In this document: in pieces, positions 1 to 32,807 of the stretch
How the letters are laid out: the number at the start of each line of letters is the position of its first letter
Numbering within the stretch: the stretch's first letter is position 1
Virus record (IMG/VR): IMGVR_UViG_3300050821_006736
Coordinates: 1-32,807 of that record
Strand: one strand, 5' to 3'
Length of the DNA stretch: 32,807 nt
Source of the DNA: a virus
Translations under genes and position numbers: made by a program
The notes under the pieces: model-generated
Databases searched by the model: none
What the model was told of the DNA's origin: nothing
What the model saw: the letters and a program-made list of their open reading frames with translations, nothing else

Positions 1-887
1 TCTTCCATCGACATGTCGTTCGGGTCTTTCGGCCCGGCTGGATTGCGCGCCTTGAGCGGGACAATCGGGTCCTGCCTTGGCTTTGGCGTGGGGGCTGGCG
101 GAGCTGCGAGTCGAGCGGCGATCTTGCCGACTTCGAAGACCACCATCGCCGGCCTCAACGCCGAGATACGGTCGTGCTCGTCCTGATTCTGGGCGAGGTA
201 GTAGGCGATTGCCGGACCATCTTCAGCTTCCAGAAGCGCCTGACCGAGAACCGGATTGGTGAAGAGGGTTTCCTCGCCGTAAACGACGTCCTCGAAATCC
301 GGGTGGTCGGTCTTGAAGGTGGCGGCCCGCTTCGCATAGGCGGCGGACGCTTCCTTCCAATTGCGCTCTTGTTCGGCCCTGGTCTGCTCGGCCTGCGCCT
401 CTGCCTGAACCACCTTCGCGGTGCGAGCTGCAACCCATGTCTCAAGCGCCTTGTCGTAGGCGTCCGGATCGTCGAAGTTGGCTCGCACGGGGCGGGCCTC
501 ATCTTCTTTCGGTTGTCCGGCTTCGACCAGCTTGGAGACGGTCTCCTGGAGCTTATCGAACCTTGCTAGGATGGCTTGTTCGCGCGCTTCGGCGGCTTGG
601 CGTCTGTTTCGCTCACGAGCAATTACCGCTCGTTGCTGCGGAGAGGTTTTATCCTTCTCCTCACCGGGTGCTTCAGATGGCGTCCCGTCTGCCTCGCCTT
701 CGGGTTTTTGATCCGAAGTGACTGAAGCATCCTCGCTAACCTCGGGCGTGTCAACAGTCTCGGCAGGAGTCTCGATTACCGGCATGTCGGACGTTGCCGA
801 AGTCGGTATTCCGGGGCCGCGATTCAGAGTGTCCGCGCCCGTAATCACGGGTGCGGGGGCGTCATTGGTCATTGGAGCCATCGGCAT
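1..887 (-). CDS. Scaffold-like head assembly protein, C-terminus beyond window
   Basis: The frame stays open from the ATG at 887 to the window edge, giving at least 295 residues, so the C-terminus is missing. The first ~75 residues are acidic and rich in Pro, Thr, Glu and Ser. They are followed by a charged, probably coiled-coil region (RERNRRQAAEAREQAI, then a run rich in Ala, Gln and Glu) and a more globular part. Position directly after the portal gene and this low-complexity helical composition fit phage scaffolding proteins; no catalytic motif is seen. The start overlaps the end of the portal gene by 26 bp. GAAGGA lies about 11 nt before ATG 887; in-frame ATGs at 881 and 872 are alternatives. 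The function is inferred from position and composition. Confidence 0.7.
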   Translation of the reverse strand, partial: MPMAPMTNDAPAPVITGADTLNRGPGIPTSATSDMPVIETPAETVDTPEVSEDASVTSDQKPEGEADGTPSEAPGEEKDKTSPQQRAVIARERNRRQAAEAREQAILARFDKLQETVSKLVEAGQPKEDEARPVRANFDDPDAYDKALETWVAARTAKVVQAEAQAEQTRAEQERNWKEASAAYAKRAATFKTDHPDFEDVVYGEETLFTNPVLGQALLEAEDGPAIAYYLAQNQDEHDRISALRPAMVVFEVGKIAARLAAPPAPTPKPRQDPIVPLKARNPAGPKDPNDMSME

Positions 888-3800
888 TAGGTGGTGTGTC
901 CTTCGATTCCTGTGGCTTGGAAGCTTCTATCGCCGCCATTCCAATCTCGTGGTTGCGCTGGCGTGCATCGCGGATTTCGGCAATGAAAGTATCGGCGACA
1001 AAGCGGGCCTGTTCAACGGCCAGTTTCTTGCCGGTTTCCTCGGTTTTGGCAATAATTCCAAGTAATTTTACCTCAAAATCTGCCGAAATCTTACTCATCG
1101 CAATCTCACGATCAGCGCCCTTGTCGTCGAGCGCCTTCATCGCTTGCTGAAGCTGCTGCTGTAGCTGCTTCGACTGCTGTTCGAGGTTCTGGATGAGGGC
1201 CTGGATCTGCGGTGGGATGTCTTTCAGGTCCGGTGTCAGCATGTTCGCCGGAATGGCCTTGGCAAGGCGGGCGGCAATCTTGTCGGAGCCGGGCCAATCC
1301 ATTTCGGCCGCGATCAGGTCCATCACCAGGGCCGCCGTGTTCGGCATCGCCTTGACGAACGCCATCATCGACTCAGCGCCTTCCTGACGCTTGGTCGCAT
1401 AGGACGGGCCGGCGTCGACCGTCACAGCCCATTCGGCGAAACCCGGATTGAAATAGCGCAGGACGCCCTTCGCGCTTTGGTTCTCCTGGTACGAGGAACC
1501 CAGCAGCGGATCGAGGGTGACGTTCTCCTCCTTGCCGTCCATGCCGAGGATGGTGATGATCTGGCGCCGGTTATAGACCTTGGGAATCGCGTCCACGATC
1601 TGTTTGCCGAGGAATTCGAGTGAGCGGCGGAAATTGTCGTAGTAGTGGAATGCGCCGATGTCGGTGCGGCGGCTCAGTTCCCGCAGCGCCTTGCCCGACT
1701 CGTCGAACATGCGCTCCTGCATGGTGGCGTCGAACCGGATGCCCGTCGTCGCCATCATGTTCTGCTGCGACTGCGCGAGCGCCGCGAGGATGCCGGTCGG
1801 TGCGTCGGGCGGAGGAACCCGCTGGGGCGGCGGCGATGGATGTCCGCTCACGTCGGTAGGCTTGTAGGTCAGGGCCGCTGTCGGAAGACGGTTGACATTC
1901 TTCCACTCTTTTTCGTGGCCTTCTAGTTGACCCTCCTCCATTATGTAGTGTGCTTTAGGTGCGAGGGCGACGTGTTCAGTAAGGAACGTGTTGTGGGTTG
2001 GAACCATAGCCTCGCCAGCCAGAAAGAGATGGCTGGGCGTGTCTACCATGATGCACTTAACCGGAACTGACGGAACACGTTCTACGGACTTGATCGTGAA
2101 TCTCTTCGTTCTACGCCATTGCTCCTGGCATCCGTTGAACTGCCTTCCGAGTTGGCGCTCCCTCTTGAACACCGGCATGTCGTACGGGGCGGTGAACGAG
2201 AATTGCCAGAGATCCTGTCCCTGCGAAAAATATGGATTTCCATTGTTGGCAAAGCGCGCCAACCGGCCCTTCCGCTTAAGCGAAACAGCCTTGATTCCTA
2301 GCGACCTGAGAAGCTCGGAAAACCCCTCGGCGAGGAGAGGTGTAATCGTGCTGAAGCTACACTGGCGTTTGATATCAATCGAGCCGTCAGTGTCCATCAG
2401 ACCGTGCAGCAGATCGAGACGCTGATCTCTCGATGCGCGGAGGTAGGACGCCGGAATGTGTTTGTTCCCAAGCAGCCCCATCTCCCGCATGACGCCCTTC
2501 ACGCCATAAACGGTAAATTTCAAAATCCGGTCGCCGTTCCCCCTCGGCTCTCCAGCATCCACACCGCGCCCGAGCAGATGACGCCGAAGCTCATCGATGT
2601 CGTCATCACCGGGGCTTACCTCCGGAACAATCGCATTTCCGTCCCCGAGCCACAGACCGAGAAAATACGGATCGAGCGGAAGATCGCACTCAGGAAGCTG
2701 AAGCGGCTTTGGCGTCATGACGTAATGCGTCTTTGGCCTTAACGCCTTGGTCTGTACCGTCTCGTTGCGCCACTCAAACCCAGCCGATATTCGTCCGGTA
2801 CGCGTCTCGACTGCCCACAGGTGCTCGGCATCGGCCACAATGCTGGAGCCGTCGTCGAACGTGATCCTGTAACACTCTCGGTGGACGTGGACCGGGCTAC
2901 ACCCGAGTACGGTGGCCGGTTCTCCATTCTCATTGAAAACGGTGTGGCCGGCCTCAATCTCGCCCATCGTAGTCCACCCATTTGGAGTGGGAACAGGCGT
3001 ATTTAGGTCTAGTGGAGCCCAATAATTATCCATACGCTGGGCATCTTTGGAGTCACGAATAATCCCGGAGTACGTAACCTTACCTTCTACGTCGATCTCG
3101 TCACCGATCACCTTTACGATCGGAACCCACTTGCCGATCCACTCCTTGCGCTCAAGGATTTCGATGGCGGTGGCCTTGTAATACATGACCGTAGGATCAA
3201 ACCCCTTGCGCTCGTCGAGCACACGGACATCGCCATTTTTCACCCTGCGCGCGGTCACTTCATCCAGTTCGTCGCGCCAACCGACATAGCCGTTGGAGAG
3301 CGAGACGAGTTCGCGCTCCTTCTCGACGATCTCATAATATTCCACGACCCGGATGCCGTCCTTCGTGCTCCAGGTTCGATAGCTCTCGCCACCGCCACCA
3401 ACTTCGAAGGGGATGAGTTGGGCCTTGGGATATTCGAGCTTGAACTGATCCTCGGGGATCATCTCGGCAACGAAGGCAAAGCGGCAATCGGAGCCGTCCG
3501 GCTCTTGGTGGTCGGGGTCAAGGTAGACAGTGAATGGATTGCGCACCCGCTTGATCACTAGCACCTGATCGAAGCTTTTGGGCGACTTCCACTCGGTCAG
3601 CAGGCGCATGTAGCCCCAACCCGAGGTGACGGCATCGTCGAACGAGCTGTCGTAGGCGATGTCGGCGTGGCTGTCCCGCTCGATACGACGGATCATGCCT
3701 TCGATCATCTGCGCCCCCTCCTTGATCGCGCCGGGGCCAAGGGGGCTGATGTTGATCTGGGGGCGGTTCTCGCGCGCCGGGTTGGTGACCTGATGGACGA

Positions 3801-4170
3801 AGGTCTTCATCCGATTGTTGGTCAGGCAGGGGCGGCGGTCGGTGGCGCGTTGGGCGGCGATGTCGGCCGGCCACTGATCGCCCCGCTTGAATTTGCGATC
3901 CTCGACGGCCGGCTTGCGGTTCTCGGCTTCGGCGGCGATGGATCGTTCCAGCCGCTTCCGGAGGCGCTCCAGGATCTCGGAATCAGCTTCGTCTGAGCCT
4001 TTGTCGTCATCCTTCTCGGCGGGGATGTCTGGTCCAACGGTATCGCCTTTGCCCTCAATAGCCCTGTTATTGGGGCCAAGCTTGTTCATACCAGCGGACG
4101 TCTCTGGCAAGGACAGCTTTCCGCTTTTCTTGGCGCGCGGAGGCGGAGGACTAAGAGGCTGATCGACCAT
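862..4170 (-). CDS. P22-like portal protein interrupted by a class 3 intein
   Basis: The precursor is 1102 aa. Removing residues 386-727 leaves a 760-aa portal, close to the P22 portal (725 aa). Portal proteins form the dodecameric DNA-entry ring at one head vertex and dock the terminase. N-extein landmarks are the FKRGDQW and RPCLTNN regions (about 95-120) and NPFTVYLDPD (211-220). The extein junction rejoins DNYWA to TFLTEHVALAPK, a conserved stretch in this family. The C-terminus (about 985-1060) is a Gln- and Lys-rich coiled coil. The ATG overlaps the upstream stop as ATGA. Portal identity is from recognised family sequence; splicing is inferred from intact intein motifs. Confidence 0.93.
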   Translation of the reverse strand: MVDQPLSPPPPRAKKSGKLSLPETSAGMNKLGPNNRAIEGKGDTVGPDIPAEKDDDKGSDEADSEILERLRKRLERSIAAEAENRKPAVEDRKFKRGDQWPADIAAQRATDRRPCLTNNRMKTFVHQVTNPARENRPQINISPLGPGAIKEGAQMIEGMIRRIERDSHADIAYDSSFDDAVTSGWGYMRLLTEWKSPKSFDQVLVIKRVRNPFTVYLDPDHQEPDGSDCRFAFVAEMIPEDQFKLEYPKAQLIPFEVGGGGESYRTWSTKDGIRVVEYYEIVEKERELVSLSNGYVGWRDELDEVTARRVKNGDVRVLDERKGFDPTVMYYKATAIEILERKEWIGKWVPIVKVIGDEIDVEGKVTYSGIIRDSKDAQRMDNYWAPLDLNTPVPTPNGWTTMGEIEAGHTVFNENGEPATVLGCSPVHVHRECYRITFDDGSSIVADAEHLWAVETRTGRISAGFEWRNETVQTKALRPKTHYVMTPKPLQLPECDLPLDPYFLGLWLGDGNAIVPEVSPGDDDIDELRRHLLGRGVDAGEPRGNGDRILKFTVYGVKGVMREMGLLGNKHIPASYLRASRDQRLDLLHGLMDTDGSIDIKRQCSFSTITPLLAEGFSELLRSLGIKAVSLKRKGRLARFANNGNPYFSQGQDLWQFSFTAPYDMPVFKRERQLGRQFNGCQEQWRRTKRFTIKSVERVPSVPVKCIMVDTPSHLFLAGEAMVPTHNTFLTEHVALAPKAHYIMEEGQLEGHEKEWKNVNRLPTAALTYKPTDVSGHPSPPPQRVPPPDAPTGILAALAQSQQNMMATTGIRFDATMQERMFDESGKALRELSRRTDIGAFHYYDNFRRSLEFLGKQIVDAIPKVYNRRQIITILGMDGKEENVTLDPLLGSSYQENQSAKGVLRYFNPGFAEWAVTVDAGPSYATKRQEGAESMMAFVKAMPNTAALVMDLIAAEMDWPGSDKIAARLAKAIPANMLTPDLKDIPPQIQALIQNLEQQSKQLQQQLQQAMKALDDKGADREIAMSKISADFEVKLLGIIAKTEETGKKLAVEQARFVADTFIAEIRDARQRNHEIGMAAIEASKPQESKDTPPNADGSNDQ
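1990..3015 (-). other. Class 3 intein with LAGLIDADG endonuclease, in portal
   Basis: This 342-residue intein is portal residues Pro386-Asn727. Block A is PLDLNTPVPTPNGW, with Pro rather than Cys/Ser at position 1. Block B (441-454) has His450 and Trp452; block F has Cys706 (VKCIMVD); block G is VPTHN followed by Thr728 at +1. Trp at B:12, Cys at F:4 and Thr at G:5 is the signature of class 3 inteins, which splice through the block F Cys and need no nucleophile at position 1. Two LAGLIDADG-type motifs end in FLGLWLGDG (503-511) and LLHGLMDTDG (587-596), with Asp510 and Asp595 intact. The endonuclease therefore looks active. Confidence 0.92.
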
Positions 4171-4364
4171 CAGTTCAGCTTCATATCCGGTTCGTCGGCG
4201 ATGATCTGAATCGCAGTGATGTCGACGCCATCGGGTGGTTCGCCCGGCGGAAGGATGGAATTGACGAGTTCAACGGCGTCATCATGTTTCATGGATTTTG
4301 TGTTCGCGAGCCAATCGAATTCCCGTGGCGAGACATGAAGCGTGACGCCTGACCACCGGCTCAT
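4170..4364 (-). CDS. Small protein upstream of portal
   Basis: This 64-aa protein has no family I recognise. It is mixed in composition with an acidic middle and has no membrane segment. AGGAG lies 7 nt before the ATG. Its stop overlaps the portal ATG (ATGA), so the two are translationally coupled. A neck or head accessory role is possible from position only. Confidence 0.7.
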   Translation of the reverse strand: MSRWSGVTLHVSPREFDWLANTKSMKHDDAVELVNSILPPGEPPDGVDITAIQIIADEPDMKLN

Positions 4365-4397
4365 GGCTAGTCTCCTGTGTCCAGGTCTGCAAATCGG

Positions 4398-4652
4398 TCA
4401 ACCATCGAATAGCAGCCAATGAGGGGAATCATCAATCCAAACGTCGACCGCAATTCCGTGCCCTTTCGCGTATGTCACTTTCGCCTGACGCCCTGTGTAG
4501 TAGATGGGGCATGGCATTTCGATGCTTTCGTTAGGGTGACGCATCGTCATGCAGAACACCCTATGTCCAGCTACCTCCGCTGCGGCAATAATCGTGTCCC
4601 AAAATCTTGGATCAAGAGTGTACGTTTTGTCGTAGTCGATAGATAAGTTCAT
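4398..4652 (-). CDS. HAD-like hydrolase domain protein
   Basis: This 84-aa protein begins MNLSIDYDKTYT. The D-Y-D-K-T near the N-terminus matches HAD motif I (DxDxT), and VWIDDSPHWL near the C-terminus matches the acidic motif IV. The middle (PRFWDTIIAAAEVAGHRVF) fits the Rossmann-like helix and strand after motif I. This suggests a compact phosphatase- or nucleotidase-like domain without a cap; the substrate cannot be told. The ATG overlaps the upstream stop as ATGA, so I chose it over an in-frame ATG 33 nt upstream. Confidence 0.72.
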   Translation of the reverse strand: MNLSIDYDKTYTLDPRFWDTIIAAAEVAGHRVFCMTMRHPNESIEMPCPIYYTGRQAKVTYAKGHGIAVDVWIDDSPHWLLFDG

Positions 4653-4882
4653 ATGTCCAGCGCTTCCCATTCGCGGCCGGAACAATCAGCATACCTAGTT
4701 AGGGGATGCTTGTAACCTCCGACACGGCTCTGATGGCTGGTGGCAACGACTAGACCGAGGATTCGGCCAGCGCCCACGATGCCACATTTGGCAGCATCAC
4801 GGCCGGTGATCTCCAGCCGGTCGGGATAGAAGCCACGCTGTTCCAGTTTTGCGCGGGCGGCAGCGATGGCGTCGATATTCAA
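4649..4882 (-). CDS. Hypothetical protein with TTG start
   Basis: This 77-aa protein is not recognised. It starts MNIDAIAAARAKLEQRGFYP and continues with Gly-rich strands (GIVGAGRILGLVVA). The start is TTG at 4882, preceded by GGAGG about 9 nt upstream and overlapping the upstream stop as TTGA. The downstream gene overlaps by ATGA. It sits in a chain of coupled small genes between the methyltransferase and portal. Confidence 0.65.
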   Translation of the reverse strand: MNIDAIAAARAKLEQRGFYPDRLEITGRDAAKCGIVGAGRILGLVVATSHQSRVGGYKHPLTRYADCSGREWEALDI

Positions 4883-5091
4883 TGCATCTTCCTCCGCTGG
4901 GCTCTGTTAACCGGATGATTGGTCAGCATTTGATCCACCGCACTGATCGCCCGCTGGATCTCGTCCTGCGTCATGCCGATGGGATCGATCGATATGCTCG
5001 CGTTTCGGCCGTGATCGTAGACAACGAATAGGCCGCCCTCGTGAGCGAACAATTCGCGCTCGCCGGTCAGAAGCCAGTCGAATTCGTACAC
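4879..5091 (-). CDS. Hypothetical protein with GTG start
   Basis: This 70-aa protein is not recognised. Visible features are VYEFDWLLTGERELF, FVVYDHGRNASISIDP and an amphipathic helix before NRAQRRKMH at the C-terminus. The frame is open upstream to 5232, but that extension overlaps another frame. The GTG at 5091 follows AGAGGGGG by about 6 nt and lies 17 nt after the previous stop, so I prefer it. Confidence 0.6.
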   Translation of the reverse strand: MYEFDWLLTGERELFAHEGGLFVVYDHGRNASISIDPIGMTQDEIQRAISAVDQMLTNHPVNRAQRRKMH

Positions 5092-5108
5092 CCTGACCCC
5101 CTCTGTGA

Positions 5109-5336
5109 TTAGGGCCAAAATAGCTTCTCCGGATTTGACTCCCGAGCAGCGGCTTCGGGTAATTGGTGGTCCTCCACCCAATCTTTGGCGATAGCCCGTT
5201 TTGTCGGACAGAATCCCCAACTTATCCGACATTCAAACCCATTCCAGTTAGTGGAGATGGGTGCGAAAGCTAATCCGATAGACCAGACCCACCACCCAAT
5301 GCGGTATTGATCCTGACTAATATCATACGCTTTCAT
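5109..5336 (-). CDS. Hypothetical Trp-rich protein
   Basis: This 75-aa protein is Trp-rich (GWWVWSIG, NWNGF, ISWGF) with a charged C-terminus, and has no recognised family. ATG 5336 has only a weak GTGGAA before it; the open frame extends to 5423 through a strong hairpin. It could be a small membrane-associated or structural protein. The call is tentative. Confidence 0.45.
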   Translation of the reverse strand: MKAYDISQDQYRIGWWVWSIGLAFAPISTNWNGFECRISWGFCPTKRAIAKDWVEDHQLPEAAARESNPEKLFWP

Positions 5337-5369
5337 ATTCCACGGAAAAATCGGCAGAAGGAGTCGGTA

Positions 5370-5398
5370 ACCGGGTTCACTTGATCGGTGAACCCGGT
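5370..5398. repeat. Perfect 11-bp inverted repeat (hairpin)
   Basis: ACCGGGTTCAC at 5370-5380 and GTGAACCCGGT at 5388-5398 are perfectly complementary around a 7-nt loop. It lies between the stop of the leftward gene at 5420 and the next start at 5336. No T-run follows in the leftward direction, so it is not a canonical terminator there. An mRNA-processing or stability hairpin, or an operator, is possible. Confidence 0.6.
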
Positions 5399-5419
5399 AC
5401 GTCTTTTGAAGACCAAAAG

Positions 5420-5551
5420 TCATCTAAACACCCACTGCACAAACGCGCCAATCCACATTGCAGCCATCACCATCGCAACTGCTGCGGCGCTACCGAGAAC
5501 GGCGACTACGGCCCACGCGAGGGACCAGCCCATGATTCTTACAGGTGTCAA
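5420..5551 (-). CDS. Small membrane protein with TTG start
   Basis: About 43 aa: a short polar start followed by MGWSLAWAVVAVLG and an Ala-, Val- and Met-rich stretch, giving one transmembrane helix or a hairpin. The TTG at 5551 overlaps the methyltransferase stop (TTGA) with GAGGA about 7 nt upstream; the ATG at 5533 would give 37 aa with no good ribosome site. The function is unknown. Confidence 0.5.
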   Translation of the reverse strand: MTPVRIMGWSLAWAVVAVLGSAAAVAMVMAAMWIGAFVQWVFR

Positions 5552-6066
5552 AGAGCGATCCTCGCCGGCTTCACGACTTGCAGGATGAAGCCGTGGCTGT
5601 GCTCGTTCATATTCCGCATGAACACGATGTCGAAGTCTCCTCGGTACCATGGGCGGTAATCCGTGCGAGGAGGCGTACCGTAATTCGGCTGCACCAGAAA
5701 GCCCAGACTCTCCATCGGGATCACCCTCGTGTGACCAGGATCTCCCCATGCCCATGGGGACTCGGGTCGGGGGCATGAACCGTGGAACAGGCCACCTGGT
5801 TTGAGCACTCGCCAGAAGTCCTCGAATTGCCGAAAGAAGAATCGCCAATCGCCCTGGGTTCCTAGGTGTTCAAGCAATTCGTATGCGTGTATTTCATCAA
5901 ATGTATCGTCATCGAATGGAAGTTTCGGTTCATTTAGATCAAATATCAGATCCGGTTTTAGGTCAGGATTGATATCAATTGTCGTCGGATTTACGTATTC
6001 GTGCGACCCGGTGGTGCTGAGACACTTGGTCTTACGATCGCCACATCCGAGGATTAACTCTCTCAC
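5548..6066 (-). CDS. Class I SAM-dependent methyltransferase
   Basis: This 172-aa protein has motif I LILGCGDRK at the N-terminus (residues 4-12), the acidic DIN at the end of strand 2, and FDEIHAYELLEHL, which matches motifs around strand 4 of Rossmann-fold methyltransferases (Methyltransf_11 type). VLKPGGLFHGS corresponds to the strand 5 region. The substrate is unknown; sugar, small-molecule or base modification are all possible. It overlaps the previous gene by ATGA and lies between the terminase and portal genes. Confidence 0.85.
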   Translation of the reverse strand: MRELILGCGDRKTKCLSTTGSHEYVNPTTIDINPDLKPDLIFDLNEPKLPFDDDTFDEIHAYELLEHLGTQGDWRFFFRQFEDFWRVLKPGGLFHGSCPRPESPWAWGDPGHTRVIPMESLGFLVQPNYGTPPRTDYRPWYRGDFDIVFMRNMNEHSHGFILQVVKPARIAL

Positions 6067-6374
6067 GCCATCTCGCAGAATTGAGCCCAGACGCCGAGTT
6101 CCGGATCAACGGGTGAAAATTCAGTGGCCATTGGAGCAAGGTGGTGATGAGAAAACCAGTCAATCGATCTCTCCAGCGCGGACGAAGGAAACGAGATATC
6201 TACTCGCCTATCTTTGAATTCGGCACACAATAACCATGACCCGTCGTCAGCGAAATAGATCATTGACGTATTAAGTCCATCCTCAACCTCATCTATAGAA
6301 CCTCCTCTTCGATAGGCAATCTCGCAGATCAGTTCGTTTCGAACCATTTTCGGTGTTAGCAATTCGATCTCCAC
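6063..6374 (-). CDS. Hypothetical protein with GTG start
   Basis: This 103-aa protein is not recognised. It has alternating strands (MIYFADDGSWLLCAEFKDRRVDI without cited domain) and a C-terminal WFSHHHLAP segment. GTG 6374 has GAGAGG just upstream and overlaps the preceding gene by 19 bp. Its stop overlaps the methyltransferase ATG. Confidence 0.6.
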   Translation of the reverse strand: MEIELLTPKMVRNELICEIAYRRGGSIDEVEDGLNTSMIYFADDGSWLLCAEFKDRRVDISFPSSALERSIDWFSHHHLAPMATEFSPVDPELGVWAQFCEMA

Positions 6375-6580
6375 ATCACCTCTCCCGGTTCACACCCATC
6401 ATCGATCGCCCGCTGCAACGCCTCGATCGCTTCCTGCTTATCGTTGCGCCACTGAGCGCCGTCGACTTTTTCGATGATCACAAAATACTCCGCGCCGTCT
6501 TCATTGGCCATACTGATGCGGGCTGCGTCGACGCCTAGGACGGGAGACCAGTAGAAGAATTCGCTGATCACGCCATCCAT
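6356..6580 (-). CDS. Hypothetical protein following the terminase
   Basis: This 74-aa acidic protein is not recognised. It has a strand-rich first half and a helical end (KQEAIEALQRAIDDGCEPGE). It starts 13 bp inside the terminase gene, so it is likely coupled to it. It could be a short cytoplasmic accessory protein; there is no motif to say more. Confidence 0.6.
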   Translation of the reverse strand: MDGVISEFFYWSPVLGVDAARISMANEDGAEYFVIIEKVDGAQWRNDKQEAIEALQRAIDDGCEPGEVMWRSNC

Positions 6581-8589
6581 CCAGCCGGATCATCGCTCGC
6601 GCCGTAGCTGCGGTCGGCGGCGGGTCTCACGGTCGCGCGGGGTTCCTCGTAATCAAGCGCTGCTAGGCCAAATGAGTCAGAACCGTGTGAGGAGTTTGAG
6701 ACAAGATAAGCGCGGCCATCATCGCCACGGACGAAATAACATTCATCCCTATCGACGGTGAGATTGTAGGCGGGCTCTAGCTCGGTCTTCTCGCGCAAGT
6801 CGCGCCCGGTCGACCTTAACGCACTCCTTGCTGCATCTCGCGCCGAATTGCTGGTAGCATCCGAATTCCTTCCCGCATACGCGACATATGCAAGTGAATC
6901 GTGGCTCGGACTTGTGCTCGCTACGGTGCTCAAAGATGGGCTTAGCTTCGAAATTGCTTGGATGGTTGTTAAATGGATCTTCATCTGCGTGATGAACTTC
7001 ATAACCCTCCGGTATTTCACCATAAACAGCCTCGTACACCACCCGATGAAGGAGCACGGAACATCGCGATTCCTGGCCTCCGCCCCTAGGGTTGCCGAGG
7101 TAATAGCGTCCTTGAAGCCTAAAGACAGTGTCGCAGACCAAAACCCGAGGATGGTCAGGCCCAAGCTTTCTCGGGTCCAAAATTTTTCCCGGAAGCACGC
7201 ACAGTCGGCCGCCTCTATGAGGCCCCGGCTCGTAAAAAATCGGTGTTCTGGCGTGCACTTCACGCCCCTGACCGTCGCCCATTCGTCTGTCATCCGCACT
7301 ATTCCAGACCGAAGAATGCGGCGCGGTCCACAGGGTGTCAAGACATGATCATGAACAGAGAGATCCTGTACGTTCGTCCAGCCGACTGGGGTCAGCACCG
7401 ACGTGTCTCGGGCCAGACACCAATCGTGTTCTGGCCCCAATCCGATCTGCCGGTTGGCGTCGACCCGTTCGTGATAGGCCCCCAATGCCTCGCGCCCAGC
7501 CTGCGTTGCAGCGTCGTTGAACCAGCAGCGAGGGAACAGGCGGCGGGCGGCCTCGACACGGATCACCGCCGCACCTGGACCGCCGCCTTTGCGCACCCGC
7601 ACCCGGAAGTTGGCTTCCTTCAGGTGGTCGCTGAACTTCTTACCCGTCACGGCATTGCGGTGCGCGCCGTCGTGGGGCAGGACGCATTCGGCCTCGCCGT
7701 GGCCGCGCCGTCGCAGCTCGTTCACGTAGTAGCCCAACGGCTGACCCGACCCTTCGATGTAGTCCATGAATCGAAGCTGCTGGCGGATGCGCTGGGTGAT
7801 CCAGATCGTCATCGCATCGTCGATTCCGATGTCCCAATAGGCCTTGCGCTCCAGCAGGGGGTCATAGGCCAGATCGGTGATGCGGCCTTCCTGCTCGGCT
7901 TGGGCGAGGTGGTTGGCGAAATAGGCGCCGGCGACGACCGTGGCATATGCGCCTTCCCAGACGTGCTGATAGCTCGGCGAGTATTTCAGATCGTATTCGC
8001 GCTCCTCCTTCATTTCCTGTGGGAGGAAAGGGTTATCGCTCCAGTTTGTTTTGACGACAATGGATCTGTCCGGCGGCGGAATTCCGGGTGTACGGAACAG
8101 GGCGTCGACAGCATCCGACTTGCGGTGCGGGTTCCAGGTAAAGATGAGTTTCGATCCCGGCTTCCGGATCGTCGGTCGGAGAAGTTGAAGGCTGCGGGCG
8201 CTCATATTGTGGGCTTCCTCAACCCACACGAGGTCGAATCCCTCATAGGATTTGATGCTCTCGCTCGTCTGATTGTTCATTCCCTGGAAGACGATGCGAC
8301 CGCCGCCAGGGGTGCGGATCTCATCGTCCAAGACACGAAATCCTGGCGCTTTGAACTCCTCGATCTTGTCTTCGATGAGCTGCTTGGCGGACTCCCGCAG
8401 AGCCTTCTGCACCTCACGGGTACAGAGCACGCGGGTTCCGCGCTGCATGAAACTTTGCTCGACAGTGAATCCGGCGGCGAACTGCGATTTGGCGCCTGCA
8501 CGACCGCCGTAAATCCCCGCGTACCGGAATGGCTGTAGGAGCGGTTCGAACACCCTTGCGGTGGGGATGTTTAGCTTCTTTTCGCTCAC
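6568..8589 (-). CDS. terL: Large terminase subunit interrupted by an intein
   Basis: The precursor is 673 aa; without residues 391-632 it is 431 aa, a normal size for this packaging motor. The ATPase domain has Walker A YGGRAGAKS (27-35) and Walker B LVWVEEA (120-126). The nuclease domain has YWDIGIDDA with Asp253, and a C-terminal HDW/SSHGSD motif whose Asp638 is in the C-extein. The intein sits exactly in this motif, so the nuclease site is complete only after splicing. The GTG start at 8589 overlaps the stop of an upstream 9-codon reading frame as GTGA. It pumps DNA through the portal encoded downstream. Confidence 0.95.
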   Translation of the reverse strand: MSEKKLNIPTARVFEPLLQPFRYAGIYGGRAGAKSQFAAGFTVEQSFMQRGTRVLCTREVQKALRESAKQLIEDKIEEFKAPGFRVLDDEIRTPGGGRIVFQGMNNQTSESIKSYEGFDLVWVEEAHNMSARSLQLLRPTIRKPGSKLIFTWNPHRKSDAVDALFRTPGIPPPDRSIVVKTNWSDNPFLPQEMKEEREYDLKYSPSYQHVWEGAYATVVAGAYFANHLAQAEQEGRITDLAYDPLLERKAYWDIGIDDAMTIWITQRIRQQLRFMDYIEGSGQPLGYYVNELRRRGHGEAECVLPHDGAHRNAVTGKKFSDHLKEANFRVRVRKGGGPGAAVIRVEAARRLFPRCWFNDAATQAGREALGAYHERVDANRQIGLGPEHDWCLARDTSVLTPVGWTNVQDLSVHDHVLTPCGPRRILRSGIVRMTDEWATVRGVKCTPEHRFFTSRGLIEAADCACFREKFWTRESLGLTILGFWSATLSLGFKDAITSATLGAEARNRDVPCSFIGWCTRLFMVKYRRVMKFITQMKIHLTTIQAISKLSPSLSTVASTSPSHDSLAYVAYAGRNSDATSNSARDAARSALRSTGRDLREKTELEPAYNLTVDRDECYFVRGDDGRAYLVSNSSHGSDSFGLAALDYEEPRATVRPAADRSYGASDDPAGWMA
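6694..7419 (-). other. Intein in terminase, endonuclease displaced to another frame
   Basis: This intein is terminase residues Cys391-Asn632. Block A is CLARDTSVLTPVGWTNV, block B is GVKCTPEHRFFTSRG with Thr446 and His449, block F is around YNLTVDRDECYFV and block G ends AYLVSN before Ser633. The penultimate residue is Ser rather than the usual His. Between blocks B and F the zero-frame protein (about 464-604) resembles nothing, while the -1 frame of the same DNA encodes an HNH endonuclease. Splicing joins HDW to SSHGSD. The splicing domains look functional, but the noncanonical Ser631 makes this less certain than for the portal intein. Confidence 0.88.
6749..7282 (-). CDS. HNH homing endonuclease nested out of frame in the terminase intein
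   Basis: The open frame is 177 aa, in the -1 frame relative to terL and wholly inside its intein. The recognisable part is about residues 29-163: a strand region with VFRLQGRYYLG, LLHRVVYEAVYG (His79), EGYEVHHADEDPFNN (His97, His98, Asn105/106), then a zinc-ribbon-like C-x-C-x2-C and C-x3-C (Cys131-154). This is the HNH fold of phage homing endonucleases. Residues 1-28 are a shadow of intein block B. Candidate starts are ATG 7282, GTG 7258 (AGGGG 6 nt upstream) and TTG 7180. Either it is a separately translated nested gene, or two compensating indels moved it out of the intein frame. Confidence 0.82.
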   Translation of the reverse strand: MGDGQGREVHARTPIFYEPGPHRGGRLCVLPGKILDPRKLGPDHPRVLVCDTVFRLQGRYYLGNPRGGGQESRCSVLLHRVVYEAVYGEIPEGYEVHHADEDPFNNHPSNFEAKPIFEHRSEHKSEPRFTCICRVCGKEFGCYQQFGARCSKECVKVDRARLAREDRARARLQSHRR

Positions 8590-8625
8590 GGTTTGCTATC
8601 CCGCTTGCCCGCCATGTAGCCGACA

Positions 8626-8724
8626 TCAGCCTCCGAAGAACCACTTGCAGAGCTTCCACCACGCGATGGGTGCAATCACTGCTGTCGCGAGGATGGAAGC
8701 CACGAGCACCCAGACCGGGATCAT
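8626..8724 (-). CDS. 32-aa single-span membrane peptide
   Basis: The peptide is MIPVWVLVASILATAVIAPI followed by AWWKLCKWFFGG: one hydrophobic helix with a basic, Trp-rich C-terminus. AGGA lies about 5 nt upstream and the ATG is 1 nt after the preceding stop. It sits directly before the terminase gene. The function is unknown. Confidence 0.6.
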   Translation of the reverse strand: MIPVWVLVASILATAVIAPIAWWKLCKWFFGG

Positions 8725-8725
8725 T

Positions 8726-8935
8726 TTAATCCTTCAGAATCCCCGACTTGTTTACACGGTAACTATTTTTAGTATGTTCGGAAATACTTCTGGTTGCGGT
8801 TGGCCTAGAGGTTCCTGGTCCATGATCGAGCTTTGGGGTCGAAGATGGTATCTTGTATTGCGGGTCGTTGAAATATTTAGTACCGCCCGCGGCCTTCACC
8901 GCAGCCATAACTTTAGGTGGTGGGGTTTTAGGCAT
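8726..8935 (-). CDS. Small basic Pro-rich protein
   Basis: This 69-aa basic protein starts MPKTPPPKVMAAVKAAGG and is rich in Lys, Pro, Thr and Ser, so it is probably partly disordered. The start overlaps the preceding stop as TAATG. It is one of a run of tiny basic genes between the small- and large-terminase candidates. A virion or DNA-binding role is possible but unproven. Confidence 0.6.
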   Translation of the reverse strand: MPKTPPPKVMAAVKAAGGTKYFNDPQYKIPSSTPKLDHGPGTSRPTATRSISEHTKNSYRVNKSGILKD

Positions 8936-9105
8936 TATTTTCCCTTGGTCCTGGTCTTGCTCACGGTTGCGGGTGGGGCGTTTTTGCCGATCAGCTTGGG
9001 CGATGCGCTGCCGACCTGATCCTTTGTCGGGCCGGCGTAGTTCGTGGACTTCGGGCTATGTGCCCATTTCCCCAGATTCGAGATTGGTGAGTGCGGTTTC
9101 TTCAT
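8935..9105 (-). CDS. Small basic protein (56 aa)
   Basis: The 56-aa product begins MKKPHSPISNLGKWAHSPKS and ends in a Lys/Thr/Arg-rich tail (KTRTKGK). No family is recognised. AGGG lies about 8 nt upstream, and the stop overlaps the next start (TAATG). Composition matches its neighbour. Confidence 0.6.
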   Translation of the reverse strand: MKKPHSPISNLGKWAHSPKSTNYAGPTKDQVGSASPKLIGKNAPPATVSKTRTKGK

Positions 9106-9114
9106 GCGTCGACC

Positions 9115-9183
9115 CTAAAGGTTAAGGCCCGGCTTGGCGCCCTTGCGCGGATCCATGACTATGCGGGCCGCGTGTGAATCCAT
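9115..9183 (-). CDS. Possible 22-aa basic peptide
   Basis: A short frame, MDSHAARIVMDPRKGAKPGL plus NL, fills the gap between two likely genes and has a similar Lys/Pro/Gly composition. There is no clear ribosome site. It is listed as possible only. Confidence 0.3.
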   Translation of the reverse strand: MDSHAARIVMDPRKGAKPGLNL

Positions 9184-9244
9184 CAGGACGCCCAATTGCT
9201 ACGCGCCGGTTGGCGGAGCTAGGAGTCTCCCGCGGATTCAAGCT

Positions 9245-9415
9245 TTACTTCAACCAGCCGGGCGGGGCACGATCCAGCTCGTGCGGTTCGGCCGGGGCGC
9301 TCGACGGGATTCCCATCTTGCCACCGGTGGGACGCGAGCCGGAGCCCACGGCGGTGTTCTGCGGTGCGGAGGATTGGGCAGGCGGCTTTACCGCGCCTTT
9401 GTCATTCTTGAACAC
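9245..9415 (-). CDS. Small Pro/Ser-rich protein, GTG start
   Basis: The 56-aa product begins MFKNDKGAVKPPAQSSAPQN and ends APPGWLK; it looks disordered. GGAGAAG lies about 7 nt before GTG 9415. It follows the small-terminase candidate by 48 bp. No family is recognised. Confidence 0.6.
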   Translation of the reverse strand: MFKNDKGAVKPPAQSSAPQNTAVGSGSRPTGGKMGIPSSAPAEPHELDRAPPGWLK

Positions 9416-9463
9416 TTCAGCTTCTCCAGTGAGAGGTGCGCGTACGCCTGATTTCGGCCGACG

Positions 9464-9976
9464 TTACCCGGCCTTGTCGGGTTTGTCTATGATACGCCTC
9501 TCGACGATCCAGCTCTCGTCGCCATCGGCCTCGGCGCTGATCGAACGCGCCACAGCCTTGCCCTCAACTCGATCGATCAGCTTCTCGCCAGCCGCGAGAC
9601 GAAGGCCAACGGGCTGAGTCTTGTCGGTGACGACCTCATGGTAGAAGTCCATGATCTCCTCGACCTGTGCGGCGCGCTCCTCACGGGACTTGCGCGGCGC
9701 GGATCTGCCCTCTTCCGCTGTCGTGCCGCTCGCCGGTCCACCCCACCCCGCGCCCGTGGCCGGCATACCCGTAGCTGGGCCGCCCCAACTCTCGCCCGGC
9801 GGCTTGTAGACGAATCCACCCGCCGGCTTGTTGTTGGTCTTCCTGACCGAAGCCAGCCACTTCGCCTTGCGCTCTGCGGACCAAGGCTTCGACCGGCCGT
9901 CGACCTTGCGTGGCTTCAGCTCGACGACGTTGGACGCCTCGGTTGCGGGATCTTTGGGCGGACGTTTACGAGCCAT
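9464..9976 (-). CDS. Putative small terminase subunit or DNA-packaging protein
   Basis: This 170-aa protein has a basic N-terminus (MARKRPPKDP), a WSAERKAKWLASVRKTN segment, a low-complexity Gly/Pro/Trp linker (about 52-85), and a helical C-terminal domain (EEIMDFYHEVVTDKTQPVGL, then RLAAGEKLIDRVEGKAVA). The last region resembles the helical segment of phage small-terminase-like proteins that act with the large subunit. Position upstream of terL supports that. No classic HTH is obvious, so this stays putative. Confidence 0.55.
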   Translation of the reverse strand: MARKRPPKDPATEASNVVELKPRKVDGRSKPWSAERKAKWLASVRKTNNKPAGGFVYKPPGESWGGPATGMPATGAGWGGPASGTTAEEGRSAPRKSREERAAQVEEIMDFYHEVVTDKTQPVGLRLAAGEKLIDRVEGKAVARSISAEADGDESWIVERRIIDKPDKAG

Positions 9977-10013
9977 GGCGGGAAGGTAGCGCTACGCCGA
10001 CCCGGCTGCAATC

Positions 10014-10184
10014 CTACTCCGCCTTCTCGGGCTCTTTCACCGGAACCGGAGTCTCGACCGGCTTCAGATCGGGGATTTCGCGAATCCACGCCACCATTAC
10101 CGGTCTTGTCGGTGTGTTCTGTTCCCACCTGCCATCCGGACCACATGCCACCACCCGATCACCGATGTCATAATCGAGTTTCAT
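10014..10184 (-). CDS. Small protein with acidic/Pro-rich tail
   Basis: The 56-aa product begins MKLDYDIGDRVVACGPDGRW, a short SH3-like or barrel-like start, and ends VETPVPVKEPEKAE. It overlaps the stop of the GcrA-like gene by ATGA. The function is unknown. Confidence 0.6.
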   Translation of the reverse strand: MKLDYDIGDRVVACGPDGRWEQNTPTRPVMVAWIREIPDLKPVETPVPVKEPEKAE

Positions 10185-10441
10185 CTCAAACCCATCCTCA
10201 TCCGCAAATCCCGGATCTTCACGCTCAATTCCGCCGCCTCTTCGGCCGCAAGCAGGCGTGAAACATACGATATCTCTTCACGCCGAACGAGGGGTTTGCA
10301 TCGCCCCGCCCGATGAAGCACGCCGATCACGACGTCGCGATTGAGGCCCATCTCTTTGGCTATCTCGCAGGGTTCCAGACCGGTGTCGTGGTGGCGGAGG
10401 ATTTCGGCGTTGCGTTCGGGGAAGAGGGGGGCGGTCATCAA
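10181..10441 (-). CDS. GcrA-like HTH regulator
   Basis: This 86-aa protein has an HTH in residues 10-46 (ERNAEILRHHDTGLEPCEIA, then KEMGLNRDVVIGVLHRAG). The spacing and the VIGVLHRAG end resemble the DNA-binding domain of GcrA, the alphaproteobacterial cell-cycle regulator that works with methylated GANTC sites. The GcrA C-terminal sigma-factor-interacting region is not evident. It is coupled by ATGA overlaps to the DnaA-like gene upstream and a small gene downstream. It could instead be a generic sigma-70 region 4-like HTH. Confidence 0.65.
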   Translation of the reverse strand: MMTAPLFPERNAEILRHHDTGLEPCEIAKEMGLNRDVVIGVLHRAGRCKPLVRREEISYVSRLLAAEEAAELSVKIRDLRMRMGLR

Positions 10442-10704
10442 CTCGCCCCCTGATAGATCAAAGCCGCTGACCGCATCCTCTCGTACTTGATCGCGTGGCT
10501 GATCGTCGAATGGTCACGGTTATCGAGGAATATCCCGATCTGGGTTGTCGATCGGCCGGTGGTCTCGCGCGCCTCGACGATGAAGCGGCGGCGAAGATTG
10601 GCGAGGTTGAATCGCTTCGACCGGCCGCGCAACTCACGGATCGTGATGTCCTCCCGTGCGCAGAAGCGTTCGGCGAGAATGGCGAGGGTGATGCGGCCGG
10701 TCAT
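10438..10704 (-). CDS. DnaA domain IV-like DNA-binding protein
   Basis: This 88-aa protein resembles only the C-terminal DNA-binding domain of the replication initiator DnaA: an LAILAERFCAREDITIREL helix, RRFIVEARETTGRSTTQIG, and the signature DNRDHSTISHAIKYER. There is no AAA+ domain. Such stand-alone domains can bind DnaA-box-like sites and could affect host or phage initiation. The start at 10704 overlaps the upstream stop (TGATG), which I prefer to ATG 10776. Confidence 0.8.
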   Translation of the reverse strand: MTGRITLAILAERFCAREDITIRELRGRSKRFNLANLRRRFIVEARETTGRSTTQIGIFLDNRDHSTISHAIKYERMRSAALIYQGAS

Positions 10705-10898
10705 CAGTCGTCCCGCCTTGCTGGAAACACCTCCAGCAACTTGGCGCACAATGACGCCCCGTATTTCCTCGCCCATGCCGCCTCTTTGGCCTCGTCGCCC
10801 ATGGCGCGGTCGAGAGCGTTCCAGCAGTCGTCCACGGCGAGTTCGTCATCGAATGGCGGTGGCGGGATGATGGCGCCGCATGTGTCTCGGATGGTCAT
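10704..10898 (-). CDS. Hypothetical acidic protein
   Basis: This 64-aa protein is not recognised. It has a Pro-rich AIIPPPPFDDE stretch followed by helical segments (DCWNALDRAMGDEAKEAAW). It overlaps its neighbours at both ends (ATGA upstream, TGATG downstream). Confidence 0.6.
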   Translation of the reverse strand: MTIRDTCGAIIPPPPFDDELAVDDCWNALDRAMGDEAKEAAWARKYGASLCAKLLEVFPARRDD

Positions 10899-10969
10899 TC
10901 CCTAACTCCAAAAGCGATCATCACGATCAAGCCTATGATCAGGACGGCGTAGGCGGTGTATTCGGTCAC
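10895..10969 (-). CDS. 24-aa single-span membrane peptide
   Basis: The product is MTEYTAYAVLIIGLIVMIAF followed by GVRE. GTG 10969 overlaps the previous stop (GTGA) and its own stop overlaps the next ATG (ATGA). Overlap at both ends is the main evidence that so short a frame is real. Confidence 0.55.
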   Translation of the reverse strand: MTEYTAYAVLIIGLIVMIAFGVRE

Positions 10970-11253
10970 CGCGCCTTCCAGAATTGCCACCAGCGGCGGG
11001 GTTTGGGGTCGTCGTGGGTGAATGAATAGTCTCCATCGTACACTACCCAATCTCCTGGCTTAAATTGCTTGTAAAGACTCTGATCCATCACCATATCCGC
11101 AAGAACTGATGGAATGATGGTGTTGTGACGATCCTCGTAATTCATCACCGCAAGATCGAAGTCTCTACGGCACATAACGATATAACCGCTATCGTGCTGA
11201 CCGTTCAGCACCTTCATGATGTCTCGCCACAACTCATCCGCGAAATCGGTCAT
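10966..11253 (-). CDS. Hypothetical protein
   Basis: This 95-aa protein begins MTDFADELWRDIMKVLNGQ and contains PGDWVVYDGDYSF and a Trp-rich basic tail (RRWWQFWKAR). No family is recognised. The start at 11253 overlaps the upstream stop (ATGA) with GGGAG about 8 nt before it; ATGs at 11259 and 11271 are alternatives. The tail resembles the RWWEIWK end of the gene upstream. Confidence 0.6.
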   Translation of the reverse strand: MTDFADELWRDIMKVLNGQHDSGYIVMCRRDFDLAVMNYEDRHNTIIPSVLADMVMDQSLYKQFKPGDWVVYDGDYSFTHDDPKPRRWWQFWKAR

Positions 11254-11498
11254 TTCCATATCTCCCACCACCTCTTCACCTTGACCGGCTCATCGTCCGG
11301 CATTGCCAGATACGCCTCGGTCAAGGATGTGGTTTCACCGCGCGCAATACGGCCACGGATCTCTTCCAGATCGTACACACGATCGCCCTTGTATCCAACG
11401 AACAGGTCGGACGCCGGGACTTCCTTTTCTGTCCAGCCCTGCATTGGATCGTAGTAGCAGATCGTGCATGAGGTACCGAGATGAGGGTTATTTCCCAT
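11250..11498 (-). CDS. Hypothetical protein with CxxC and Trp-rich tail
   Basis: This 82-aa protein begins MGNNPHLGTSCTICYYDP, with Cys-x2-Cys, and ends VKVKRWWEIWK. GGAGC lies about 8 nt before ATG 11498. The similar C-terminal RRWWQFWKAR in the next gene suggests a shared tail or duplication. Confidence 0.58.
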   Translation of the reverse strand: MGNNPHLGTSCTICYYDPMQGWTEKEVPASDLFVGYKGDRVYDLEEIRGRIARGETTSLTEAYLAMPDDEPVKVKRWWEIWK

Positions 11499-11685
11499 GG
11501 TATTTGCTCCATCTAGGATCGGCATTGAGCTTGCGCCGAAACTCACGGTGTCGGCGGCATTCCCTCGCCAGCGACACATACTCGATCATGTCGACATGGA
11601 CTGTCAGGCGCAGGGGGTCGAGGGCGATGTCCTTCTCGATCTCGTCCAGGTCGACGAGATCGTCTGAGCCGAGGTGGAGGGTCAT
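11488..11685 (-). CDS. Hypothetical protein
   Basis: This 65-aa protein begins MTLHLGSDDLVDLDEIEKDI and has a basic helical C-terminus (ARECRRHREFRRKLNADP). GGAGAG is 5 nt before the ATG, which overlaps the upstream stop as ATGA. The longer open frame to 11865 is only an extension over another gene. Confidence 0.58.
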   Translation of the reverse strand: MTLHLGSDDLVDLDEIEKDIALDPLRLTVHVDMIEYVSLARECRRHREFRRKLNADPRWSKYHGK

Positions 11686-11900
11686 GAATCTCTCCAATCC
11701 AGATTCCTTGACGGTCTCTCCAGCCACGATTTCTGGGGTCTTTCCGCCGGATTCTGAAGCACGAAATCGGCGAAGATCGTCGCGCTCTGAGTGATCCCAA
11801 TTTCGGTGAATGGCTCGGTTCTCACATGCGGAACCGTCCGAATTTGAATCGCCAGCTTCAGGCATTCGAGGCGGAGGAGGGCGGCTTGGTGGGGGTTCAT
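11682..11900 (-). CDS. Hypothetical helical protein
   Basis: This 72-aa protein begins MNPHQAALLRLECLKLAIQI and contains SATIFADFVLQ, a pattern seen in small phage proteins of unknown function. The start lies 1 nt after the previous stop and its own stop overlaps the next ATG. Confidence 0.58.
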   Translation of the reverse strand: MNPHQAALLRLECLKLAIQIRTVPHVRTEPFTEIGITQSATIFADFVLQNPAERPQKSWLERPSRNLDWRDS

Positions 11901-11901
11901 G

Positions 11902-12156
11902 TCAGATCATCCCTTCGCCGAGGAAACCCGCAATGCGCAGGGTTTCGATAACCACCACGCGCGAGTCTACCCGGCCGCGCTGTTGCATCAGGTGTTCCAG
12001 TGCGGCTTCGTATCGGCCTTTCGCCTCCGCTACACCGACGATGTCCGGCCAGTTTTTGAAGATGGACATGGGAACGGTGATGTAGAGTTCTGGTTCGGAC
12101 GGAACTCCCATCGAAAGCGGTCCTGGATCGAACATTCTGGGATCGGGTTTGGTCAT
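11902..12156 (-). CDS. Hypothetical protein
   Basis: This 84-aa protein begins MTKPDPRMFDPG, followed by strands (EPELYITVPMSIF) and a helical end with VVIETLRIAGFLGEG. No family is recognised. ATG 12156 overlaps the upstream stop (ATGA), which is favoured over ATG 12180. Confidence 0.55.
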   Translation of the reverse strand: MTKPDPRMFDPGPLSMGVPSEPELYITVPMSIFKNWPDIVGVAEAKGRYEAALEHLMQQRGRVDSRVVVIETLRIAGFLGEGMI

Positions 12157-12350
12157 TTCTTCGTCCTCGGCGGTGTCCATCCGGCTTTGATTAATTTCTC
12201 GATCATGGCCGCCTCACGCATTTGCGCGCCACGCTCGGCGCACGGACACATTTCATGTCCTGGCTGCGGGCCAATACAAAAGCAGGCACGAGTCTCATTC
12301 ATGAGTTCCCGCATCCGCTCCCATTCATTTTTGGAGATATCGGTTTTCAT
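12153..12350 (-). CDS. Small Cys-containing protein, predicted leaderless
   Basis: This 65-aa protein begins MKTDISKNEWERMRELMNET and contains CFCIGPQPGHEMCPC, a possible metal-binding Cys cluster. No ribosome site precedes ATG 12350; a good promoter does (12357-12384), with its -10 only 6 nt upstream. ATG 12368 is an alternative start. Confidence 0.58.
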   Translation of the reverse strand: MKTDISKNEWERMRELMNETRACFCIGPQPGHEMCPCAERGAQMREAAMIEKLIKAGWTPPRTKK

Positions 12351-12356
12351 GTGTCG

Positions 12357-12384
12357 ACCATACCCCATACGCCGATTAGCGCAA
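12357..12384 (-). promoter_or_regulatory. Predicted leaderless promoter for 12350
   Basis: Reading leftward: TTGCGC (12379-12384), 16-bp spacer, TATGGT (12357-12362), 6 nt, then ATG 12350. The geometry matches the promoter at 14,972-14,999 and places the transcript start at or next to the ATG. Confidence 0.5.
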
Positions 12385-12480
12385 GGGGAAATTGGCGGAT
12401 GTAATCCAGAGGGCCGTGGCGACGCCGAGAACTCCGGCCAAGGTGAGGAGGAGGGCGGTGAGGATGGTGCGGGGAATCAT
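12376..12480 (-). CDS. 34-aa membrane peptide
   Basis: The product is MIPRTILTALLLTLAGVLGV followed by ATALWITSANFPLR, one transmembrane helix. The ATG overlaps the upstream stop (ATGA). The function is unknown. Confidence 0.55.
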   Translation of the reverse strand: MIPRTILTALLLTLAGVLGVATALWITSANFPLR

Positions 12481-12677
12481 TTGAGGATTTCGCCAATCTC
12501 ATTCAGGGCCGACGCCATTCCGTGCGTGTCTTCATCGGAATAGCTATCGGCCAAAACGCTCTCGATCCGCCGCAGCTTGTCCGCTGTGCGACGGAGCGTT
12601 CCTTTCTCCAGCGGAAAGAGTGGGCCGAGGGAATCGGCCAGCGCCTCAAGGGCGGCGCAGTCTTCGGAGGTGGTCAT
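12477..12677 (-). CDS. Hypothetical helical protein
   Basis: This 66-aa acidic, helical protein begins MTTSEDCAALEALADSLGPL. It is coupled on both sides by ATGA overlaps; ATG 12677 is chosen for that reason. No family is recognised. Confidence 0.58.
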   Translation of the reverse strand: MTTSEDCAALEALADSLGPLFPLEKGTLRRTADKLRRIESVLADSYSDEDTHGMASALNEIGEILK

Positions 12678-12862
12678 GCGGTGTAGTGAGACCATGCAGC
12701 GAGCCACGCTTCGGGTTCGGTTGGGTACTTAATTTGGGGGTTTGGTATAAGCTCGGGAACAGGTGTGTGCATGTCCCACCTTCCAACTTTAGGTGACGGC
12801 CTCACCTGATACCCAGCCGCCTTCAGTTCGGCGATCTGCTCGGGTGTGGGGGTGTTAGTCAT
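12674..12862 (-). CDS. Small TPxQIxxLKAAGY-family protein, copy 1
   Basis: This 62-aa protein begins MTNTPTPEQIAELKAAGYQV and ends EAWLAAWSHYTA. The same start and end occur in the proteins at 30,017-30,208 and, more distantly, 17,284-17,472. The middle varies and contains RWDMHTP here. The layout suggests a short helix, a strand region and a C-terminal helix. The function is unknown; it is coupled to neighbours by ATGA overlaps. Confidence 0.68.
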   Translation of the reverse strand: MTNTPTPEQIAELKAAGYQVRPSPKVGRWDMHTPVPELIPNPQIKYPTEPEAWLAAWSHYTA

Positions 12863-13095
12863 GGGCGCGCATCTTTCCGGGTTGGGTCTCTTCGATTGTG
12901 CTTCCGATAGGTGATCCAGCCTTCCAGCCAGCCAATCGCTGTGATTAAGTTGCGTAGCGTCTCCACATCACAATCGTGATAGACTTCCCAATCCATCTCA
13001 CCCGCATCGCAGCGACTAAGGTCAGTGTAGATCACTTGCAGGCGATCAAGGTGACGCCGCATTCTGGACAGTGGCACGCGCACGATGTGCCTCAC
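12859..13095 (-). CDS. Hypothetical protein with GTG start
   Basis: This 78-aa basic, helical protein begins MRHIVRVPLSRMRRHLDRLQ and contains DWEVYHDCDVETLRNLITA. GTG 13095 overlaps the upstream stop (GTGA) and its stop overlaps the next ATG. No family is recognised. Confidence 0.58.
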   Translation of the reverse strand: MRHIVRVPLSRMRRHLDRLQVIYTDLSRCDAGEMDWEVYHDCDVETLRNLITAIGWLEGWITYRKHNRRDPTRKDARP

Positions 13096-13250
13096 CCCTT
13101 CTCTCCCGTTACGGCCAGGACGATGGCTTCGAGGGCGCGGAGCTCGATGGCGTGTCTCGCCAAAAACAACGGTCGCATGTCCCTCAACTCCGCGATCCGC
13201 CGCAGAACCGCACGGTCGATCTCCTCGATCTGCTCTGGCGTGGGAGTCAT
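13092..13250 (-). CDS. Small helical protein (52 aa)
   Basis: The product begins MTPTPEQIEEIDRAVLRRIA and is almost wholly helical, with RHAIELRALEAIVLAVTGEKG. Its TPEQI start resembles the TPxQI family but the rest differs. It overlaps the HTH gene upstream by ATGA and the next gene by GTGA. Confidence 0.6.
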   Translation of the reverse strand: MTPTPEQIEEIDRAVLRRIAELRDMRPLFLARHAIELRALEAIVLAVTGEKG

Positions 13251-13444
13251 CCCTTCACCCGATATACGCGCTCGGCGTTCATGGCCCTCAGAATCTTGGG
13301 TCCAGGTGAACTGCGGCCACTAAGAAAATCATTAACGAAGCCGTTCGACACGCCATGACAAAGCGCCCAATCCAGAGCGTTACCTTTGACCTGTTTGCGC
13401 AGGAGCATCCGTAGAGCGTCCTCGGTGAGGATCTGATCGGTCAT
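13247..13444 (-). CDS. XRE/Cro-like small HTH protein, predicted leaderless
   Basis: This 65-aa protein contains LDWALCHGVSNGFVNDFLSG and PGPKILRAM, the HTH pattern of small phage XRE-like proteins. It is a paralogue of the protein at 25,996-26,187, sharing the GPKIL end and HTH spacing. It is the first gene downstream of the promoter at 13,451-13,479, with no ribosome site and a -10 only 6 nt upstream. It may regulate the leftward operon; the true target is unknown. Confidence 0.7.
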   Translation of the reverse strand: MTDQILTEDALRMLLRKQVKGNALDWALCHGVSNGFVNDFLSGRSSPGPKILRAMNAERVYRVKG

Positions 13445-13450
13445 GGGTGG

Positions 13451-13479
13451 TGTGTACGACAAAAAGAGTAGGCTGGAAA
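13451..13479 (-). promoter_or_regulatory. Predicted leaderless promoter for HTH gene
   Basis: Leftward: TTTCCA (13474-13479), 17-bp spacer, TACACA (13451-13456), 6 nt, ATG 13444. The upstream CCAAATTTTC and pyrimidine tract are repeated before the promoter at 13,719-13,747. Confidence 0.58.
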
Positions 13480-13500
13480 TGGGGCGGGGGAAAATTTGGA

Positions 13501-13713
13501 TTAGAACTTGATCTGCCCACTCTCGATCAGCTCACGGGTTCGTCGCCTCATCCGCTGGAGATCGGCCTTCGATACGTGCCTCCAGCCGCCGACGAGACGG
13601 GGGCGGTGCTCGTTCAGGGGATTAAATCGCCACAGCAGATTGAGCCTCGGGACCGTCCATAGGTTGTAGATCGCGAGGGCGAGCGTGTCGCTCCATGTCC
13701 ATTCGTCTTGCAT
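13501..13713 (-). CDS. Hypothetical protein, predicted leaderless
   Basis: This 70-aa protein begins MQDEWTWSDTLALAIYNLWT and ends in a basic helical region (RRRTRELIESGQIKF). The open frame extends to 13881, but ATG 13713 sits 5 nt after a promoter -10, and its upstream region repeats that of the HTH gene. No family is recognised. Confidence 0.62.
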   Translation of the reverse strand: MQDEWTWSDTLALAIYNLWTVPRLNLLWRFNPLNEHRPRLVGGWRHVSKADLQRMRRRTRELIESGQIKF

Positions 13714-13877
13714 TGGGGTGCGTACCACGATGGGCGTATTTGGGAAATGGTGGGGGAGAAAATTTGGAGGGGGGAGGGGTCTAATCCCAAACGCGTTCCA
13801 GGGGACTTTTTTTCCTGGCGCGATCTGAAGCCCCAAACGGCGGGCCTTGCCCCCTCGAATCAAAGGAGGGTTCAGCC
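13714..13877. other. Intergenic stretch with promoter
   Basis: Between the genes at 13713 and 13878. It holds the promoter at 13719-13747, the AT-rich/C-rich upstream element near 13748-13775, and a short CCAGG...CCTGG inverted repeat around a T7 run near 13799-13819. No convincing gene is seen. Confidence 0.45.
13719..13747 (-). promoter_or_regulatory. Predicted leaderless promoter for 13713
   Basis: Leftward: TTTCCC (13742-13747), 17-bp spacer, TACGCA (13719-13724), 5 nt, ATG 13713. Upstream, CCAAATTTTC followed by a C-rich tract matches the sequence at the same distance before the 13,451-13,479 promoter. Confidence 0.58.
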
Positions 13878-14201
13878 TCACCCTGCCTTATGCTCAAGGT
13901 CGGCAGCCCTCCACCCCTCAAGCCTCTTGCGCCTGACTACGGCCATGGCGTTGCGCTTCATCAGGCGATCCTCAGCAGCCCAACGATCGGCCAATGCGGC
14001 GAGCTGGTCCAGTGCATAGCGGCTGTCATCGGTCGCCCCTCGCTTGCCTGTGCGCCACGCCAGGATGAACGGCTCGGCTACCTTGCCACGCTTACGTTTG
14101 ATGTCGGCGAACCGTTCCTGGCAGATCAGCCCGCAGAAGTCCTGCCACGACTTGGCCGGCTCGAACGTGACGCCGCATTGGGCGCATGGTCGCTTGGTCA
14201 T
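13878..14201 (-). CDS. Zinc-finger-like protein
   Basis: This 107-aa protein begins MTKRPCAQCGVTFEPAKSWQ, with C-x2-C, and continues FCGLICQERF, a second Cys pair, giving a treble-clef-like zinc site. The rest is basic and helical (DIKRKRGK; RLMKRNAMAVVRRKRLEGW). It may be a DNA-binding or HNH-relic protein. AAGGAG lies 7 nt before the ATG, and a promoter is at 14228-14255. Confidence 0.65.
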   Translation of the reverse strand: MTKRPCAQCGVTFEPAKSWQDFCGLICQERFADIKRKRGKVAEPFILAWRTGKRGATDDSRYALDQLAALADRWAAEDRLMKRNAMAVVRRKRLEGWRAADLEHKAG

Positions 14202-14227
14202 GTGTCGGCTCCTTGTTGCAGGGGCCT

Positions 14228-14255
14228 TGCATACCATACGAGCGTCGTACGTCAA
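14228..14255 (-). promoter_or_regulatory. Promoter with palindromic spacer
   Basis: Leftward: TTGACG (14250-14255), 16-bp spacer, TATGCA (14228-14233). The spacer holds a perfect TACGA-CGC-TCGTA palindrome (14237-14249), a likely operator. The transcript would have a leader with AAGGAG before ATG 14201. Between here and 14315 no gene is seen. Confidence 0.6.
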
Positions 14256-14315
14256 TGCGTGTTTGATGGGTGGCGGATGATGGGGCGGGTGAGCGAGGGG
14301 GCTCAGGGGGCGGGA

Positions 14316-14702
14316 TTAGGGGGTTAGCGTCTCGTCCGTGAGGATGAGCATAGCACAGCGCACCGAATCCCACTGCCGGTTTGAGCGGCGAGCATCGTCA
14401 GGTTTCATGACCATCAGGTCCCGACACGCACGACGGCCACGCTCAGCGTAGTAGTCAGCCCGTGACAGCCCCGGATCGATAGGGTCGGACAACTCCTCAG
14501 CCTTAATGCCCGCGCCAGATCGGGCCATGAAGCGCCGACGATCTATGTTGACGTTCATGGCGAGAAGCCTGTCCGCAATGTGCGAGACAGCCGCTTTCCT
14601 TGTCGCGAAATCCGGCATTGGCATATCGCGAATCAGATCCGCAACCCAATCAGCTCGACGATTGGTCAGCGGCCTTTTGAGTTCGCTTTTACGAAATGTC
14701 AT
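14316..14702 (-). CDS. Hypothetical protein
   Basis: This 128-aa protein begins MTFRKSELKRPLTNRRADWV and is mostly helical and basic, with DIRDMPMPDF-like loops and RADYYAERGRRACRDL. No family is recognised. ATG 14702 overlaps the upstream stop (ATGA), so I prefer it over upstream in-frame starts. Confidence 0.6.
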   Translation of the reverse strand: MTFRKSELKRPLTNRRADWVADLIRDMPMPDFATRKAAVSHIADRLLAMNVNIDRRRFMARSGAGIKAEELSDPIDPGLSRADYYAERGRRACRDLMVMKPDDARRSNRQWDSVRCAMLILTDETLTP

Positions 14703-14965
14703 CGCTTGTACTGCCGCTTCATGTACGCCTTCCGGCACGGGGCACACCGCAACGGTGGCGCGTTCAGGATCAGCCCCGATTCCACCATGACCGACTGTCC
14801 GCAATCAGGACAATTCGTCGACCACTTGAGACAAGGTTCCTCGCGGCTGGCATCGGGGCCATTGAGGAAAAAATCCTGCTCCTTGTAGGTGAACCGGCAC
14901 AGGTGGCCGTCCAGGTCGAACTCAAGCTCGACGTCAGTTCGTTTGGTAGCGGGTTCTTTGGTCAT
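14699..14965 (-). CDS. Zinc-ribbon-like protein, predicted leaderless
   Basis: This 88-aa protein has an acidic start (TDVELEFDLDGHLCRFTYKE), NCPDCG, and LRCAPCRKAYMKRQYKR. The C-x2-C pairs suggest a zinc ribbon. It is the first gene of the large leftward operon. ATG 14965 has no ribosome site and lies 6 nt from a TATATA -10. Confidence 0.62.
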   Translation of the reverse strand: MTKEPATKRTDVELEFDLDGHLCRFTYKEQDFFLNGPDASREEPCLKWSTNCPDCGQSVMVESGLILNAPPLRCAPCRKAYMKRQYKR

Positions 14966-14971
14966 GCCTGA

Positions 14972-14999
14972 TATATATACCAAGCTACCAGACTCGCAA
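14972..14999 (-). promoter_or_regulatory. Predicted leaderless promoter of the leftward operon
   Basis: Leftward: TTGCGA (14994-14999), 16-bp spacer, TATATA (14972-14977), 6 nt, ATG 14965. It has the same spacing as the site before 12350. Confidence 0.6.
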
Positions 15000-15029
15000 C
15001 CCTGATTTTGGGTGTTATTGGTCGGCACA

Positions 15030-15090
15030 CTCAGACCATTAGAGGCGTACCGCCGCAAGTCGTGCGATCGACGCCTAATGGTATTCTGAG
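15030..15090. repeat. Long imperfect hairpin
   Basis: CTCAGA/TCTGAG (15030-15035 with 15085-15090), CCATTAG/CTAATGG (15036-15042 with 15075-15081) and GCGT/ACGC (15045-15048 with 15071-15074) are separated by a 3-nt bulge on one side and a 2-nt bulge on the other, with a 22-nt apical region. It could be an origin hairpin, a small RNA or a protein-binding site. Confidence 0.6.
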
Positions 15091-15128
15091 AAGTTGTCAA
15101 CCACCCCGAATCCATAACACCACAACCG

Positions 15129-15160
15129 CGAACATGTTCGAACATGTTCGGTTCTGTTCG
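15129..15160. promoter_or_regulatory. Tandem CGAACATGTTCG palindromes
   Basis: Two perfect 12-bp palindromes CGAACATGTTCG overlap by 2 bp (15129-15140 and 15139-15150), followed by a degenerate third unit ending GTTCG at 15160. The repeat unit is 10 bp, one helical turn, which suits cooperative binding of a dimeric repressor on one face of the DNA. It differs from the alphaproteobacterial SOS box (GTTC-N7-GTTC). Confidence 0.6.
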
Positions 15161-15534
15161 GCGTACGCAAGAGGGGTGACGGAGGGTTGGGTTGGCTACT
15201 ACCGGAGAGCCAAGAGCCGATGGGTGGGTAAGAGGCTCGGCGAGAAGAAAAGGCCGCTGATACAAGCGTGAGTGATCACTCGTGATAAGCGTCGGTCTGG
15301 GTTATCGAGGGTTGTGATAAACGCACATCGAGCGCGCAACTCCAGGGGTGGCGGGTCGGCCATCCTCCCCCTTCCCGCTCACATCCGCCCGCTACATGCA
15401 TGTGCGCCCGCATAATGCGCCCCCGTGTACGACCCGCAGCTTACACGCACGCTATGTGCGAGGGCGCGGACGGGTCACACGCGCGGAAGTTACCTAACAC
15501 TCCCGCACACGTAGGAGCTTGGCCGTAATGGCTG

Positions 15535-15563
15535 TTGAGTCACAACGCCATTGCGCGTACACT
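15535..15563 (+). promoter_or_regulatory. Promoter with ACGC-N6-GCGT operator, copy 1
   Basis: TTGAGT (15535-15540), 17-bp spacer, TACACT (15558-15563). ACGC at 15545 and GCGT at 15555-15558 form an inverted repeat whose right arm runs into the -10. The leader carries AAGGAG before ATG 15584. Confidence 0.65.
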
Positions 15564-15583
15564 CATCGCAAAGGAGCGCACAC

Positions 15584-16198
15584 ATGAACGTCCTCATAGC
15601 CTGCGAATTTTCCGGCGTTGTCCGTGACGCATTCCGTCGACGTGGTCATGAAGCCTGGTCGTGCGATCTGTCGGGAATCGAGCCTGAAGGCGAATGGCCG
15701 AACTACCACCTTGAAGGCGATTGCCGATGGTTCATGGACGGCAAGAGTGGGCCGTGTGCGAAGTGGGATCTGCTGATCGCCCACCCGCCCTGCACCTACC
15801 TCGCGAACAGCGGCGTACGCTGGCTGTATGGCGGAAAAGGTGACGCGCCCGATCCCGAACGGTGGGCGTCGATGCGCGAGTCGGCGGCGCTCTTTCGCGA
15901 CATGCTGAACGCGCCAATCGAACGGATAGCCGTCGAAAATCCGGTCATGCACGGCCATGCGCGGAAGCTGATTGACGCCGACCCTGCACAGACGATCCAG
16001 CCTTGGTGGTTTGGCCACGGCGAGACGAAAGCGACGTGTCTCTGGCTGAAGAACCTTCCGCCGCTCGCGCCGACAGACATCGTTTCCGGGCGGGCAGCTC
16101 GCGTTCACCGTGCGTCGCCGGGGCCGGATAGGTGGAAAGAGCGCTCGCGCACGTTGCCGGGAATCGGTGCGGCGATGGCCGAACAATGGGGCGGATAA
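15584..16198 (+). CDS. DNA cytosine-methyltransferase-like protein
   Basis: This 204-aa protein begins MNVLIACEFSGVVRDAFRRR with GHEAWSCDLS, the SAM-binding start of the C5-methyltransferase fold. LIAHPPCTYLANSG (catalytic Cys70 of the PC motif) and AVENPVMH (an ENV-like motif) follow. It is much shorter than full C5 enzymes and lacks an obvious target-recognition domain. Possible roles are DNA modification against host restriction or another base-modifying reaction. AAGGAG lies 7 nt upstream; it is the first gene of the rightward operon. Confidence 0.78.
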   Translation: MNVLIACEFSGVVRDAFRRRGHEAWSCDLSGIEPEGEWPNYHLEGDCRWFMDGKSGPCAKWDLLIAHPPCTYLANSGVRWLYGGKGDAPDPERWASMRESAALFRDMLNAPIERIAVENPVMHGHARKLIDADPAQTIQPWWFGHGETKATCLWLKNLPPLAPTDIVSGRAARVHRASPGPDRWKERSRTLPGIGAAMAEQWGG

Positions 16199-16225
16199 AA
16201 TCCATGCAAGGCCCTTACAAACCGC

Positions 16226-16253
16226 TTGACCCCCACGCGCAATGGCGTAGTGT
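16226..16253 (+). promoter_or_regulatory. Promoter with ACGC-N6-GCGT operator, copy 2
   Basis: TTGACC (16226-16231), 16-bp spacer, TAGTGT (16248-16253). ACGC at 16235-16238 and GCGT at 16245-16248 repeat the same palindrome. It drives the 22-aa peptide gene and the genes after it. Confidence 0.62.
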
Positions 16254-16283
16254 GAGTGAACGCAAAAAGGGAGCACGAGTCAC

Positions 16284-16352
16284 ATGCTCGAAATCACCGT
16301 CCTGATTATCGCGATTGCCGGCATGTTCATCGGCTTCAAGTTTCTCGCTTAG
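16284..16352 (+). CDS. 22-aa single-span membrane peptide
   Basis: The product is MLEITVLIIAIAGMFIGFKF followed by LA. It has a promoter, AAAGGGAG before the ATG, and a separate ribosome site for the next gene right after its stop. The length and composition fit a tiny membrane regulator or lysis-related peptide; the role is unknown. Confidence 0.6.
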   Translation: MLEITVLIIAIAGMFIGFKFLA

Positions 16353-16363
16353 GGAGCGCCACA

Positions 16364-16612
16364 ATGACCATCAAAACCCAATCCGACCTAGCGTGGCAAC
16401 GCGCCGAACTGACGATGGAAGTCGGTGAGCTTGGCGAGCTGTCCACGCTTCGATACCTCAATAGCGAGGGTACGCGCTGCATGGACGTTTTCGACGATGG
16501 CTACGTCGACAAAGGTCTTCGCCTGCTGACCTTCGACACCCCGCAGGCCGCGCAAGCCGCCATCCATGCGGCAGACTGTGCGCTGGCCTATCTGCAAGTC
16601 ATGTTTGGGTGA
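16364..16612 (+). CDS. Hypothetical protein
   Basis: This 82-aa protein begins MTIKTQSDLAWQRAELTMEV and has helical segments (TPQAAQAAIHAADCALAYLQ). No family is recognised. GGGAGC lies about 7 nt before the ATG. Confidence 0.65.
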   Translation: MTIKTQSDLAWQRAELTMEVGELGELSTLRYLNSEGTRCMDVFDDGYVDKGLRLLTFDTPQAAQAAIHAADCALAYLQVMFG

Positions 16613-16616
16613 CGCC

Positions 16617-16787
16617 ATGCTGACAACCCCCATCATAATCTCGCTCTACCTCACCGCAGGGCGCGACCTGTGCCCACGCTGGAATCGTCCGGCGTATGGT
16701 CAAGCCGCATGGTTTGGCATGTGGGCGAACGAATGCGCCGTGACAATCATGGCGTTGGAATCTGAAACCAAGGAGTCGGAACAATGA
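16617..16787 (+). CDS. Hypothetical small protein
   Basis: This 56-aa protein begins MLTTPIIISLYLTAGRDLCP with a hydrophobic N-terminal half, possibly a signal or membrane segment, and an acidic end. It starts 4 nt after the previous stop and its stop overlaps the next ATG. Confidence 0.55.
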   Translation: MLTTPIIISLYLTAGRDLCPRWNRPAYGQAAWFGMWANECAVTIMALESETKESEQ

Positions 16788-17002
16788 CCAAGTACAACGG
16801 ACATCGCAGCTGGAACGCGTGGAACGTCTCGCTATGGATTGCGAACGAAGAACCGCTTTATCGGCGCGCTATCGAGTTGAAGCGCAAGTATGGTTCGCAA
16901 CGCGCCGCTCGCCTGTTCCTGTGCGAACTGGACGACAAGACGCCTGACGGCGCGACGTACAACGTGACGTGCGTTCGTGAAGCGCTGGCGGGACTCGAAT
17001 AG
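16784..17002 (+). CDS. Conserved phage protein (NGHRSWNAWNVSLWI type)
   Basis: This 72-aa protein begins MTKYNGHRSWNAWNVSLWIA, a start I recognise from small conserved proteins in many phages and plasmids. It is helical and basic in the middle (YRRAIELKRKYGSQRAARLF). No biochemical role is known to me. It is coupled by ATGA to the gene before. Confidence 0.72.
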   Translation: MTKYNGHRSWNAWNVSLWIANEEPLYRRAIELKRKYGSQRAARLFLCELDDKTPDGATYNVTCVREALAGLE

Positions 17003-17087
17003 CCTTGACGCTCTACACGCGGGACGCTCGGTCACTCATCCCGCCTATCGAGCGCCAATAGTGGTGTTTGAAATAGGAGGAATCCTT

Positions 17088-17279
17088 ATGAAGTTCACCC
17101 TGACCATTAAATGCGACAACAAAGCGTTTTCCGAGGAGGGCGCTAGCCATGAGGTCTCCCGTATCCTTTCAGAGGTCGCGGGTAAGATTGCCTTCTATGG
17201 GGTGCTACACGATGGCGTTTTCGTTGCTCTCCGAGACCTGAACGGCAACCGCATCGGCTCATGGGAGACATCGGCTTAA
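17088..17279 (+). CDS. Hypothetical protein
   Basis: This 63-aa protein begins MKFTLTIKCDNKAFSEEGAS and has a strand-helix-strand look ending IGSWETSA. The strong TAGGAGGA site 7-8 nt before ATG 17088 fixes the start. No specific function can be given. Confidence 0.7.
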   Translation: MKFTLTIKCDNKAFSEEGASHEVSRILSEVAGKIAFYGVLHDGVFVALRDLNGNRIGSWETSA

Positions 17280-17283
17280 CCAC

Positions 17284-17472
17284 ATGATCCCACCCACCCA
17301 GATCCGAAAACTCACAGCGGCCGGATATCGCGTCGGACAAGGCGCGTCCGGCCGCTTCTACGTGACCTTCCCTGGCCAAACCCACTGCGCCGCCTACGAG
17401 TCGTCGGAAGCGGCATGGCAGGCGGCCAAATCCCACGCCACACGGCAGGGTTGGGCGTGGCGTGGTAGGTGA
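17284..17472 (+). CDS. Small TPxQIxxLKAAGY-family protein, copy 2
   Basis: This 62-aa protein begins MIPPTQIRKLTAAGYRVGQG and ends with AAWQAAKSHATRQG. It is a divergent relative of the proteins at 12,674-12,862 and 30,017-30,208, keeping the QI..L.AAGY start and the AW.AA.SH end. It starts 4 nt after the previous stop. Confidence 0.6.
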   Translation: MIPPTQIRKLTAAGYRVGQGASGRFYVTFPGQTHCAAYESSEAAWQAAKSHATRQGWAWRGR

Positions 17473-17781
17473 TTGCCAAAAATGAGGAAAGGGCCTGTAC
17501 GGTCATAAAATGGGCCATAGCGTAAACGAACGCTGCAATACGCCTATACGGCGCAGCTCTAAAAGTAGAGCTTGGCTCCAACCTTGACCATTGACCCCGC
17601 CGGCAGCTCGATCCGAACCCTGCCCGAATTTTCCCCAAAATCCCAAAACCACCCAACTATTTTGAAGGCAAAAATGAATCGTCCGGTTCGGATTCCGGGT
17701 TTGAATTTTCGGCAATCGGTGGTTGCGCGGGAACTCGGATTGGCGTAGGGGTGGTGGGAGTTTTAGAGAGGACGGAAAATC
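17473..17781. other. Intergenic region with hairpin and promoter
   Basis: About 309 bp with no convincing gene. It holds a perfect 7-bp hairpin with a 4-nt loop (AGCTCTA 17555-17561, TAGAGCT 17566-17572) not followed by T's, a Pro/Lys-poor AT-rich stretch near 17630-17680, and the promoter at 17723-17751. Short in-frame peptides of about 25 codons exist but lack ribosome sites. Confidence 0.5.
17723..17751 (+). promoter_or_regulatory. Promoter, degenerate ACGC-N6-GCGT operator
   Basis: TTGCGC (17723-17728), 17-bp spacer, TAGGGG (17746-17751). The right half-site GCGT is present and the left reads ACTC instead of ACGC. GAGAGGA precedes ATG 17782. Confidence 0.45.
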
Positions 17782-17997
17782 ATGAGTGCGTGGTGGGATG
17801 AAGATCACAAGCTATGCTTGCTGACTCCAGCCGAATTTGCGGCGTTGCCGGATGGTGAGGAATTGACCTGTATCGACGATGAAGTCGCCATAAAAGGCAG
17901 GGATTACATCGACGGTGACACCCGAGCCGGCCACATGGCCTACGGGGTGGTTGGTGACCATCCGCTTCGGGTGGCGTTACTGGCCAAGACGTCATGA
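17782..17997 (+). CDS. Hypothetical protein
   Basis: This 71-aa acidic protein begins MSAWWDEDHKLCLLTPAEFA. No family is recognised. GAGAGGA is about 10 nt upstream; it is first in a chain of overlapping genes. Confidence 0.62.
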   Translation: MSAWWDEDHKLCLLTPAEFAALPDGEELTCIDDEVAIKGRDYIDGDTRAGHMAYGVVGDHPLRVALLAKTS

Positions 17998-18182
17998 CCC
18001 TCGGCGAATTCCGCAAGGCGACCGCGAAGTTGCCGGATAGTACAAAAGTGGTGATAAAAGGCGGCGACCGTATCGCCTACGAACTGGAGGGAGTTAGGCC
18101 AATGAAGGTTCTCCCCGGCGCTCCAGGTGGAAGCTATTACACCAATGCCGGCGGTACGGTTTCAGCATTGGTGCTAGACTGA
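17994..18182 (+). CDS. Hypothetical protein
   Basis: This 62-aa protein begins MTLGEFRKATAKLPDSTKVV, with a helix then strands, and ends GGTVSALVLD. It overlaps the gene before by ATGA. A small strand-rich domain is likely; the function is unknown. Confidence 0.6.
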   Translation: MTLGEFRKATAKLPDSTKVVIKGGDRIAYELEGVRPMKVLPGAPGGSYYTNAGGTVSALVLD

Positions 18183-18183
18183 C

Positions 18184-18357
18184 ATGCGCACCCTCATCAA
18201 CCTCTCCGGCGGCTTCCTCATCGGCGTCATGGCCAATCACCTCGCCAACAGCGGCTGGCCGTACTGGCCGGTGATGATCGACGACATGCTGCTCGTGGTG
18301 TGGTGGGTGGTGATCGCGACGCCTGCGATCACGCGGATGATGGGGGATAGGCCATGA
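18184..18357 (+). CDS. Two-span membrane protein (57 aa)
   Basis: The product begins MRTLINLSGGFLIGVMANHL and later has MLLVVWWVVIATPAI, so two hydrophobic segments are visible. ATG 18184 lies 1 nt after the previous stop, and its stop overlaps the next ATG. The function is unknown; a holin-like role is possible but not shown. Confidence 0.55.
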   Translation: MRTLINLSGGFLIGVMANHLANSGWPYWPVMIDDMLLVVWWVVIATPAITRMMGDRP

Positions 18358-18503
18358 CCCGCCACATCAACAACGCCCAGCGCACCGAACGATCGGCCCA
18401 CATCCTTGACCTCGCCCGAAAAGGCGTGGAGCCTGAAGCCGTGGCAGAGCGGTTGGGCATCACGCTCAAGCATGTGCGGGAAGTGTTGAGGGGCGCGAAG
18501 TGA
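18354..18503 (+). CDS. Small HTH protein (49 aa)
   Basis: The product contains HILDLARKGVEPEAVAERLG followed by ITLKHVREVLRG, a helix-turn-helix of the type in small phage or resolvase-like regulators. It overlaps its neighbours by ATGA and TGATG. The DNA target is unknown. Confidence 0.62.
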   Translation: MTRHINNAQRTERSAHILDLARKGVEPEAVAERLGITLKHVREVLRGAK

Positions 18504-18733
18504 TGAGTAAGTGGCAACCGATCGAGACGGCGCCCCGTAACAGGCGCATCCTGATTCACAGCATGTCCCCCGCAACCGGACATCACAGCGTCCATCTGGT
18601 GTGGTGGCGATCGCCTTATGAGGGCGGTGAACATCTCGGATTCTGGGAACAATATCTCTGGGGATCAGAGAGCCATCCCGTCGTGCCGCAGTTCACGCAC
18701 CACTGGATGGATTTACCGGAGCCACCAGAATGA
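18503..18733 (+). CDS. DUF551-like protein
   Basis: This 76-aa protein begins MSKWQPIETAPRNRRILIHS and ends THHWMDLPEPPE. The WqPIETAP start and aWMpLPePP end are typical of the DUF551 family in phages and prophages, whose function is unknown. ATG 18503 overlaps the previous stop (TGATG). Confidence 0.78.
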   Translation: MSKWQPIETAPRNRRILIHSMSPATGHHSVHLVWWRSPYEGGEHLGFWEQYLWGSESHPVVPQFTHHWMDLPEPPE

Positions 18734-18780
18734 GCGCCGACGAATTTTGCCTATCGTGGCAATGTGAACGGAGAAACGAG

Positions 18781-19140
18781 ATGAAGTTGAATCACAAAAA
18801 TATCCGCAAGGTACGAGATCACATCTCTGGGTTGGAGCCTAACAAATTCGACATGATGACATGGGGGCGCAGACACTCATGCGACACTGCCGCGTGCATC
18901 GGCGGCTGGGCGGATCGTGTGTGTGGGATTACGTCAGTCCATTACACTGAAACTGCCGATGTTCTCGGCATATCCTACGTTGACGCCGGCAAGCTGTTCT
19001 ATCCTCAGGACAAGTGGGAGTTTTCCGAATGCCCATATCGCGCCACCCCCGCCCAAGCCGCCCGCGTCCTCGACATCCTCGACAAAACCGGCGAGGTGCG
19101 GTGGGATCTGGCGATGGCGGAAGTGCTGGAGCCGGCGTGA
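18781..19140 (+). CDS. Hypothetical protein with Cys pair
   Basis: This 119-aa protein begins MKLNHKNIRKVRDHISGLEP and contains HSCDTAACIGGWADRVCG. No family name is certain. GGAGAAACGAG lies before ATG 18781; an in-frame ATG at 18730, overlapping the previous stop as ATGA, would add 17 residues and cannot be excluded. Confidence 0.62.
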   Translation: MKLNHKNIRKVRDHISGLEPNKFDMMTWGRRHSCDTAACIGGWADRVCGITSVHYTETADVLGISYVDAGKLFYPQDKWEFSECPYRATPAQAARVLDILDKTGEVRWDLAMAEVLEPA

Positions 19141-19265
19141 AACTCACGCCCGTCGCCGCATCGTTCATCCTGACCGTTGGCAGTGCGTGCGCAGTCGCCG
19201 CAGCCCTGTCGACGGTCGCTTTTTGCGTGATGTGGGTGGGATTGAGTTGGGCAGGTGCGATATGA
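19137..19265 (+). CDS. Small membrane protein (42 aa)
   Basis: The product begins MKLTPVAASFILTVGSACAV and runs on as an Ala-, Val- and Trp-rich helix (AFCVMWVGLSWAGAI). One long or two short spans. GTG 19137 overlaps the previous stop (GTGA). Confidence 0.58.
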   Translation: MKLTPVAASFILTVGSACAVAAALSTVAFCVMWVGLSWAGAI

Positions 19266-19278
19266 AAGGGATACCCCA

Positions 19279-19770
19279 ATGCGATATCCCCCGGCTGTCA
19301 TCCCGGATCTCGGGCCGTACCGCCGTATCCTCCGCCGCGAACTCCGGGGCGCGCAGGAATGCCTCTGCCCCTACTGCGGCGGCTGGCTGCCACGCGGCCT
19401 GCGGAACACGCTGAACCCGGAATATCCGACGCTGGAGCATGTGCGCCCGGCTAAGTTCGGTCGCGAGTTCAAGCGCACGCCCGGCGCCAAGTCTGCCCGC
19501 GCCTCTTCCCTCATGCGCAACGCCCTGCTCGTGCATGGCCGATGCAACAAGCGGAAGGACAATCGCGATCCGACCGCCTGCGAACTGATCTGGCTTGAGG
19601 CGGTCAACGTCCAGATCGAATGGTTGTGGCGGCAGATCGAGCGGCAGGCCGAAGCGCTAGACCGCCGCAGCCACTTGCTCACTCTTGCCACCGAACTCGA
19701 CGAGCCAGATGAGATCGCCATTGACCCCGATCCGCTGCTGGGCTGCGAGCCCATGAAGCGCACGGCCTAG
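19279..19770 (+). CDS. HNH endonuclease
   Basis: This 163-aa protein has CLCPYCGGWLP (C-x2-C), YPTLEHVRPAKFG with the HNH histidine, and RNALLVHGRCNKRKDNR followed by DPTACELIWLE. That order (Cys pair, EH, then H-x2-CN-x-K) is the HNH nuclease fold, used by phage packaging-associated, restriction-like and homing nucleases. AAAGGG lies about 8 nt before ATG 19279. The last 114 bp overlap the convergent ATPase gene on the other strand. Its exact role is unknown. Confidence 0.78.
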   Translation: MRYPPAVIPDLGPYRRILRRELRGAQECLCPYCGGWLPRGLRNTLNPEYPTLEHVRPAKFGREFKRTPGAKSARASSLMRNALLVHGRCNKRKDNRDPTACELIWLEAVNVQIEWLWRQIERQAEALDRRSHLLTLATELDEPDEIAIDPDPLLGCEPMKRTA

Positions 19771-20811
19771 GCGCATACGGGCCGCATCCATCTTCTCGCC
19801 GTCGAGTCGGAACGCGCCGTTCATCAGGTGCTTGGCGAGATCCTTCCTGTCGATAGCCCGCGTCCACGGCTTCACGCCGGCCAGGAAGGGTGGCGGCGGT
19901 TGAGTCCGGCCGCCGTCGACCACATCCCTGATGCCGACCAGGACGAGCTGCTCGATGGCCGTCATCGCTTTCTTACGGCGGCGGGGATTGGCCCTGTCAG
20001 GTGAGGCTTCGTAGGCGCAGATGCACGAGGAGAGCGTGTCGCCGTCGTCATCGATCATGTCGAGTTCGACGCTCTCCAGCCGGAACGACAGCTTTGCTCC
20101 GTCCCGTGCATTCTTGACCTTGGAAATCGTCAGCGTGCGGAGATCGGGATCGTCTTCGTCCCGCTCCAGCGAGATCGTGGCGTCTGAATTGGCGTCCAGG
20201 CCCGACCATCCCCTGATCCCGCGATCCTCTCCCGCTTTGCCGAAGTGGGCCACGACCAGGATCAGCGCGCCCATCTGATGGCCCAGCTTGGCGAGGTTGT
20301 CGAACGCCTGACTCATCGCCTCGCTACCGTTCTCGTCGGCGCCTGGAATGCATCGGCTGAACGTGTCGACTACGATCAGCCCAAGCCGTTGTCCCAACGA
20401 TTCGAACCTTTGATGGCTGATGGCGAGGGATTCGGCGAGCTGCGCCAGATCGTCATGGTTGAGGAGGTTGACCCGCTGACCGTAGAAATCGAACGGGAGG
20501 TCGGCCGCTTTGTACGTCTGCCGCCACGCCACGATCCGTGTGCGACACCCCTCGGCGTCTTCGGCCCCGATGTACGCCACGCCTGTCCTGCGCGTTCGCT
20601 TGTCCATCACCTTCATGCCGCTCGATATGCGCAACGACATGTCCAGCCCGAGGAACGATTTTCCCGCCTTGGTCGCGCCGACCAGGAAAGCGACACCGGT
20701 GGCTGGCAACACGCTCTTGACGAGCCATGGAATGGTGGACGGGGCGACGGAAAGGTACGGCTCTGCCCGAAAACGTGGGGCGCTGTAGGCTAAGGTTGGC
20801 CGGGTGCCCAT
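19657..20811 (-). CDS. RepA-like AAA+ ATPase (AAA_25)
   Basis: This 384-aa protein has Walker A GATKAGKS (45-52) and Walker B LGLIVVDTFSR with Asp149. The SAPSTIPWLV start and GWSGLDANSDATISLERDE segment match RepA/AAA_25-type hexameric helicase-like ATPases of phages and plasmids. The C-terminal part (about 290-384) is helical and basic. It probably unwinds or remodels DNA at phage replication. The start at 20811 lies 5 nt after the upstream stop; it is paired with a Cro-like gene. It opposes the surrounding rightward genes. Confidence 0.82.
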   Translation of the reverse strand: MGTRPTLAYSAPRFRAEPYLSVAPSTIPWLVKSVLPATGVAFLVGATKAGKSFLGLDMSLRISSGMKVMDKRTRRTGVAYIGAEDAEGCRTRIVAWRQTYKAADLPFDFYGQRVNLLNHDDLAQLAESLAISHQRFESLGQRLGLIVVDTFSRCIPGADENGSEAMSQAFDNLAKLGHQMGALILVVAHFGKAGEDRGIRGWSGLDANSDATISLERDEDDPDLRTLTISKVKNARDGAKLSFRLESVELDMIDDDGDTLSSCICAYEASPDRANPRRRKKAMTAIEQLVLVGIRDVVDGGRTQPPPPFLAGVKPWTRAIDRKDLAKHLMNGAFRLDGEKMDAARMRLGRALHGLAAQQRIGVNGDLIWLVEFGGKSEQVAAAV

Positions 20812-20816
20812 CTCGG

Positions 20817-21026
20817 TCAGGCCGCGCGTTCTGTGGGCTGATGGGCTTGGCGTTCCCATTCTGCGAGCTGTGACCATGTCGCCATGCGCTTGCTGATCAA
20901 TGCGCCCCAATGCTTCCGCGGCGCGAACTCACGGCACCGCCAGATGCGGATTGTGTTCCGCGACACGCCGCATACTAGGGCTAGTCGGGCGCTACCTTGT
21001 TGGTCGACAAAGTTGGAAAAATTCAT
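20817..21026 (-). CDS. Cro-like HTH regulator
   Basis: This 69-aa protein has ARLALVCGVSRNTIRIWRCR and FAPRKHWGALI, the pattern of phage Cro-like or YdaS-type repressors. It is transcribed divergently from the gene at 21090 across a 63-bp region with overlapping palindromes. It is likely to control its own operon (with the ATPase) and the divergent gene. ATG 21026 follows the palindrome. Confidence 0.72.
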   Translation of the reverse strand: MNFSNFVDQQGSARLALVCGVSRNTIRIWRCREFAPRKHWGALISKRMATWSQLAEWERQAHQPTERAA

Positions 21027-21028
21027 GA

Positions 21029-21051
21029 ACAGGCATTTCCCTGTGAAATGC
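21029..21051. promoter_or_regulatory. Overlapping palindromic operator between divergent genes
   Basis: GCATTTC (21033-21039) and GAAATGC (21045-21051) form a perfect 7-bp inverted repeat around CCTGT. It is interleaved with ACAGG (21029-21033) and CCTGT (21040-21044). It sits next to the start of the Cro-like gene, as expected for an autoregulatory operator. Confidence 0.6.
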
Positions 21052-21089
21052 TTTGTGGCATGTTCCGTCAGTCGTCGCAAGGAGCTTTC

Positions 21090-21320
21090 ATGGACGAGAA
21101 ACCCCAGACTCACCCCGCGTCCCTGTGCCGCCACCCCCATCCTCACCCACTCGGATCAACCTTGTGGAACGTCCGAAAGATGGACGGCGTCTGTGTCTTT
21201 TCGTTTGGTGTCGCACATGACGTCGCGGTCAGCGCCAAAGACGCCATCAACGAGCATTGGAATTGGGCGATGGACGGCGCTTATGATGCCGTGATCAAGG
21301 CTAGCGAACACCTGAAATGA
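21090..21320 (+). CDS. Hypothetical protein divergent from Cro-like gene
   Basis: This 76-aa protein begins MDEKPQTHPASLCRHPHPHP, a His/Pro-rich start, followed by a domain with VCVFSFGVAHDVAVSAKDAI. AAGGAG lies 6 nt before the ATG. No family is recognised. Confidence 0.62.
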   Translation: MDEKPQTHPASLCRHPHPHPLGSTLWNVRKMDGVCVFSFGVAHDVAVSAKDAINEHWNWAMDGAYDAVIKASEHLK

Positions 21321-21523
21321 TCACCAGCGCCCTCACCCCGACCCTCGGTTTCCGGCGCGAGAAATCGTGGCCCGGCGACGACTGCACGCTGATCCTGATC
21401 TCACGAGAAACCGATCTGTTTCAGCGCCTCGACTGGCTATACGGCGACGCTGCCGTTCGCATGTCCGATCCGGAATGGGACATGGATCTGGAGAGGTGGC
21501 ACAATCTCGGATGCCGGCGGTGA
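21317..21523 (+). CDS. Hypothetical protein
   Basis: This 68-aa protein begins MITSALTPTLGFRREKSWPG and contains LILISRETDLFQRLDWLYG. It is coupled to its neighbour by ATGA. No family is recognised. Confidence 0.55.
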   Translation: MITSALTPTLGFRREKSWPGDDCTLILISRETDLFQRLDWLYGDAAVRMSDPEWDMDLERWHNLGCRR

Positions 21524-21705
21524 AACCCGCCGCCCGCAGCTCATTCGTCCCAGCCCGAACCCGACCGCCCCGCCATGACCCGCCCCTGCACCCCTGCGAG
21601 GCGTGTGACCGATGGGGCTGCTACGGCTACGGATGGCCGATCTGCCCCACCATGCGATGGTTCTGCCCCGACCACCGGCCGATCGATGTTGGAGACATGA
21701 TATGA
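21511..21705 (+). CDS. Cys-rich zinc-binding-like protein
   Basis: This 64-aa protein has HPCEACDRWGCYGYGWPICP and WFCPDHRP, with several Cys and His in zinc-knuckle spacing. Such small Cys-rich proteins are common in phages, often of unknown role. It overlaps the gene before by 13 bp and the next by ATGA. Confidence 0.6.
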   Translation: MPAVKPAARSSFVPARTRPPRHDPPLHPCEACDRWGCYGYGWPICPTMRWFCPDHRPIDVGDMI

Positions 21706-21932
21706 TCCGCAACATGGAAGCCCTCCGAGAACACCTCGCCGCCGGCAACACCGTCAGCCTTCAGGGCTTGTACGAAGGCCGGGGATTTCGGCTGGCGACA
21801 TCGGACACCAACGAGACCGTTAGTCGGCAGGCGTTATATGCGCTCATGCGACGCGACGAAGTGATGCCCGTTCAATTCGATATGGCGGGTGATCCGTGCG
21901 AGTGGGGAATCGATCGGGTCATTTACGATTAG
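21702..21932 (+). CDS. Hypothetical protein
   Basis: This 76-aa protein begins MIRNMEALREHLAAGNTVSL with a helical start and an acidic end (DMAGDPCEWGIDRVIYD). No family is recognised. ATG 21702 overlaps the previous stop. Confidence 0.6.
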   Translation: MIRNMEALREHLAAGNTVSLQGLYEGRGFRLATSDTNETVSRQALYALMRRDEVMPVQFDMAGDPCEWGIDRVIYD

Positions 21933-21935
21933 CGC

Positions 21936-21964
21936 TTGCATCCCAACGCCAACCGGCGTACACC
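21936..21964 (+). promoter_or_regulatory. Promoter with ACGC-N6-GCGT operator, copy 3
   Basis: TTGCAT (21936-21941), 17-bp spacer, TACACC (21959-21964), with ACGC at 21946-21949 and GCGT at 21956-21959. A CAGGAG site precedes ATG 21989. The -35 begins 4 nt after the previous stop. Confidence 0.65.
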
Positions 21965-21988
21965 GTCATCAGCATTTCAGGAGATCAC

Positions 21989-22309
21989 ATGCCGAGAACC
22001 GCAGCCCAGCCTCTTTCAGATCCGGCCATTGTCCCTCGCGCGGCTAGGAAGCCGTCAGATGAGTTCATGCTCACCGGCATCAACGCCCTGCGTGAGCGTG
22101 ACGAGGACTCCCTGATCGTGGCCAAGTGCAAGGGGCCGAAGCAGTTTCCCGGCTCGACCATCGAGATGGTGATGTTCAACGGCGAGGCGCTGCTGATGTT
22201 GCAGCGACCGTCCGGCAAGTTCACGCTGTTCAAGAAGTTCGATCTGCCGCATGAGGTGATCGACTTCACCAAGGCTTCCGTCGATAGTTCGGACGAACTG
22301 CCCGACTGA
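21989..22309 (+). CDS. Hypothetical protein
   Basis: This 106-aa protein begins MPRTAAQPLSDPAIVPRAAR and contains MLTGINALRERDEDSLIVAK and FNGEALLMLQRPSGKFTLFK. The strand-rich second half suggests a small folded domain. No family is recognised. CAGGAG lies about 7 nt before the ATG. Confidence 0.65.
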   Translation: MPRTAAQPLSDPAIVPRAARKPSDEFMLTGINALRERDEDSLIVAKCKGPKQFPGSTIEMVMFNGEALLMLQRPSGKFTLFKKFDLPHEVIDFTKASVDSSDELPD

Positions 22310-22311
22310 GA

Positions 22312-22350
22312 TTATCGCGTCGCCGCGCCCCCGTCCAAGCGGCGCGATAA
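22312..22350. repeat. GC-rich hairpin 1 (intercistronic)
   Basis: TTATCGC (22312-22318) pairs with GCGATAA (22344-22350) and GCCGC (22322-22326) with GCGGC (22339-22343), with a 3-nt bulge. It abuts hairpin 2. No T-run follows, so it may be an attenuator or RNA-stability element rather than a canonical terminator. Confidence 0.65.
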
Positions 22351-22383
22351 CCGCCCGGCGTCAACACCCCCGGCGCCGGGCGG
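22351..22383. repeat. GC-rich hairpin 2 (intercistronic)
   Basis: CCGCCCGGCG (22351-22360) pairs perfectly with CGCCGGGCGG (22374-22383). It directly follows hairpin 1 and precedes the GapR-like gene by 20 nt. The downstream ACCCTTATTAGG is only weakly T-rich. Confidence 0.65.
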
Positions 22384-22403
22384 ACCCTTATTAGGAGCCC
22401 CCA

Positions 22404-22673
22404 ATGACCGAGCCCACCCTAATCGGCGACAACTCCCTCACGCCCGGCGCTGGCCCACGGATCAAGGAATTTGTGGAGCGGGCAGAACGTATTGGTGAGG
22501 ATATCGCCAACCTGAAAGCAGACCTCAAAGAGATTTTTGAGGAAGCAAAAGGTCAGAACTTCGACGTCAAAATGATCCGTAAGATCATCAAACTTCGCGC
22601 CGAAGATCCAGCCAAGCGAGAAGAAGAAGAGGCAATGCTCGCCCTCTACATCAGCGCCATTGGAGGTTTGTGA
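22404..22673 (+). CDS. GapR-like (DUF2312) DNA-binding protein
   Basis: This 89-aa protein has RIKEFVERAERIGEDIANLK and FDVKMIRKIIKLRAEDPAKR followed by EEEEAMLALYISAIGG. This is the DUF2312/GapR pattern. GapR is an alphaproteobacterial nucleoid protein that binds overtwisted DNA ahead of replication and transcription. A phage copy could organise phage DNA or interfere with host chromosome control. The start follows AGGAG; the next gene overlaps by TGATG. Confidence 0.88.
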   Translation: MTEPTLIGDNSLTPGAGPRIKEFVERAERIGEDIANLKADLKEIFEEAKGQNFDVKMIRKIIKLRAEDPAKREEEEAMLALYISAIGGL

Positions 22674-22819
22674 TGGCGAGGCGGAGGCGGTCATTGATGA
22701 CTCAATGGCCGTCTGGGATAAATAGTGCCTTCGCCCTGATCGCCATCGCACTTTTTCTCGCGGCGGTGATTGTGTACGCACCCATTTTGGCGTACGTATT
22801 CAGTGGGTCGCGTCCCTGA
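22673..22819 (+). CDS. Small membrane protein (48 aa)
   Basis: The product begins MARRRRSLMTQWPSGINSAF, basic, and then has a transmembrane helix (ALIAIALFLAAVIVYAPILA). It overlaps the GapR-like gene by TGATG. The 3' part contains the inverted repeat GTACGC-N10-GCGTAC (22774-22795). Confidence 0.6.
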   Translation: MARRRRSLMTQWPSGINSAFALIAIALFLAAVIVYAPILAYVFSGSRP

Positions 22820-22835
22820 CGTGATCTGCCCTTCC

Positions 22836-22862
22836 TGGGCGATCCTCCCTTAACTGCCCCGG
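22836..22862 (+). repeat. Terminator-associated direct repeat, copy 1
   Basis: 27 bp matching the copy at 24328-24354 at 22 positions. It covers the segment before and the start of the terminator stem. Confidence 0.6.
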
Positions 22863-22904
22863 ATGGCAGCGCCATGATAATGCTGTTCATCCGGGGCATT
22901 TTTT
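22855..22904 (+). terminator. Rho-independent terminator upstream of beta-helix gene
   Basis: TGCCCCGGATG (22855-22865) pairs perfectly with CATCCGGGGCA (22888-22898), followed by TTTTTT (22899-22904). It ends the rightward unit before the beta-helix gene. Its upstream flank is related to that of the terminator at 24348. Confidence 0.85.
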
Positions 22905-22915
22905 AGGTCCAGTCT

Positions 22916-24319
22916 ATGCCGGTCTCTCAGGTTGTCTTCGTTCCACCGTTCACCCCCGCCGACGTGATCACGATGCAACAGCTTGCCGGTATCACGCCCG
23001 CCGGACCTCCCGGCCCGACTCCGGTCAACGACTTCCCAGCCGATCCGACTCAGGCTCCCACAAGTCCCGAGAATAGCCAGATCATGCTGTTCAACGACAC
23101 CATCGTCGGCGAGCCCTACTTGAAGGACAGCAGCGGCACGATACACACCCTCGTATTGGCGCCAGGGAACACCGCGGCGAATCCGCTCACGACCTACATG
23201 GTCAACGGCTTCCCGGCGCATGGCGGCGCGATAGGATCGGATCAGCCGGTCCTCCTCCTGGTCCGCCAGGGCGGCGTCTATGTGCAGTTCTCCGGCGGCG
23301 AGTGGCAACAATTCGACGTGGGGACGGGATCGATGGAGCCGGCCCAACTCCCGGCCCCTGCGGCTCCCGGAGGCCCACCGACGCAACCCGCACTCCCGAC
23401 CCTCCCCACGCCATCGTCCGTGGCTCCCGGATCGTCCGGGAACATCATTACATGCGGCGTCGGCCAACCCCTGGCGACCCTCTCCGCGGCGATCCCGACC
23501 GCACAGGCTGGAGACACCATCCAGCTTGTCGCCGGGACCTACACCGACACACCGCCGGCATGGACGGTCCCTCTATTGATCGATCTGGGAGGCGCCACGC
23601 TCAACGCGACCGGACAGACGGCCAACCTCGCGCGTGGCAAGGGCCTTCTGGTCCCGTGCGCCGACAGCATCATCAGGAACGGGACCATAACCGGCGTCGC
23701 GATGGATCAGCCGACCGGCGAACTCACCTACGCGATTCGGCCGGATGCTGGCCTCGGCTACCTCACCATCAGCGACATGCAGATTCACGCCTGCCAGGGC
23801 GCGGTTGGCGAGGGCGGGATCGGCGCCTGCGTCATCACGCTCACCGACTGCGACATCAGCGGCAATGGCCTGACATCGAACAACGGGACGGCGCTGTCCC
23901 ACAACCTCTATGTCGGCGCGGATTGCATCACCCTGACGCTGAACAATGTCACTTCGACCGGCCCGACCGAGGGCCATGCGATCAAGTACCGCGGCCCGCA
24001 GCTTGCCGTCTCGGGCGGCAGCTTCGCGTCCTCGCCCGGTAAGCCGTTCGATCTACCCAACGGCGGGTCCGTGCCGTTCACGATTACGGGAGCGTCTATC
24101 GTGAAGAACGCCGACGACGTGGACCACGGCATCATCGGCTACGGCGAAGAGGGCGCGACCAACGGTACGGCCGGCGGCTCGATCAGCGATGGCTCGATCT
24201 CCGCGGCATGTCCGAACCCCTACATGACCGGCCCTGGCGGGACGATCACGATGGTCGGCGTCACCCTGACCGGGAACACGATCACCGCGCAGGGCGGCCT
24301 TACGCTGGTTGGCTCGTAG
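22916..24319 (+). CDS. Right-handed beta-helix tail-spike/tail-fibre-like protein
   Basis: This 467-aa protein has an N-terminal part (about 1-135) with an FxxxGxPxLxD-like strand region, a Pro-rich linker (about 140-172), and a C-terminal domain (175-467) made of short repeated strands with Thr, Gly and Asn turns (GQPLATLSAAIPTAQAGDTI; YLTISDMQIHA; ITLTDCDISGNG), typical of parallel beta-helices of pectate-lyase-like tail spikes. It may bind or cleave host surface glycans. It lies alone between two terminators. No strong ribosome site is seen (AGG about 8 nt upstream), and its promoter is unclear. Confidence 0.78.
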   Translation: MPVSQVVFVPPFTPADVITMQQLAGITPAGPPGPTPVNDFPADPTQAPTSPENSQIMLFNDTIVGEPYLKDSSGTIHTLVLAPGNTAANPLTTYMVNGFPAHGGAIGSDQPVLLLVRQGGVYVQFSGGEWQQFDVGTGSMEPAQLPAPAAPGGPPTQPALPTLPTPSSVAPGSSGNIITCGVGQPLATLSAAIPTAQAGDTIQLVAGTYTDTPPAWTVPLLIDLGGATLNATGQTANLARGKGLLVPCADSIIRNGTITGVAMDQPTGELTYAIRPDAGLGYLTISDMQIHACQGAVGEGGIGACVITLTDCDISGNGLTSNNGTALSHNLYVGADCITLTLNNVTSTGPTEGHAIKYRGPQLAVSGGSFASSPGKPFDLPNGGSVPFTITGASIVKNADDVDHGIIGYGEEGATNGTAGGSISDGSISAACPNPYMTGPGGTITMVGVTLTGNTITAQGGLTLVGS

Positions 24320-24327
24320 CTCAGTCC

Positions 24328-24354
24328 TGGGTGATCCTGACATGACTGCCCCGG
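24328..24354 (+). repeat. Terminator-associated direct repeat, copy 2
   Basis: Second copy of the 27-bp element at 22836-22862 (22 identities), here after the beta-helix gene. The two copies bracket a single gene. Confidence 0.6.
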
Positions 24355-24386
24355 CTCTACGGTGCGAATCGTAGGCCGGGGCTTTT
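24348..24386 (+). terminator. Rho-independent terminator after beta-helix gene
   Basis: GCCCCGGC (24348-24355) pairs with GCCGGGGC (24375-24382) and the inner CTACG (24357-24361) with CGTAG (24370-24374), followed by TTTT (24383-24386). Confidence 0.85.
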
Positions 24387-24452
24387 CGTTATTGGCCGTA
24401 CCCACGAGCTAGGAACAGGGTCGGCATACCGGGAATGACGCTATTCCGGCGA

Positions 24453-24473
24453 CCACCGAACGGATGTCGGTGG
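24453..24473. terminator. Hairpin after leftward membrane-protein gene
   Basis: CCACCGA (24453-24459) pairs with TCGGTGG (24467-24473) around a 7-nt loop. It lies just downstream of the leftward gene at 24486 and could end that unit, but no T-run follows. Confidence 0.4.
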
Positions 24474-24485
24474 GATTGGGTTCCG

Positions 24486-24683
24486 TCAGTTGAGCGGGTG
24501 TGATCCCAGCGACAGGCCGCCGCTACCCAGCAGAAGTTGTAGCAATACGATCAGCACGATCAGAGCCACAACTACGCGCGCGATCACACCGAACGGTGCG
24601 GGCAAAGGGACAAGCCCTATAGCCCAAATGAAAACTCCGGCTATCAGACATATGATTAAAATTGTGACCAAAAGCGACAGCAT
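24486..24683 (-). CDS. Two-span membrane protein
   Basis: This 65-aa protein begins MLSLLVTILIICLIAGVFIW and then has a second hydrophobic run (VVVALIVLIVLLQLLLG), with a Pro turn between. Such small proteins resemble bacterial Thivi_2564-like membrane proteins; a holin-like role is possible. GGAG lies 7 nt before the ATG. Confidence 0.7.
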   Translation of the reverse strand: MLSLLVTILIICLIAGVFIWAIGLVPLPAPFGVIARVVVALIVLIVLLQLLLGSGGLSLGSHPLN

Positions 24684-24722
24684 AACGCATCTCCAGTGCG
24701 AGAGCGCAACGTATGGCTGTGG

Positions 24723-25028
24723 TTATGGTTGCCCGTAACGGGTGGTGAGGTCGGCGAGGTAGTCGGCCACCTCATCGTCACCCAGCCCAGCAGACAACGC
24801 CCGCAGATGAGCCTTGATCGCCCGCATGTGGCCGTTCCGTAGCTGACCATCCGCAAGTCGCTTTGCAGCCGACTTGGCCACCGTGTCCGCCTCCTCGTCG
24901 CCGAGGATCTGCTCGGCTTCCCACAGGGCGTCACGGGCGCGCAGGATGAGCTGTTCCCATGGCGTCGGGTGGGAAGCCGCTTCCTTCTCGGCGATCCACC
25001 GCTCCAGATCCATGAGGCGCTCAGGCAT
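24723..25028 (-). CDS. Hypothetical helical protein
   Basis: This 101-aa protein begins MPERLMDLERWIAEKEAASH and is mostly helical and acidic (LILRARDALWEAEQILGDEE). It overlaps the VRR-NUC gene by 8 bp. No family is recognised. Confidence 0.62.
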   Translation of the reverse strand: MPERLMDLERWIAEKEAASHPTPWEQLILRARDALWEAEQILGDEEADTVAKSAAKRLADGQLRNGHMRAIKAHLRALSAGLGDDEVADYLADLTTRYGQP

Positions 25029-25479
25029 CGCGGATGATGTCGTAGCGGTTGGCGTGCTGCCACGAGACGCGGGGGGTGATACCGAACGCTATCAGGGCGC
25101 GCTCGACTTCTTCCAGGGACCTTGCAAGCGCCCACACCATCCGATTTGACCGTGCGCAGTGATCCCGGAACCCTCGCTGCTCTGCGGTCAGTGTGCCGTT
25201 GTCGGGGGCTTTAAGCTCGATGAAGCGGCATACGCCATCTGGCGGCATCAACATGATATCCGGCCAGCCCCGATTTTGGCCCGATGCCTTTGCCTTGGCT
25301 CGTGTCGTGTGCCCCATGCGCGCGCCAGCCATCGAAGCCGTCGACAGAACGTCATCGGGAAGCGTCCACTTCAGATACGTGGCGACGGCGACTTGGAGCT
25401 TGTGTTCGGGATCATCGTTTTTGCGGTGGGTGGTTCGGCCTTGGCGGTAGGCATAGGCGGACATGCGCTGCTGGGTCAT
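25021..25479 (-). CDS. VRR-NUC domain nuclease
   Basis: This 152-aa protein has PEHKLQVAVATYLKW, GWPDI (71-75) and CRFIELKAPDNGTLTAEQ with Glu88 and Lys90, the PD-(D/E)xK motifs of VRR-NUC. These small nucleases occur in phages with replication or recombination genes and may resolve or cut branched DNA. ATG 25479 overlaps the methyltransferase stop (ATGA). Confidence 0.88.
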   Translation of the reverse strand: MTQQRMSAYAYRQGRTTHRKNDDPEHKLQVAVATYLKWTLPDDVLSTASMAGARMGHTTRAKAKASGQNRGWPDIMLMPPDGVCRFIELKAPDNGTLTAEQRGFRDHCARSNRMVWALARSLEEVERALIAFGITPRVSWQHANRYDIIRDA

Positions 25480-26003
25480 GAGAGGCGTCCGTAAAACTCG
25501 GCCGGACGGGAGAACATCGGAACCGTGAACAGGTGCCATGCGCAATTGTCCTTGCCGGTCATCGTCGTTCCGGGAATCCACTTCAAGCGACCGATTGACA
25601 CGATCGTACGCAAACGCGGCATAAACGGAATCGCCTGTTGGGTGTGAACCCAATCCGCATCGAATAGAAGCCAAGTAGGGTGCTGGTCCGATAGATGCAC
25701 GATCAACGTGTGCAGGACAGGCCTCGCCCACGGTGGATTAGTGATGAAACAATCAATGTTTCCGATCATACGATCGGTCGCGTCTTGTTTTGCAACCCGA
25801 GGCGAACGCGGGTCGATATCCCAAGCCGCCACGCATGTGTGGCCCCCAAGCTCCTCAAGGTAATCGATTAATGCCCCGTTCCCGGCACATGGCTCGCAGA
25901 ATTGGGTTTCTCGCAAGAGGTGAGGTAGCAGGGGCGGGACAGCTTCTCGCGGGGTTGGATAAAAGTCTCTTTCCACTCTCTGGAAATCGCTTCGTTTACC
26001 CAA
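25476..26003 (-). CDS. DNA N6-adenine methyltransferase-like protein
   Basis: About 175 aa, with RDFYPTP, FCEPCAGNG (SAM-binding motif I, about 35-43) and FITNPPWAR (catalytic NPPW, about 89-92). This is the gamma/N6 amino-methyltransferase arrangement used for host-like DNA methylation, possibly to escape restriction. The start is uncertain: a TTG at 26003 (used here) or an upstream TTG at 26024; both overlap the HTH gene end. The recognition sequence is unknown. Confidence 0.82.
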   Translation of the reverse strand: MGKRSDFQRVERDFYPTPREAVPPLLPHLLRETQFCEPCAGNGALIDYLEELGGHTCVAAWDIDPRSPRVAKQDATDRMIGNIDCFITNPPWARPVLHTLIVHLSDQHPTWLLFDADWVHTQQAIPFMPRLRTIVSIGRLKWIPGTTMTGKDNCAWHLFTVPMFSRPAEFYGRLS

Positions 26004-26187
26004 TTTCGAAATACCCCTTCTCAAACCCCAACGCCGCCAGGATCTTCGGCCCCGGTGGCTTGCGCCCCTTGATCACGTCATTGATATAGCCGGGCGAGAT
26101 GGGCGGCTTCTGACGCCGGCCCCACTCGTGCATATCCGTTTTATCGGTCTCGGCTTTCAGGGCCGCCCTGACATCGTCTTCGGTCAT
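25996..26187 (-). CDS. XRE/Cro-like HTH regulator, predicted leaderless
   Basis: This 63-aa protein has MHEWGRRQKPPISPGYINDV followed by IKGRKPPGPKILAALGFEKG, a paralogue of the protein at 13,247-13,444. It is divergent from the RHH gene at 26268 with overlapping promoters, which is the layout of a genetic switch. There is no ribosome site; the -10 of its promoter is 6 nt before ATG 26187. Confidence 0.75.
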   Translation of the reverse strand: MTEDDVRAALKAETDKTDMHEWGRRQKPPISPGYINDVIKGRKPPGPKILAALGFEKGYFEIG

Positions 26188-26193
26188 GATGGG

Positions 26194-26222
26194 TGCATAC
26201 GCCAATTTGGGAGAGGGGGCAA
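26194..26222 (-). promoter_or_regulatory. Predicted leaderless leftward promoter of the switch
   Basis: Leftward: TTGCCC (26217-26222), 17-bp spacer, TATGCA (26194-26199), 6 nt, ATG 26187. It lies back to back with the rightward promoter at 26231-26260, only 8 bp apart. Confidence 0.62.
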
Positions 26223-26230
26223 ATGGGCGC

Positions 26231-26260
26231 TTGCAGTCGCCACGCATATCGGCGTATATG
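26231..26260 (+). promoter_or_regulatory. Predicted leaderless rightward promoter with operator, copy 4
   Basis: TTGCAG (26231-26236), 18-bp spacer, TATATG (26255-26260), 7 nt, ATG 26268. ACGC (26242-26245) and GCGT (26252-26255) repeat the palindrome of the other rightward promoters. Confidence 0.62.
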
Positions 26261-26267
26261 ATCGCTT

Positions 26268-26480
26268 ATGAAATGGCGTCATCCACACAGCCCGTCGCCT
26301 ATCGGTTCGCCGGGTCCGCTGTCCGCCGGACGAAAGCAATATGCCGTTTATCTGGAAGATCCGATCAAGCGCAGAATCACGGAACTCGCCACTGCACGTG
26401 GCGTATCGTCTAGCGCGATGACTAGGACGCTGATTCAACTAGGTCTTGAGAAATTGGCGGAGATCGAAAACAAGCCATGA
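26268..26480 (+). CDS. Ribbon-helix-helix (CopG/Arc-like) regulator
   Basis: This 70-aa protein has a basic, Pro/Ser-rich start and then RKQYAVYLEDPIKRRITELA with RGVSSSAMTRTLIQLGLEKL, the strand-helix-helix of CopG/Arc-type DNA-binding proteins. It is divergent from the XRE-like gene, and the two may repress one another. No ribosome site is seen; the start lies 7 nt after a promoter -10. Confidence 0.78.
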   Translation: MKWRHPHSPSPIGSPGPLSAGRKQYAVYLEDPIKRRITELATARGVSSSAMTRTLIQLGLEKLAEIENKP

Positions 26481-26650
26481 ACGCATCGCAATTGAGCCAA
26501 GAGGAAGAGCGCCGGTTGGCCGGGATACGGGCCGAACTGGATGCGCTGGAACCGCACATCGATACCGATGAGCCGCCGGAATGGCCGTACGATTGGCGAG
26601 TTGAGGCTGACCGTCATCGCGGGGATGTCTATGCGCGGTATCGCAGATGA
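26477..26650 (+). CDS. Small acidic protein (57 aa)
   Basis: The product begins MNASQLSQEEERRLAGIRAE and contains HIDTDEPPEWPYDW. Start and stop both overlap neighbours by ATGA. No family is recognised. Confidence 0.6.
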   Translation: MNASQLSQEEERRLAGIRAELDALEPHIDTDEPPEWPYDWRVEADRHRGDVYARYRR

Positions 26651-27342
26651 CCATCACCATCCATCCAGAAGTCATCCAAGGCGAGAATGAGTGGCTAAGA
26701 CTCAGACTCGGCCTTCAAACTGCATCGACCATGGATCTCGTGCTTACTCCTTCGCTAAAGATCGCATCAAACGCGAAGGAAAAGGCGCACATCTACGAAC
26801 TCGTCTCGCAGCGCGTGACTCAGTACGTGGAGCCCCAATTCGTATCTGATGCGATGCTCAGGGGAAAAACCGATGAGATTGATGCCCGCGCCCTCTACCA
26901 CAAAAAGTATGCCAAGGTGCGTGAGGTGGGTTTCATCACCAACGACTGGCTTGGTTTTCCGATCGGATATTCACCAGATGGTCTGGTGGGTGACGACGGC
27001 CTGATCGAAGTGAAATCCCGTCGACAGGCGATCCACATGGAAACGCTTTTGGTCGACGTTCCGGCTCAAACATGCCCGACCGAATTCATGCTTCAGGTCC
27101 AGACCGGGTTGCTGGTATCTGGCCGCAAGTGGTGTGATTTTCTGAGCTATTGCGGCGGATTGCCAATGGCGGTGATCACCGTCGAACCCGATCCCGTCTA
27201 TCAGGAGGCGATCATCGAAGCCGCGGCCAAATTCGAGGCGAGGATCAATGAGCGTGTCGCGCAGTACAAGGCGCTGATGCGGAAACGGAAGATCTGGCGG
27301 TTAACGCCGACTGAGCGGCGGATAATTCAGGAGATGTTTTAG
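26647..27342 (+). CDS. YqaJ/lambda-type recombination exonuclease
   Basis: This 231-aa protein has a RxxRxGxxTAS-like region near the N-terminus (RLRLGLQTAS), GYSPDGLVGDDGLIEVKSR (catalytic Asp111, Glu121, Lys123) and a helical end. This is the YqaJ/lambda Exo fold, a 5'-3' double-strand exonuclease that prepares DNA for single-strand annealing recombination. The partner protein at 28052 lies two genes downstream. The start overlaps the previous stop as ATGA. Confidence 0.88.
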   Translation: MTITIHPEVIQGENEWLRLRLGLQTASTMDLVLTPSLKIASNAKEKAHIYELVSQRVTQYVEPQFVSDAMLRGKTDEIDARALYHKKYAKVREVGFITNDWLGFPIGYSPDGLVGDDGLIEVKSRRQAIHMETLLVDVPAQTCPTEFMLQVQTGLLVSGRKWCDFLSYCGGLPMAVITVEPDPVYQEAIIEAAAKFEARINERVAQYKALMRKRKIWRLTPTERRIIQEMF

Positions 27343-28049
27343 TGACCACAATTCGTGTCGTCGACTTCGAAACAACCGGAATGGAACCGCCAGCCGAAGT
27401 GATCGAAGTGGGATACTGCGATCTTGTGCGGGGCGACGATGGAGAGTGGGGTGAAGATGCTCCACAATCATGGCTGTGCGGTGCAGATAAGATCCCTCCT
27501 GAAACGCGAGCCATTCACCACATTTCGATCGATGAGGTTAGGGGGCTGGAGAGATTCAGCGCAGACGGATTTATCCAATCGTCGATCCATTGTTCCGCCA
27601 TAGCTGCACACAATCTCGATTTCGAGAACAAATGGCTGAAACTTCCGGCGGATATCCCAGCAATCTGCACATACAAATCAGCGCTTCGTGTGTGGCCCGA
27701 AGCTCCATCCCACTCGAATGGGGCGCTGCGATATTGGCTTGAGGATCAGGGGCTTTTGAGTCTGACCCATGACCTAGCCATGCCGCCACATCGGGCAGGA
27801 CCGGACGCCTATGTCACCGCCCACCTCCTGAAGGCGCTCTTTGCGACAGGCGCAACGGGCAAGGATATGGTGGCGTGGACAAAAGAGCCGCGACTTTTCC
27901 CGACCTGTCCGATTGGCGAAAAATGGCGCGGAAAGCCGTGGTCCGAAGTCGATGCCGGATTCCTCGGATGGATGATTCGTCAGCCGACAATGGAAGATGA
28001 TCTGAAATGGAATGCCAATCGAGAGATTGCGCGTAGGCAAGGAGCGTGA
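27342..28049 (+). CDS. DEDDh 3'-5' exonuclease
   Basis: This 235-aa protein has RVVDFETTG (Asp8, Glu10), AAHNLDFE (Asp93) and PPHRAGPDA (His150, Asp155), the four acidic residues plus His of DEDDh exonucleases such as DNA polymerase III epsilon, RNase T or exodeoxyribonuclease X. It follows the recombination exonuclease and likely trims DNA ends or RNA. GTG 27342 overlaps the previous stop (TAGTG). Confidence 0.88.
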   Translation: MTTIRVVDFETTGMEPPAEVIEVGYCDLVRGDDGEWGEDAPQSWLCGADKIPPETRAIHHISIDEVRGLERFSADGFIQSSIHCSAIAAHNLDFENKWLKLPADIPAICTYKSALRVWPEAPSHSNGALRYWLEDQGLLSLTHDLAMPPHRAGPDAYVTAHLLKALFATGATGKDMVAWTKEPRLFPTCPIGEKWRGKPWSEVDAGFLGWMIRQPTMEDDLKWNANREIARRQGA

Positions 28050-28051
28050 CG

Positions 28052-28771
28052 GTGACATCTGACATGAGTCAAGTAATTATCCCTCGCAGCGATCAGCTCA
28101 ATAGTGATGATCTGATCTCTGGTCCTATCACAATACGCATCACCAAAGTTGAAGTACGACCCGGAACTGAACAGCCTGTCTCTATCTTCTTCGAAGGCGA
28201 TAACGGAAAACCATACAAGTGCTGTAAGAGCATGTCGCGCGTGATGGTCAGCGCGTGGGGACCGGATTCATCTGTTTATGCCGGCCGCTCGCTCACCCTC
28301 TTCCGCGACCCCAAAGTGAAGTGGGGCGGGATGGAGGTGGGCGGGATCAGGATCTCGCACATGAGCCATATCACCGGATCGATGACCCTGGCGCTGACCG
28401 AGACCAAGCAGTCACGCAAGCCCTTCACCGTCCAGCCCCTCGCAACCCCCAAAGCCCCAAATCCGCCCGTACAGCCCAAACCCGCGTCTCAGGCCACCAC
28501 CGCCCAGCCTGCACCCACGCCGCCCGCCAGCGAGCCGGAATCGCCCCCTGCCGACGATGATTTCGCCGACCTGGAGCTGTACGGCGACGGAATCGAATTC
28601 ACGATCACCGATGCCACCGATGGGCCGAAGCTGCGGAAGTTCTGGTCGTCGACGATCTCCAACCCGACGTGGGACGAGTTCAAAGCCGCACATGGTCAGC
28701 GATCGAAGGATCTGAAAGCTGCGGCCATGGACAAGATCAAAAAGTTGTCCGAGCCTGTGGAATCGGAATGA
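28052..28771 (+). CDS. Recombination-module partner protein (possible ssDNA-binding)
   Basis: This 239-aa protein has a strand-rich N-terminal domain (DQLNSDDLISGPITIRITKV; VMVSAWGPDSSVYAGRSLTL; KWGGMEVGGIRISHMSHI), a Pro/Ala-rich linker (about 128-165) and a C-terminal helical part. An N-terminal beta domain, acidic/Pro linker and placement after YqaJ and an exonuclease fit a single-strand DNA-binding or annealing protein. Family identity is not certain. AAGGAG is 7 nt before GTG 28052; an upstream GTG (28046) is possible. Confidence 0.62.
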   Translation: MTSDMSQVIIPRSDQLNSDDLISGPITIRITKVEVRPGTEQPVSIFFEGDNGKPYKCCKSMSRVMVSAWGPDSSVYAGRSLTLFRDPKVKWGGMEVGGIRISHMSHITGSMTLALTETKQSRKPFTVQPLATPKAPNPPVQPKPASQATTAQPAPTPPASEPESPPADDDFADLELYGDGIEFTITDATDGPKLRKFWSSTISNPTWDEFKAAHGQRSKDLKAAAMDKIKKLSEPVESE

Positions 28772-28784
28772 AGGAGCGCCGGAA

Positions 28785-29207
28785 ATGATCGAGCACCTAT
28801 CCAGGATTCGTCATCGCATGGGGGCATTCCGCTTCTACGCGCTGTTGTTCGCCCTGATCTGGCTAGCGGTGCTGGCGGCAGTGATTTTCCCGCGGCCGGC
28901 GGATGCGAGCGTGACCAGTTCGCCGCCGCCCCGCCCCGACTGCGGCCAGTTCATGCAAACCCCTGGCGGCGAATGCACCAGCACGCCGAATCAACTTTCC
29001 GAACTCGTGTGGCTTGAGGCGATTGTCGTCATATCCGAGACCGAGGGTGGCGGATTCAAGCTGAACCTGATCACCGATCTGCACCATGACAAGGAAAGCT
29101 GCATGGAGTCCTCGGCGGCTGTCGTGAAGGAAACCCGCACTCAGTTGCCCGACGCCATCATCTATTTCGATGACAACCCCTGTACGGAAGCGGAGGTGGG
29201 GCCGTGA
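28785..29207 (+). CDS. Membrane-anchored or secreted protein
   Basis: This 140-aa protein begins MIEHLSRIRHRMGAFRFYAL with a following hydrophobic helix (LFALIWLAVLAAVIF) and ADA before a Cys-containing outer domain. This is a signal peptide or signal anchor. AAGGAG lies about 8 nt upstream. A cell-surface or lysis role is possible. Confidence 0.65.
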   Translation: MIEHLSRIRHRMGAFRFYALLFALIWLAVLAAVIFPRPADASVTSSPPPRPDCGQFMQTPGGECTSTPNQLSELVWLEAIVVISETEGGGFKLNLITDLHHDKESCMESSAAVVKETRTQLPDAIIYFDDNPCTEAEVGP

Positions 29208-29428
29208 ACACCGTCTGGCTCGTGGTTCTCATTCTGACGTGGCATACCAATCCCCCTAAAATCGATACCGGAACATCATATCCGACCGCCCAGATGTGCG
29301 CCCGGCATCTTGAGCAGGCGGCAGATATTGTGTGCTGCATTCCGATTCACCCAGCCGATCCTTCGCAATATGCAGGCGAAGGCTTCTGTCATAAGCCAAA
29401 GGTCACGCACGGGATTATCGTACCATGA
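29204..29428 (+). CDS. Secreted small protein
   Basis: This 74-aa protein begins MNTVWLVVLILTWHTNPPKI with a short hydrophobic signal-like start and several Cys (MCAR, VCCIP, FCHK). GTG 29204 overlaps the previous stop (GTGA). It is one of four neighbouring exported proteins. Confidence 0.6.
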   Translation: MNTVWLVVLILTWHTNPPKIDTGTSYPTAQMCARHLEQAADIVCCIPIHPADPSQYAGEGFCHKPKVTHGIIVP

Positions 29429-29697
29429 CCCCTTCTGCCATCACGGCGCTGGCGTGCGCCTTGACCCTCGCAGCTTGCGAGCGCCCGGCTCCTGCCCCGG
29501 TTCCGACGCCGCCAGTCCCAACCCCCGCGCCCACTCCCTCCCCGTCTCCATCACCGATCCCGGCGGGGGACGACTGCGCGCCCGGTAAGGGTTGCCGGCC
29601 ATATCCCGGTCTCGTCATGCCGGTCTGCGATCAGGCCAAGGATGCGTGCTGCGTCCCTAGCGACGCTCAGTGTATTGCGAGGCTGCCGAAGCCATGA
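29425..29697 (+). CDS. Proline-rich lipoprotein
   Basis: This 90-aa protein begins MTPSAITALACALTLAACER; LTLAAC is a lipobox, with lipidation at Cys18. A Pro-rich linker (PVPTPPVPTPAPTPSPSPSP) follows, then a Cys-rich domain. It is an outer-membrane-type lipoprotein resembling, in composition, outer spanins, but no partner inner spanin is obvious. Confidence 0.72.
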   Translation: MTPSAITALACALTLAACERPAPAPVPTPPVPTPAPTPSPSPSPIPAGDDCAPGKGCRPYPGLVMPVCDQAKDACCVPSDAQCIARLPKP

Positions 29698-30020
29698 CGC
29701 CCGCCTGTGCCGTCATCGTCGGATGGCTGTTCTGCCCGGTTCATCCGGCGATGCCGGGTGCGGATTGGGGGGTTGGGTCTCCACCGCAACCGCGCGTCTG
29801 CAATAAGCCGCAGGGATGCGAGAGCAATGATCCCGGAGTTCCGGCAGATTCATTCTCGCAACACCCCCTGCCTTGGCATGTGCCGGACGCTCCAGATGAT
29901 TCGGCCTATCAGCGCGACGGGGCGATCTGTTTTGGCGGCAATGCATGGTTCGATAAAGACGGCGTCGTCTACGTTGAACCAGATATGAACTGTCCACCGC
30001 AGAAGAATCCTAAGCCATGA
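29694..30020 (+). CDS. Cys-rich exported-like protein
   Basis: This 108-aa protein begins MTPACAVIVGWLFCPVHPAM and has several Cys with Trp and Asp. It may be exported or membrane linked; no clear signal peptidase site is seen. ATGA overlap with the lipoprotein gene. Confidence 0.55.
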   Translation: MTPACAVIVGWLFCPVHPAMPGADWGVGSPPQPRVCNKPQGCESNDPGVPADSFSQHPLPWHVPDAPDDSAYQRDGAICFGGNAWFDKDGVVYVEPDMNCPPQKNPKP

Positions 30021-30208
30021 CCCCCACCCCCTCCCAGATCGCCGAACTGAAGGCGGCTGGGTACTACGCTAGTGGTCCGCATCGAGCAGGCTGCACTTGG
30101 TACATAATGCACGACAGCGATGGTCTCGCGCATTTCGCCGCAGAAGATGAACCGAAAGCTTGGTCCGCCGCATGGTCTCACTACCAATCCCAAAGGGGTA
30201 AGTCATGA
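30017..30208 (+). CDS. Small TPxQIxxLKAAGY-family protein, copy 3
   Basis: This 63-aa protein begins MTPTPSQIAELKAAGYYASG and ends with AWSAAWSHYQSQRG. It is clearly related to the protein at 12,674-12,862, nearly identical at both ends with a different middle (CTWYIMHDSDGLAHF). It is coupled to its neighbours by ATGA. Confidence 0.68.
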   Translation: MTPTPSQIAELKAAGYYASGPHRAGCTWYIMHDSDGLAHFAAEDEPKAWSAAWSHYQSQRGKS

Positions 30209-30708
30209 CCACAGACACCAAGGCTATGCCCTGTCCGTTCTGCGGTGGTGAACCGTGGTGCCGACTTGCGGCCTATTCCAAGGACGGAACTCCGAGATGG
30301 GCGGTCGGCTGTAACGCTTGCGGCGCGATGACGGGGCCGAAGCTTCAGGCCACTGAAGCCGCGGCCATCGAGCAATGGAACCGGCGCGCCTCGCCATCCA
30401 CTGACCAGACCACGGAAGACGTGATGCAGGCTCTTGCCGATCAGGCCCAAGAACTGAAAATGGGTTACGAAACGGCGGCGGAATCCTGGCCCGACGAGGC
30501 TGCGATCGAGCGGGTTAGCCGAGCGTTAGATCCGCCAAGCCAGTATCCCGGCGAGTCCTTCTGGGATTGGTGGGACCACAGGGCTGACACGATAAATCCA
30601 GACAACCGAGCCCGGCGACAAGTTCACTTGGACAAGGCCCGAGCCGCCTTCCTCGCAGCCGCCGTTCCCTCCCCTTCCAAGCCAGAGAAAGATCAAGATG
30701 CCAACTGA
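30205..30708 (+). CDS. Lar-like restriction-alleviation zinc protein
   Basis: This 167-aa protein has MPCPFCGGEPWCRLAA and VGCNACGAMTGPK, then AIEQWNRR, the CPFCGG...C-x2-C...WNRR pattern of Lar-like proteins. Lar of the Rac prophage eases EcoK restriction. The rest (70-167) is helical. It suits a phage that also carries two DNA methyltransferases. Confidence 0.8.
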   Translation: MTTDTKAMPCPFCGGEPWCRLAAYSKDGTPRWAVGCNACGAMTGPKLQATEAAAIEQWNRRASPSTDQTTEDVMQALADQAQELKMGYETAAESWPDEAAIERVSRALDPPSQYPGESFWDWWDHRADTINPDNRARRQVHLDKARAAFLAAAVPSPSKPEKDQDAN

Positions 30709-30979
30709 GCACATTCTTAAAACCTTCGTCGACTACTGGCGAGCCGTCGAGAGCGGTGAGAAAACGTTCGAAGTTCGCCGCGATGACCGTGGGTTTCAGA
30801 AAGGCGACGTGCTGGTTCTACGTTGCATGGAAAAGAACTTTAGAGGCCATTGGGTGGAAAAGAGACACACCCACGACAACAGTCCATACCAAATTCGCCG
30901 AAAGATCACTTACGTCCTTACCGGCGGACAGTTGGGCATAGAACCGGGCTATGTCGTTCTTGGCCTGAAGAAAGTATGA
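30698..30979 (+). CDS. DUF3850/ASCH-like protein
   Basis: This 93-aa protein has HILKTFVDYWRAVESGEKTF followed by EVRRDDRGFQKGDVLVLR, then ITYVLTGGQLGIEPGYVVLG, the DUF3850 (ASCH/PUA-like) pattern in phage proteins. ASCH domains bind RNA or modified nucleotides. It overlaps the Lar-like gene by 11 bp. Confidence 0.82.
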   Translation: MPTEHILKTFVDYWRAVESGEKTFEVRRDDRGFQKGDVLVLRCMEKNFRGHWVEKRHTHDNSPYQIRRKITYVLTGGQLGIEPGYVVLGLKKV

Positions 30980-31140
30980 AAGTCACCTACCAGGATTGCT
31001 CCGCCTGCGTTAACCGGGTTCTGATCGAGGAAGATCCGGTCAGATGGATATGCAAGGCGCAGGGATTCCTGGTCGGCAACAAGGTCATCAACTGCAAAAA
31101 GTTCAAGCAGAGAAAATCTCTCACTTCAGGTGCGAAATAA
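30976..31140 (+). CDS. Small Cys-containing protein (54 aa)
   Basis: The product begins MKVTYQDCSACVNRVLIEED and has a C-x2-C and a basic end (NCKKFKQRKSLTSGAK). ATGA overlap with the previous gene. Its last 20 bp overlap the end of the convergent leftward gene. Confidence 0.6.
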   Translation: MKVTYQDCSACVNRVLIEEDPVRWICKAQGFLVGNKVINCKKFKQRKSLTSGAK

Positions 31141-32302
31141 AATACACCAGCACCCCTGAGAGCACCGACGACACCAGCCCGACCACCATCAGCATCAGCG
31201 GCATAGACAGGCCATCTCGCCCGCCGTCCGCAGCGGATTGTCTCTCAAGCATCGATAGACGGGCTTCGACAGCCTTGAAATTGGCGTCCACGATTTCGAT
31301 GGTGGCAAACCGGGCCTGCTGATCGCTTACCATTCCGCGCAGCTCGTTCAGGCCCTCTAGCCTTTTTTCTGTGGCCCCCTCTGCTTTGCTGTTATGCATA
31401 CAGAATCCGCCGGCTATATAGGTAGACGTGGAAGTTCCTAGTGTGGCAATTGTGTCGATTCCGGCACCCTCTATGGATGTAACGATTACGTCTCGGTGCC
31501 ACCCCCCAATAGGACGCCCCTCCCATACCGACCTCGCCTTGGCCAATAATCTTTGCGGACGGATGCTTCCAAGAAGGAATAAAATCTCGTTTCTAATATT
31601 TATCTGCCACTCGACGGTTGGTTTTGCGTTTAGCGACAAGCGATAATTTGGTTTTTTATGTATGGTGTGATAAGCGCTAACGCGCTTAGCTAATGATTCC
31701 GAAATTTTATCGCATACGATACCTTCCGTTTGAACCACGCCAAGCCTCGCTCGGCCATTGCGGTCACTTTTAAAGGTTAGGCACCCCTCTCCGTCAAAAA
31801 TTCCGGCAAGCCACCCGGCCTCCCACGAATTATCAACATCCCATACGTCGTAAGCTCTCATAACAGCGTCGCCAACACGTATAAGGCTAGCTTTGACCCA
31901 TCTCCATTTAGAGTCGTGGTCTTGGCGATAAACTAACCATGGATGATCATAGGTACATCTCACAGATCCCGCTTGTGTGTTCACCTGAAGAAGCGGAGCT
32001 TTCTCTATGCCATTTGAAGTGACAATTGCCATTCTGTGTAGCCGACCGCGAGAAGCAATCATTCCGGATTGTCTAGGCGCAGGCTCTTCATCAAAGGCTA
32101 TCAATTCATCCCCAACGGATAGAGATCCCGCCGCCCTCCACACTAAGTCGGCGCATAACACTGGAGTGTCAGACGAAACGCAAACCGCCTTCTCAGCGGC
32201 CTGAAGCGCAATTTCTGCGCGGTCCTTCTGGGCTGAAATTTGCTCGGTGAGACGTAGCGAGAGCGCGTCGATTCTATCACGCGCGATGTCGTCGATTGCC
32301 AC
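31121..32302 (-). CDS. Coiled-coil membrane protein interrupted by an intein
   Basis: The precursor is 393 aa. The N-extein (40 aa) is helical, ending EIALQAAEKAV; the C-extein (89 aa) begins SKAEGATEKRLEGLNELRGM, continues as a coiled coil and ends in a transmembrane helix (MLMVVGLVSSVLSGVLVYFI, about the last 25 residues). Joined, the 129-aa protein matches a common phage family with an AAEKAVSKAE-ATEKR coiled coil and C-terminal membrane anchor, often near tail or lysis genes; its function is not known. GTG 32302 has GGAGCG 6 nt upstream; GTG 32314 is an alternative. It overlaps the convergent gene at 31140 by 20 bp. Confidence 0.88.
   Translation of the reverse strand: MAIDDIARDRIDALSLRLTEQISAQKDRAEIALQAAEKAVCVSSDTPVLCADLVWRAAGSLSVGDELIAFDEEPAPRQSGMIASRGRLHRMAIVTSNGIEKAPLLQVNTQAGSVRCTYDHPWLVYRQDHDSKWRWVKASLIRVGDAVMRAYDVWDVDNSWEAGWLAGIFDGEGCLTFKSDRNGRARLGVVQTEGIVCDKISESLAKRVSAYHTIHKKPNYRLSLNAKPTVEWQINIRNEILFLLGSIRPQRLLAKARSVWEGRPIGGWHRDVIVTSIEGAGIDTIATLGTSTSTYIAGGFCMHNSKAEGATEKRLEGLNELRGMVSDQQARFATIEIVDANFKAVEARLSMLERQSAADGGRDGLSMPLMLMVVGLVSSVLSGVLVYFISHLK
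31391..32182 (-). other. Intein with single-motif LAGLIDADG endonuclease
   Basis: 264 residues, Cys1 to the final Asn, followed by Ser. Block A is CVSSDTPVLC, block B has RCTYDHPWLVY, and the C-terminus is GGFCMHN with the usual His-Asn. One LAGLIDADG motif is clear (EAGWLAGIFDGEGCLT), and FLLGSIRPQRLL matches the conserved later segment of single-motif, dimer-forming enzymes. This differs from the two-motif endonuclease in the portal intein. All splice residues look intact. Confidence 0.92.
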
Positions 32303-32320
32303 CGCGCGCTCCACTTTGGT

Positions 32321-32482
32321 TTAGGTGTTGTCCACCTCTCCAGGTGGGGGACGGAGATCCGCGTCACCGTCGATCGGGTAGGGCCGACCTATCCCGCGAG
32401 CCCATGCCTGACGCCGAGCGGCATAGAACGCCTGCCGCTCGGCACACTCCCGGACGAAGGCCGCCAACTCTGATTCGGTCAA
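32321..32482 (-). CDS. Small basic protein with TTG start
   Basis: The 53-aa product begins MTESELAAFVRECAERQAFY and has an Arg-rich helical middle and a Pro-rich end. TTG 32482 overlaps the previous stop (TTGA) with GGGGGAT upstream. A short hairpin overlaps its 3' end (CCACCT/AGGTGG, about 32334-32349). Confidence 0.58.
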   Translation of the reverse strand: MTESELAAFVRECAERQAFYAARRQAWARGIGRPYPIDGDADLRPPPGEVDNT

Positions 32483-32595
32483 GGCAGATCCCCCGGCTTC
32501 AATTCCTGAACGAGCCGCCTGATGATCAGGAAGCCGATCAGGCCGACCACCGCTATGGCAATCGCGGCGCCACCGATAATTGCGAGGACGATCAT
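32479..32595 (-). CDS. 38-aa single-span membrane peptide
   Basis: The product begins MIVLAIIGGAAIAIAVVGLI and ends RRLVQELKPGDLP: one transmembrane helix with a basic cytoplasmic tail. Start and stop overlap neighbours (TGATG and TTGA). It may be part of a lysis or tail-assembly group. Confidence 0.6.
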   Translation of the reverse strand: MIVLAIIGGAAIAIAVVGLIGFLIIRRLVQELKPGDLP

Positions 32596-32807
32596 CAGAA
32601 GGTCAGCGTGTAGCTCGCCGAACCGGTCAGCGGCGTGGGCGAGGTGGTGTCGACCACATCGATGGTGAACGGATAGGTTCCGCTCGTGGTCGGCGTGCCG
32701 GAAAGATCGCCGGCAGACGACAGAGAGAGACCGGGCGGCAGAACGTCGCCGGACGCGAGGCTGAACGTGTAGCTGCCATCGCCGCCGGTAGCCGACAGTT
32801 GCTCGCT
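32595..32807 (-). CDS. Structural protein with Ig-like domain, N-terminus beyond window
   Basis: The last 70 residues are visible. They include YTFSLASGDVLPPGLSLSSA and DLSGTPTTSGTYPFTIDVVD, the repeat-like pattern of the putative Ig/He_PIG family, found in phage tail or capsid decoration proteins and adhesins. The N-terminus is outside the window. Confidence 0.75.
   Translation of the reverse strand, partial: SEQLSATGGDGSYTFSLASGDVLPPGLSLSSAGDLSGTPTTSGTYPFTIDVVDTTSPTPLTGSASYTLTF

Follow-up and report, generated by a model that had tools for sequence, protein, structure and literature searches.

The terminase large subunit (TerL) gene of the phage described here is interrupted by an element that very probably combines a protein-splicing domain with a separately translated homing endonuclease gene overprinted on its linker. 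In the model that we propose, the TerL frame would encode the N- and C-terminal splicing segments joined by a linker, and the -1 (+2) frame, wholly within the TerL intein, would encode an entire HNH endonuclease (177 aa). The intein linker would then be nothing but this HNH gene, read out of its own frame and kept stop-free. The splicing domain is predicted to excise itself, yielding an intact terminase, and the HNH protein would be produced separately, initiated at its own internal ATG. By cutting intein-free terL, it would let the element spread between phages. This out-of-frame HNH, as a conserved overlapping gene, is the real novelty, although an initial annotation of the same DNA had mentioned it only in brackets.

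The phage and its portal and coiled-coil inteins

The window, i.e., the whole stretch of DNA that was analyzed, is IMG/VR virus record IMGVR_UViG_3300050821_006736 and counts 32,807 bases. Its genes (portal, TerL, scaffold, exonucleases, and one that is helicase-like) mark it as a tailed phage whose portal is of the P22 type. A megablast of its bases 1-25,000 against annotated phages gave no match and thus no close nucleotide relative. The initial annotation had placed inteins in the portal, TerL, and a coiled-coil protein; their coordinates, recomputed from the sequence, are the same to the base, and its picture of three host proteins, three inteins, and three differing nuclease arrangements is upheld. 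The three inteins are independent of one another. It had also called this set of hosts and enzymes unusual, which holds to a lesser degree, since terminase and portal inteins were already known (passages of PMC5050341). The presence of three inteins in one phage was therefore abandoned as the surprise itself.

The ORF of the P22-type portal protein (862..4170, minus strand; 1102 aa precursor) matches Pfam P22_portal in two stretches (6e-148) and carries an intein of 342 aa with class 3 features (1990..3015, minus strand; computed boundaries). An intein-free portal relative, L002, is 754 aa long, 64% identical, and without insert, and the predicted spliced junction NYWA+TFLTEHVALAPK aligns without gaps to NYWATFITEQVALAPK of L002. 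Position 1 of the portal intein is a Pro, hence not a nucleophile, and a Trp, a Cys, and a Thr are found in blocks B, F, and G, respectively (motifs Pro1, AEHLW, KCIMVDTP, and PTHN). The solved DnaB intein 6BS8, a class 3 intein, can be aligned with the two splicing halves, with W, C, and T in register. The nuclease part gives a Pfam LAGLIDADG_3 match (E 4e-5), and two LAGLIDADG motifs can be recognized by eye. Class 3 inteins are defined by the Trp-Cys-Thr (WCT) triplet, according to the passages of PMC5050341 consulted. Like these inteins and 6BS8, the portal intein has W, C, and T and no nucleophile at position 1, and it differs from them in its host, a P22-type portal, with splicing being a prediction here.

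The third host is a coiled-coil protein with a C-terminal transmembrane segment (31121..32314, minus strand; 397 aa precursor), delimited from the ORF list and intein-free family members. Its intein of 264 aa (31391..32182, minus strand; computed boundaries) is of class 1, with Cys1 at the start and His-Asn at the end, followed by Ser. The earlier label "single-motif LAGLIDADG" stands as far as one LAGLIDADG-like motif is visible by eye, but a Pfam call for this motif was not obtained. The third intein most closely resembles the portal intein of a Gordonia phage and terminase inteins of Mycobacterium phages (identities of 32-33% across 68% of the query). Searches of phages with the C-extein gave no match at E<=1 and those with the joined extein none at E<=0.01, so a DNA motif scan for KAExATEKR was needed, which found 80 loci. 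The nearest uninterrupted relative of the host reads AAEKAVV-KAEAATEKRFEGLNELR. A second assembly, L072, contains an identical copy of 3,684 bases from the window end in which the third intein lies.

The initial annotation had proposed looking for empty sites in relatives, and these exist: L002, a close relative, has no insert at either the portal or the TerL site, and the third host is uninterrupted at the insertion motif in ~70 of the 80 pattern-selected loci (counted by eye). Its own counter-hypothesis, that homologues carry the inserts as ordinary domains, does not hold, as the segments are absent from L002 and from the coiled-coil family. Provided that both the portal and the TerL intein splice, DNA packaging would be gated by two splicing events.

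A nested HNH gene in the TerL intein

The TerL ORF (6568..8589, minus strand; 673 aa precursor; Terminase_3, E 1e-25) is interrupted at its nuclease motif, HDW/SSHGSDS, by an intein of 242 aa (6694..7419, minus strand), whose boundaries were computed and which has counterparts in 8-11 related sequences. It consists of class 1 splicing blocks (Cys1, block B CTPEHRF, C-terminal Ser-Asn, and a +1 Ser) flanking a poorly conserved linker. The TerL of L002 lacks the insert and shows 72% identity on the N side, and the predicted spliced junction HDW+SSHGSDS aligns without gaps to HTWASNGADA of L002. We thus find what is expected of an intein, namely an in-frame insertion at a conserved site that is empty in a homologue. 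An in-frame homing endonuclease domain, which is typical of inteins but not obligatory, is absent.

When viral contigs were searched with the HNH and the intein as queries, a window clade of 11 distinct sequences, including the window, emerged. Ten of them are complete; the remaining one (L049) is cut by the contig end and was counted only for the ATG. The arrangement is shared throughout, with the HNH in the +2 phase in 11/11, and Cys1, the TPEH of block B, the terminal Asn, and the +1 Ser are present in all ten complete members. The splicing residues are invariant in the 8 aligned members and are also found in L060 and L065. Pfam Hint/intein matches to these 8 aligned members are weak, the best being Hint_2 at 1.6e-5. 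Structure models of the two products, intein and HNH, were poor as well (mean pLDDT of 42 and 50).

The nested HNH gene (6749..7282, minus strand; HNH_3, E 2e-12) encodes 177 aa in the +2 (-1) phase relative to TerL and lies fully within the intein. The HNH catalytic motif is present, its His and first Asn positions are invariant in 8 aligned sequences, and a Cys4 zinc-ribbon-like motif is located at the C-terminus. The ATG start (7280..7282, minus strand) overlies intein codons for (E/K/Q)-Trp and is conserved in all 11 distinct sequences. E/K/Q codons ending in A thus occupy this site in 11/11 sequences versus 201/672 (30%) in the TerL N-exteins, and conservation by chance would have a probability of 1.7e-6 on the assumption of independent sequences, an assumption that does not apply here. 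A Shine-Dalgarno sequence upstream of the nested ATG was not found in the window clade.

Selection on the two frames can be read from the codon positions. Across the 10 full-length sequences, the mean pairwise divergence at TerL codon positions 1/2/3 is 0.33/0.23/0.56 before the HNH ATG, 0.15/0.44/0.21 in the HNH core (where HNH position 3 equals TerL position 2), and 0.12/0.10/0.56 after the HNH stop. In other words, variation follows the TerL frame until the HNH ATG, the HNH frame across the HNH core, and the TerL frame again after the HNH stop. That the third positions of the HNH frame vary most shows the HNH protein to be under selection. In the overlap near block B (HNH codons 10-35), TerL third-position divergence drops to 0.24 versus 0.56 elsewhere (rank test p 5e-8, with sites treated as independent). 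Selection on both frames and a conserved start are the features of an overlapping gene. The TerL frame is stop-free in all ten complete sequences, and the third frame has several stops in each copy displayed. For the 8 sequences tested, none of which has a stop in the TerL frame, 0.8-1.8 stops each were expected; in the window clade alone, an open frame would be only slightly surprising in each sequence (P 0.13-0.38), this being a weak test in GC-rich DNA.

These observations bear on three other readings of the element. The HNH frame could be a relic, that is, what two frameshifts have left of an intein endonuclease, or it could be a product of sequencing or assembly errors. Two indels would indeed give the picture seen in the window alone, and errors do occur in metagenomic contigs, but the same arrangement is common to 11 distinct sequences (the 8 full-length ones compared are 67-88% identical in pairs) and recurs in three annotated phage genomes, and the variable third positions of the HNH frame speak for selection on its protein. 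We consider a relic highly improbable; as its pattern of variation indicates, the HNH ORF is an intact overlapping gene and not the result of decay or sequencing error. The out-of-frame position reported by the initial annotation is accordingly borne out as a conserved trait and no accident.

Programmed frameshifting from TerL into the HNH frame, yielding a fusion of the HNH to the N-terminal portion of TerL and intein, would suit the -1 phase and a T6 run (dual-coding FF / FY) that is conserved in the overlap. It is nevertheless unlikely: a common X-XXY-YYZ slippery heptamer is missing (one was found in 1/11 only), the ATG is conserved beyond the needs of the TerL frame, and a Shine-Dalgarno site accompanies the nested start in some of the distant members.

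The insert might also be a non-splicing extra segment that is tolerated by TerL and has kept an out-of-frame HNH after the loss of splicing. An out-of-frame HNH in a non-splicing insertion has a precedent (the ShiLan domain; passages of PMC11855218), and the penultimate residue of the TerL intein is Ser instead of His. That residue has been reported in other phage inteins too (passages of PMC5050341), and the splicing residues retained in 10/10 complete members, the insertion at a conserved nuclease motif, and the C-terminal divergence (0.56 at third positions versus 0.10-0.12), which points to selection on the splicing end, make this quite unlikely. The intact splicing segments suggest instead that TerL undergoes protein splicing in vivo, and translation from the nested ATG, DNA cutting by its product, and cutting at the terL site would complete the proposed model.

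Related inteins and the spread of the element

Judged by sequence, the TerL element of the window is one example of a broader group of inteins that contain nested nuclease genes. We found 14 further, more distant inteins with a nested out-of-frame nuclease. Most of the sequences are metagenomic, and three come from annotated phage records, namely Acinetobacter phage vB_AbaM_Highwayman, Tetrasphaera phage TJE1, and Rhodobacteraceae phage LS06-2018-MD07, in which the HNH is nested in TerL and only a terminase large subunit is annotated over it. The nested gene lies inside the intein in 14/14 cases, 13 of which are HNH genes in the +2 phase, at GC contents of 31-65%. Pfam HNH_3 was matched by 8 of the 10 nested ORFs submitted (7e-12 to 4e-18).

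Both search routes contributed. Of the 28 HNH matches that are not in the window clade, 5 share DNA with an ORF of >800 aa, again at the same relative phase. Four of these ORFs bear inteins; by our reading of the sequences, three are TerL-like and one encodes a tail protein with an NlpC/P60-like motif. The fifth, a methylase-like gene (L034), showed no intein blocks around the HNH and was left out of the counts. The distant matches of the intein search (L050-L059, 10 loci) each have a nuclease-like ORF in another frame, and seven were left after exclusions: six with an HNH in the +2 phase and L055 with a DUF559-type nuclease in the +1 phase. Duplicates were removed (L045 equals L044, L051 is 1 nt from L050, and L057 equals L056), as were rows from the same contigs (L013, L061, L062, L063, L064, and L066, on the contigs of L047, L043, L046, L048, L047, and L049, respectively). 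L059 and L068, with a nested HNH in the +1 phase and an intein N-boundary that was not placed, were not counted. Bacterial and archaeal genomes held no relative when searched with alignment A1, and the TerL-intein alignment retrieved from them only the ambiguous L068 and a mini-intein, L067, in which a nested nuclease was not recognized.

The distant members repeat the features of the window clade. Strong Shine-Dalgarno pairing, defined as the lowest 3% of random positions, precedes the nested start in 4 of the 12 cases tested (L022, L052, L053, and L161; L055 and L028, which has no clear start codon, were left out), and the codon-phase switch is also seen in the pair L050/L056. Host-frame stops number 0 in 14/14 cases, versus 0.9-8.9 expected from the nuclease protein and extein codon use, with a probability of an open frame per case ranging from <1 in 3,000 to 0.37.

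Phage genes commonly harbor group I introns with free HNH genes, and the insert could be such an intron, spliced at the RNA level and open in the TerL frame by chance. This is scarcely credible, as the host frames are open in all 14 distant cases, AT-rich ones included, and the flanks of the HNH are under TerL-frame protein selection and contain intein motifs. Furthermore, positions 6500-8700 gave no Rfam match at E<=1, nor did 18 sources give an intron match at gathering score, so no conserved ribozyme structure was matched in Rfam.

The proposed intein with its own nuclease gene also appears to be mobile. In a comparison covering 8 of the 10 full-length sequences, the TerL of the window is 39-48% identical to the 7 others, and the HNH and splicing segments are 62-69% and 63-78% identical, respectively. 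Conversely, the TerL proteins of L042 and L046 are 98% identical, with splicing segments and HNH at 83%. These mismatches between TerL and element identity point to horizontal transfer, and the spread of the TerL element between phages is thereby shown at the sequence level.

Free-standing relatives hint at an origin. In Acinetobacter phage BP10 (TerL of 469 aa), a free-standing HNH gene adjoins the terminase genes and is 50% identical to the nested HNH of Highwayman. With TerL proteins that resemble each other only remotely (27% over 201 residues), the two phages do not form a before-and-after pair. An HNH directly following TerL is also present in Lactobacillus phage CL2 and Brevundimonas phage Poludnitsa. 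Free-standing HNH genes may thus have invaded inteins out of frame, and collaborative homing of free-standing nucleases with introns has been described (passages of PMC10448857).

Comparison with known systems and significance

Inteins are taught as one polypeptide in which an endonuclease domain is embedded in a splicing domain. Canonical inteins with an in-frame LAGLIDADG or HNH share splicing blocks, insertion at a conserved site, and an internal homing nuclease with the TerL intein. Their nuclease is a domain of the polypeptide, however, whereas that of the TerL intein is a separate overlapping gene, the linker being its frame-shifted reading. In fractured genes with split inteins, a free-standing nuclease lies between the halves; these share an intein-associated nuclease as a separate gene, but the TerL intein is contiguous and overlapped by the nuclease gene.

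The closest published case is the out-of-frame HNH in a non-intein insertion described in the passages of PMC11855218, that is, the ShiLan domain and the Pacc40 insertion in phage methylase genes, for which the authors found no self-splicing domain, neither intein nor intron. As presented there, both hide an HNH gene in a second frame of an insertion that keeps the frame of its phage gene open, spread between phages, and lack an obvious ribosome site, all as in the TerL element. They differ in having no splicing domain and a GTG start, whereas the TerL element has intein blocks, conserved among its members, sits in packaging genes, and starts at a conserved ATG. For overlapping frames, the same passages cite a 2025 preprint on inteins of actinobacteriophages and non-canonical architecture (Gosselin et al.) and a 1998 paper on non-canonical inteins (Gorbalenya, Non-canonical inteins), which, by their titles and the citing context, may be related cases. 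The literature passages searched, which also included PMC5050341, PMC5009743, PMC7468147, and PMC10448857, with the Gosselin 2025 and Gorbalenya 1998 papers outside their scope, contained no description of a splicing intein that has an out-of-frame nuclease gene nested in it.

On balance, we lean toward a broader proposition: nested, overprinted, and separately translated nuclease genes in inteins would be widespread and mostly overlooked in phages. Free-standing HNH genes beside packaging genes would have invaded inteins repeatedly and out of frame, with the +2 phase favored as the sole phase that reads nearly stop-free in the host frame, and the resulting elements would be missing intermediates in the gain of homing endonucleases by inteins.

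In the TerL element, the endonuclease would be a second gene lying over the linker of the splicing polypeptide in another frame, and it therefore escapes annotation. Such an HNH could be made without TerL production, and it could be gained or lost without changing the fold of the splicing domain. These elements would also provide natural examples of two unrelated proteins from one DNA stretch. Finally, the natural pairs of free-standing and nested HNH genes would make the acquisition of homing endonucleases by inteins, a long-standing question, directly testable.

Terminase genes with apparently two inteins

The large terminase subunit (TerL) ORF of the viral contig IMGVR_3300005544_000104 is 1037 aa long. 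Judging from its sequence, it seems to contain two inteins, namely one that, like the window's own TerL intein, encloses a separate out-of-frame HNH gene (nested-HNH type) and one akin to the window's portal intein. The second segment shares 39% identity with the portal intein across query residues 496-629. The TerL of Microcystis phage Mic1 (MN013189.1; 952 aa) also appears to carry two inteins, a large one with LAGLIDADG-like motifs and a small one, across which a search for an out-of-frame ORF of at least 60 aa found none.

Other out-of-frame nucleases

At locus L055, an intein-like insert (4131-5084) encloses a DUF559-type nuclease ORF (318 aa) in the +1 phase, differing from the nested-HNH inteins in both nuclease and phase. 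Loci L059 and L068 (the latter record titled Actinobacteria bacterium OV450) have an ORF of 1315 aa that contains a putative intein, recognized by its C-terminal end; nested in this ORF, also in the +1 phase, lies a 384-aa zinc-finger and HNH ORF. At locus L034, an out-of-frame HNH (3836-4423) sits within a methylase-like ORF with no intein blocks visible around it, an arrangement resembling that of ShiLan (PMC11855218). Farther downstream there appears to be an intein start.

Further features of the window

The phage is also represented by another assembly (IMGVR_3300021479_000188), which continues past the window's right end (base 32807), and the window is therefore an incomplete genome. On the window's plus strand, a separate ORF with a weak HNH match (19255-19770; phrog_338, E 7e-5) overlaps the helicase-like ORF in antisense at its end. 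PHROGs and Pfam gave no informative match for the coiled-coil membrane protein (31121-32314) and its homologues. This protein is a member of a large family found in phages, in which the motif EKAVxKAExATEKRFExVNEFR is strongly conserved.

What the first reader, a model, noticed from the sequence alone, without database searches (positions are those of the whole stretch)
6694..7419. HNH endonuclease nested in the -1 frame of the terminase intein
The zero frame keeps the intein splicing blocks A, B, F and G, but between them encodes nothing recognisable. The -1 frame there has an intact HNH nuclease (His79, His97/98, Asn105/106, zinc Cys cluster). Either a separate nuclease gene is overprinted on an intein, or compensating one-base changes near 7,190 and 6,780 dislodged the nuclease while selection kept terminase splicing. 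Both are unusual, and the HNH frame has no stop or obvious damage.
Basis: partly seen in the sequence, partly recalled or inferred. Interest (0 to 1): 0.9.

Follow-up and report, generated by a model that had tools for sequence, protein, structure and literature searches.

The report
DNA-cutting gene hidden inside an intein
In a phage DNA-packaging gene, a self-splicing protein insert (intein) carries a complete DNA-cutting enzyme gene in a shifted reading frame of the same DNA, and the same double coding recurs in dozens of unrelated phages, so it looks like an overlooked way for a mobile element to hide its spreading tool.

Summary
The terL ORF (8589-6568, minus strand) holds a 242-residue intein (7419-6694). 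The -1 frame of the same DNA holds an intact HNH nuclease ORF (7282-6749; HNH_3 E=2.3e-12).

It is not an assembly error or a fresh frameshift pair. Ten relatives in other terL genes share the arrangement. In them, constraint switches from the intein frame to the HNH frame near 7,190 and back near 6,795. Predicted structure agrees: the intein frame forms a Hint fold with a disordered middle.

A viral-contig scan with related HNHs gave 80 loci. In 63 (47 non-redundant) the HNH lies in the -1 frame of a longer unbroken ORF, mostly terL inteins. In 57 nested genes the host frame has 0 stops against 99 expected. Seventeen non-nested relatives have 99 against 98.7.

Best reading: a dual-coding intein. 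The host frame is translated through and spliced; the nuclease is probably made separately and cuts intein-free terL. Related phages carry the same nuclease family between split terL inteins or as a free gene beside terL.

The closest published case found is the ShiLan element (an out-of-frame HNH, but no intein). Splicing, nuclease synthesis and homing are inferred, not shown.

The parts
6568..8589 (-). terL ORF (terminase large subunit), 673 codons plus stop, open through the intein
   Evidence: Pfam Terminase_3 1.1e-25
7420..8589 (-). N-extein of terL, ending ...GLGPEHDW
   Evidence: 80 related loci from viral contigs carry the uninterrupted site GPEHDW-(S/A)SH
6694..7419 (-). Intein, 242 codons in the terL frame: block A C1, block B TPEH (residues 56-59), block F AYNLTVDRDECYF, block G YLVSN, followed by Ser
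   Evidence: AF2 model matches MchDnaB-1 and gp41-1 inteins at E about 5e-5 to 3e-4
7190..7419 (-). N-terminal splicing half: substitutions fall on third positions of the terL frame
6795..7190 (-). Stretch where only the HNH frame shows protein-level constraint; the terL frame stays stop-free
6694..6794 (-). C-terminal splicing half: constraint back on the terL frame
6749..7282 (-). HNH endonuclease ORF, 177 codons plus stop, -1 relative to terL
7280..7282 (-). Candidate HNH start codon ATG. An ATG (GTG in L043) is present at or near this place in all 12 close sequences; TAA directly precedes it in L002. Shine-Dalgarno pairing is weak here (-3.3 kcal/mol)
6941..7054 (-). HNH_3 catalytic core (HNH residues 77-114)
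6821..6892 (-). Cysteine cluster CICRVC...CSKEC (HNH residues 131-154), zinc-finger-like
6571..6693 (-). C-extein of terL beginning SSHGSDSFGL

Best explanation
The insert is a dual-coding intein. Read in the terL frame it is translated as part of the terminase precursor. Its two Hint halves fold, and the long middle is a passenger linker whose only evident requirement is to lack stop codons. The intein should splice out and restore TerL. The same DNA read in the -1 frame is an independent HNH homing endonuclease gene. It is most likely translated on its own from an internal start codon within the N-terminal half of the intein. The nuclease would then cut intein-free terL at the GPEHDW-SSH site so that repair copies the intein in. 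Shown here: both frames intact; opposite constraint in adjoining segments; host frame kept free of stops; recurrence in many phages; intein and extein histories that disagree. Inferred: splicing, separate translation, target site, homing.
For: HNH_3 E=2.3e-12 in the -1 frame; I-HmuI, an HNH homing endonuclease, is the best solved-structure match, weak (E 0.1, probability 0.90). Hint fold in the terL frame. Codon positions in 11 close sequences: in the HNH core, differences per site at HNH positions 1/2/3 are 0.23/0.17/0.46, with mean identity 73.5% in the HNH frame against 48.6% in the terL frame; single pairs give chi-square p 3e-4 to 9e-9. Stops: 57 nested HNHs have 0 in the host frame, 99 expected under synonymous shuffling; 17 non-nested relatives have 99, 98.7 expected. 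Census: 63 of 80 loci nested at -1; 51 of 54 host ORFs match the Pfam intein domain. In an HNH-independent N-intein scan, 20 of 27 loci carry a -1 HNH. Start-site Shine-Dalgarno pairing is stronger than in controls (31% against 14% at or below -6 kcal/mol, p about 0.001). Mobility: window and L002 share 40% extein, 67% N-intein and 69% HNH identity; L033 and L042 share 98% extein but 79% N-intein identity. Decay: L075, L076 and L158 have HNH frames with stops in an intact host frame.
Against: No experiment. In this window and its close family the ribosome site before the nuclease start is weak (about -3.3 kcal/mol) and no promoter-like site was found. The start codon partly falls out of a conserved Trp codon of the intein frame, so its conservation is weak evidence. 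The residue before the last Asn is Ser, not the usual His, so splicing efficiency is uncertain. The nested set was chosen for an open host frame, so the 0-against-99 figure overstates the test; the unconditioned 63 of 80 and the calibrated control are what carry it. Intein-extein discordance shows horizontal movement, not that this nuclease caused it.
Confidence: 0.82

Rival explanations
1. The nuclease is reached by programmed -1 ribosomal frameshifting from the intein frame, giving an N-extein/N-intein/HNH fusion rather than a separate protein.
For: Almost all cases have the same -1 phase. In-phase slippery heptamers are slightly denser in the permissive stretch (9 of 1573 positions against 46 of 19885 upstream).
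Against: Only 7 of 52 non-redundant cases have such a site; the window was not part of that count and no canonical site was seen on reading its sequence by eye. In many loci the HNH frame opens 0-10 codons before the domain with an ATG at or near that place. The -1 phase is also the stop-poor phase, which explains the bias without frameshifting.
Confidence: 0.1
2. Two recent compensating indels, or an assembly error, in an intein that normally carries HNH in frame; the nuclease is now a relic.
For: In-frame HNH inteins exist (L167). Constraint changes frame at two points, as two indels would leave.
Against: Ten relatives share the same state with HNH purifying selection across deep splits; dozens of distant inteins share it; no in-frame relative was found in the terL family.
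Confidence: 0.03
3. The nuclease is made but is not a homing enzyme; it serves another phage function such as DNA packaging, as some HNH proteins beside terL do.
For: Relatives of this HNH are free-standing genes next to terL in PAE1, SN1 and PhiSTP1, and just upstream of terS-terL in BP10. HNH proteins as packaging components are reported in the literature (Kala et al. 2014, cited in PMC12613952).
Against: The nested copy travels with the intein and decays without loss of the intein frame in L075, L076 and L158, as expected for a homing enzyme rather than an essential packaging factor. A nested copy also occurs in an intein of a tape-measure/NlpC-P60 gene (L008).
Confidence: 0.12

Closest known systems
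[quoted passage not shown]
   Different: That insertion has no intein or intron features and is thought to stay in the protein. Here the insertion is a Hint intein, so the host protein can be restored by splicing
Split inteins with a homing endonuclease gene between the halves (fractured genes, Dassa et al. 2009, not held here; Pseudomonas phage MIJ3 PolB with an HNH, PMC6892783)
   Same: Independent HNH gene lodged between the N and C halves of an intein. The same HNH family sits in split terL inteins of Lactobacillus phage CL2, apparently Vibrio phage 1.238.A, and several contigs
   Different: There the host ORF is broken and must trans-splice; here the host ORF is continuous and overlaps the nuclease in another frame
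Ordinary inteins with an in-frame endonuclease (for example L167, Armatimonadetes ribonucleotide reductase; the portal LAGLIDADG intein of this window)
   Same: Hint halves around a homing endonuclease
   Different: There the endonuclease is a domain of the intein protein; here it is a separate frame
Group I introns with out-of-frame HNH genes such as I-HmuI
   Same: Endonuclease gene independent of the host frame
   Different: Spliced at RNA level; here the host frame is open, the protein Hint fold is present and no Rfam match exists in the window

Membership tests
Intein (Hint protein-splicing element) | N-terminal Cys or Ser nucleophile | tested here: met
   C1 invariant in 11 sequences
Intein (Hint protein-splicing element) | Block B TxxH | tested here: met
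   TPEH invariant in 11
Intein (Hint protein-splicing element) | C-terminal Asn followed by Cys, Ser or Thr | tested here: met
   N242 then Ser. The penultimate residue is Ser or Ala rather than the usual His, which is common but, from general knowledge, not required
Intein (Hint protein-splicing element) | Hint fold | tested here: met
   AF2 model with confident Hint strands; nine PDB inteins at E <= 0.001
Intein (Hint protein-splicing element) | Excision and ligation of exteins | not testable with these tools
   needs expression
HNH homing endonuclease (HNH_3 type) | HNH catalytic motif intact | tested here: met
   HNH_3 46.8 bits, cut-off 24.8; H79, H97, H98, N105, N110 invariant
HNH homing endonuclease (HNH_3 type) | Under purifying selection | tested here: met
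   codon-position test
HNH homing endonuclease (HNH_3 type) | Site-specific cleavage of the empty allele and homing | not testable with these tools
   empty alleles exist; no cleavage data
ShiLan-type hidden HNH insertion | HNH out of frame in an insertion with a stop-free host frame | tested here: met
ShiLan-type hidden HNH insertion | No self-splicing domain in the insertion | tested here: not met
   Hint blocks and fold present
Split intein / fractured gene | Host and intein broken into two ORFs around the endonuclease | tested here: not met
   terL ORF continuous; the split form is seen in relatives L060, L099, L103, L111, L156, L159
In-frame HNH intein | HNH encoded in the intein frame | tested here: not met
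   no HNH match in the terL frame

The most novel reading that the evidence does not exclude
Dual-coding inteins, with a homing endonuclease gene overprinted in the -1 frame of a continuous splicing intein, are a widespread and so far undescribed class of mobile element in phage terminases and some other genes. They are linked by evolution to split inteins and to free-standing HNH genes beside terL.
Probability: 0.8. Interest if true: 0.85.

Novelty: new variant of a known kind. Interest (0 to 1): 0.82.

Why it matters
Inteins with a homing endonuclease are described as one polypeptide with two functions. Here the functions sit in two frames of one DNA stretch, so an intein can look like a mini-intein or a degenerate one while carrying an intact nuclease that annotation misses: in Tetrasphaera TJE1, Acinetobacter Highwayman and Rhodobacteraceae LS06 no nuclease feature is annotated at the nested HNH. 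It offers a natural experiment on overlapping genes, because nested and split forms of one family differ mainly in whether the host frame must stay open. It also suggests a route between free-standing homing genes, split inteins and full inteins.

Tried and rejected
Assembly error or fresh compensating indels: rejected by ten relatives. Programmed frameshifting as the general route: slippery sites in only 7 of 52. Intron: no Rfam match in the window. Promoter scan around the locus: no promoter-like site. Broad HNH alignment A4 as scan query: too divergent to make search patterns. HNH tree: weakly supported; nested and non-nested forms interleave (15 changes on the tree, at least 3 forced by well-supported branches), so the number of origins stays open. 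Literature: ten full-text searches of open-licence papers found the ShiLan case but none of a homing endonuclease out of frame inside an intein; subscription papers are not covered, so prior description cannot be excluded.

Full report
What is there. On the minus strand, terL runs 8589-6568 without a stop. Residues 391-632 (7419-6694) form an intein with block A Cys1, TPEH block B, block F, and Asn242 followed by Ser. In the -1 frame, ORF 7282-6749 encodes 177 residues with an HNH_3 domain (E=2.3e-12) and a cysteine cluster. The two frames are read from the same DNA and nothing in either is broken.

Is it real and maintained? A viral-contig scan with the HNH returned L002, whose terL has the same intein with the same out-of-frame HNH. 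Further scans brought the set to ten complete close relatives with the same geometry, plus one truncated (L036). Across 11 sequences the substitution pattern switches frame. In residues 1 to about 75 and about 210-242 of the intein, changes fall on third positions of the terL frame. Between them, changes fall on the middle position of terL codons, which is the third position of HNH codons. The switches lie near 7,190 and 6,795. Identity in the HNH core averages 73.5% in the HNH frame and 48.6% in the terL frame. A sequencing error or a recent pair of indels cannot make this pattern.

Structure. AlphaFold2 on the terL-frame intein gives confident Hint strands at both ends and pLDDT below 50 over much of residues 112-211. 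PDB matches are MchDnaB-1, M. smegmatis DnaB and gp41-1 inteins. The HNH-frame protein folds with mean pLDDT 80, and its best PDB match is I-HmuI, at weak significance.

How common. An N-intein scan that does not use the HNH gave 27 loci; by reading the frames, 20 of them carry an HNH in the -1 frame. A scan with three distant nested HNHs gave 80 loci. In 63 (47 non-redundant) the HNH lies in the -1 frame of a longer unbroken ORF; one (L124) is nested in the +1 frame; none is in frame. Of 54 host ORFs, 51 match the Pfam intein domain and most are terminases. One nested case is in a tape-measure/NlpC-P60 gene (L008), and L025 is a methylase with no intein match, resembling the ShiLan case. Similar loci occur in bacterial and archaeal genome bins. 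Three named phages carry it with no nuclease feature annotated there: Tetrasphaera TJE1, Acinetobacter Highwayman and Rhodobacteraceae LS06-2018-MD07.

Control for openness. Synonymous shuffling of 57 nested HNH genes predicts 99 stops in the host frame; 0 are seen. In 17 non-nested relatives 99 are seen and 98.7 predicted. Because nested genes were picked for openness, the unconditioned 63 of 80 and the calibrated control are the fair statement. At least nine of the non-nested HNHs or close kin lie between the halves of split terL inteins (L060, L099, L103, L111, L153, L156, L159, L163, L164; for L153 only the C half was matched), where the host frame is already broken and stops are free to accumulate. 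Other relatives are free genes next to terL or just upstream of terS-terL. The -1 phase is the stop-poor one for these genes, which may explain why it is preferred.

Translation. Start codons lie at or near the head of the HNH domain in most cases, and Shine-Dalgarno pairing before chosen starts is stronger than in controls (31% against 14% at or below -6 kcal/mol, p about 0.001). In the window's own family it is weak. Slippery heptamers are rare. I favour internal initiation, with moderate confidence.

Mobility. Intein-free terL relatives with the intact site are common. The window and L002 share 40% of extein residues but 67% of the N-intein and 69% of the HNH. L033 and L042 share 98% of extein but 79% of N-intein. 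The element moves between terL lineages. Three loci have HNH frames with stops inside intact host frames (L075, L076, L158), the expected decay stage of a homing cycle.

Known or new. The ShiLan element (PMC11855218) is the closest published case but is not an intein. Split inteins around endonuclease genes are known (for example MIJ3, PMC6892783). I found no description of an endonuclease overprinted on a continuous intein in the open-licence library. I class it as a new variant of a known kind.

Noticed in passing
window 862-4170 (-): The P22-like portal gene carries its own intein with a LAGLIDADG domain in frame.
   Followed up: partly
window 31121-32314 (-): A third intein-like insertion with a LAGLIDADG-like motif in frame (weak Pfam matches), so this phage fragment carries up to three inteins.
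   Followed up: partly
L124 2501-3016: The only HNH found nested in the +1 rather than the -1 frame of an intein ORF.
   Followed up: partly
L075, L076, L158: Nested HNH frame broken by stops while the host frame is intact: likely decay after homing.
   Followed up: partly
L060 (Lactobacillus phage CL2), L099, L103, L111, L156, L159, L257 (Vibrio phage 1.238.A): terL apparently split: N-intein ORF ends, HNH gene, then C-intein plus terL C-terminus in another ORF.
   Followed up: partly
[quoted passage not shown]
   Followed up: no
L167 1133-1324: Ribonucleotide reductase intein with the HNH in frame (Armatimonadetes bin).
   Followed up: no
L260 (PAE1), L261 (SN1), L259 (PhiSTP1), L258 (BP10): Free-standing relatives of this HNH family lie beside or just upstream of the terminase genes in phages whose terL annotation shows no intein.
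   Followed up: partly
L002 and L004: Exteins 98% and N-intein 96% identical but HNH only 80% identical, hinting at HNH exchange within an intein.
   Followed up: no

Follow-up and report, generated by a model that had tools for sequence, protein, structure and literature searches.

A palindromic operator shared by the promoters of a phage and a small Cro-like protein as its candidate repressor

The repressor and Cro of phage 434 recognise the operator ACAA-N6-TTGT. We analysed a phage represented by the IMG/VR virus record IMGVR_UViG_3300050821_006736 over its whole stretch of 32,807 nucleotides (hereafter the window), the promoters of which carry the palindrome ACGC-N6-GCGT. As in 434, the site is 14 bp long with two 4-bp arms and a 6-bp centre, a small helix-turn-helix (HTH) dimer would bind it, and divergent promoters appear to be under shared control. 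The arms are ACGC rather than ACAA, and whereas the 434 sites form two clusters of three, OR and OL, the window phage has a single site per promoter, genome-wide.

Aca regulators combine a small HTH protein with an inverted repeat within the core promoter (PMC9410881, PMC9410906), a combination also found here. The operator of Aca10 from Pseudomonas citronellolis, ATACGCTCATTGAGCGTAT, has been proven by gel shift and lies in the core promoter between the -35 and the -10 (PMC9410881). Aca10 is a small HTH dimer and its half-sites, TACGC/GCGTA, are the same as those of the window operator, albeit spaced by N7 (TACGC-N7-GCGTA) instead of N6 (PMC9410881). It controls one acr operon from the end of that operon, whereas XRE1, the regulator proposed below, is encoded divergently and would govern a minimum of six promoters. 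In cluster A mycobacteriophages, too, one phage repressor has many sites dispersed over the genome, the stoperators, which are asymmetric, are recognised by a repressor acting as a monomer and additionally stop transcript elongation (PMC9283540). The window sites are instead palindromic and inside promoters, and two of the copies are reverse complements of each other. The system described here is most likely a repressor regulon of the Cro/CI/Aca type, in which we infer the pairing of regulator with operator.

Operator copies in the promoters of the window

The first-pass annotation of this DNA had placed ACGC-N6-GCGT at one and the same position in four rightward promoters, at 15535, 16226, 21936 and 26231, which are the -35 ends of the promoters. 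All four carry an exact site on the + strand between genes, and the full window holds no exact match elsewhere. The operator ACGCCATTGCGCGT (15545-15558; promoter 15535..15563) precedes a DNA methyltransferase-like gene (15584-16198, phrog_757), and ACGCGCAATGGCGT (16235-16248; promoter 16226..16253) precedes small genes at 16285-16612. Downstream of ACGCCAACCGGCGT (21946-21959; promoter 21936..21964) are a gene at 21989-22309 and then a GapR-like gene at 22404-22673, and the targets of the promoter 26231..26260, with ACGCATATCGGCGT at 26242-26255, are the + strand RHH (Arc-like) gene 26268-26480, which is probably leaderless, and subsequent recombination/exonuclease genes. The one-mismatch copy (ACTC) annotated in the promoter at 17723 was recovered as ACTCGGATTGGCGT at 17733-17746 (promoter 17723..17751, + strand), ahead of a gene at 17782-17997. 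Two further copies were not in that annotation, namely ACCCATTTTGGCGT at 22780-22793 (ACCC-N6-GCGTA), in a promoter-like site on the + strand (22770..22798) upstream of the gene 22916-24319, and a degenerate copy, TCCCAAATTGGCGT, at 26212-26199 (TCCC-N6-GCGTA) in the leftward promoter of XRE1 (26194..26222, - strand), the mRNA of which is probably leaderless. The divergent region between XRE1 and the RHH gene contains both the symmetric 26242 operator and the degenerate 26212-26199 copy, overlapping both promoters. The 26242 promoter and operator are identical in the contig L003, which extends 196 bp past the end of the window with a tail not found in the window, marking the record as a fragment; no integrase was found in this incomplete phage record.

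The raw motif count in the window is only mildly surprising, as shuffled sequences gave a mean of 1.03 and one of 100 shuffles reached four, and the 26 matches obtained when one mismatch was allowed are not in excess of the 22 expected. Despite this modest count, we regard the operator as real because of the promoter context shared by its copies. The four exact sites all conform to TTG-N6..8-ACGC-N6-GCGTA, a register with ~0.015 cases expected and four observed in the window, so the earlier judgement that four such matches at the same promoter position are very unlikely by chance holds. The pattern TTG-N15..17-GGCGTA occurs six times on the + strand and once on the - strand against 0.2 expected per strand, and five of the six + strand matches are operator sites listed above. 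The sixth, at 13713, is inside a leftward gene and was treated as chance. Among palindromes made of 256 arms and 13 gaps, only ACGC with a gap of 6 recurred in the promoter frame, four times, every other palindrome being found there at most once. All seven sites fall within intergenic DNA, which by our own gene list makes up ~10% of the window, and for the six rightward sites the chance of such placement is ~1e-6. The -10 hexamers of this phage are weak, and a generic sigma-70 scan lists none of the operator promoters. These observations confirm that one palindromic operator is present within at least six promoters of the window phage.

XRE1 and the operator in other phages

XRE1 (25996-26187, - strand) is a 63-residue Cro-like HTH protein encoded divergently from the 26242 site. 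By itself, it matched no Pfam or PHROG family at E 0.01, and 17 of 24 members of its family match Pfam HTH_3. Its AlphaFold2 model (pLDDT 93.3, four helices) predicts a lambda/434-repressor-like fold and aligns with structures of the 434 repressor (domain 1sq8, Z 5.1), P22 c2 and Aca10 (7xi5, Z 5.5, 2.5 Å over 51 residues at 8% identity); its PDB matches are mostly XRE/Cro/CI proteins and weak (best Foldseek E 0.13, Z 5-6). The HTH proteins matched by the XRE1-family profile include Aca7 (9lx1, E 0.0013), and no match to Aca10 appeared up to E=10. XRE2 (13247-13444, - strand) is a paralogue of XRE1.

Rctr41k, the sole match to XRE1 in the phage database, carries TTGACA-AAGT-ACGC-TAATTA-GCGTACAAT upstream of the operon containing its XRE gene. 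In several unrelated phages (Rctr41k, L148, L026, L075 and L179), the same operator in the same register is observed either directly at a gene or operon of the XRE1 family or close to it. L148 (= L059) has the operator in two promoters, L179 has it within a 26-bp palindrome, and the divergent arrangement recurs in L026, where the XRE promoter likewise has a degenerate site. A search based on protein only, with a query alignment that contained the L059 protein, which had initially been encountered via the motif, led to operators at the XRE gene or operon in L148 (= L059), L161/162/163/166 and L179. The XRE loci, 175 kb in total, contain the register TTG-N6..8-ACGC-N6-GCGTA seven times, and the other viral loci (744 kb) do not contain it; one of the seven is the site of the window itself, one the reverse reading of a palindrome and three are orthologues. 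When palindromes upstream of XRE genes were counted blindly, with the window and L148 left out, TACG-N8-CGTA ranked first (3 of 20 genes), which is the ACGC-N6-GCGT palindrome one base wider. The phages in which the operator tracks the XRE1 family have unrelated genomes, with a G+C content of 36-62%.

Among viral contigs at large, TTGACA promoters contain the motif no more often (58 loci) than a control with scrambled left arm (66 loci). The raw viral count is therefore not evidence, and we relied solely on the association with XRE-family genes, which were found at 7/58 motif loci and 0/66 control loci (p 0.004; by lineage 0.016). Apart from one-mismatch cases, no nearby site was found for many XRE1-family members (L149-L157, L159-L160, L164 and L167-L177), including L153 and L167, the recognition helix of which resembles that of L148. 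Megablast among phages found no DNA relatives of the window, nor were relatives found via the gene behind the 21946 site. Since exonuclease relatives do not carry the motif in the promoter frame, close synteny provides no footprint. Profile scans of genome contigs with XRE alignments yielded nothing useful, the one Armatimonadetes locus being without the motif, and no XRE-family match was found among plasmids. In L019, the motif is close to a start codon, lacks the TTG spacing and was treated as chance.

A candidate repressor and competing readings

We propose, with a probability of about 0.75, that XRE1 is the dimeric repressor of the ACGC-N6-GCGT promoters, its own included. An XRE1 homodimer would occupy the pair of 4-bp arms, the centres of which are separated by 10 bp, or one helical turn. 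As the operator takes up the spacer that separates the -35 from the -10, with its right arm contributing the initial T of the -10, XRE1 bound there would keep RNA polymerase away and turn off six promoters that serve rightward genes. The promoter of XRE1 would be repressed last, as negative feedback, because its operator copy is degenerate. What we infer here is that XRE1 binds the sites, that it represses instead of activating, and in which order the promoters would be shut. The first-pass annotation had envisaged one dimeric regulator for the rightward genes; a single dimeric regulator is still the best reading of the sequence, albeit the operator set is not purely rightward because of the degenerate copy in the leftward XRE1 promoter. 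Among the candidates then named, the XRE-like protein is singled out by the co-occurrence of its family with the operator in unrelated phages, and neither RHH nor GcrA-like proteins were found together with the sites.

Four other readings deserve consideration. XRE2, or both XRE proteins, might bind the operators, with XRE1 merely sharing them as CI and Cro share those of lambda. The two proteins are 40% identical with similar recognition helices (SNGFVNDF in XRE2, SPGYINDV in XRE1), and CI/Cro pairs usually share operators; yet the promoter of XRE2 carries no operator copy and it is the XRE1 arrangement that L026 and L075 preserve, which leaves this reading rather unlikely. No CI-sized partner protein was seen in the phage fragment. 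The element could also be a promoter consensus alone, i.e., an extended -10 (GGCGTA) read by a host sigma factor next to a left arm that arose by chance. Consistent with this, the right arm GGCGTA is the more faithfully conserved of the two in the window phage, and the sites at 17733, 22780 and 26212 have a degenerate left arm. This is highly improbable, however, as (i) over its 14 bp, the site at 15545 is the exact reverse complement of that at 16235, (ii) both arms of one site in G001 are altered symmetrically, to ATGC-N6-GCAT, (iii) the left arm is retained in full by phages whose -10 boxes match the consensus, and (iv) no other palindrome recurs in the promoter frame.

Host factors do regulate phage promoters, and those of the present phage, which is known from an incomplete fragment, might recruit or obey a host transcription factor that binds ACGC-N6-GCGT. 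Against such a factor, which we likewise hold to be highly improbable, the sites follow a phage-encoded XRE family across unrelated genomes that differ in G+C content, and several are at the gene of the XRE-family protein itself. As for the RHH protein at 26268, it is encoded by the first gene downstream of the 26242 operator, which might be its autoregulatory site, and proteins of the RHH type recognise inverted subsites of 4 bp spaced by about one turn. Nevertheless, no homologue was detected in viral contigs except in an identical phage, and RHH was found in none of the seven operator-bearing records (a search without positive control and weak alone), whereas all seven have an XRE1-family gene. 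We accordingly rejected it as the main binder and give it the slimmest chance of the four. GcrA-like, GapR-like and DnaA-like (DnaA-C) proteins were not found in motif-bearing stretches and were also rejected.

If XRE1 is genuinely the repressor, a regulator family for which we found no described operator in the literature may now be tied to a concrete DNA code; literature queries on Cro together with ACGC/GCGT operators, and on Rctr41k, returned nothing. The code was derived from sequence alone, over phages spanning 36-62% G+C, and may be used for predicting regulons of uncultivated phages, and the window would provide a natural promoter set with graded site quality, a model for how a 63-residue repressor orders shut-off. 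It is attractive to speculate, albeit at slightly less than even odds, that tiny Cro-like proteins of unrelated phages share ACGC-N6-GCGT as an operator code in the -35/-10 spacer, with single copies across many promoters forming a genome-wide shut-off regulon rather than a local switch. Operator sets spread over several promoters were also found in G001, with eight sites, and G004, with five.

Operator copies and their promoter frame

The window contains four exact copies of the palindrome ACGC-N6-GCGT, at 15545, 16235, 21946 and 26242. This count was only mildly unusual (shuffle mean, 1.03; at least four copies in 1 of 100 shuffles) and one-mismatch copies were not in excess; it is position, not raw count, that carries the significance. 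All four copies fit TTG-N6..8-ACGC-N6-GCGTA on the + strand (0.015 expected), confirming the claim of the first-pass annotation that the motif occupies four promoters in one register. When all 256 four-base arms were scanned with gaps of 0-12 in the promoter frame, ACGC with a gap of 6 was the only recurring arm (four cases; all others ≤1). A search for TTG-N15..17-GGCGTA gave six + strand matches and a single - strand match (0.2 expected per strand), adding 17733, a site already proposed in the first reading, 22780 (+) and 26212-26199 (-). None of the seven sites (the four exact copies and these three) falls within a gene; by our gene list, coding sequence makes up 90% of the window. The 14-mer at 15545 is the exact reverse complement of that at 16235, as expected if a symmetric dimer reads the site. 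The -10 hexamers are poor by the E. coli standard and a generic promoter scan of the window listed none of these promoters; thus, they are called promoters on the grounds of their position, their spacing and the relatives. One further + strand match to TTG-N15..17-GGCGTA, at 13713, falls within a gene read leftward and was taken as chance. The 22780 site is surrounded by a longer palindrome, GTACGC-N10-GCGTAC (22774-22795).

XRE1 as the candidate regulator

The interpretation that one dimeric regulator serves these promoters stands, and this regulator is most likely XRE1, a Cro-like protein of 63 residues encoded leftward at 25996-26187. The 26212-26199 site is directly ahead of its gene, and the 26242 site points rightward, away from XRE1, to the gene for the Arc-like RHH protein (26268-26480, +). 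Its paralogue XRE2 (13247-13444, -) may bind the operators as well. As for the other candidates, the RHH protein matched none of seven motif-bearing records in a search run without a positive control, and no match to the GcrA-like, GapR-like or DnaA-C proteins was found in the motif-bearing stretches examined. The GapR-like domain (PF10073, E = 2.7e-24) is encoded at 22404-22673, behind the 21946 promoter, and a small protein with DnaA domain IV and no ATPase part (PF08299, E = 5e-11) at 10438-10776, -.

The AlphaFold2 model of XRE1 is a confident four-helix fold (pLDDT 93), and the solved structures nearest to it belong to lambda-type repressors and XRE antitoxins, including P22 c2, 434 repressor, HipB, Aca7 and Aca10, albeit with weak E-values (Z 5-6). 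The window operator shares its 4-6-4 layout with the operator of phage 434, ACAA-N6-TTGT. The closest experimental precedent is Aca10, which in gel shifts binds 5'-ATACGCTCATTGAGCGTAT-3' (ACGC-N7-GCGT) over the -35 and -10 boxes (PMC9410881), whereas the window operator has N6 between the same arms. An inverted repeat lies within the core promoter of each Aca family surveyed (PMC9410906).

The operator in other phages

The single phage-database match of XRE1 is in Rctr41k, a phage with different gene content, where TTGACA-AAGT-ACGC-TAATTA-GCGTACAAT precedes a two-gene operon containing the XRE homologue; arms, gap and register are identical to those in the window. We then searched viral contigs with the XRE1 protein family alone, the query alignment including the protein of L059 (= L148), first met via the motif scan. 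The operator was found in two promoters flanking the XRE gene of L148, at the XRE gene or operon of four Rctr41k-like loci (L161, L162, L163 and L166) and, as the 26-bp palindrome AAAAGTACGCTGTTTAGCGTACTTTT, at that of the AT-rich phage L179. TTG-N6..8-ACGC-N6-GCGTA occurred seven times in 175 kb of XRE-family loci (one the window's own site, one a palindrome read in reverse and three in orthologues) versus none in the other viral loci (744 kb). In a blind palindrome count upstream of 20 XRE genes, with the window and L148 left out, TACG-N8-CGTA, the operator palindrome widened by one base, ranked top (three genes). L026 copies the window layout, with a divergent XRE gene and a perfect operator on the other side; the gene's own promoter, probably leaderless, has the degenerate copy CCGC-N6-GCGTATAAC. 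The XRE gene of L075 is likewise divergent. Many family members found by the protein search, two of them with an L148-like recognition helix, had no nearby site, so the operator code is not universal in the XRE1 family.

The motif is not generally enriched in viral promoters: within TTGACA promoters of viral contigs it was found at 58 loci, versus 66 for a scrambled left arm, and the raw count therefore proves nothing. XRE1-family genes, by contrast, were present in seven of these 58 loci but in none of the 66 scrambled controls, with equal amounts of DNA compared (Fisher, 0.004; 0.016 with orthologues merged).

Two phages, both encoding an XRE1-family protein (the G001 match covers the helix region only), carry the operator repeatedly. 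G001 (57 kb) has eight CTTGACA-N4-ACGC-N6-GCGTACT promoters with ≤2 mismatches, all in its first 10 kb, one of which carries ATGC-N6-GCAT, a symmetric change in both arms. G004 (80 kb) has one promoter-like TTG-N6-ACGC-N6-GCGTA at the XRE gene and four more on the minus strand. The near-copy promoters of G001 (= L182, 494-10222; AATAATGCTTGACATAGTACGC...) mostly precede small genes, as a repeated module scattered within one phage. In two other phages, hicA-like toxin genes are preceded by a TTGACA-N4-ACGC-N6-GCGTATAAT promoter (L030, 386-414; L063, 6469-6497); HicB-type antitoxins may therefore use the same half-sites.

Proposed mode of action and other features of the window

We propose that an XRE1 homodimer would sit in the -35/-10 spacer and keep RNA polymerase out. 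Autoregulation of XRE1 would set in last, because the sites of the rightward promoters are better than that of the XRE1 promoter. The system is most likely an autoregulated repressor of the known Cro/CI/Aca type; what makes it more interesting is that unrelated phages share this operator and that it serves many promoters.

The regulation may serve lysogeny or a timed shut-off during lytic growth. No integrase was found within the window, which is a fragment, since contig L003, identical over 7914 bases, runs 196 bases past its end. In the divergent control region, GTTC recurs every 10 bp at 15129-15165, together with overlapping GAACATGTTC palindromes, possibly a second operator type. Three probable inteins are present in this one fragment (862-4170, 6568-8589 and 31121-32314, all -): one in the portal protein, whose insert matches terminase profiles that themselves seem intein-bearing; one in the terminase large subunit, whose profile match is interrupted by a long insert; and a third, which has an HNH/homing-like domain.

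Follow-up and report, generated by a model that had tools for sequence, protein, structure and literature searches.

Inteins found at different sites of one host protein are often highly divergent (PMC2814812, drawn on in part, as are the other accounts cited here). The Prp8 inteins occupy seven sites in one host family, group by site, diverge between sites and were taken as independent invasions (PMC6805012). Phage inteins are described from mycobacteriophage TerL, portal and terminase-like proteins; those of terminase sit within the ATPase domain and were likewise taken as independent invasions (PMC5050341). The haloarchaeal MCM inteins occupy several close sites (a to d) at the catalytic centre of a replicative helicase and carry a LAGLIDADG endonuclease (PMC10643990). 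For the non-allelic inteins of RNA polymerase, ThrRS and ClpP, which are nearest relatives, ectopic movement was proposed, between genes and with no DNA similarity of the flanks; the same account expects such events to be very rare, as cutting at another place meets no flanking homology, and names similarity of non-allelic flanks as the sign they would leave (PMC1635734).

The locus described here shares features with each of these systems. As with MCM and Prp8, several sites are used in one host family, the MCM sites also being close together and their endonuclease also of the LAGLIDADG type, and as with the mycobacteriophage cases the carriers are phages. Unlike MCM, the host is a helical membrane protein placed in the lysis module, and the inteins at its different sites are mutual closest relatives in the full-length tree, which also sets them apart from the Prp8 inteins. 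Ectopic movement is proposed as for RNA polymerase, ThrRS and ClpP, but within one gene family and with measurable flank similarity. The reading we favour, at a probability of about 0.6, is that one intein lineage relocated by ectopic homing within a repeat-built phage lysis-module gene, splicing and cutting being predicted from sequence. Such a multi-site pattern of related inteins in one host family is unusual against the published cases, and a literature search, which had most subscription journals outside its scope and is weak evidence, found no report of inteins in this host family and none in which a lineage of inteins had changed site inside a single gene. By what route inteins get to new sites has long been debated; a repeat-built host would supply the missing homology, and the question is testable here in small genes with eight alleles, four sites, empty hosts holding all four positions and endonuclease-free versions. 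The finding also links the lysis module with a protein family common in uncultivated phages, and extends intein hosts beyond enzymes.

The window, that is, the whole stretch of DNA analysed, is an IMG/VR virus record of 32,807 bases, and its ORF at 31121-32314 on the minus strand, stop-free throughout its 397 aa, contains the following features:

31121..32314, minus strand: intein-bearing host gene of 397 codons and a stop, with a GTG start
32183..32314, minus strand: N-extein, 44 codons, C-terminal end ...QAAEKAV
31391..32182, minus strand: intein, 264 codons, Cys1 to His263-Asn264, precursor residues 45-308
31844..32182, minus strand: predicted N-terminal part of the Hint splicing domain, intein residues 1-113 (AlphaFold secondary structure and superposition; boundary approximate)
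intein residues 77-80, within the N-terminal Hint part: block B TYDH
31523..31843, minus strand: predicted homing endonuclease domain, residues ~114-220, one alpha-beta-beta-alpha-beta-beta-alpha unit
31784..31810, minus strand: LAGLIDADG-type motif LAGIFDGEG, residues 125-133, with acidic D130 and E132 (alignments)
31391..31522, minus strand: predicted C-terminal part of the Hint splicing domain, residues 221-264 (model secondary structure)
31388..31390, minus strand: Ser +1, predicted host-supplied splicing nucleophile (translation, allele alignment)
31124..31390, minus strand: C-extein, 89 codons
31337..31387, minus strand: conserved family motif KAEGATEKRLEGLNELR (family KAExAxEKRFESVNEFR; family alignments)
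31136..31204, minus strand: membrane helix predicted at the C-terminal end (hydropathy), residues 107-129 of the extein, then a 4-residue tail

The intein begins with CVSSDTPVLCADLVWR and ends with TYIAGGFCMHN, then Ser, and its flanks joined without it give the host protein. The sequence-only reading had placed an intein at 31391-32182, and these boundaries stand, with Cys1, a His-Asn end, the fold and invariant catalytic residues; the junction it gave, AAEKAV/SKAEG (a slash marks the insertion point here and below), is exact, the insert beginning with Cys and finishing with His-Asn before Ser. Its host size of 129 aa has to be corrected, as the joined exteins give 133 aa. It had also called the intein a rare one that is larger than its host; the size relation is right (264 versus 133 aa), but such cases are not so rare, since 11 of the 69 inspected rows are complete with an intein longer than the extein, five of these 11 in the window's host family. 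Misassembly of the gene was considered and rejected, a second IMG/VR contig of 8.1 kb carrying an identical gene.

From its sequence and predicted structure, the element is confirmed as a class-1-type intein with a putative single-motif LAGLIDADG homing endonuclease, an assignment made because of the residues invariant in 41 sequences, the PDB inteins matched and the fold. C1, H80, H263 and N264 are invariant in 41/41 aligned sequences (the window and forty relatives); block B, with the intein motif TxxH (PMC6805012, in part), reads TYDH in the window, with Thr changed to Asn in the relatives L003, L005, L161, L162 and L163. The window intein ends MHN/S, with His-Asn invariant in 41/41, and the +1 residue is Ser or Thr in every allele of the host (coil) family whose C end is complete. 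A profile search against PDB sequences matched solved inteins, such as Mxe GyrA (E 1.3e-7) and PI-PfuI (1.4e-7), and also LAGLIDADG enzymes. The AlphaFold model of the window intein has a mean pLDDT of 95.3, and its VIA superposition on the Ssp DnaB mini-intein gave Z 18.8 and rmsd 1.9 over 133 residues. The match to Pfam Intein_splicing (PF14890) stays below the gathering score (17.2 versus 35.8 bits); this score is a curated threshold and no defining intein feature, and the other features carry the assignment.

The endonuclease domain was delimited from the secondary structure of the model, the LAGLIDADG matches and the natural deletions in L193 and L251. D130 is invariant in the 41 aligned sequences and E132 is present in at least 90%, the element order alpha-beta-beta-alpha-beta-beta-alpha occurs at residues 120-220 of the model, and Foldseek returned a weak match to I-OnuI variants over 95 columns. 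An HNH endonuclease label (PHROG 5046, 6.6e-7) was rejected, the motif actually being LAGLIDADG-type. For the near-palindromic target that a homodimer would lead one to expect, the insertion sites showed no excess of palindromy (9th to 74th percentile). The G+C content is 49.1% in the window intein, 58.7% in the host exons and 58.8% in the record, and the best matches of the intein in cultured phages lie in Gordonia portal (33%) and Mycobacterium terminase (32%) genes. Taken alone, the window intein is unremarkable for its kind, and what is new is the behaviour of its lineage.

The host family was recovered with a back-translated motif in 47 viral stretches and, with a second motif that excludes the intein site, in at least 120; the second motif was found in four stretches among 84,980 bacterial and archaeal genomes, namely two from Micromonospora and one MAG each of Sphingopyxis and Anaerolineales. 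The members are alanine-rich and mostly helical-looking, with a usual C-terminal hydrophobic segment where the contig covers it (by eye), and the majority are intein-free, inteins being sporadic in the family. A family HMM built without the window host and without L026, its closest intein-free relative (51% protein identity), matches the joined extein across the junction as one uninterrupted domain at E 1.3e-25 (Z=10,000), and the intein-bearing hosts L236, L237, L238, L240 and L278 match a family model at 1e-10 to 1e-39. In the model of L026 (mean pLDDT 86.9), helices are predicted at residues 10-75, 79-106 and 111-134, and the window site maps between residues 48 and 49, in the middle of the first helix (pLDDT about 98). 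The window host thus agrees with the earlier proposal of a helical (coiled-coil), tail-anchored protein outside the usual intein-host enzymes, its helix and membrane segment being predicted. A Pfam scan of the window host matched no family, known holin and spanin families included, and PHROGs gave scattered weak family matches, with a spanin in one of 28 members at 0.008. Searches by tblastn with the joined extein, L015 and L271 against 50,697 phages, and with a piece of L271 against plasmids, returned no match; low-complexity filtering may mask such matches, and absence from phages or plasmids is therefore not claimed.

The neighbourhoods of the relatives were scanned in 100 of 211 adjacent ORFs (75 downstream and 25 upstream; the 211 picked comprised 108 upstream and 103 downstream), hand-trimmed in favour of longer ORFs, and 100 of 157 randomly drawn ORFs lying 4-9 kb off served as the control. 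Among the best 25 of the 39 Pfam families matched, those of the adjacent ORFs include Peptidase_M15_4 (5), Amidase_2 (4), VanY (4, possibly the same proteins as the Peptidase_M15_4 matches), Rv2525c-like (3), GH108 (2), M23 (2), GH25 (2), SLT (1) and Phage_lysozyme (1), versus one NlpC/P60 among the best 25 of 28 families in the control. The host gene of L161 comes directly after a series made up of a Holin_2-3 holin (1.5e-10), an endolysin (PHROG 669, 3.9e-44), an ORF that is hydrophobic near its N-terminus and one that is spanin-like (PHROG 812, 0.005). Because of these hydrolase-rich neighbours relative to the control and the gene order of L161, the host family is placed in the lysis module; the placement comes from the relatives, the window record ending 493 bases upstream of its host gene, so that the upstream neighbours fall beyond the record end. 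With at least 120 viral stretches and lysis genes often adjoining, the suspicion that the host matters more than its missing annotation implies is borne out. Our guess is that it is a holin-like or regulatory membrane protein.

Alleles were sought by intein profile searches and by a coding pattern of the intein C-terminal end, the latter recovering ten contigs, nine in the host family and one, L004 (IMGVR_UViG_3300033407_000117), with an amidase gene. Four insertion positions were observed in the host family:

site A, AQQ/TA: L162, L163 and L193
site B, AVQ/TA: L003 (L042 is the same contig) and L005 (truncated where the contig ends, with just the N side present)
site D, AV/SKAE: the window
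site E, KRFE/SVNEFR in L161 and KRFD/TVNEFR in L251/L252/L255

The sequence-only reading had implied one special site, a view that these four positions of related inteins contradict. The intein-free L053 carries all four positions in one protein, with spacings of 15, 10 and 12 residues and T, T, T and S at +1. When joined, the flanks of L042/L003 align gaplessly across the junction with L028, which has no intein (475 bp, 88.4%), so that L028 shows an exact empty site; their alignment with L029 spans 592 bp at 85.5% and contains one gap. For the window site, no near-identical empty allele was found, the DNA of L026 giving no alignment across the site. The endonuclease has evidently been lost in two alleles, once within a single phage lineage, as L193 and L163 are 96.6% identical over 3.7 kb and L193 shows an in-frame loss of 267 bp of the endonuclease, and the intein of L251/L252/L255 is a 177-aa form without the endonuclease part. 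The full and endonuclease-less members of the former pair lie at L163:4001-4771 and L193:4001-4504, with the junction WLSGM/WEGHS in frame. The amidase intein of L004, 46% identical to the window intein, is a sister or nested relative of the coil group; unlike the coil sites, its insertion point is of the classical kind, in an enzyme's conserved HxDPG segment. Its gene is followed by a membrane/coiled-coil gene, and a search beside the amidase with the coil family HMM gave no hit.

Conservation at the window site was assessed in 129 distinct rows gathered by the pattern KRF[DE]xVNEFR, with no intein site required; the pattern's own columns are circular in these rows, and the conservation of the KRFE/S site was therefore not read from them. 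The motif counts of the first scan were discarded as a conservation measure, its pattern having itself demanded AEKAVxKAE. The flanking columns show A in 129/129 and V in 101/129 before the site, and K in 124/129, A in 124/129 and E in 114/129 after the +1 residue, with AEKAV varying to ADRAV or AKEAV among the relatives. The +1 column itself is among the most variable (A33, T27, S14, L12 and V10 of 129), and Ser, Thr or Cys stands at +1 in 41/129 rows at the window position, 24/129 at AVQ/TA and 83/129 at KRF[ED]/S. A 20-bp segment with the site at its centre has a mean pairwise DNA identity of 0.586, where values along the stretch run from 0.45 to 0.65 (93 rows). The expected strong conservation of the site thus stands for the flanking A, K, A and E but not for the +1 residue, Ser or Thr being limited to 41/129 rows, and the DNA around the site is conserved above average without being the peak. 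A similar contrast at +1 is described for MCM-d of haloarchaea, where empty alleles mostly have Pro and occupied ones Ser (PMC10643990, in part).

The relationships of the inteins bear on whether one lineage moved. The 38-row full-length tree joined the seven coil rows in one clade (93/82; 95% of 200 bootstrap trees), followed by the amidase intein L004 (98/88) and then by four ParB-type inteins (100/99), and the 29-row full-length tree recovered the coil clade at 83/85 and in 82% of bootstrap trees. The clade fails when the data are split by domain: splicing columns alone gave an unresolved group of coil inteins plus L004 (91/85), with the coil clade in 17% of bootstrap trees, and endonuclease columns alone gave it in 2%. 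AU tests rejected a window+ParB clade (p-AU 0.009) and just rejected window+L004 (0.043). The E-site pair+ParB (0.089), the E-site pair+L004 (0.122) and L163+L004 (0.141) were not rejected, and neither was a grouping of the two A alleles (0.156). The coil-family inteins as a single lineage are hence supported, not proven. Each of the four positions could instead have been invaded independently, out of a pool of related inteins in phages, with the host family merely a good landing place, common, permissive through Ser or Thr at +1 and conserved; the single-domain trees, which leave the coil inteins unseparated from L004, and the cross-host groupings that survive the AU tests agree with this, and the published multi-site hosts Prp8 and mycobacteriophage TerL were so interpreted (PMC6805012, PMC5050341, PMC2814812, in part). 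We consider such independent invasions credible but unlikely, as all seven coil rows are joined in the full-length trees and window+ParB is rejected, and as different-site inteins are described as divergent in the parts of the published accounts drawn on, whereas the endonuclease-bearing inteins of the coil family are the window intein's nearest relatives at 46-59% identity. The portal and TerL inteins of the record itself were rejected as a source of the window intein, blastp giving no significant match.

The DNA around the sites was compared gene-to-gene over 40 bases across each site with shifts allowed. At a one-codon shift, D and B agree at 21/40 bases, the 99.3rd percentile (11 without the shift), and D and E, with L161, at 18/40 (15 without); B-A pairs agree at 19 and 20, B-E pairs at 18 and 16, and D-A pairs at 14 and 16 with a one-codon shift, and E-A pairs at an ordinary 9 to 13 unshifted, against a mean of 10.7-12.1 of 40 for all position pairs and 29/40 and 23/40 for the allelic pairs E-E and A-A. 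In a joint permutation that drew one random position per gene in four genes and also allowed the best of three shifts, the observed sum of 106 was reached in 2.7% of 20,000 draws (P 0.027), and in 2.5% (P 0.025) when restricted to positions permissive in having Ser, Thr or Cys. The greater likeness of the sites than of random coil positions, at P about 0.025, is suggestive, the pairs being non-independent and some repeat-unit likeness being expected anyway. Repeats also raise the prospect that the four sites are a single one displaced by indels of repeat units and that the intein never moved; host length is variable, repeats blur the alignment, and AQQ/TA and AVQ/TA share the register AAxxxxx/TA besides their 19-20 common bases. 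This is distinctly unlikely, since the empty L053 holds AQQ-TA, AVQ-TA, AV-TKAE and KRFD-SVNEFR side by side, and KRFE/SVNEFR falls in a non-repeated, near-invariant motif, so that the window site and KRFE/S differ in place and merging is conceivable only for AQQ/TA and AVQ/TA. Usefulness to the phage was weighed as well. A lysis timer, in which the long host helix would form only after splicing and slow or signal-dependent splicing would set when the lysis-module host becomes active, is very unlikely in our estimate; if true, a selected delay would explain one lineage at many host positions and once in the module's amidase. That the intein is a beneficial regulator, blocking the host helix and hence lysis action until splicing, with the delay selected, appears extremely unlikely: the site lies mid-helix in the predicted helix 10-75 of L026, the family's neighbours point to a lysis module, and the intein next in relationship, that of L004, sits in a lysis enzyme of the amidase type, but the sporadic occurrence, with most family members lacking an intein, the endonuclease loss and the low G+C fit a selfish element.

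Under the favoured relocation by ectopic homing, the precursor would be one 397-aa chain whose intein adopts its Hint fold inside a segment due to become a single long helix. To judge from the anatomy, the intein would excise itself by means of Cys1, the His of block B, His263-Asn264 and the host Ser +1 and leave the 133-aa host uninterrupted. The endonuclease would cut intein-free alleles and repair would copy the intein in, the exact empty site at hand being that of one relative and not of the window. One putative lineage would in this way have reached at least four positions in the host family, the positions themselves being observed. As the helix units are similar and mostly of 11 residues, cutting in an adjacent unit, or a switch of template there, may find partial flanking homology, with splicing probably confined to sites whose +1 residue is Ser or Thr. 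The window site, one codon before the in-phase position, fits this expectation, because the in-phase Lys is near-invariant and Ser or Thr is needed at +1. Some copies would then drop the endonuclease and retain the splicing domain, as seen in the shortened alleles. The direction and number of moves have only eight distinct alleles behind them.

Three inteins are present in the 32.8-kb phage fragment. The portal-protein intein, at 1990-3015 on the minus strand (342 aa) within a P22-type portal protein (865-4170, minus strand), begins with PLDLNTPVPTPNGWTTMG without an N-terminal Cys, ends MVPTHN/T and has a LAGLIDADG_3 match; by its signature, we take it to be a class 3 intein. The large-terminase intein, at 6694-7419 on the minus strand (about 242 aa) within the terminase at 6571-8589 (minus strand), runs from CLARDTSVL to YLVSN/SSHGSD, with a Ser-Asn end instead of His-Asn, and no endonuclease family was found for it. 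Elsewhere, the amidase-type lysis enzyme of L004, also listed as L282, is interrupted at GHVHASGN/THWDPG, and the corresponding position in L006 is occupied by a more distantly related intein. Related inteins forming the next tree group occur in the ParB-like proteins of L164, L165, L166 and L178 (host name read from the flanks), inserted before TQP[VI]VT and, where the N side is present, after DG[FY]. A DELIAFD motif is common to a large phage intein group, with 302 stretches confirmed as relatives, whose hosts, read from the flanks, look portal, RecA-like, ribonucleotide reductase-like and methylase-like. In addition, the window contains at 22916-24319 on the plus strand a 467-aa ORF of coding-like base composition with no PHROG or Pfam match.
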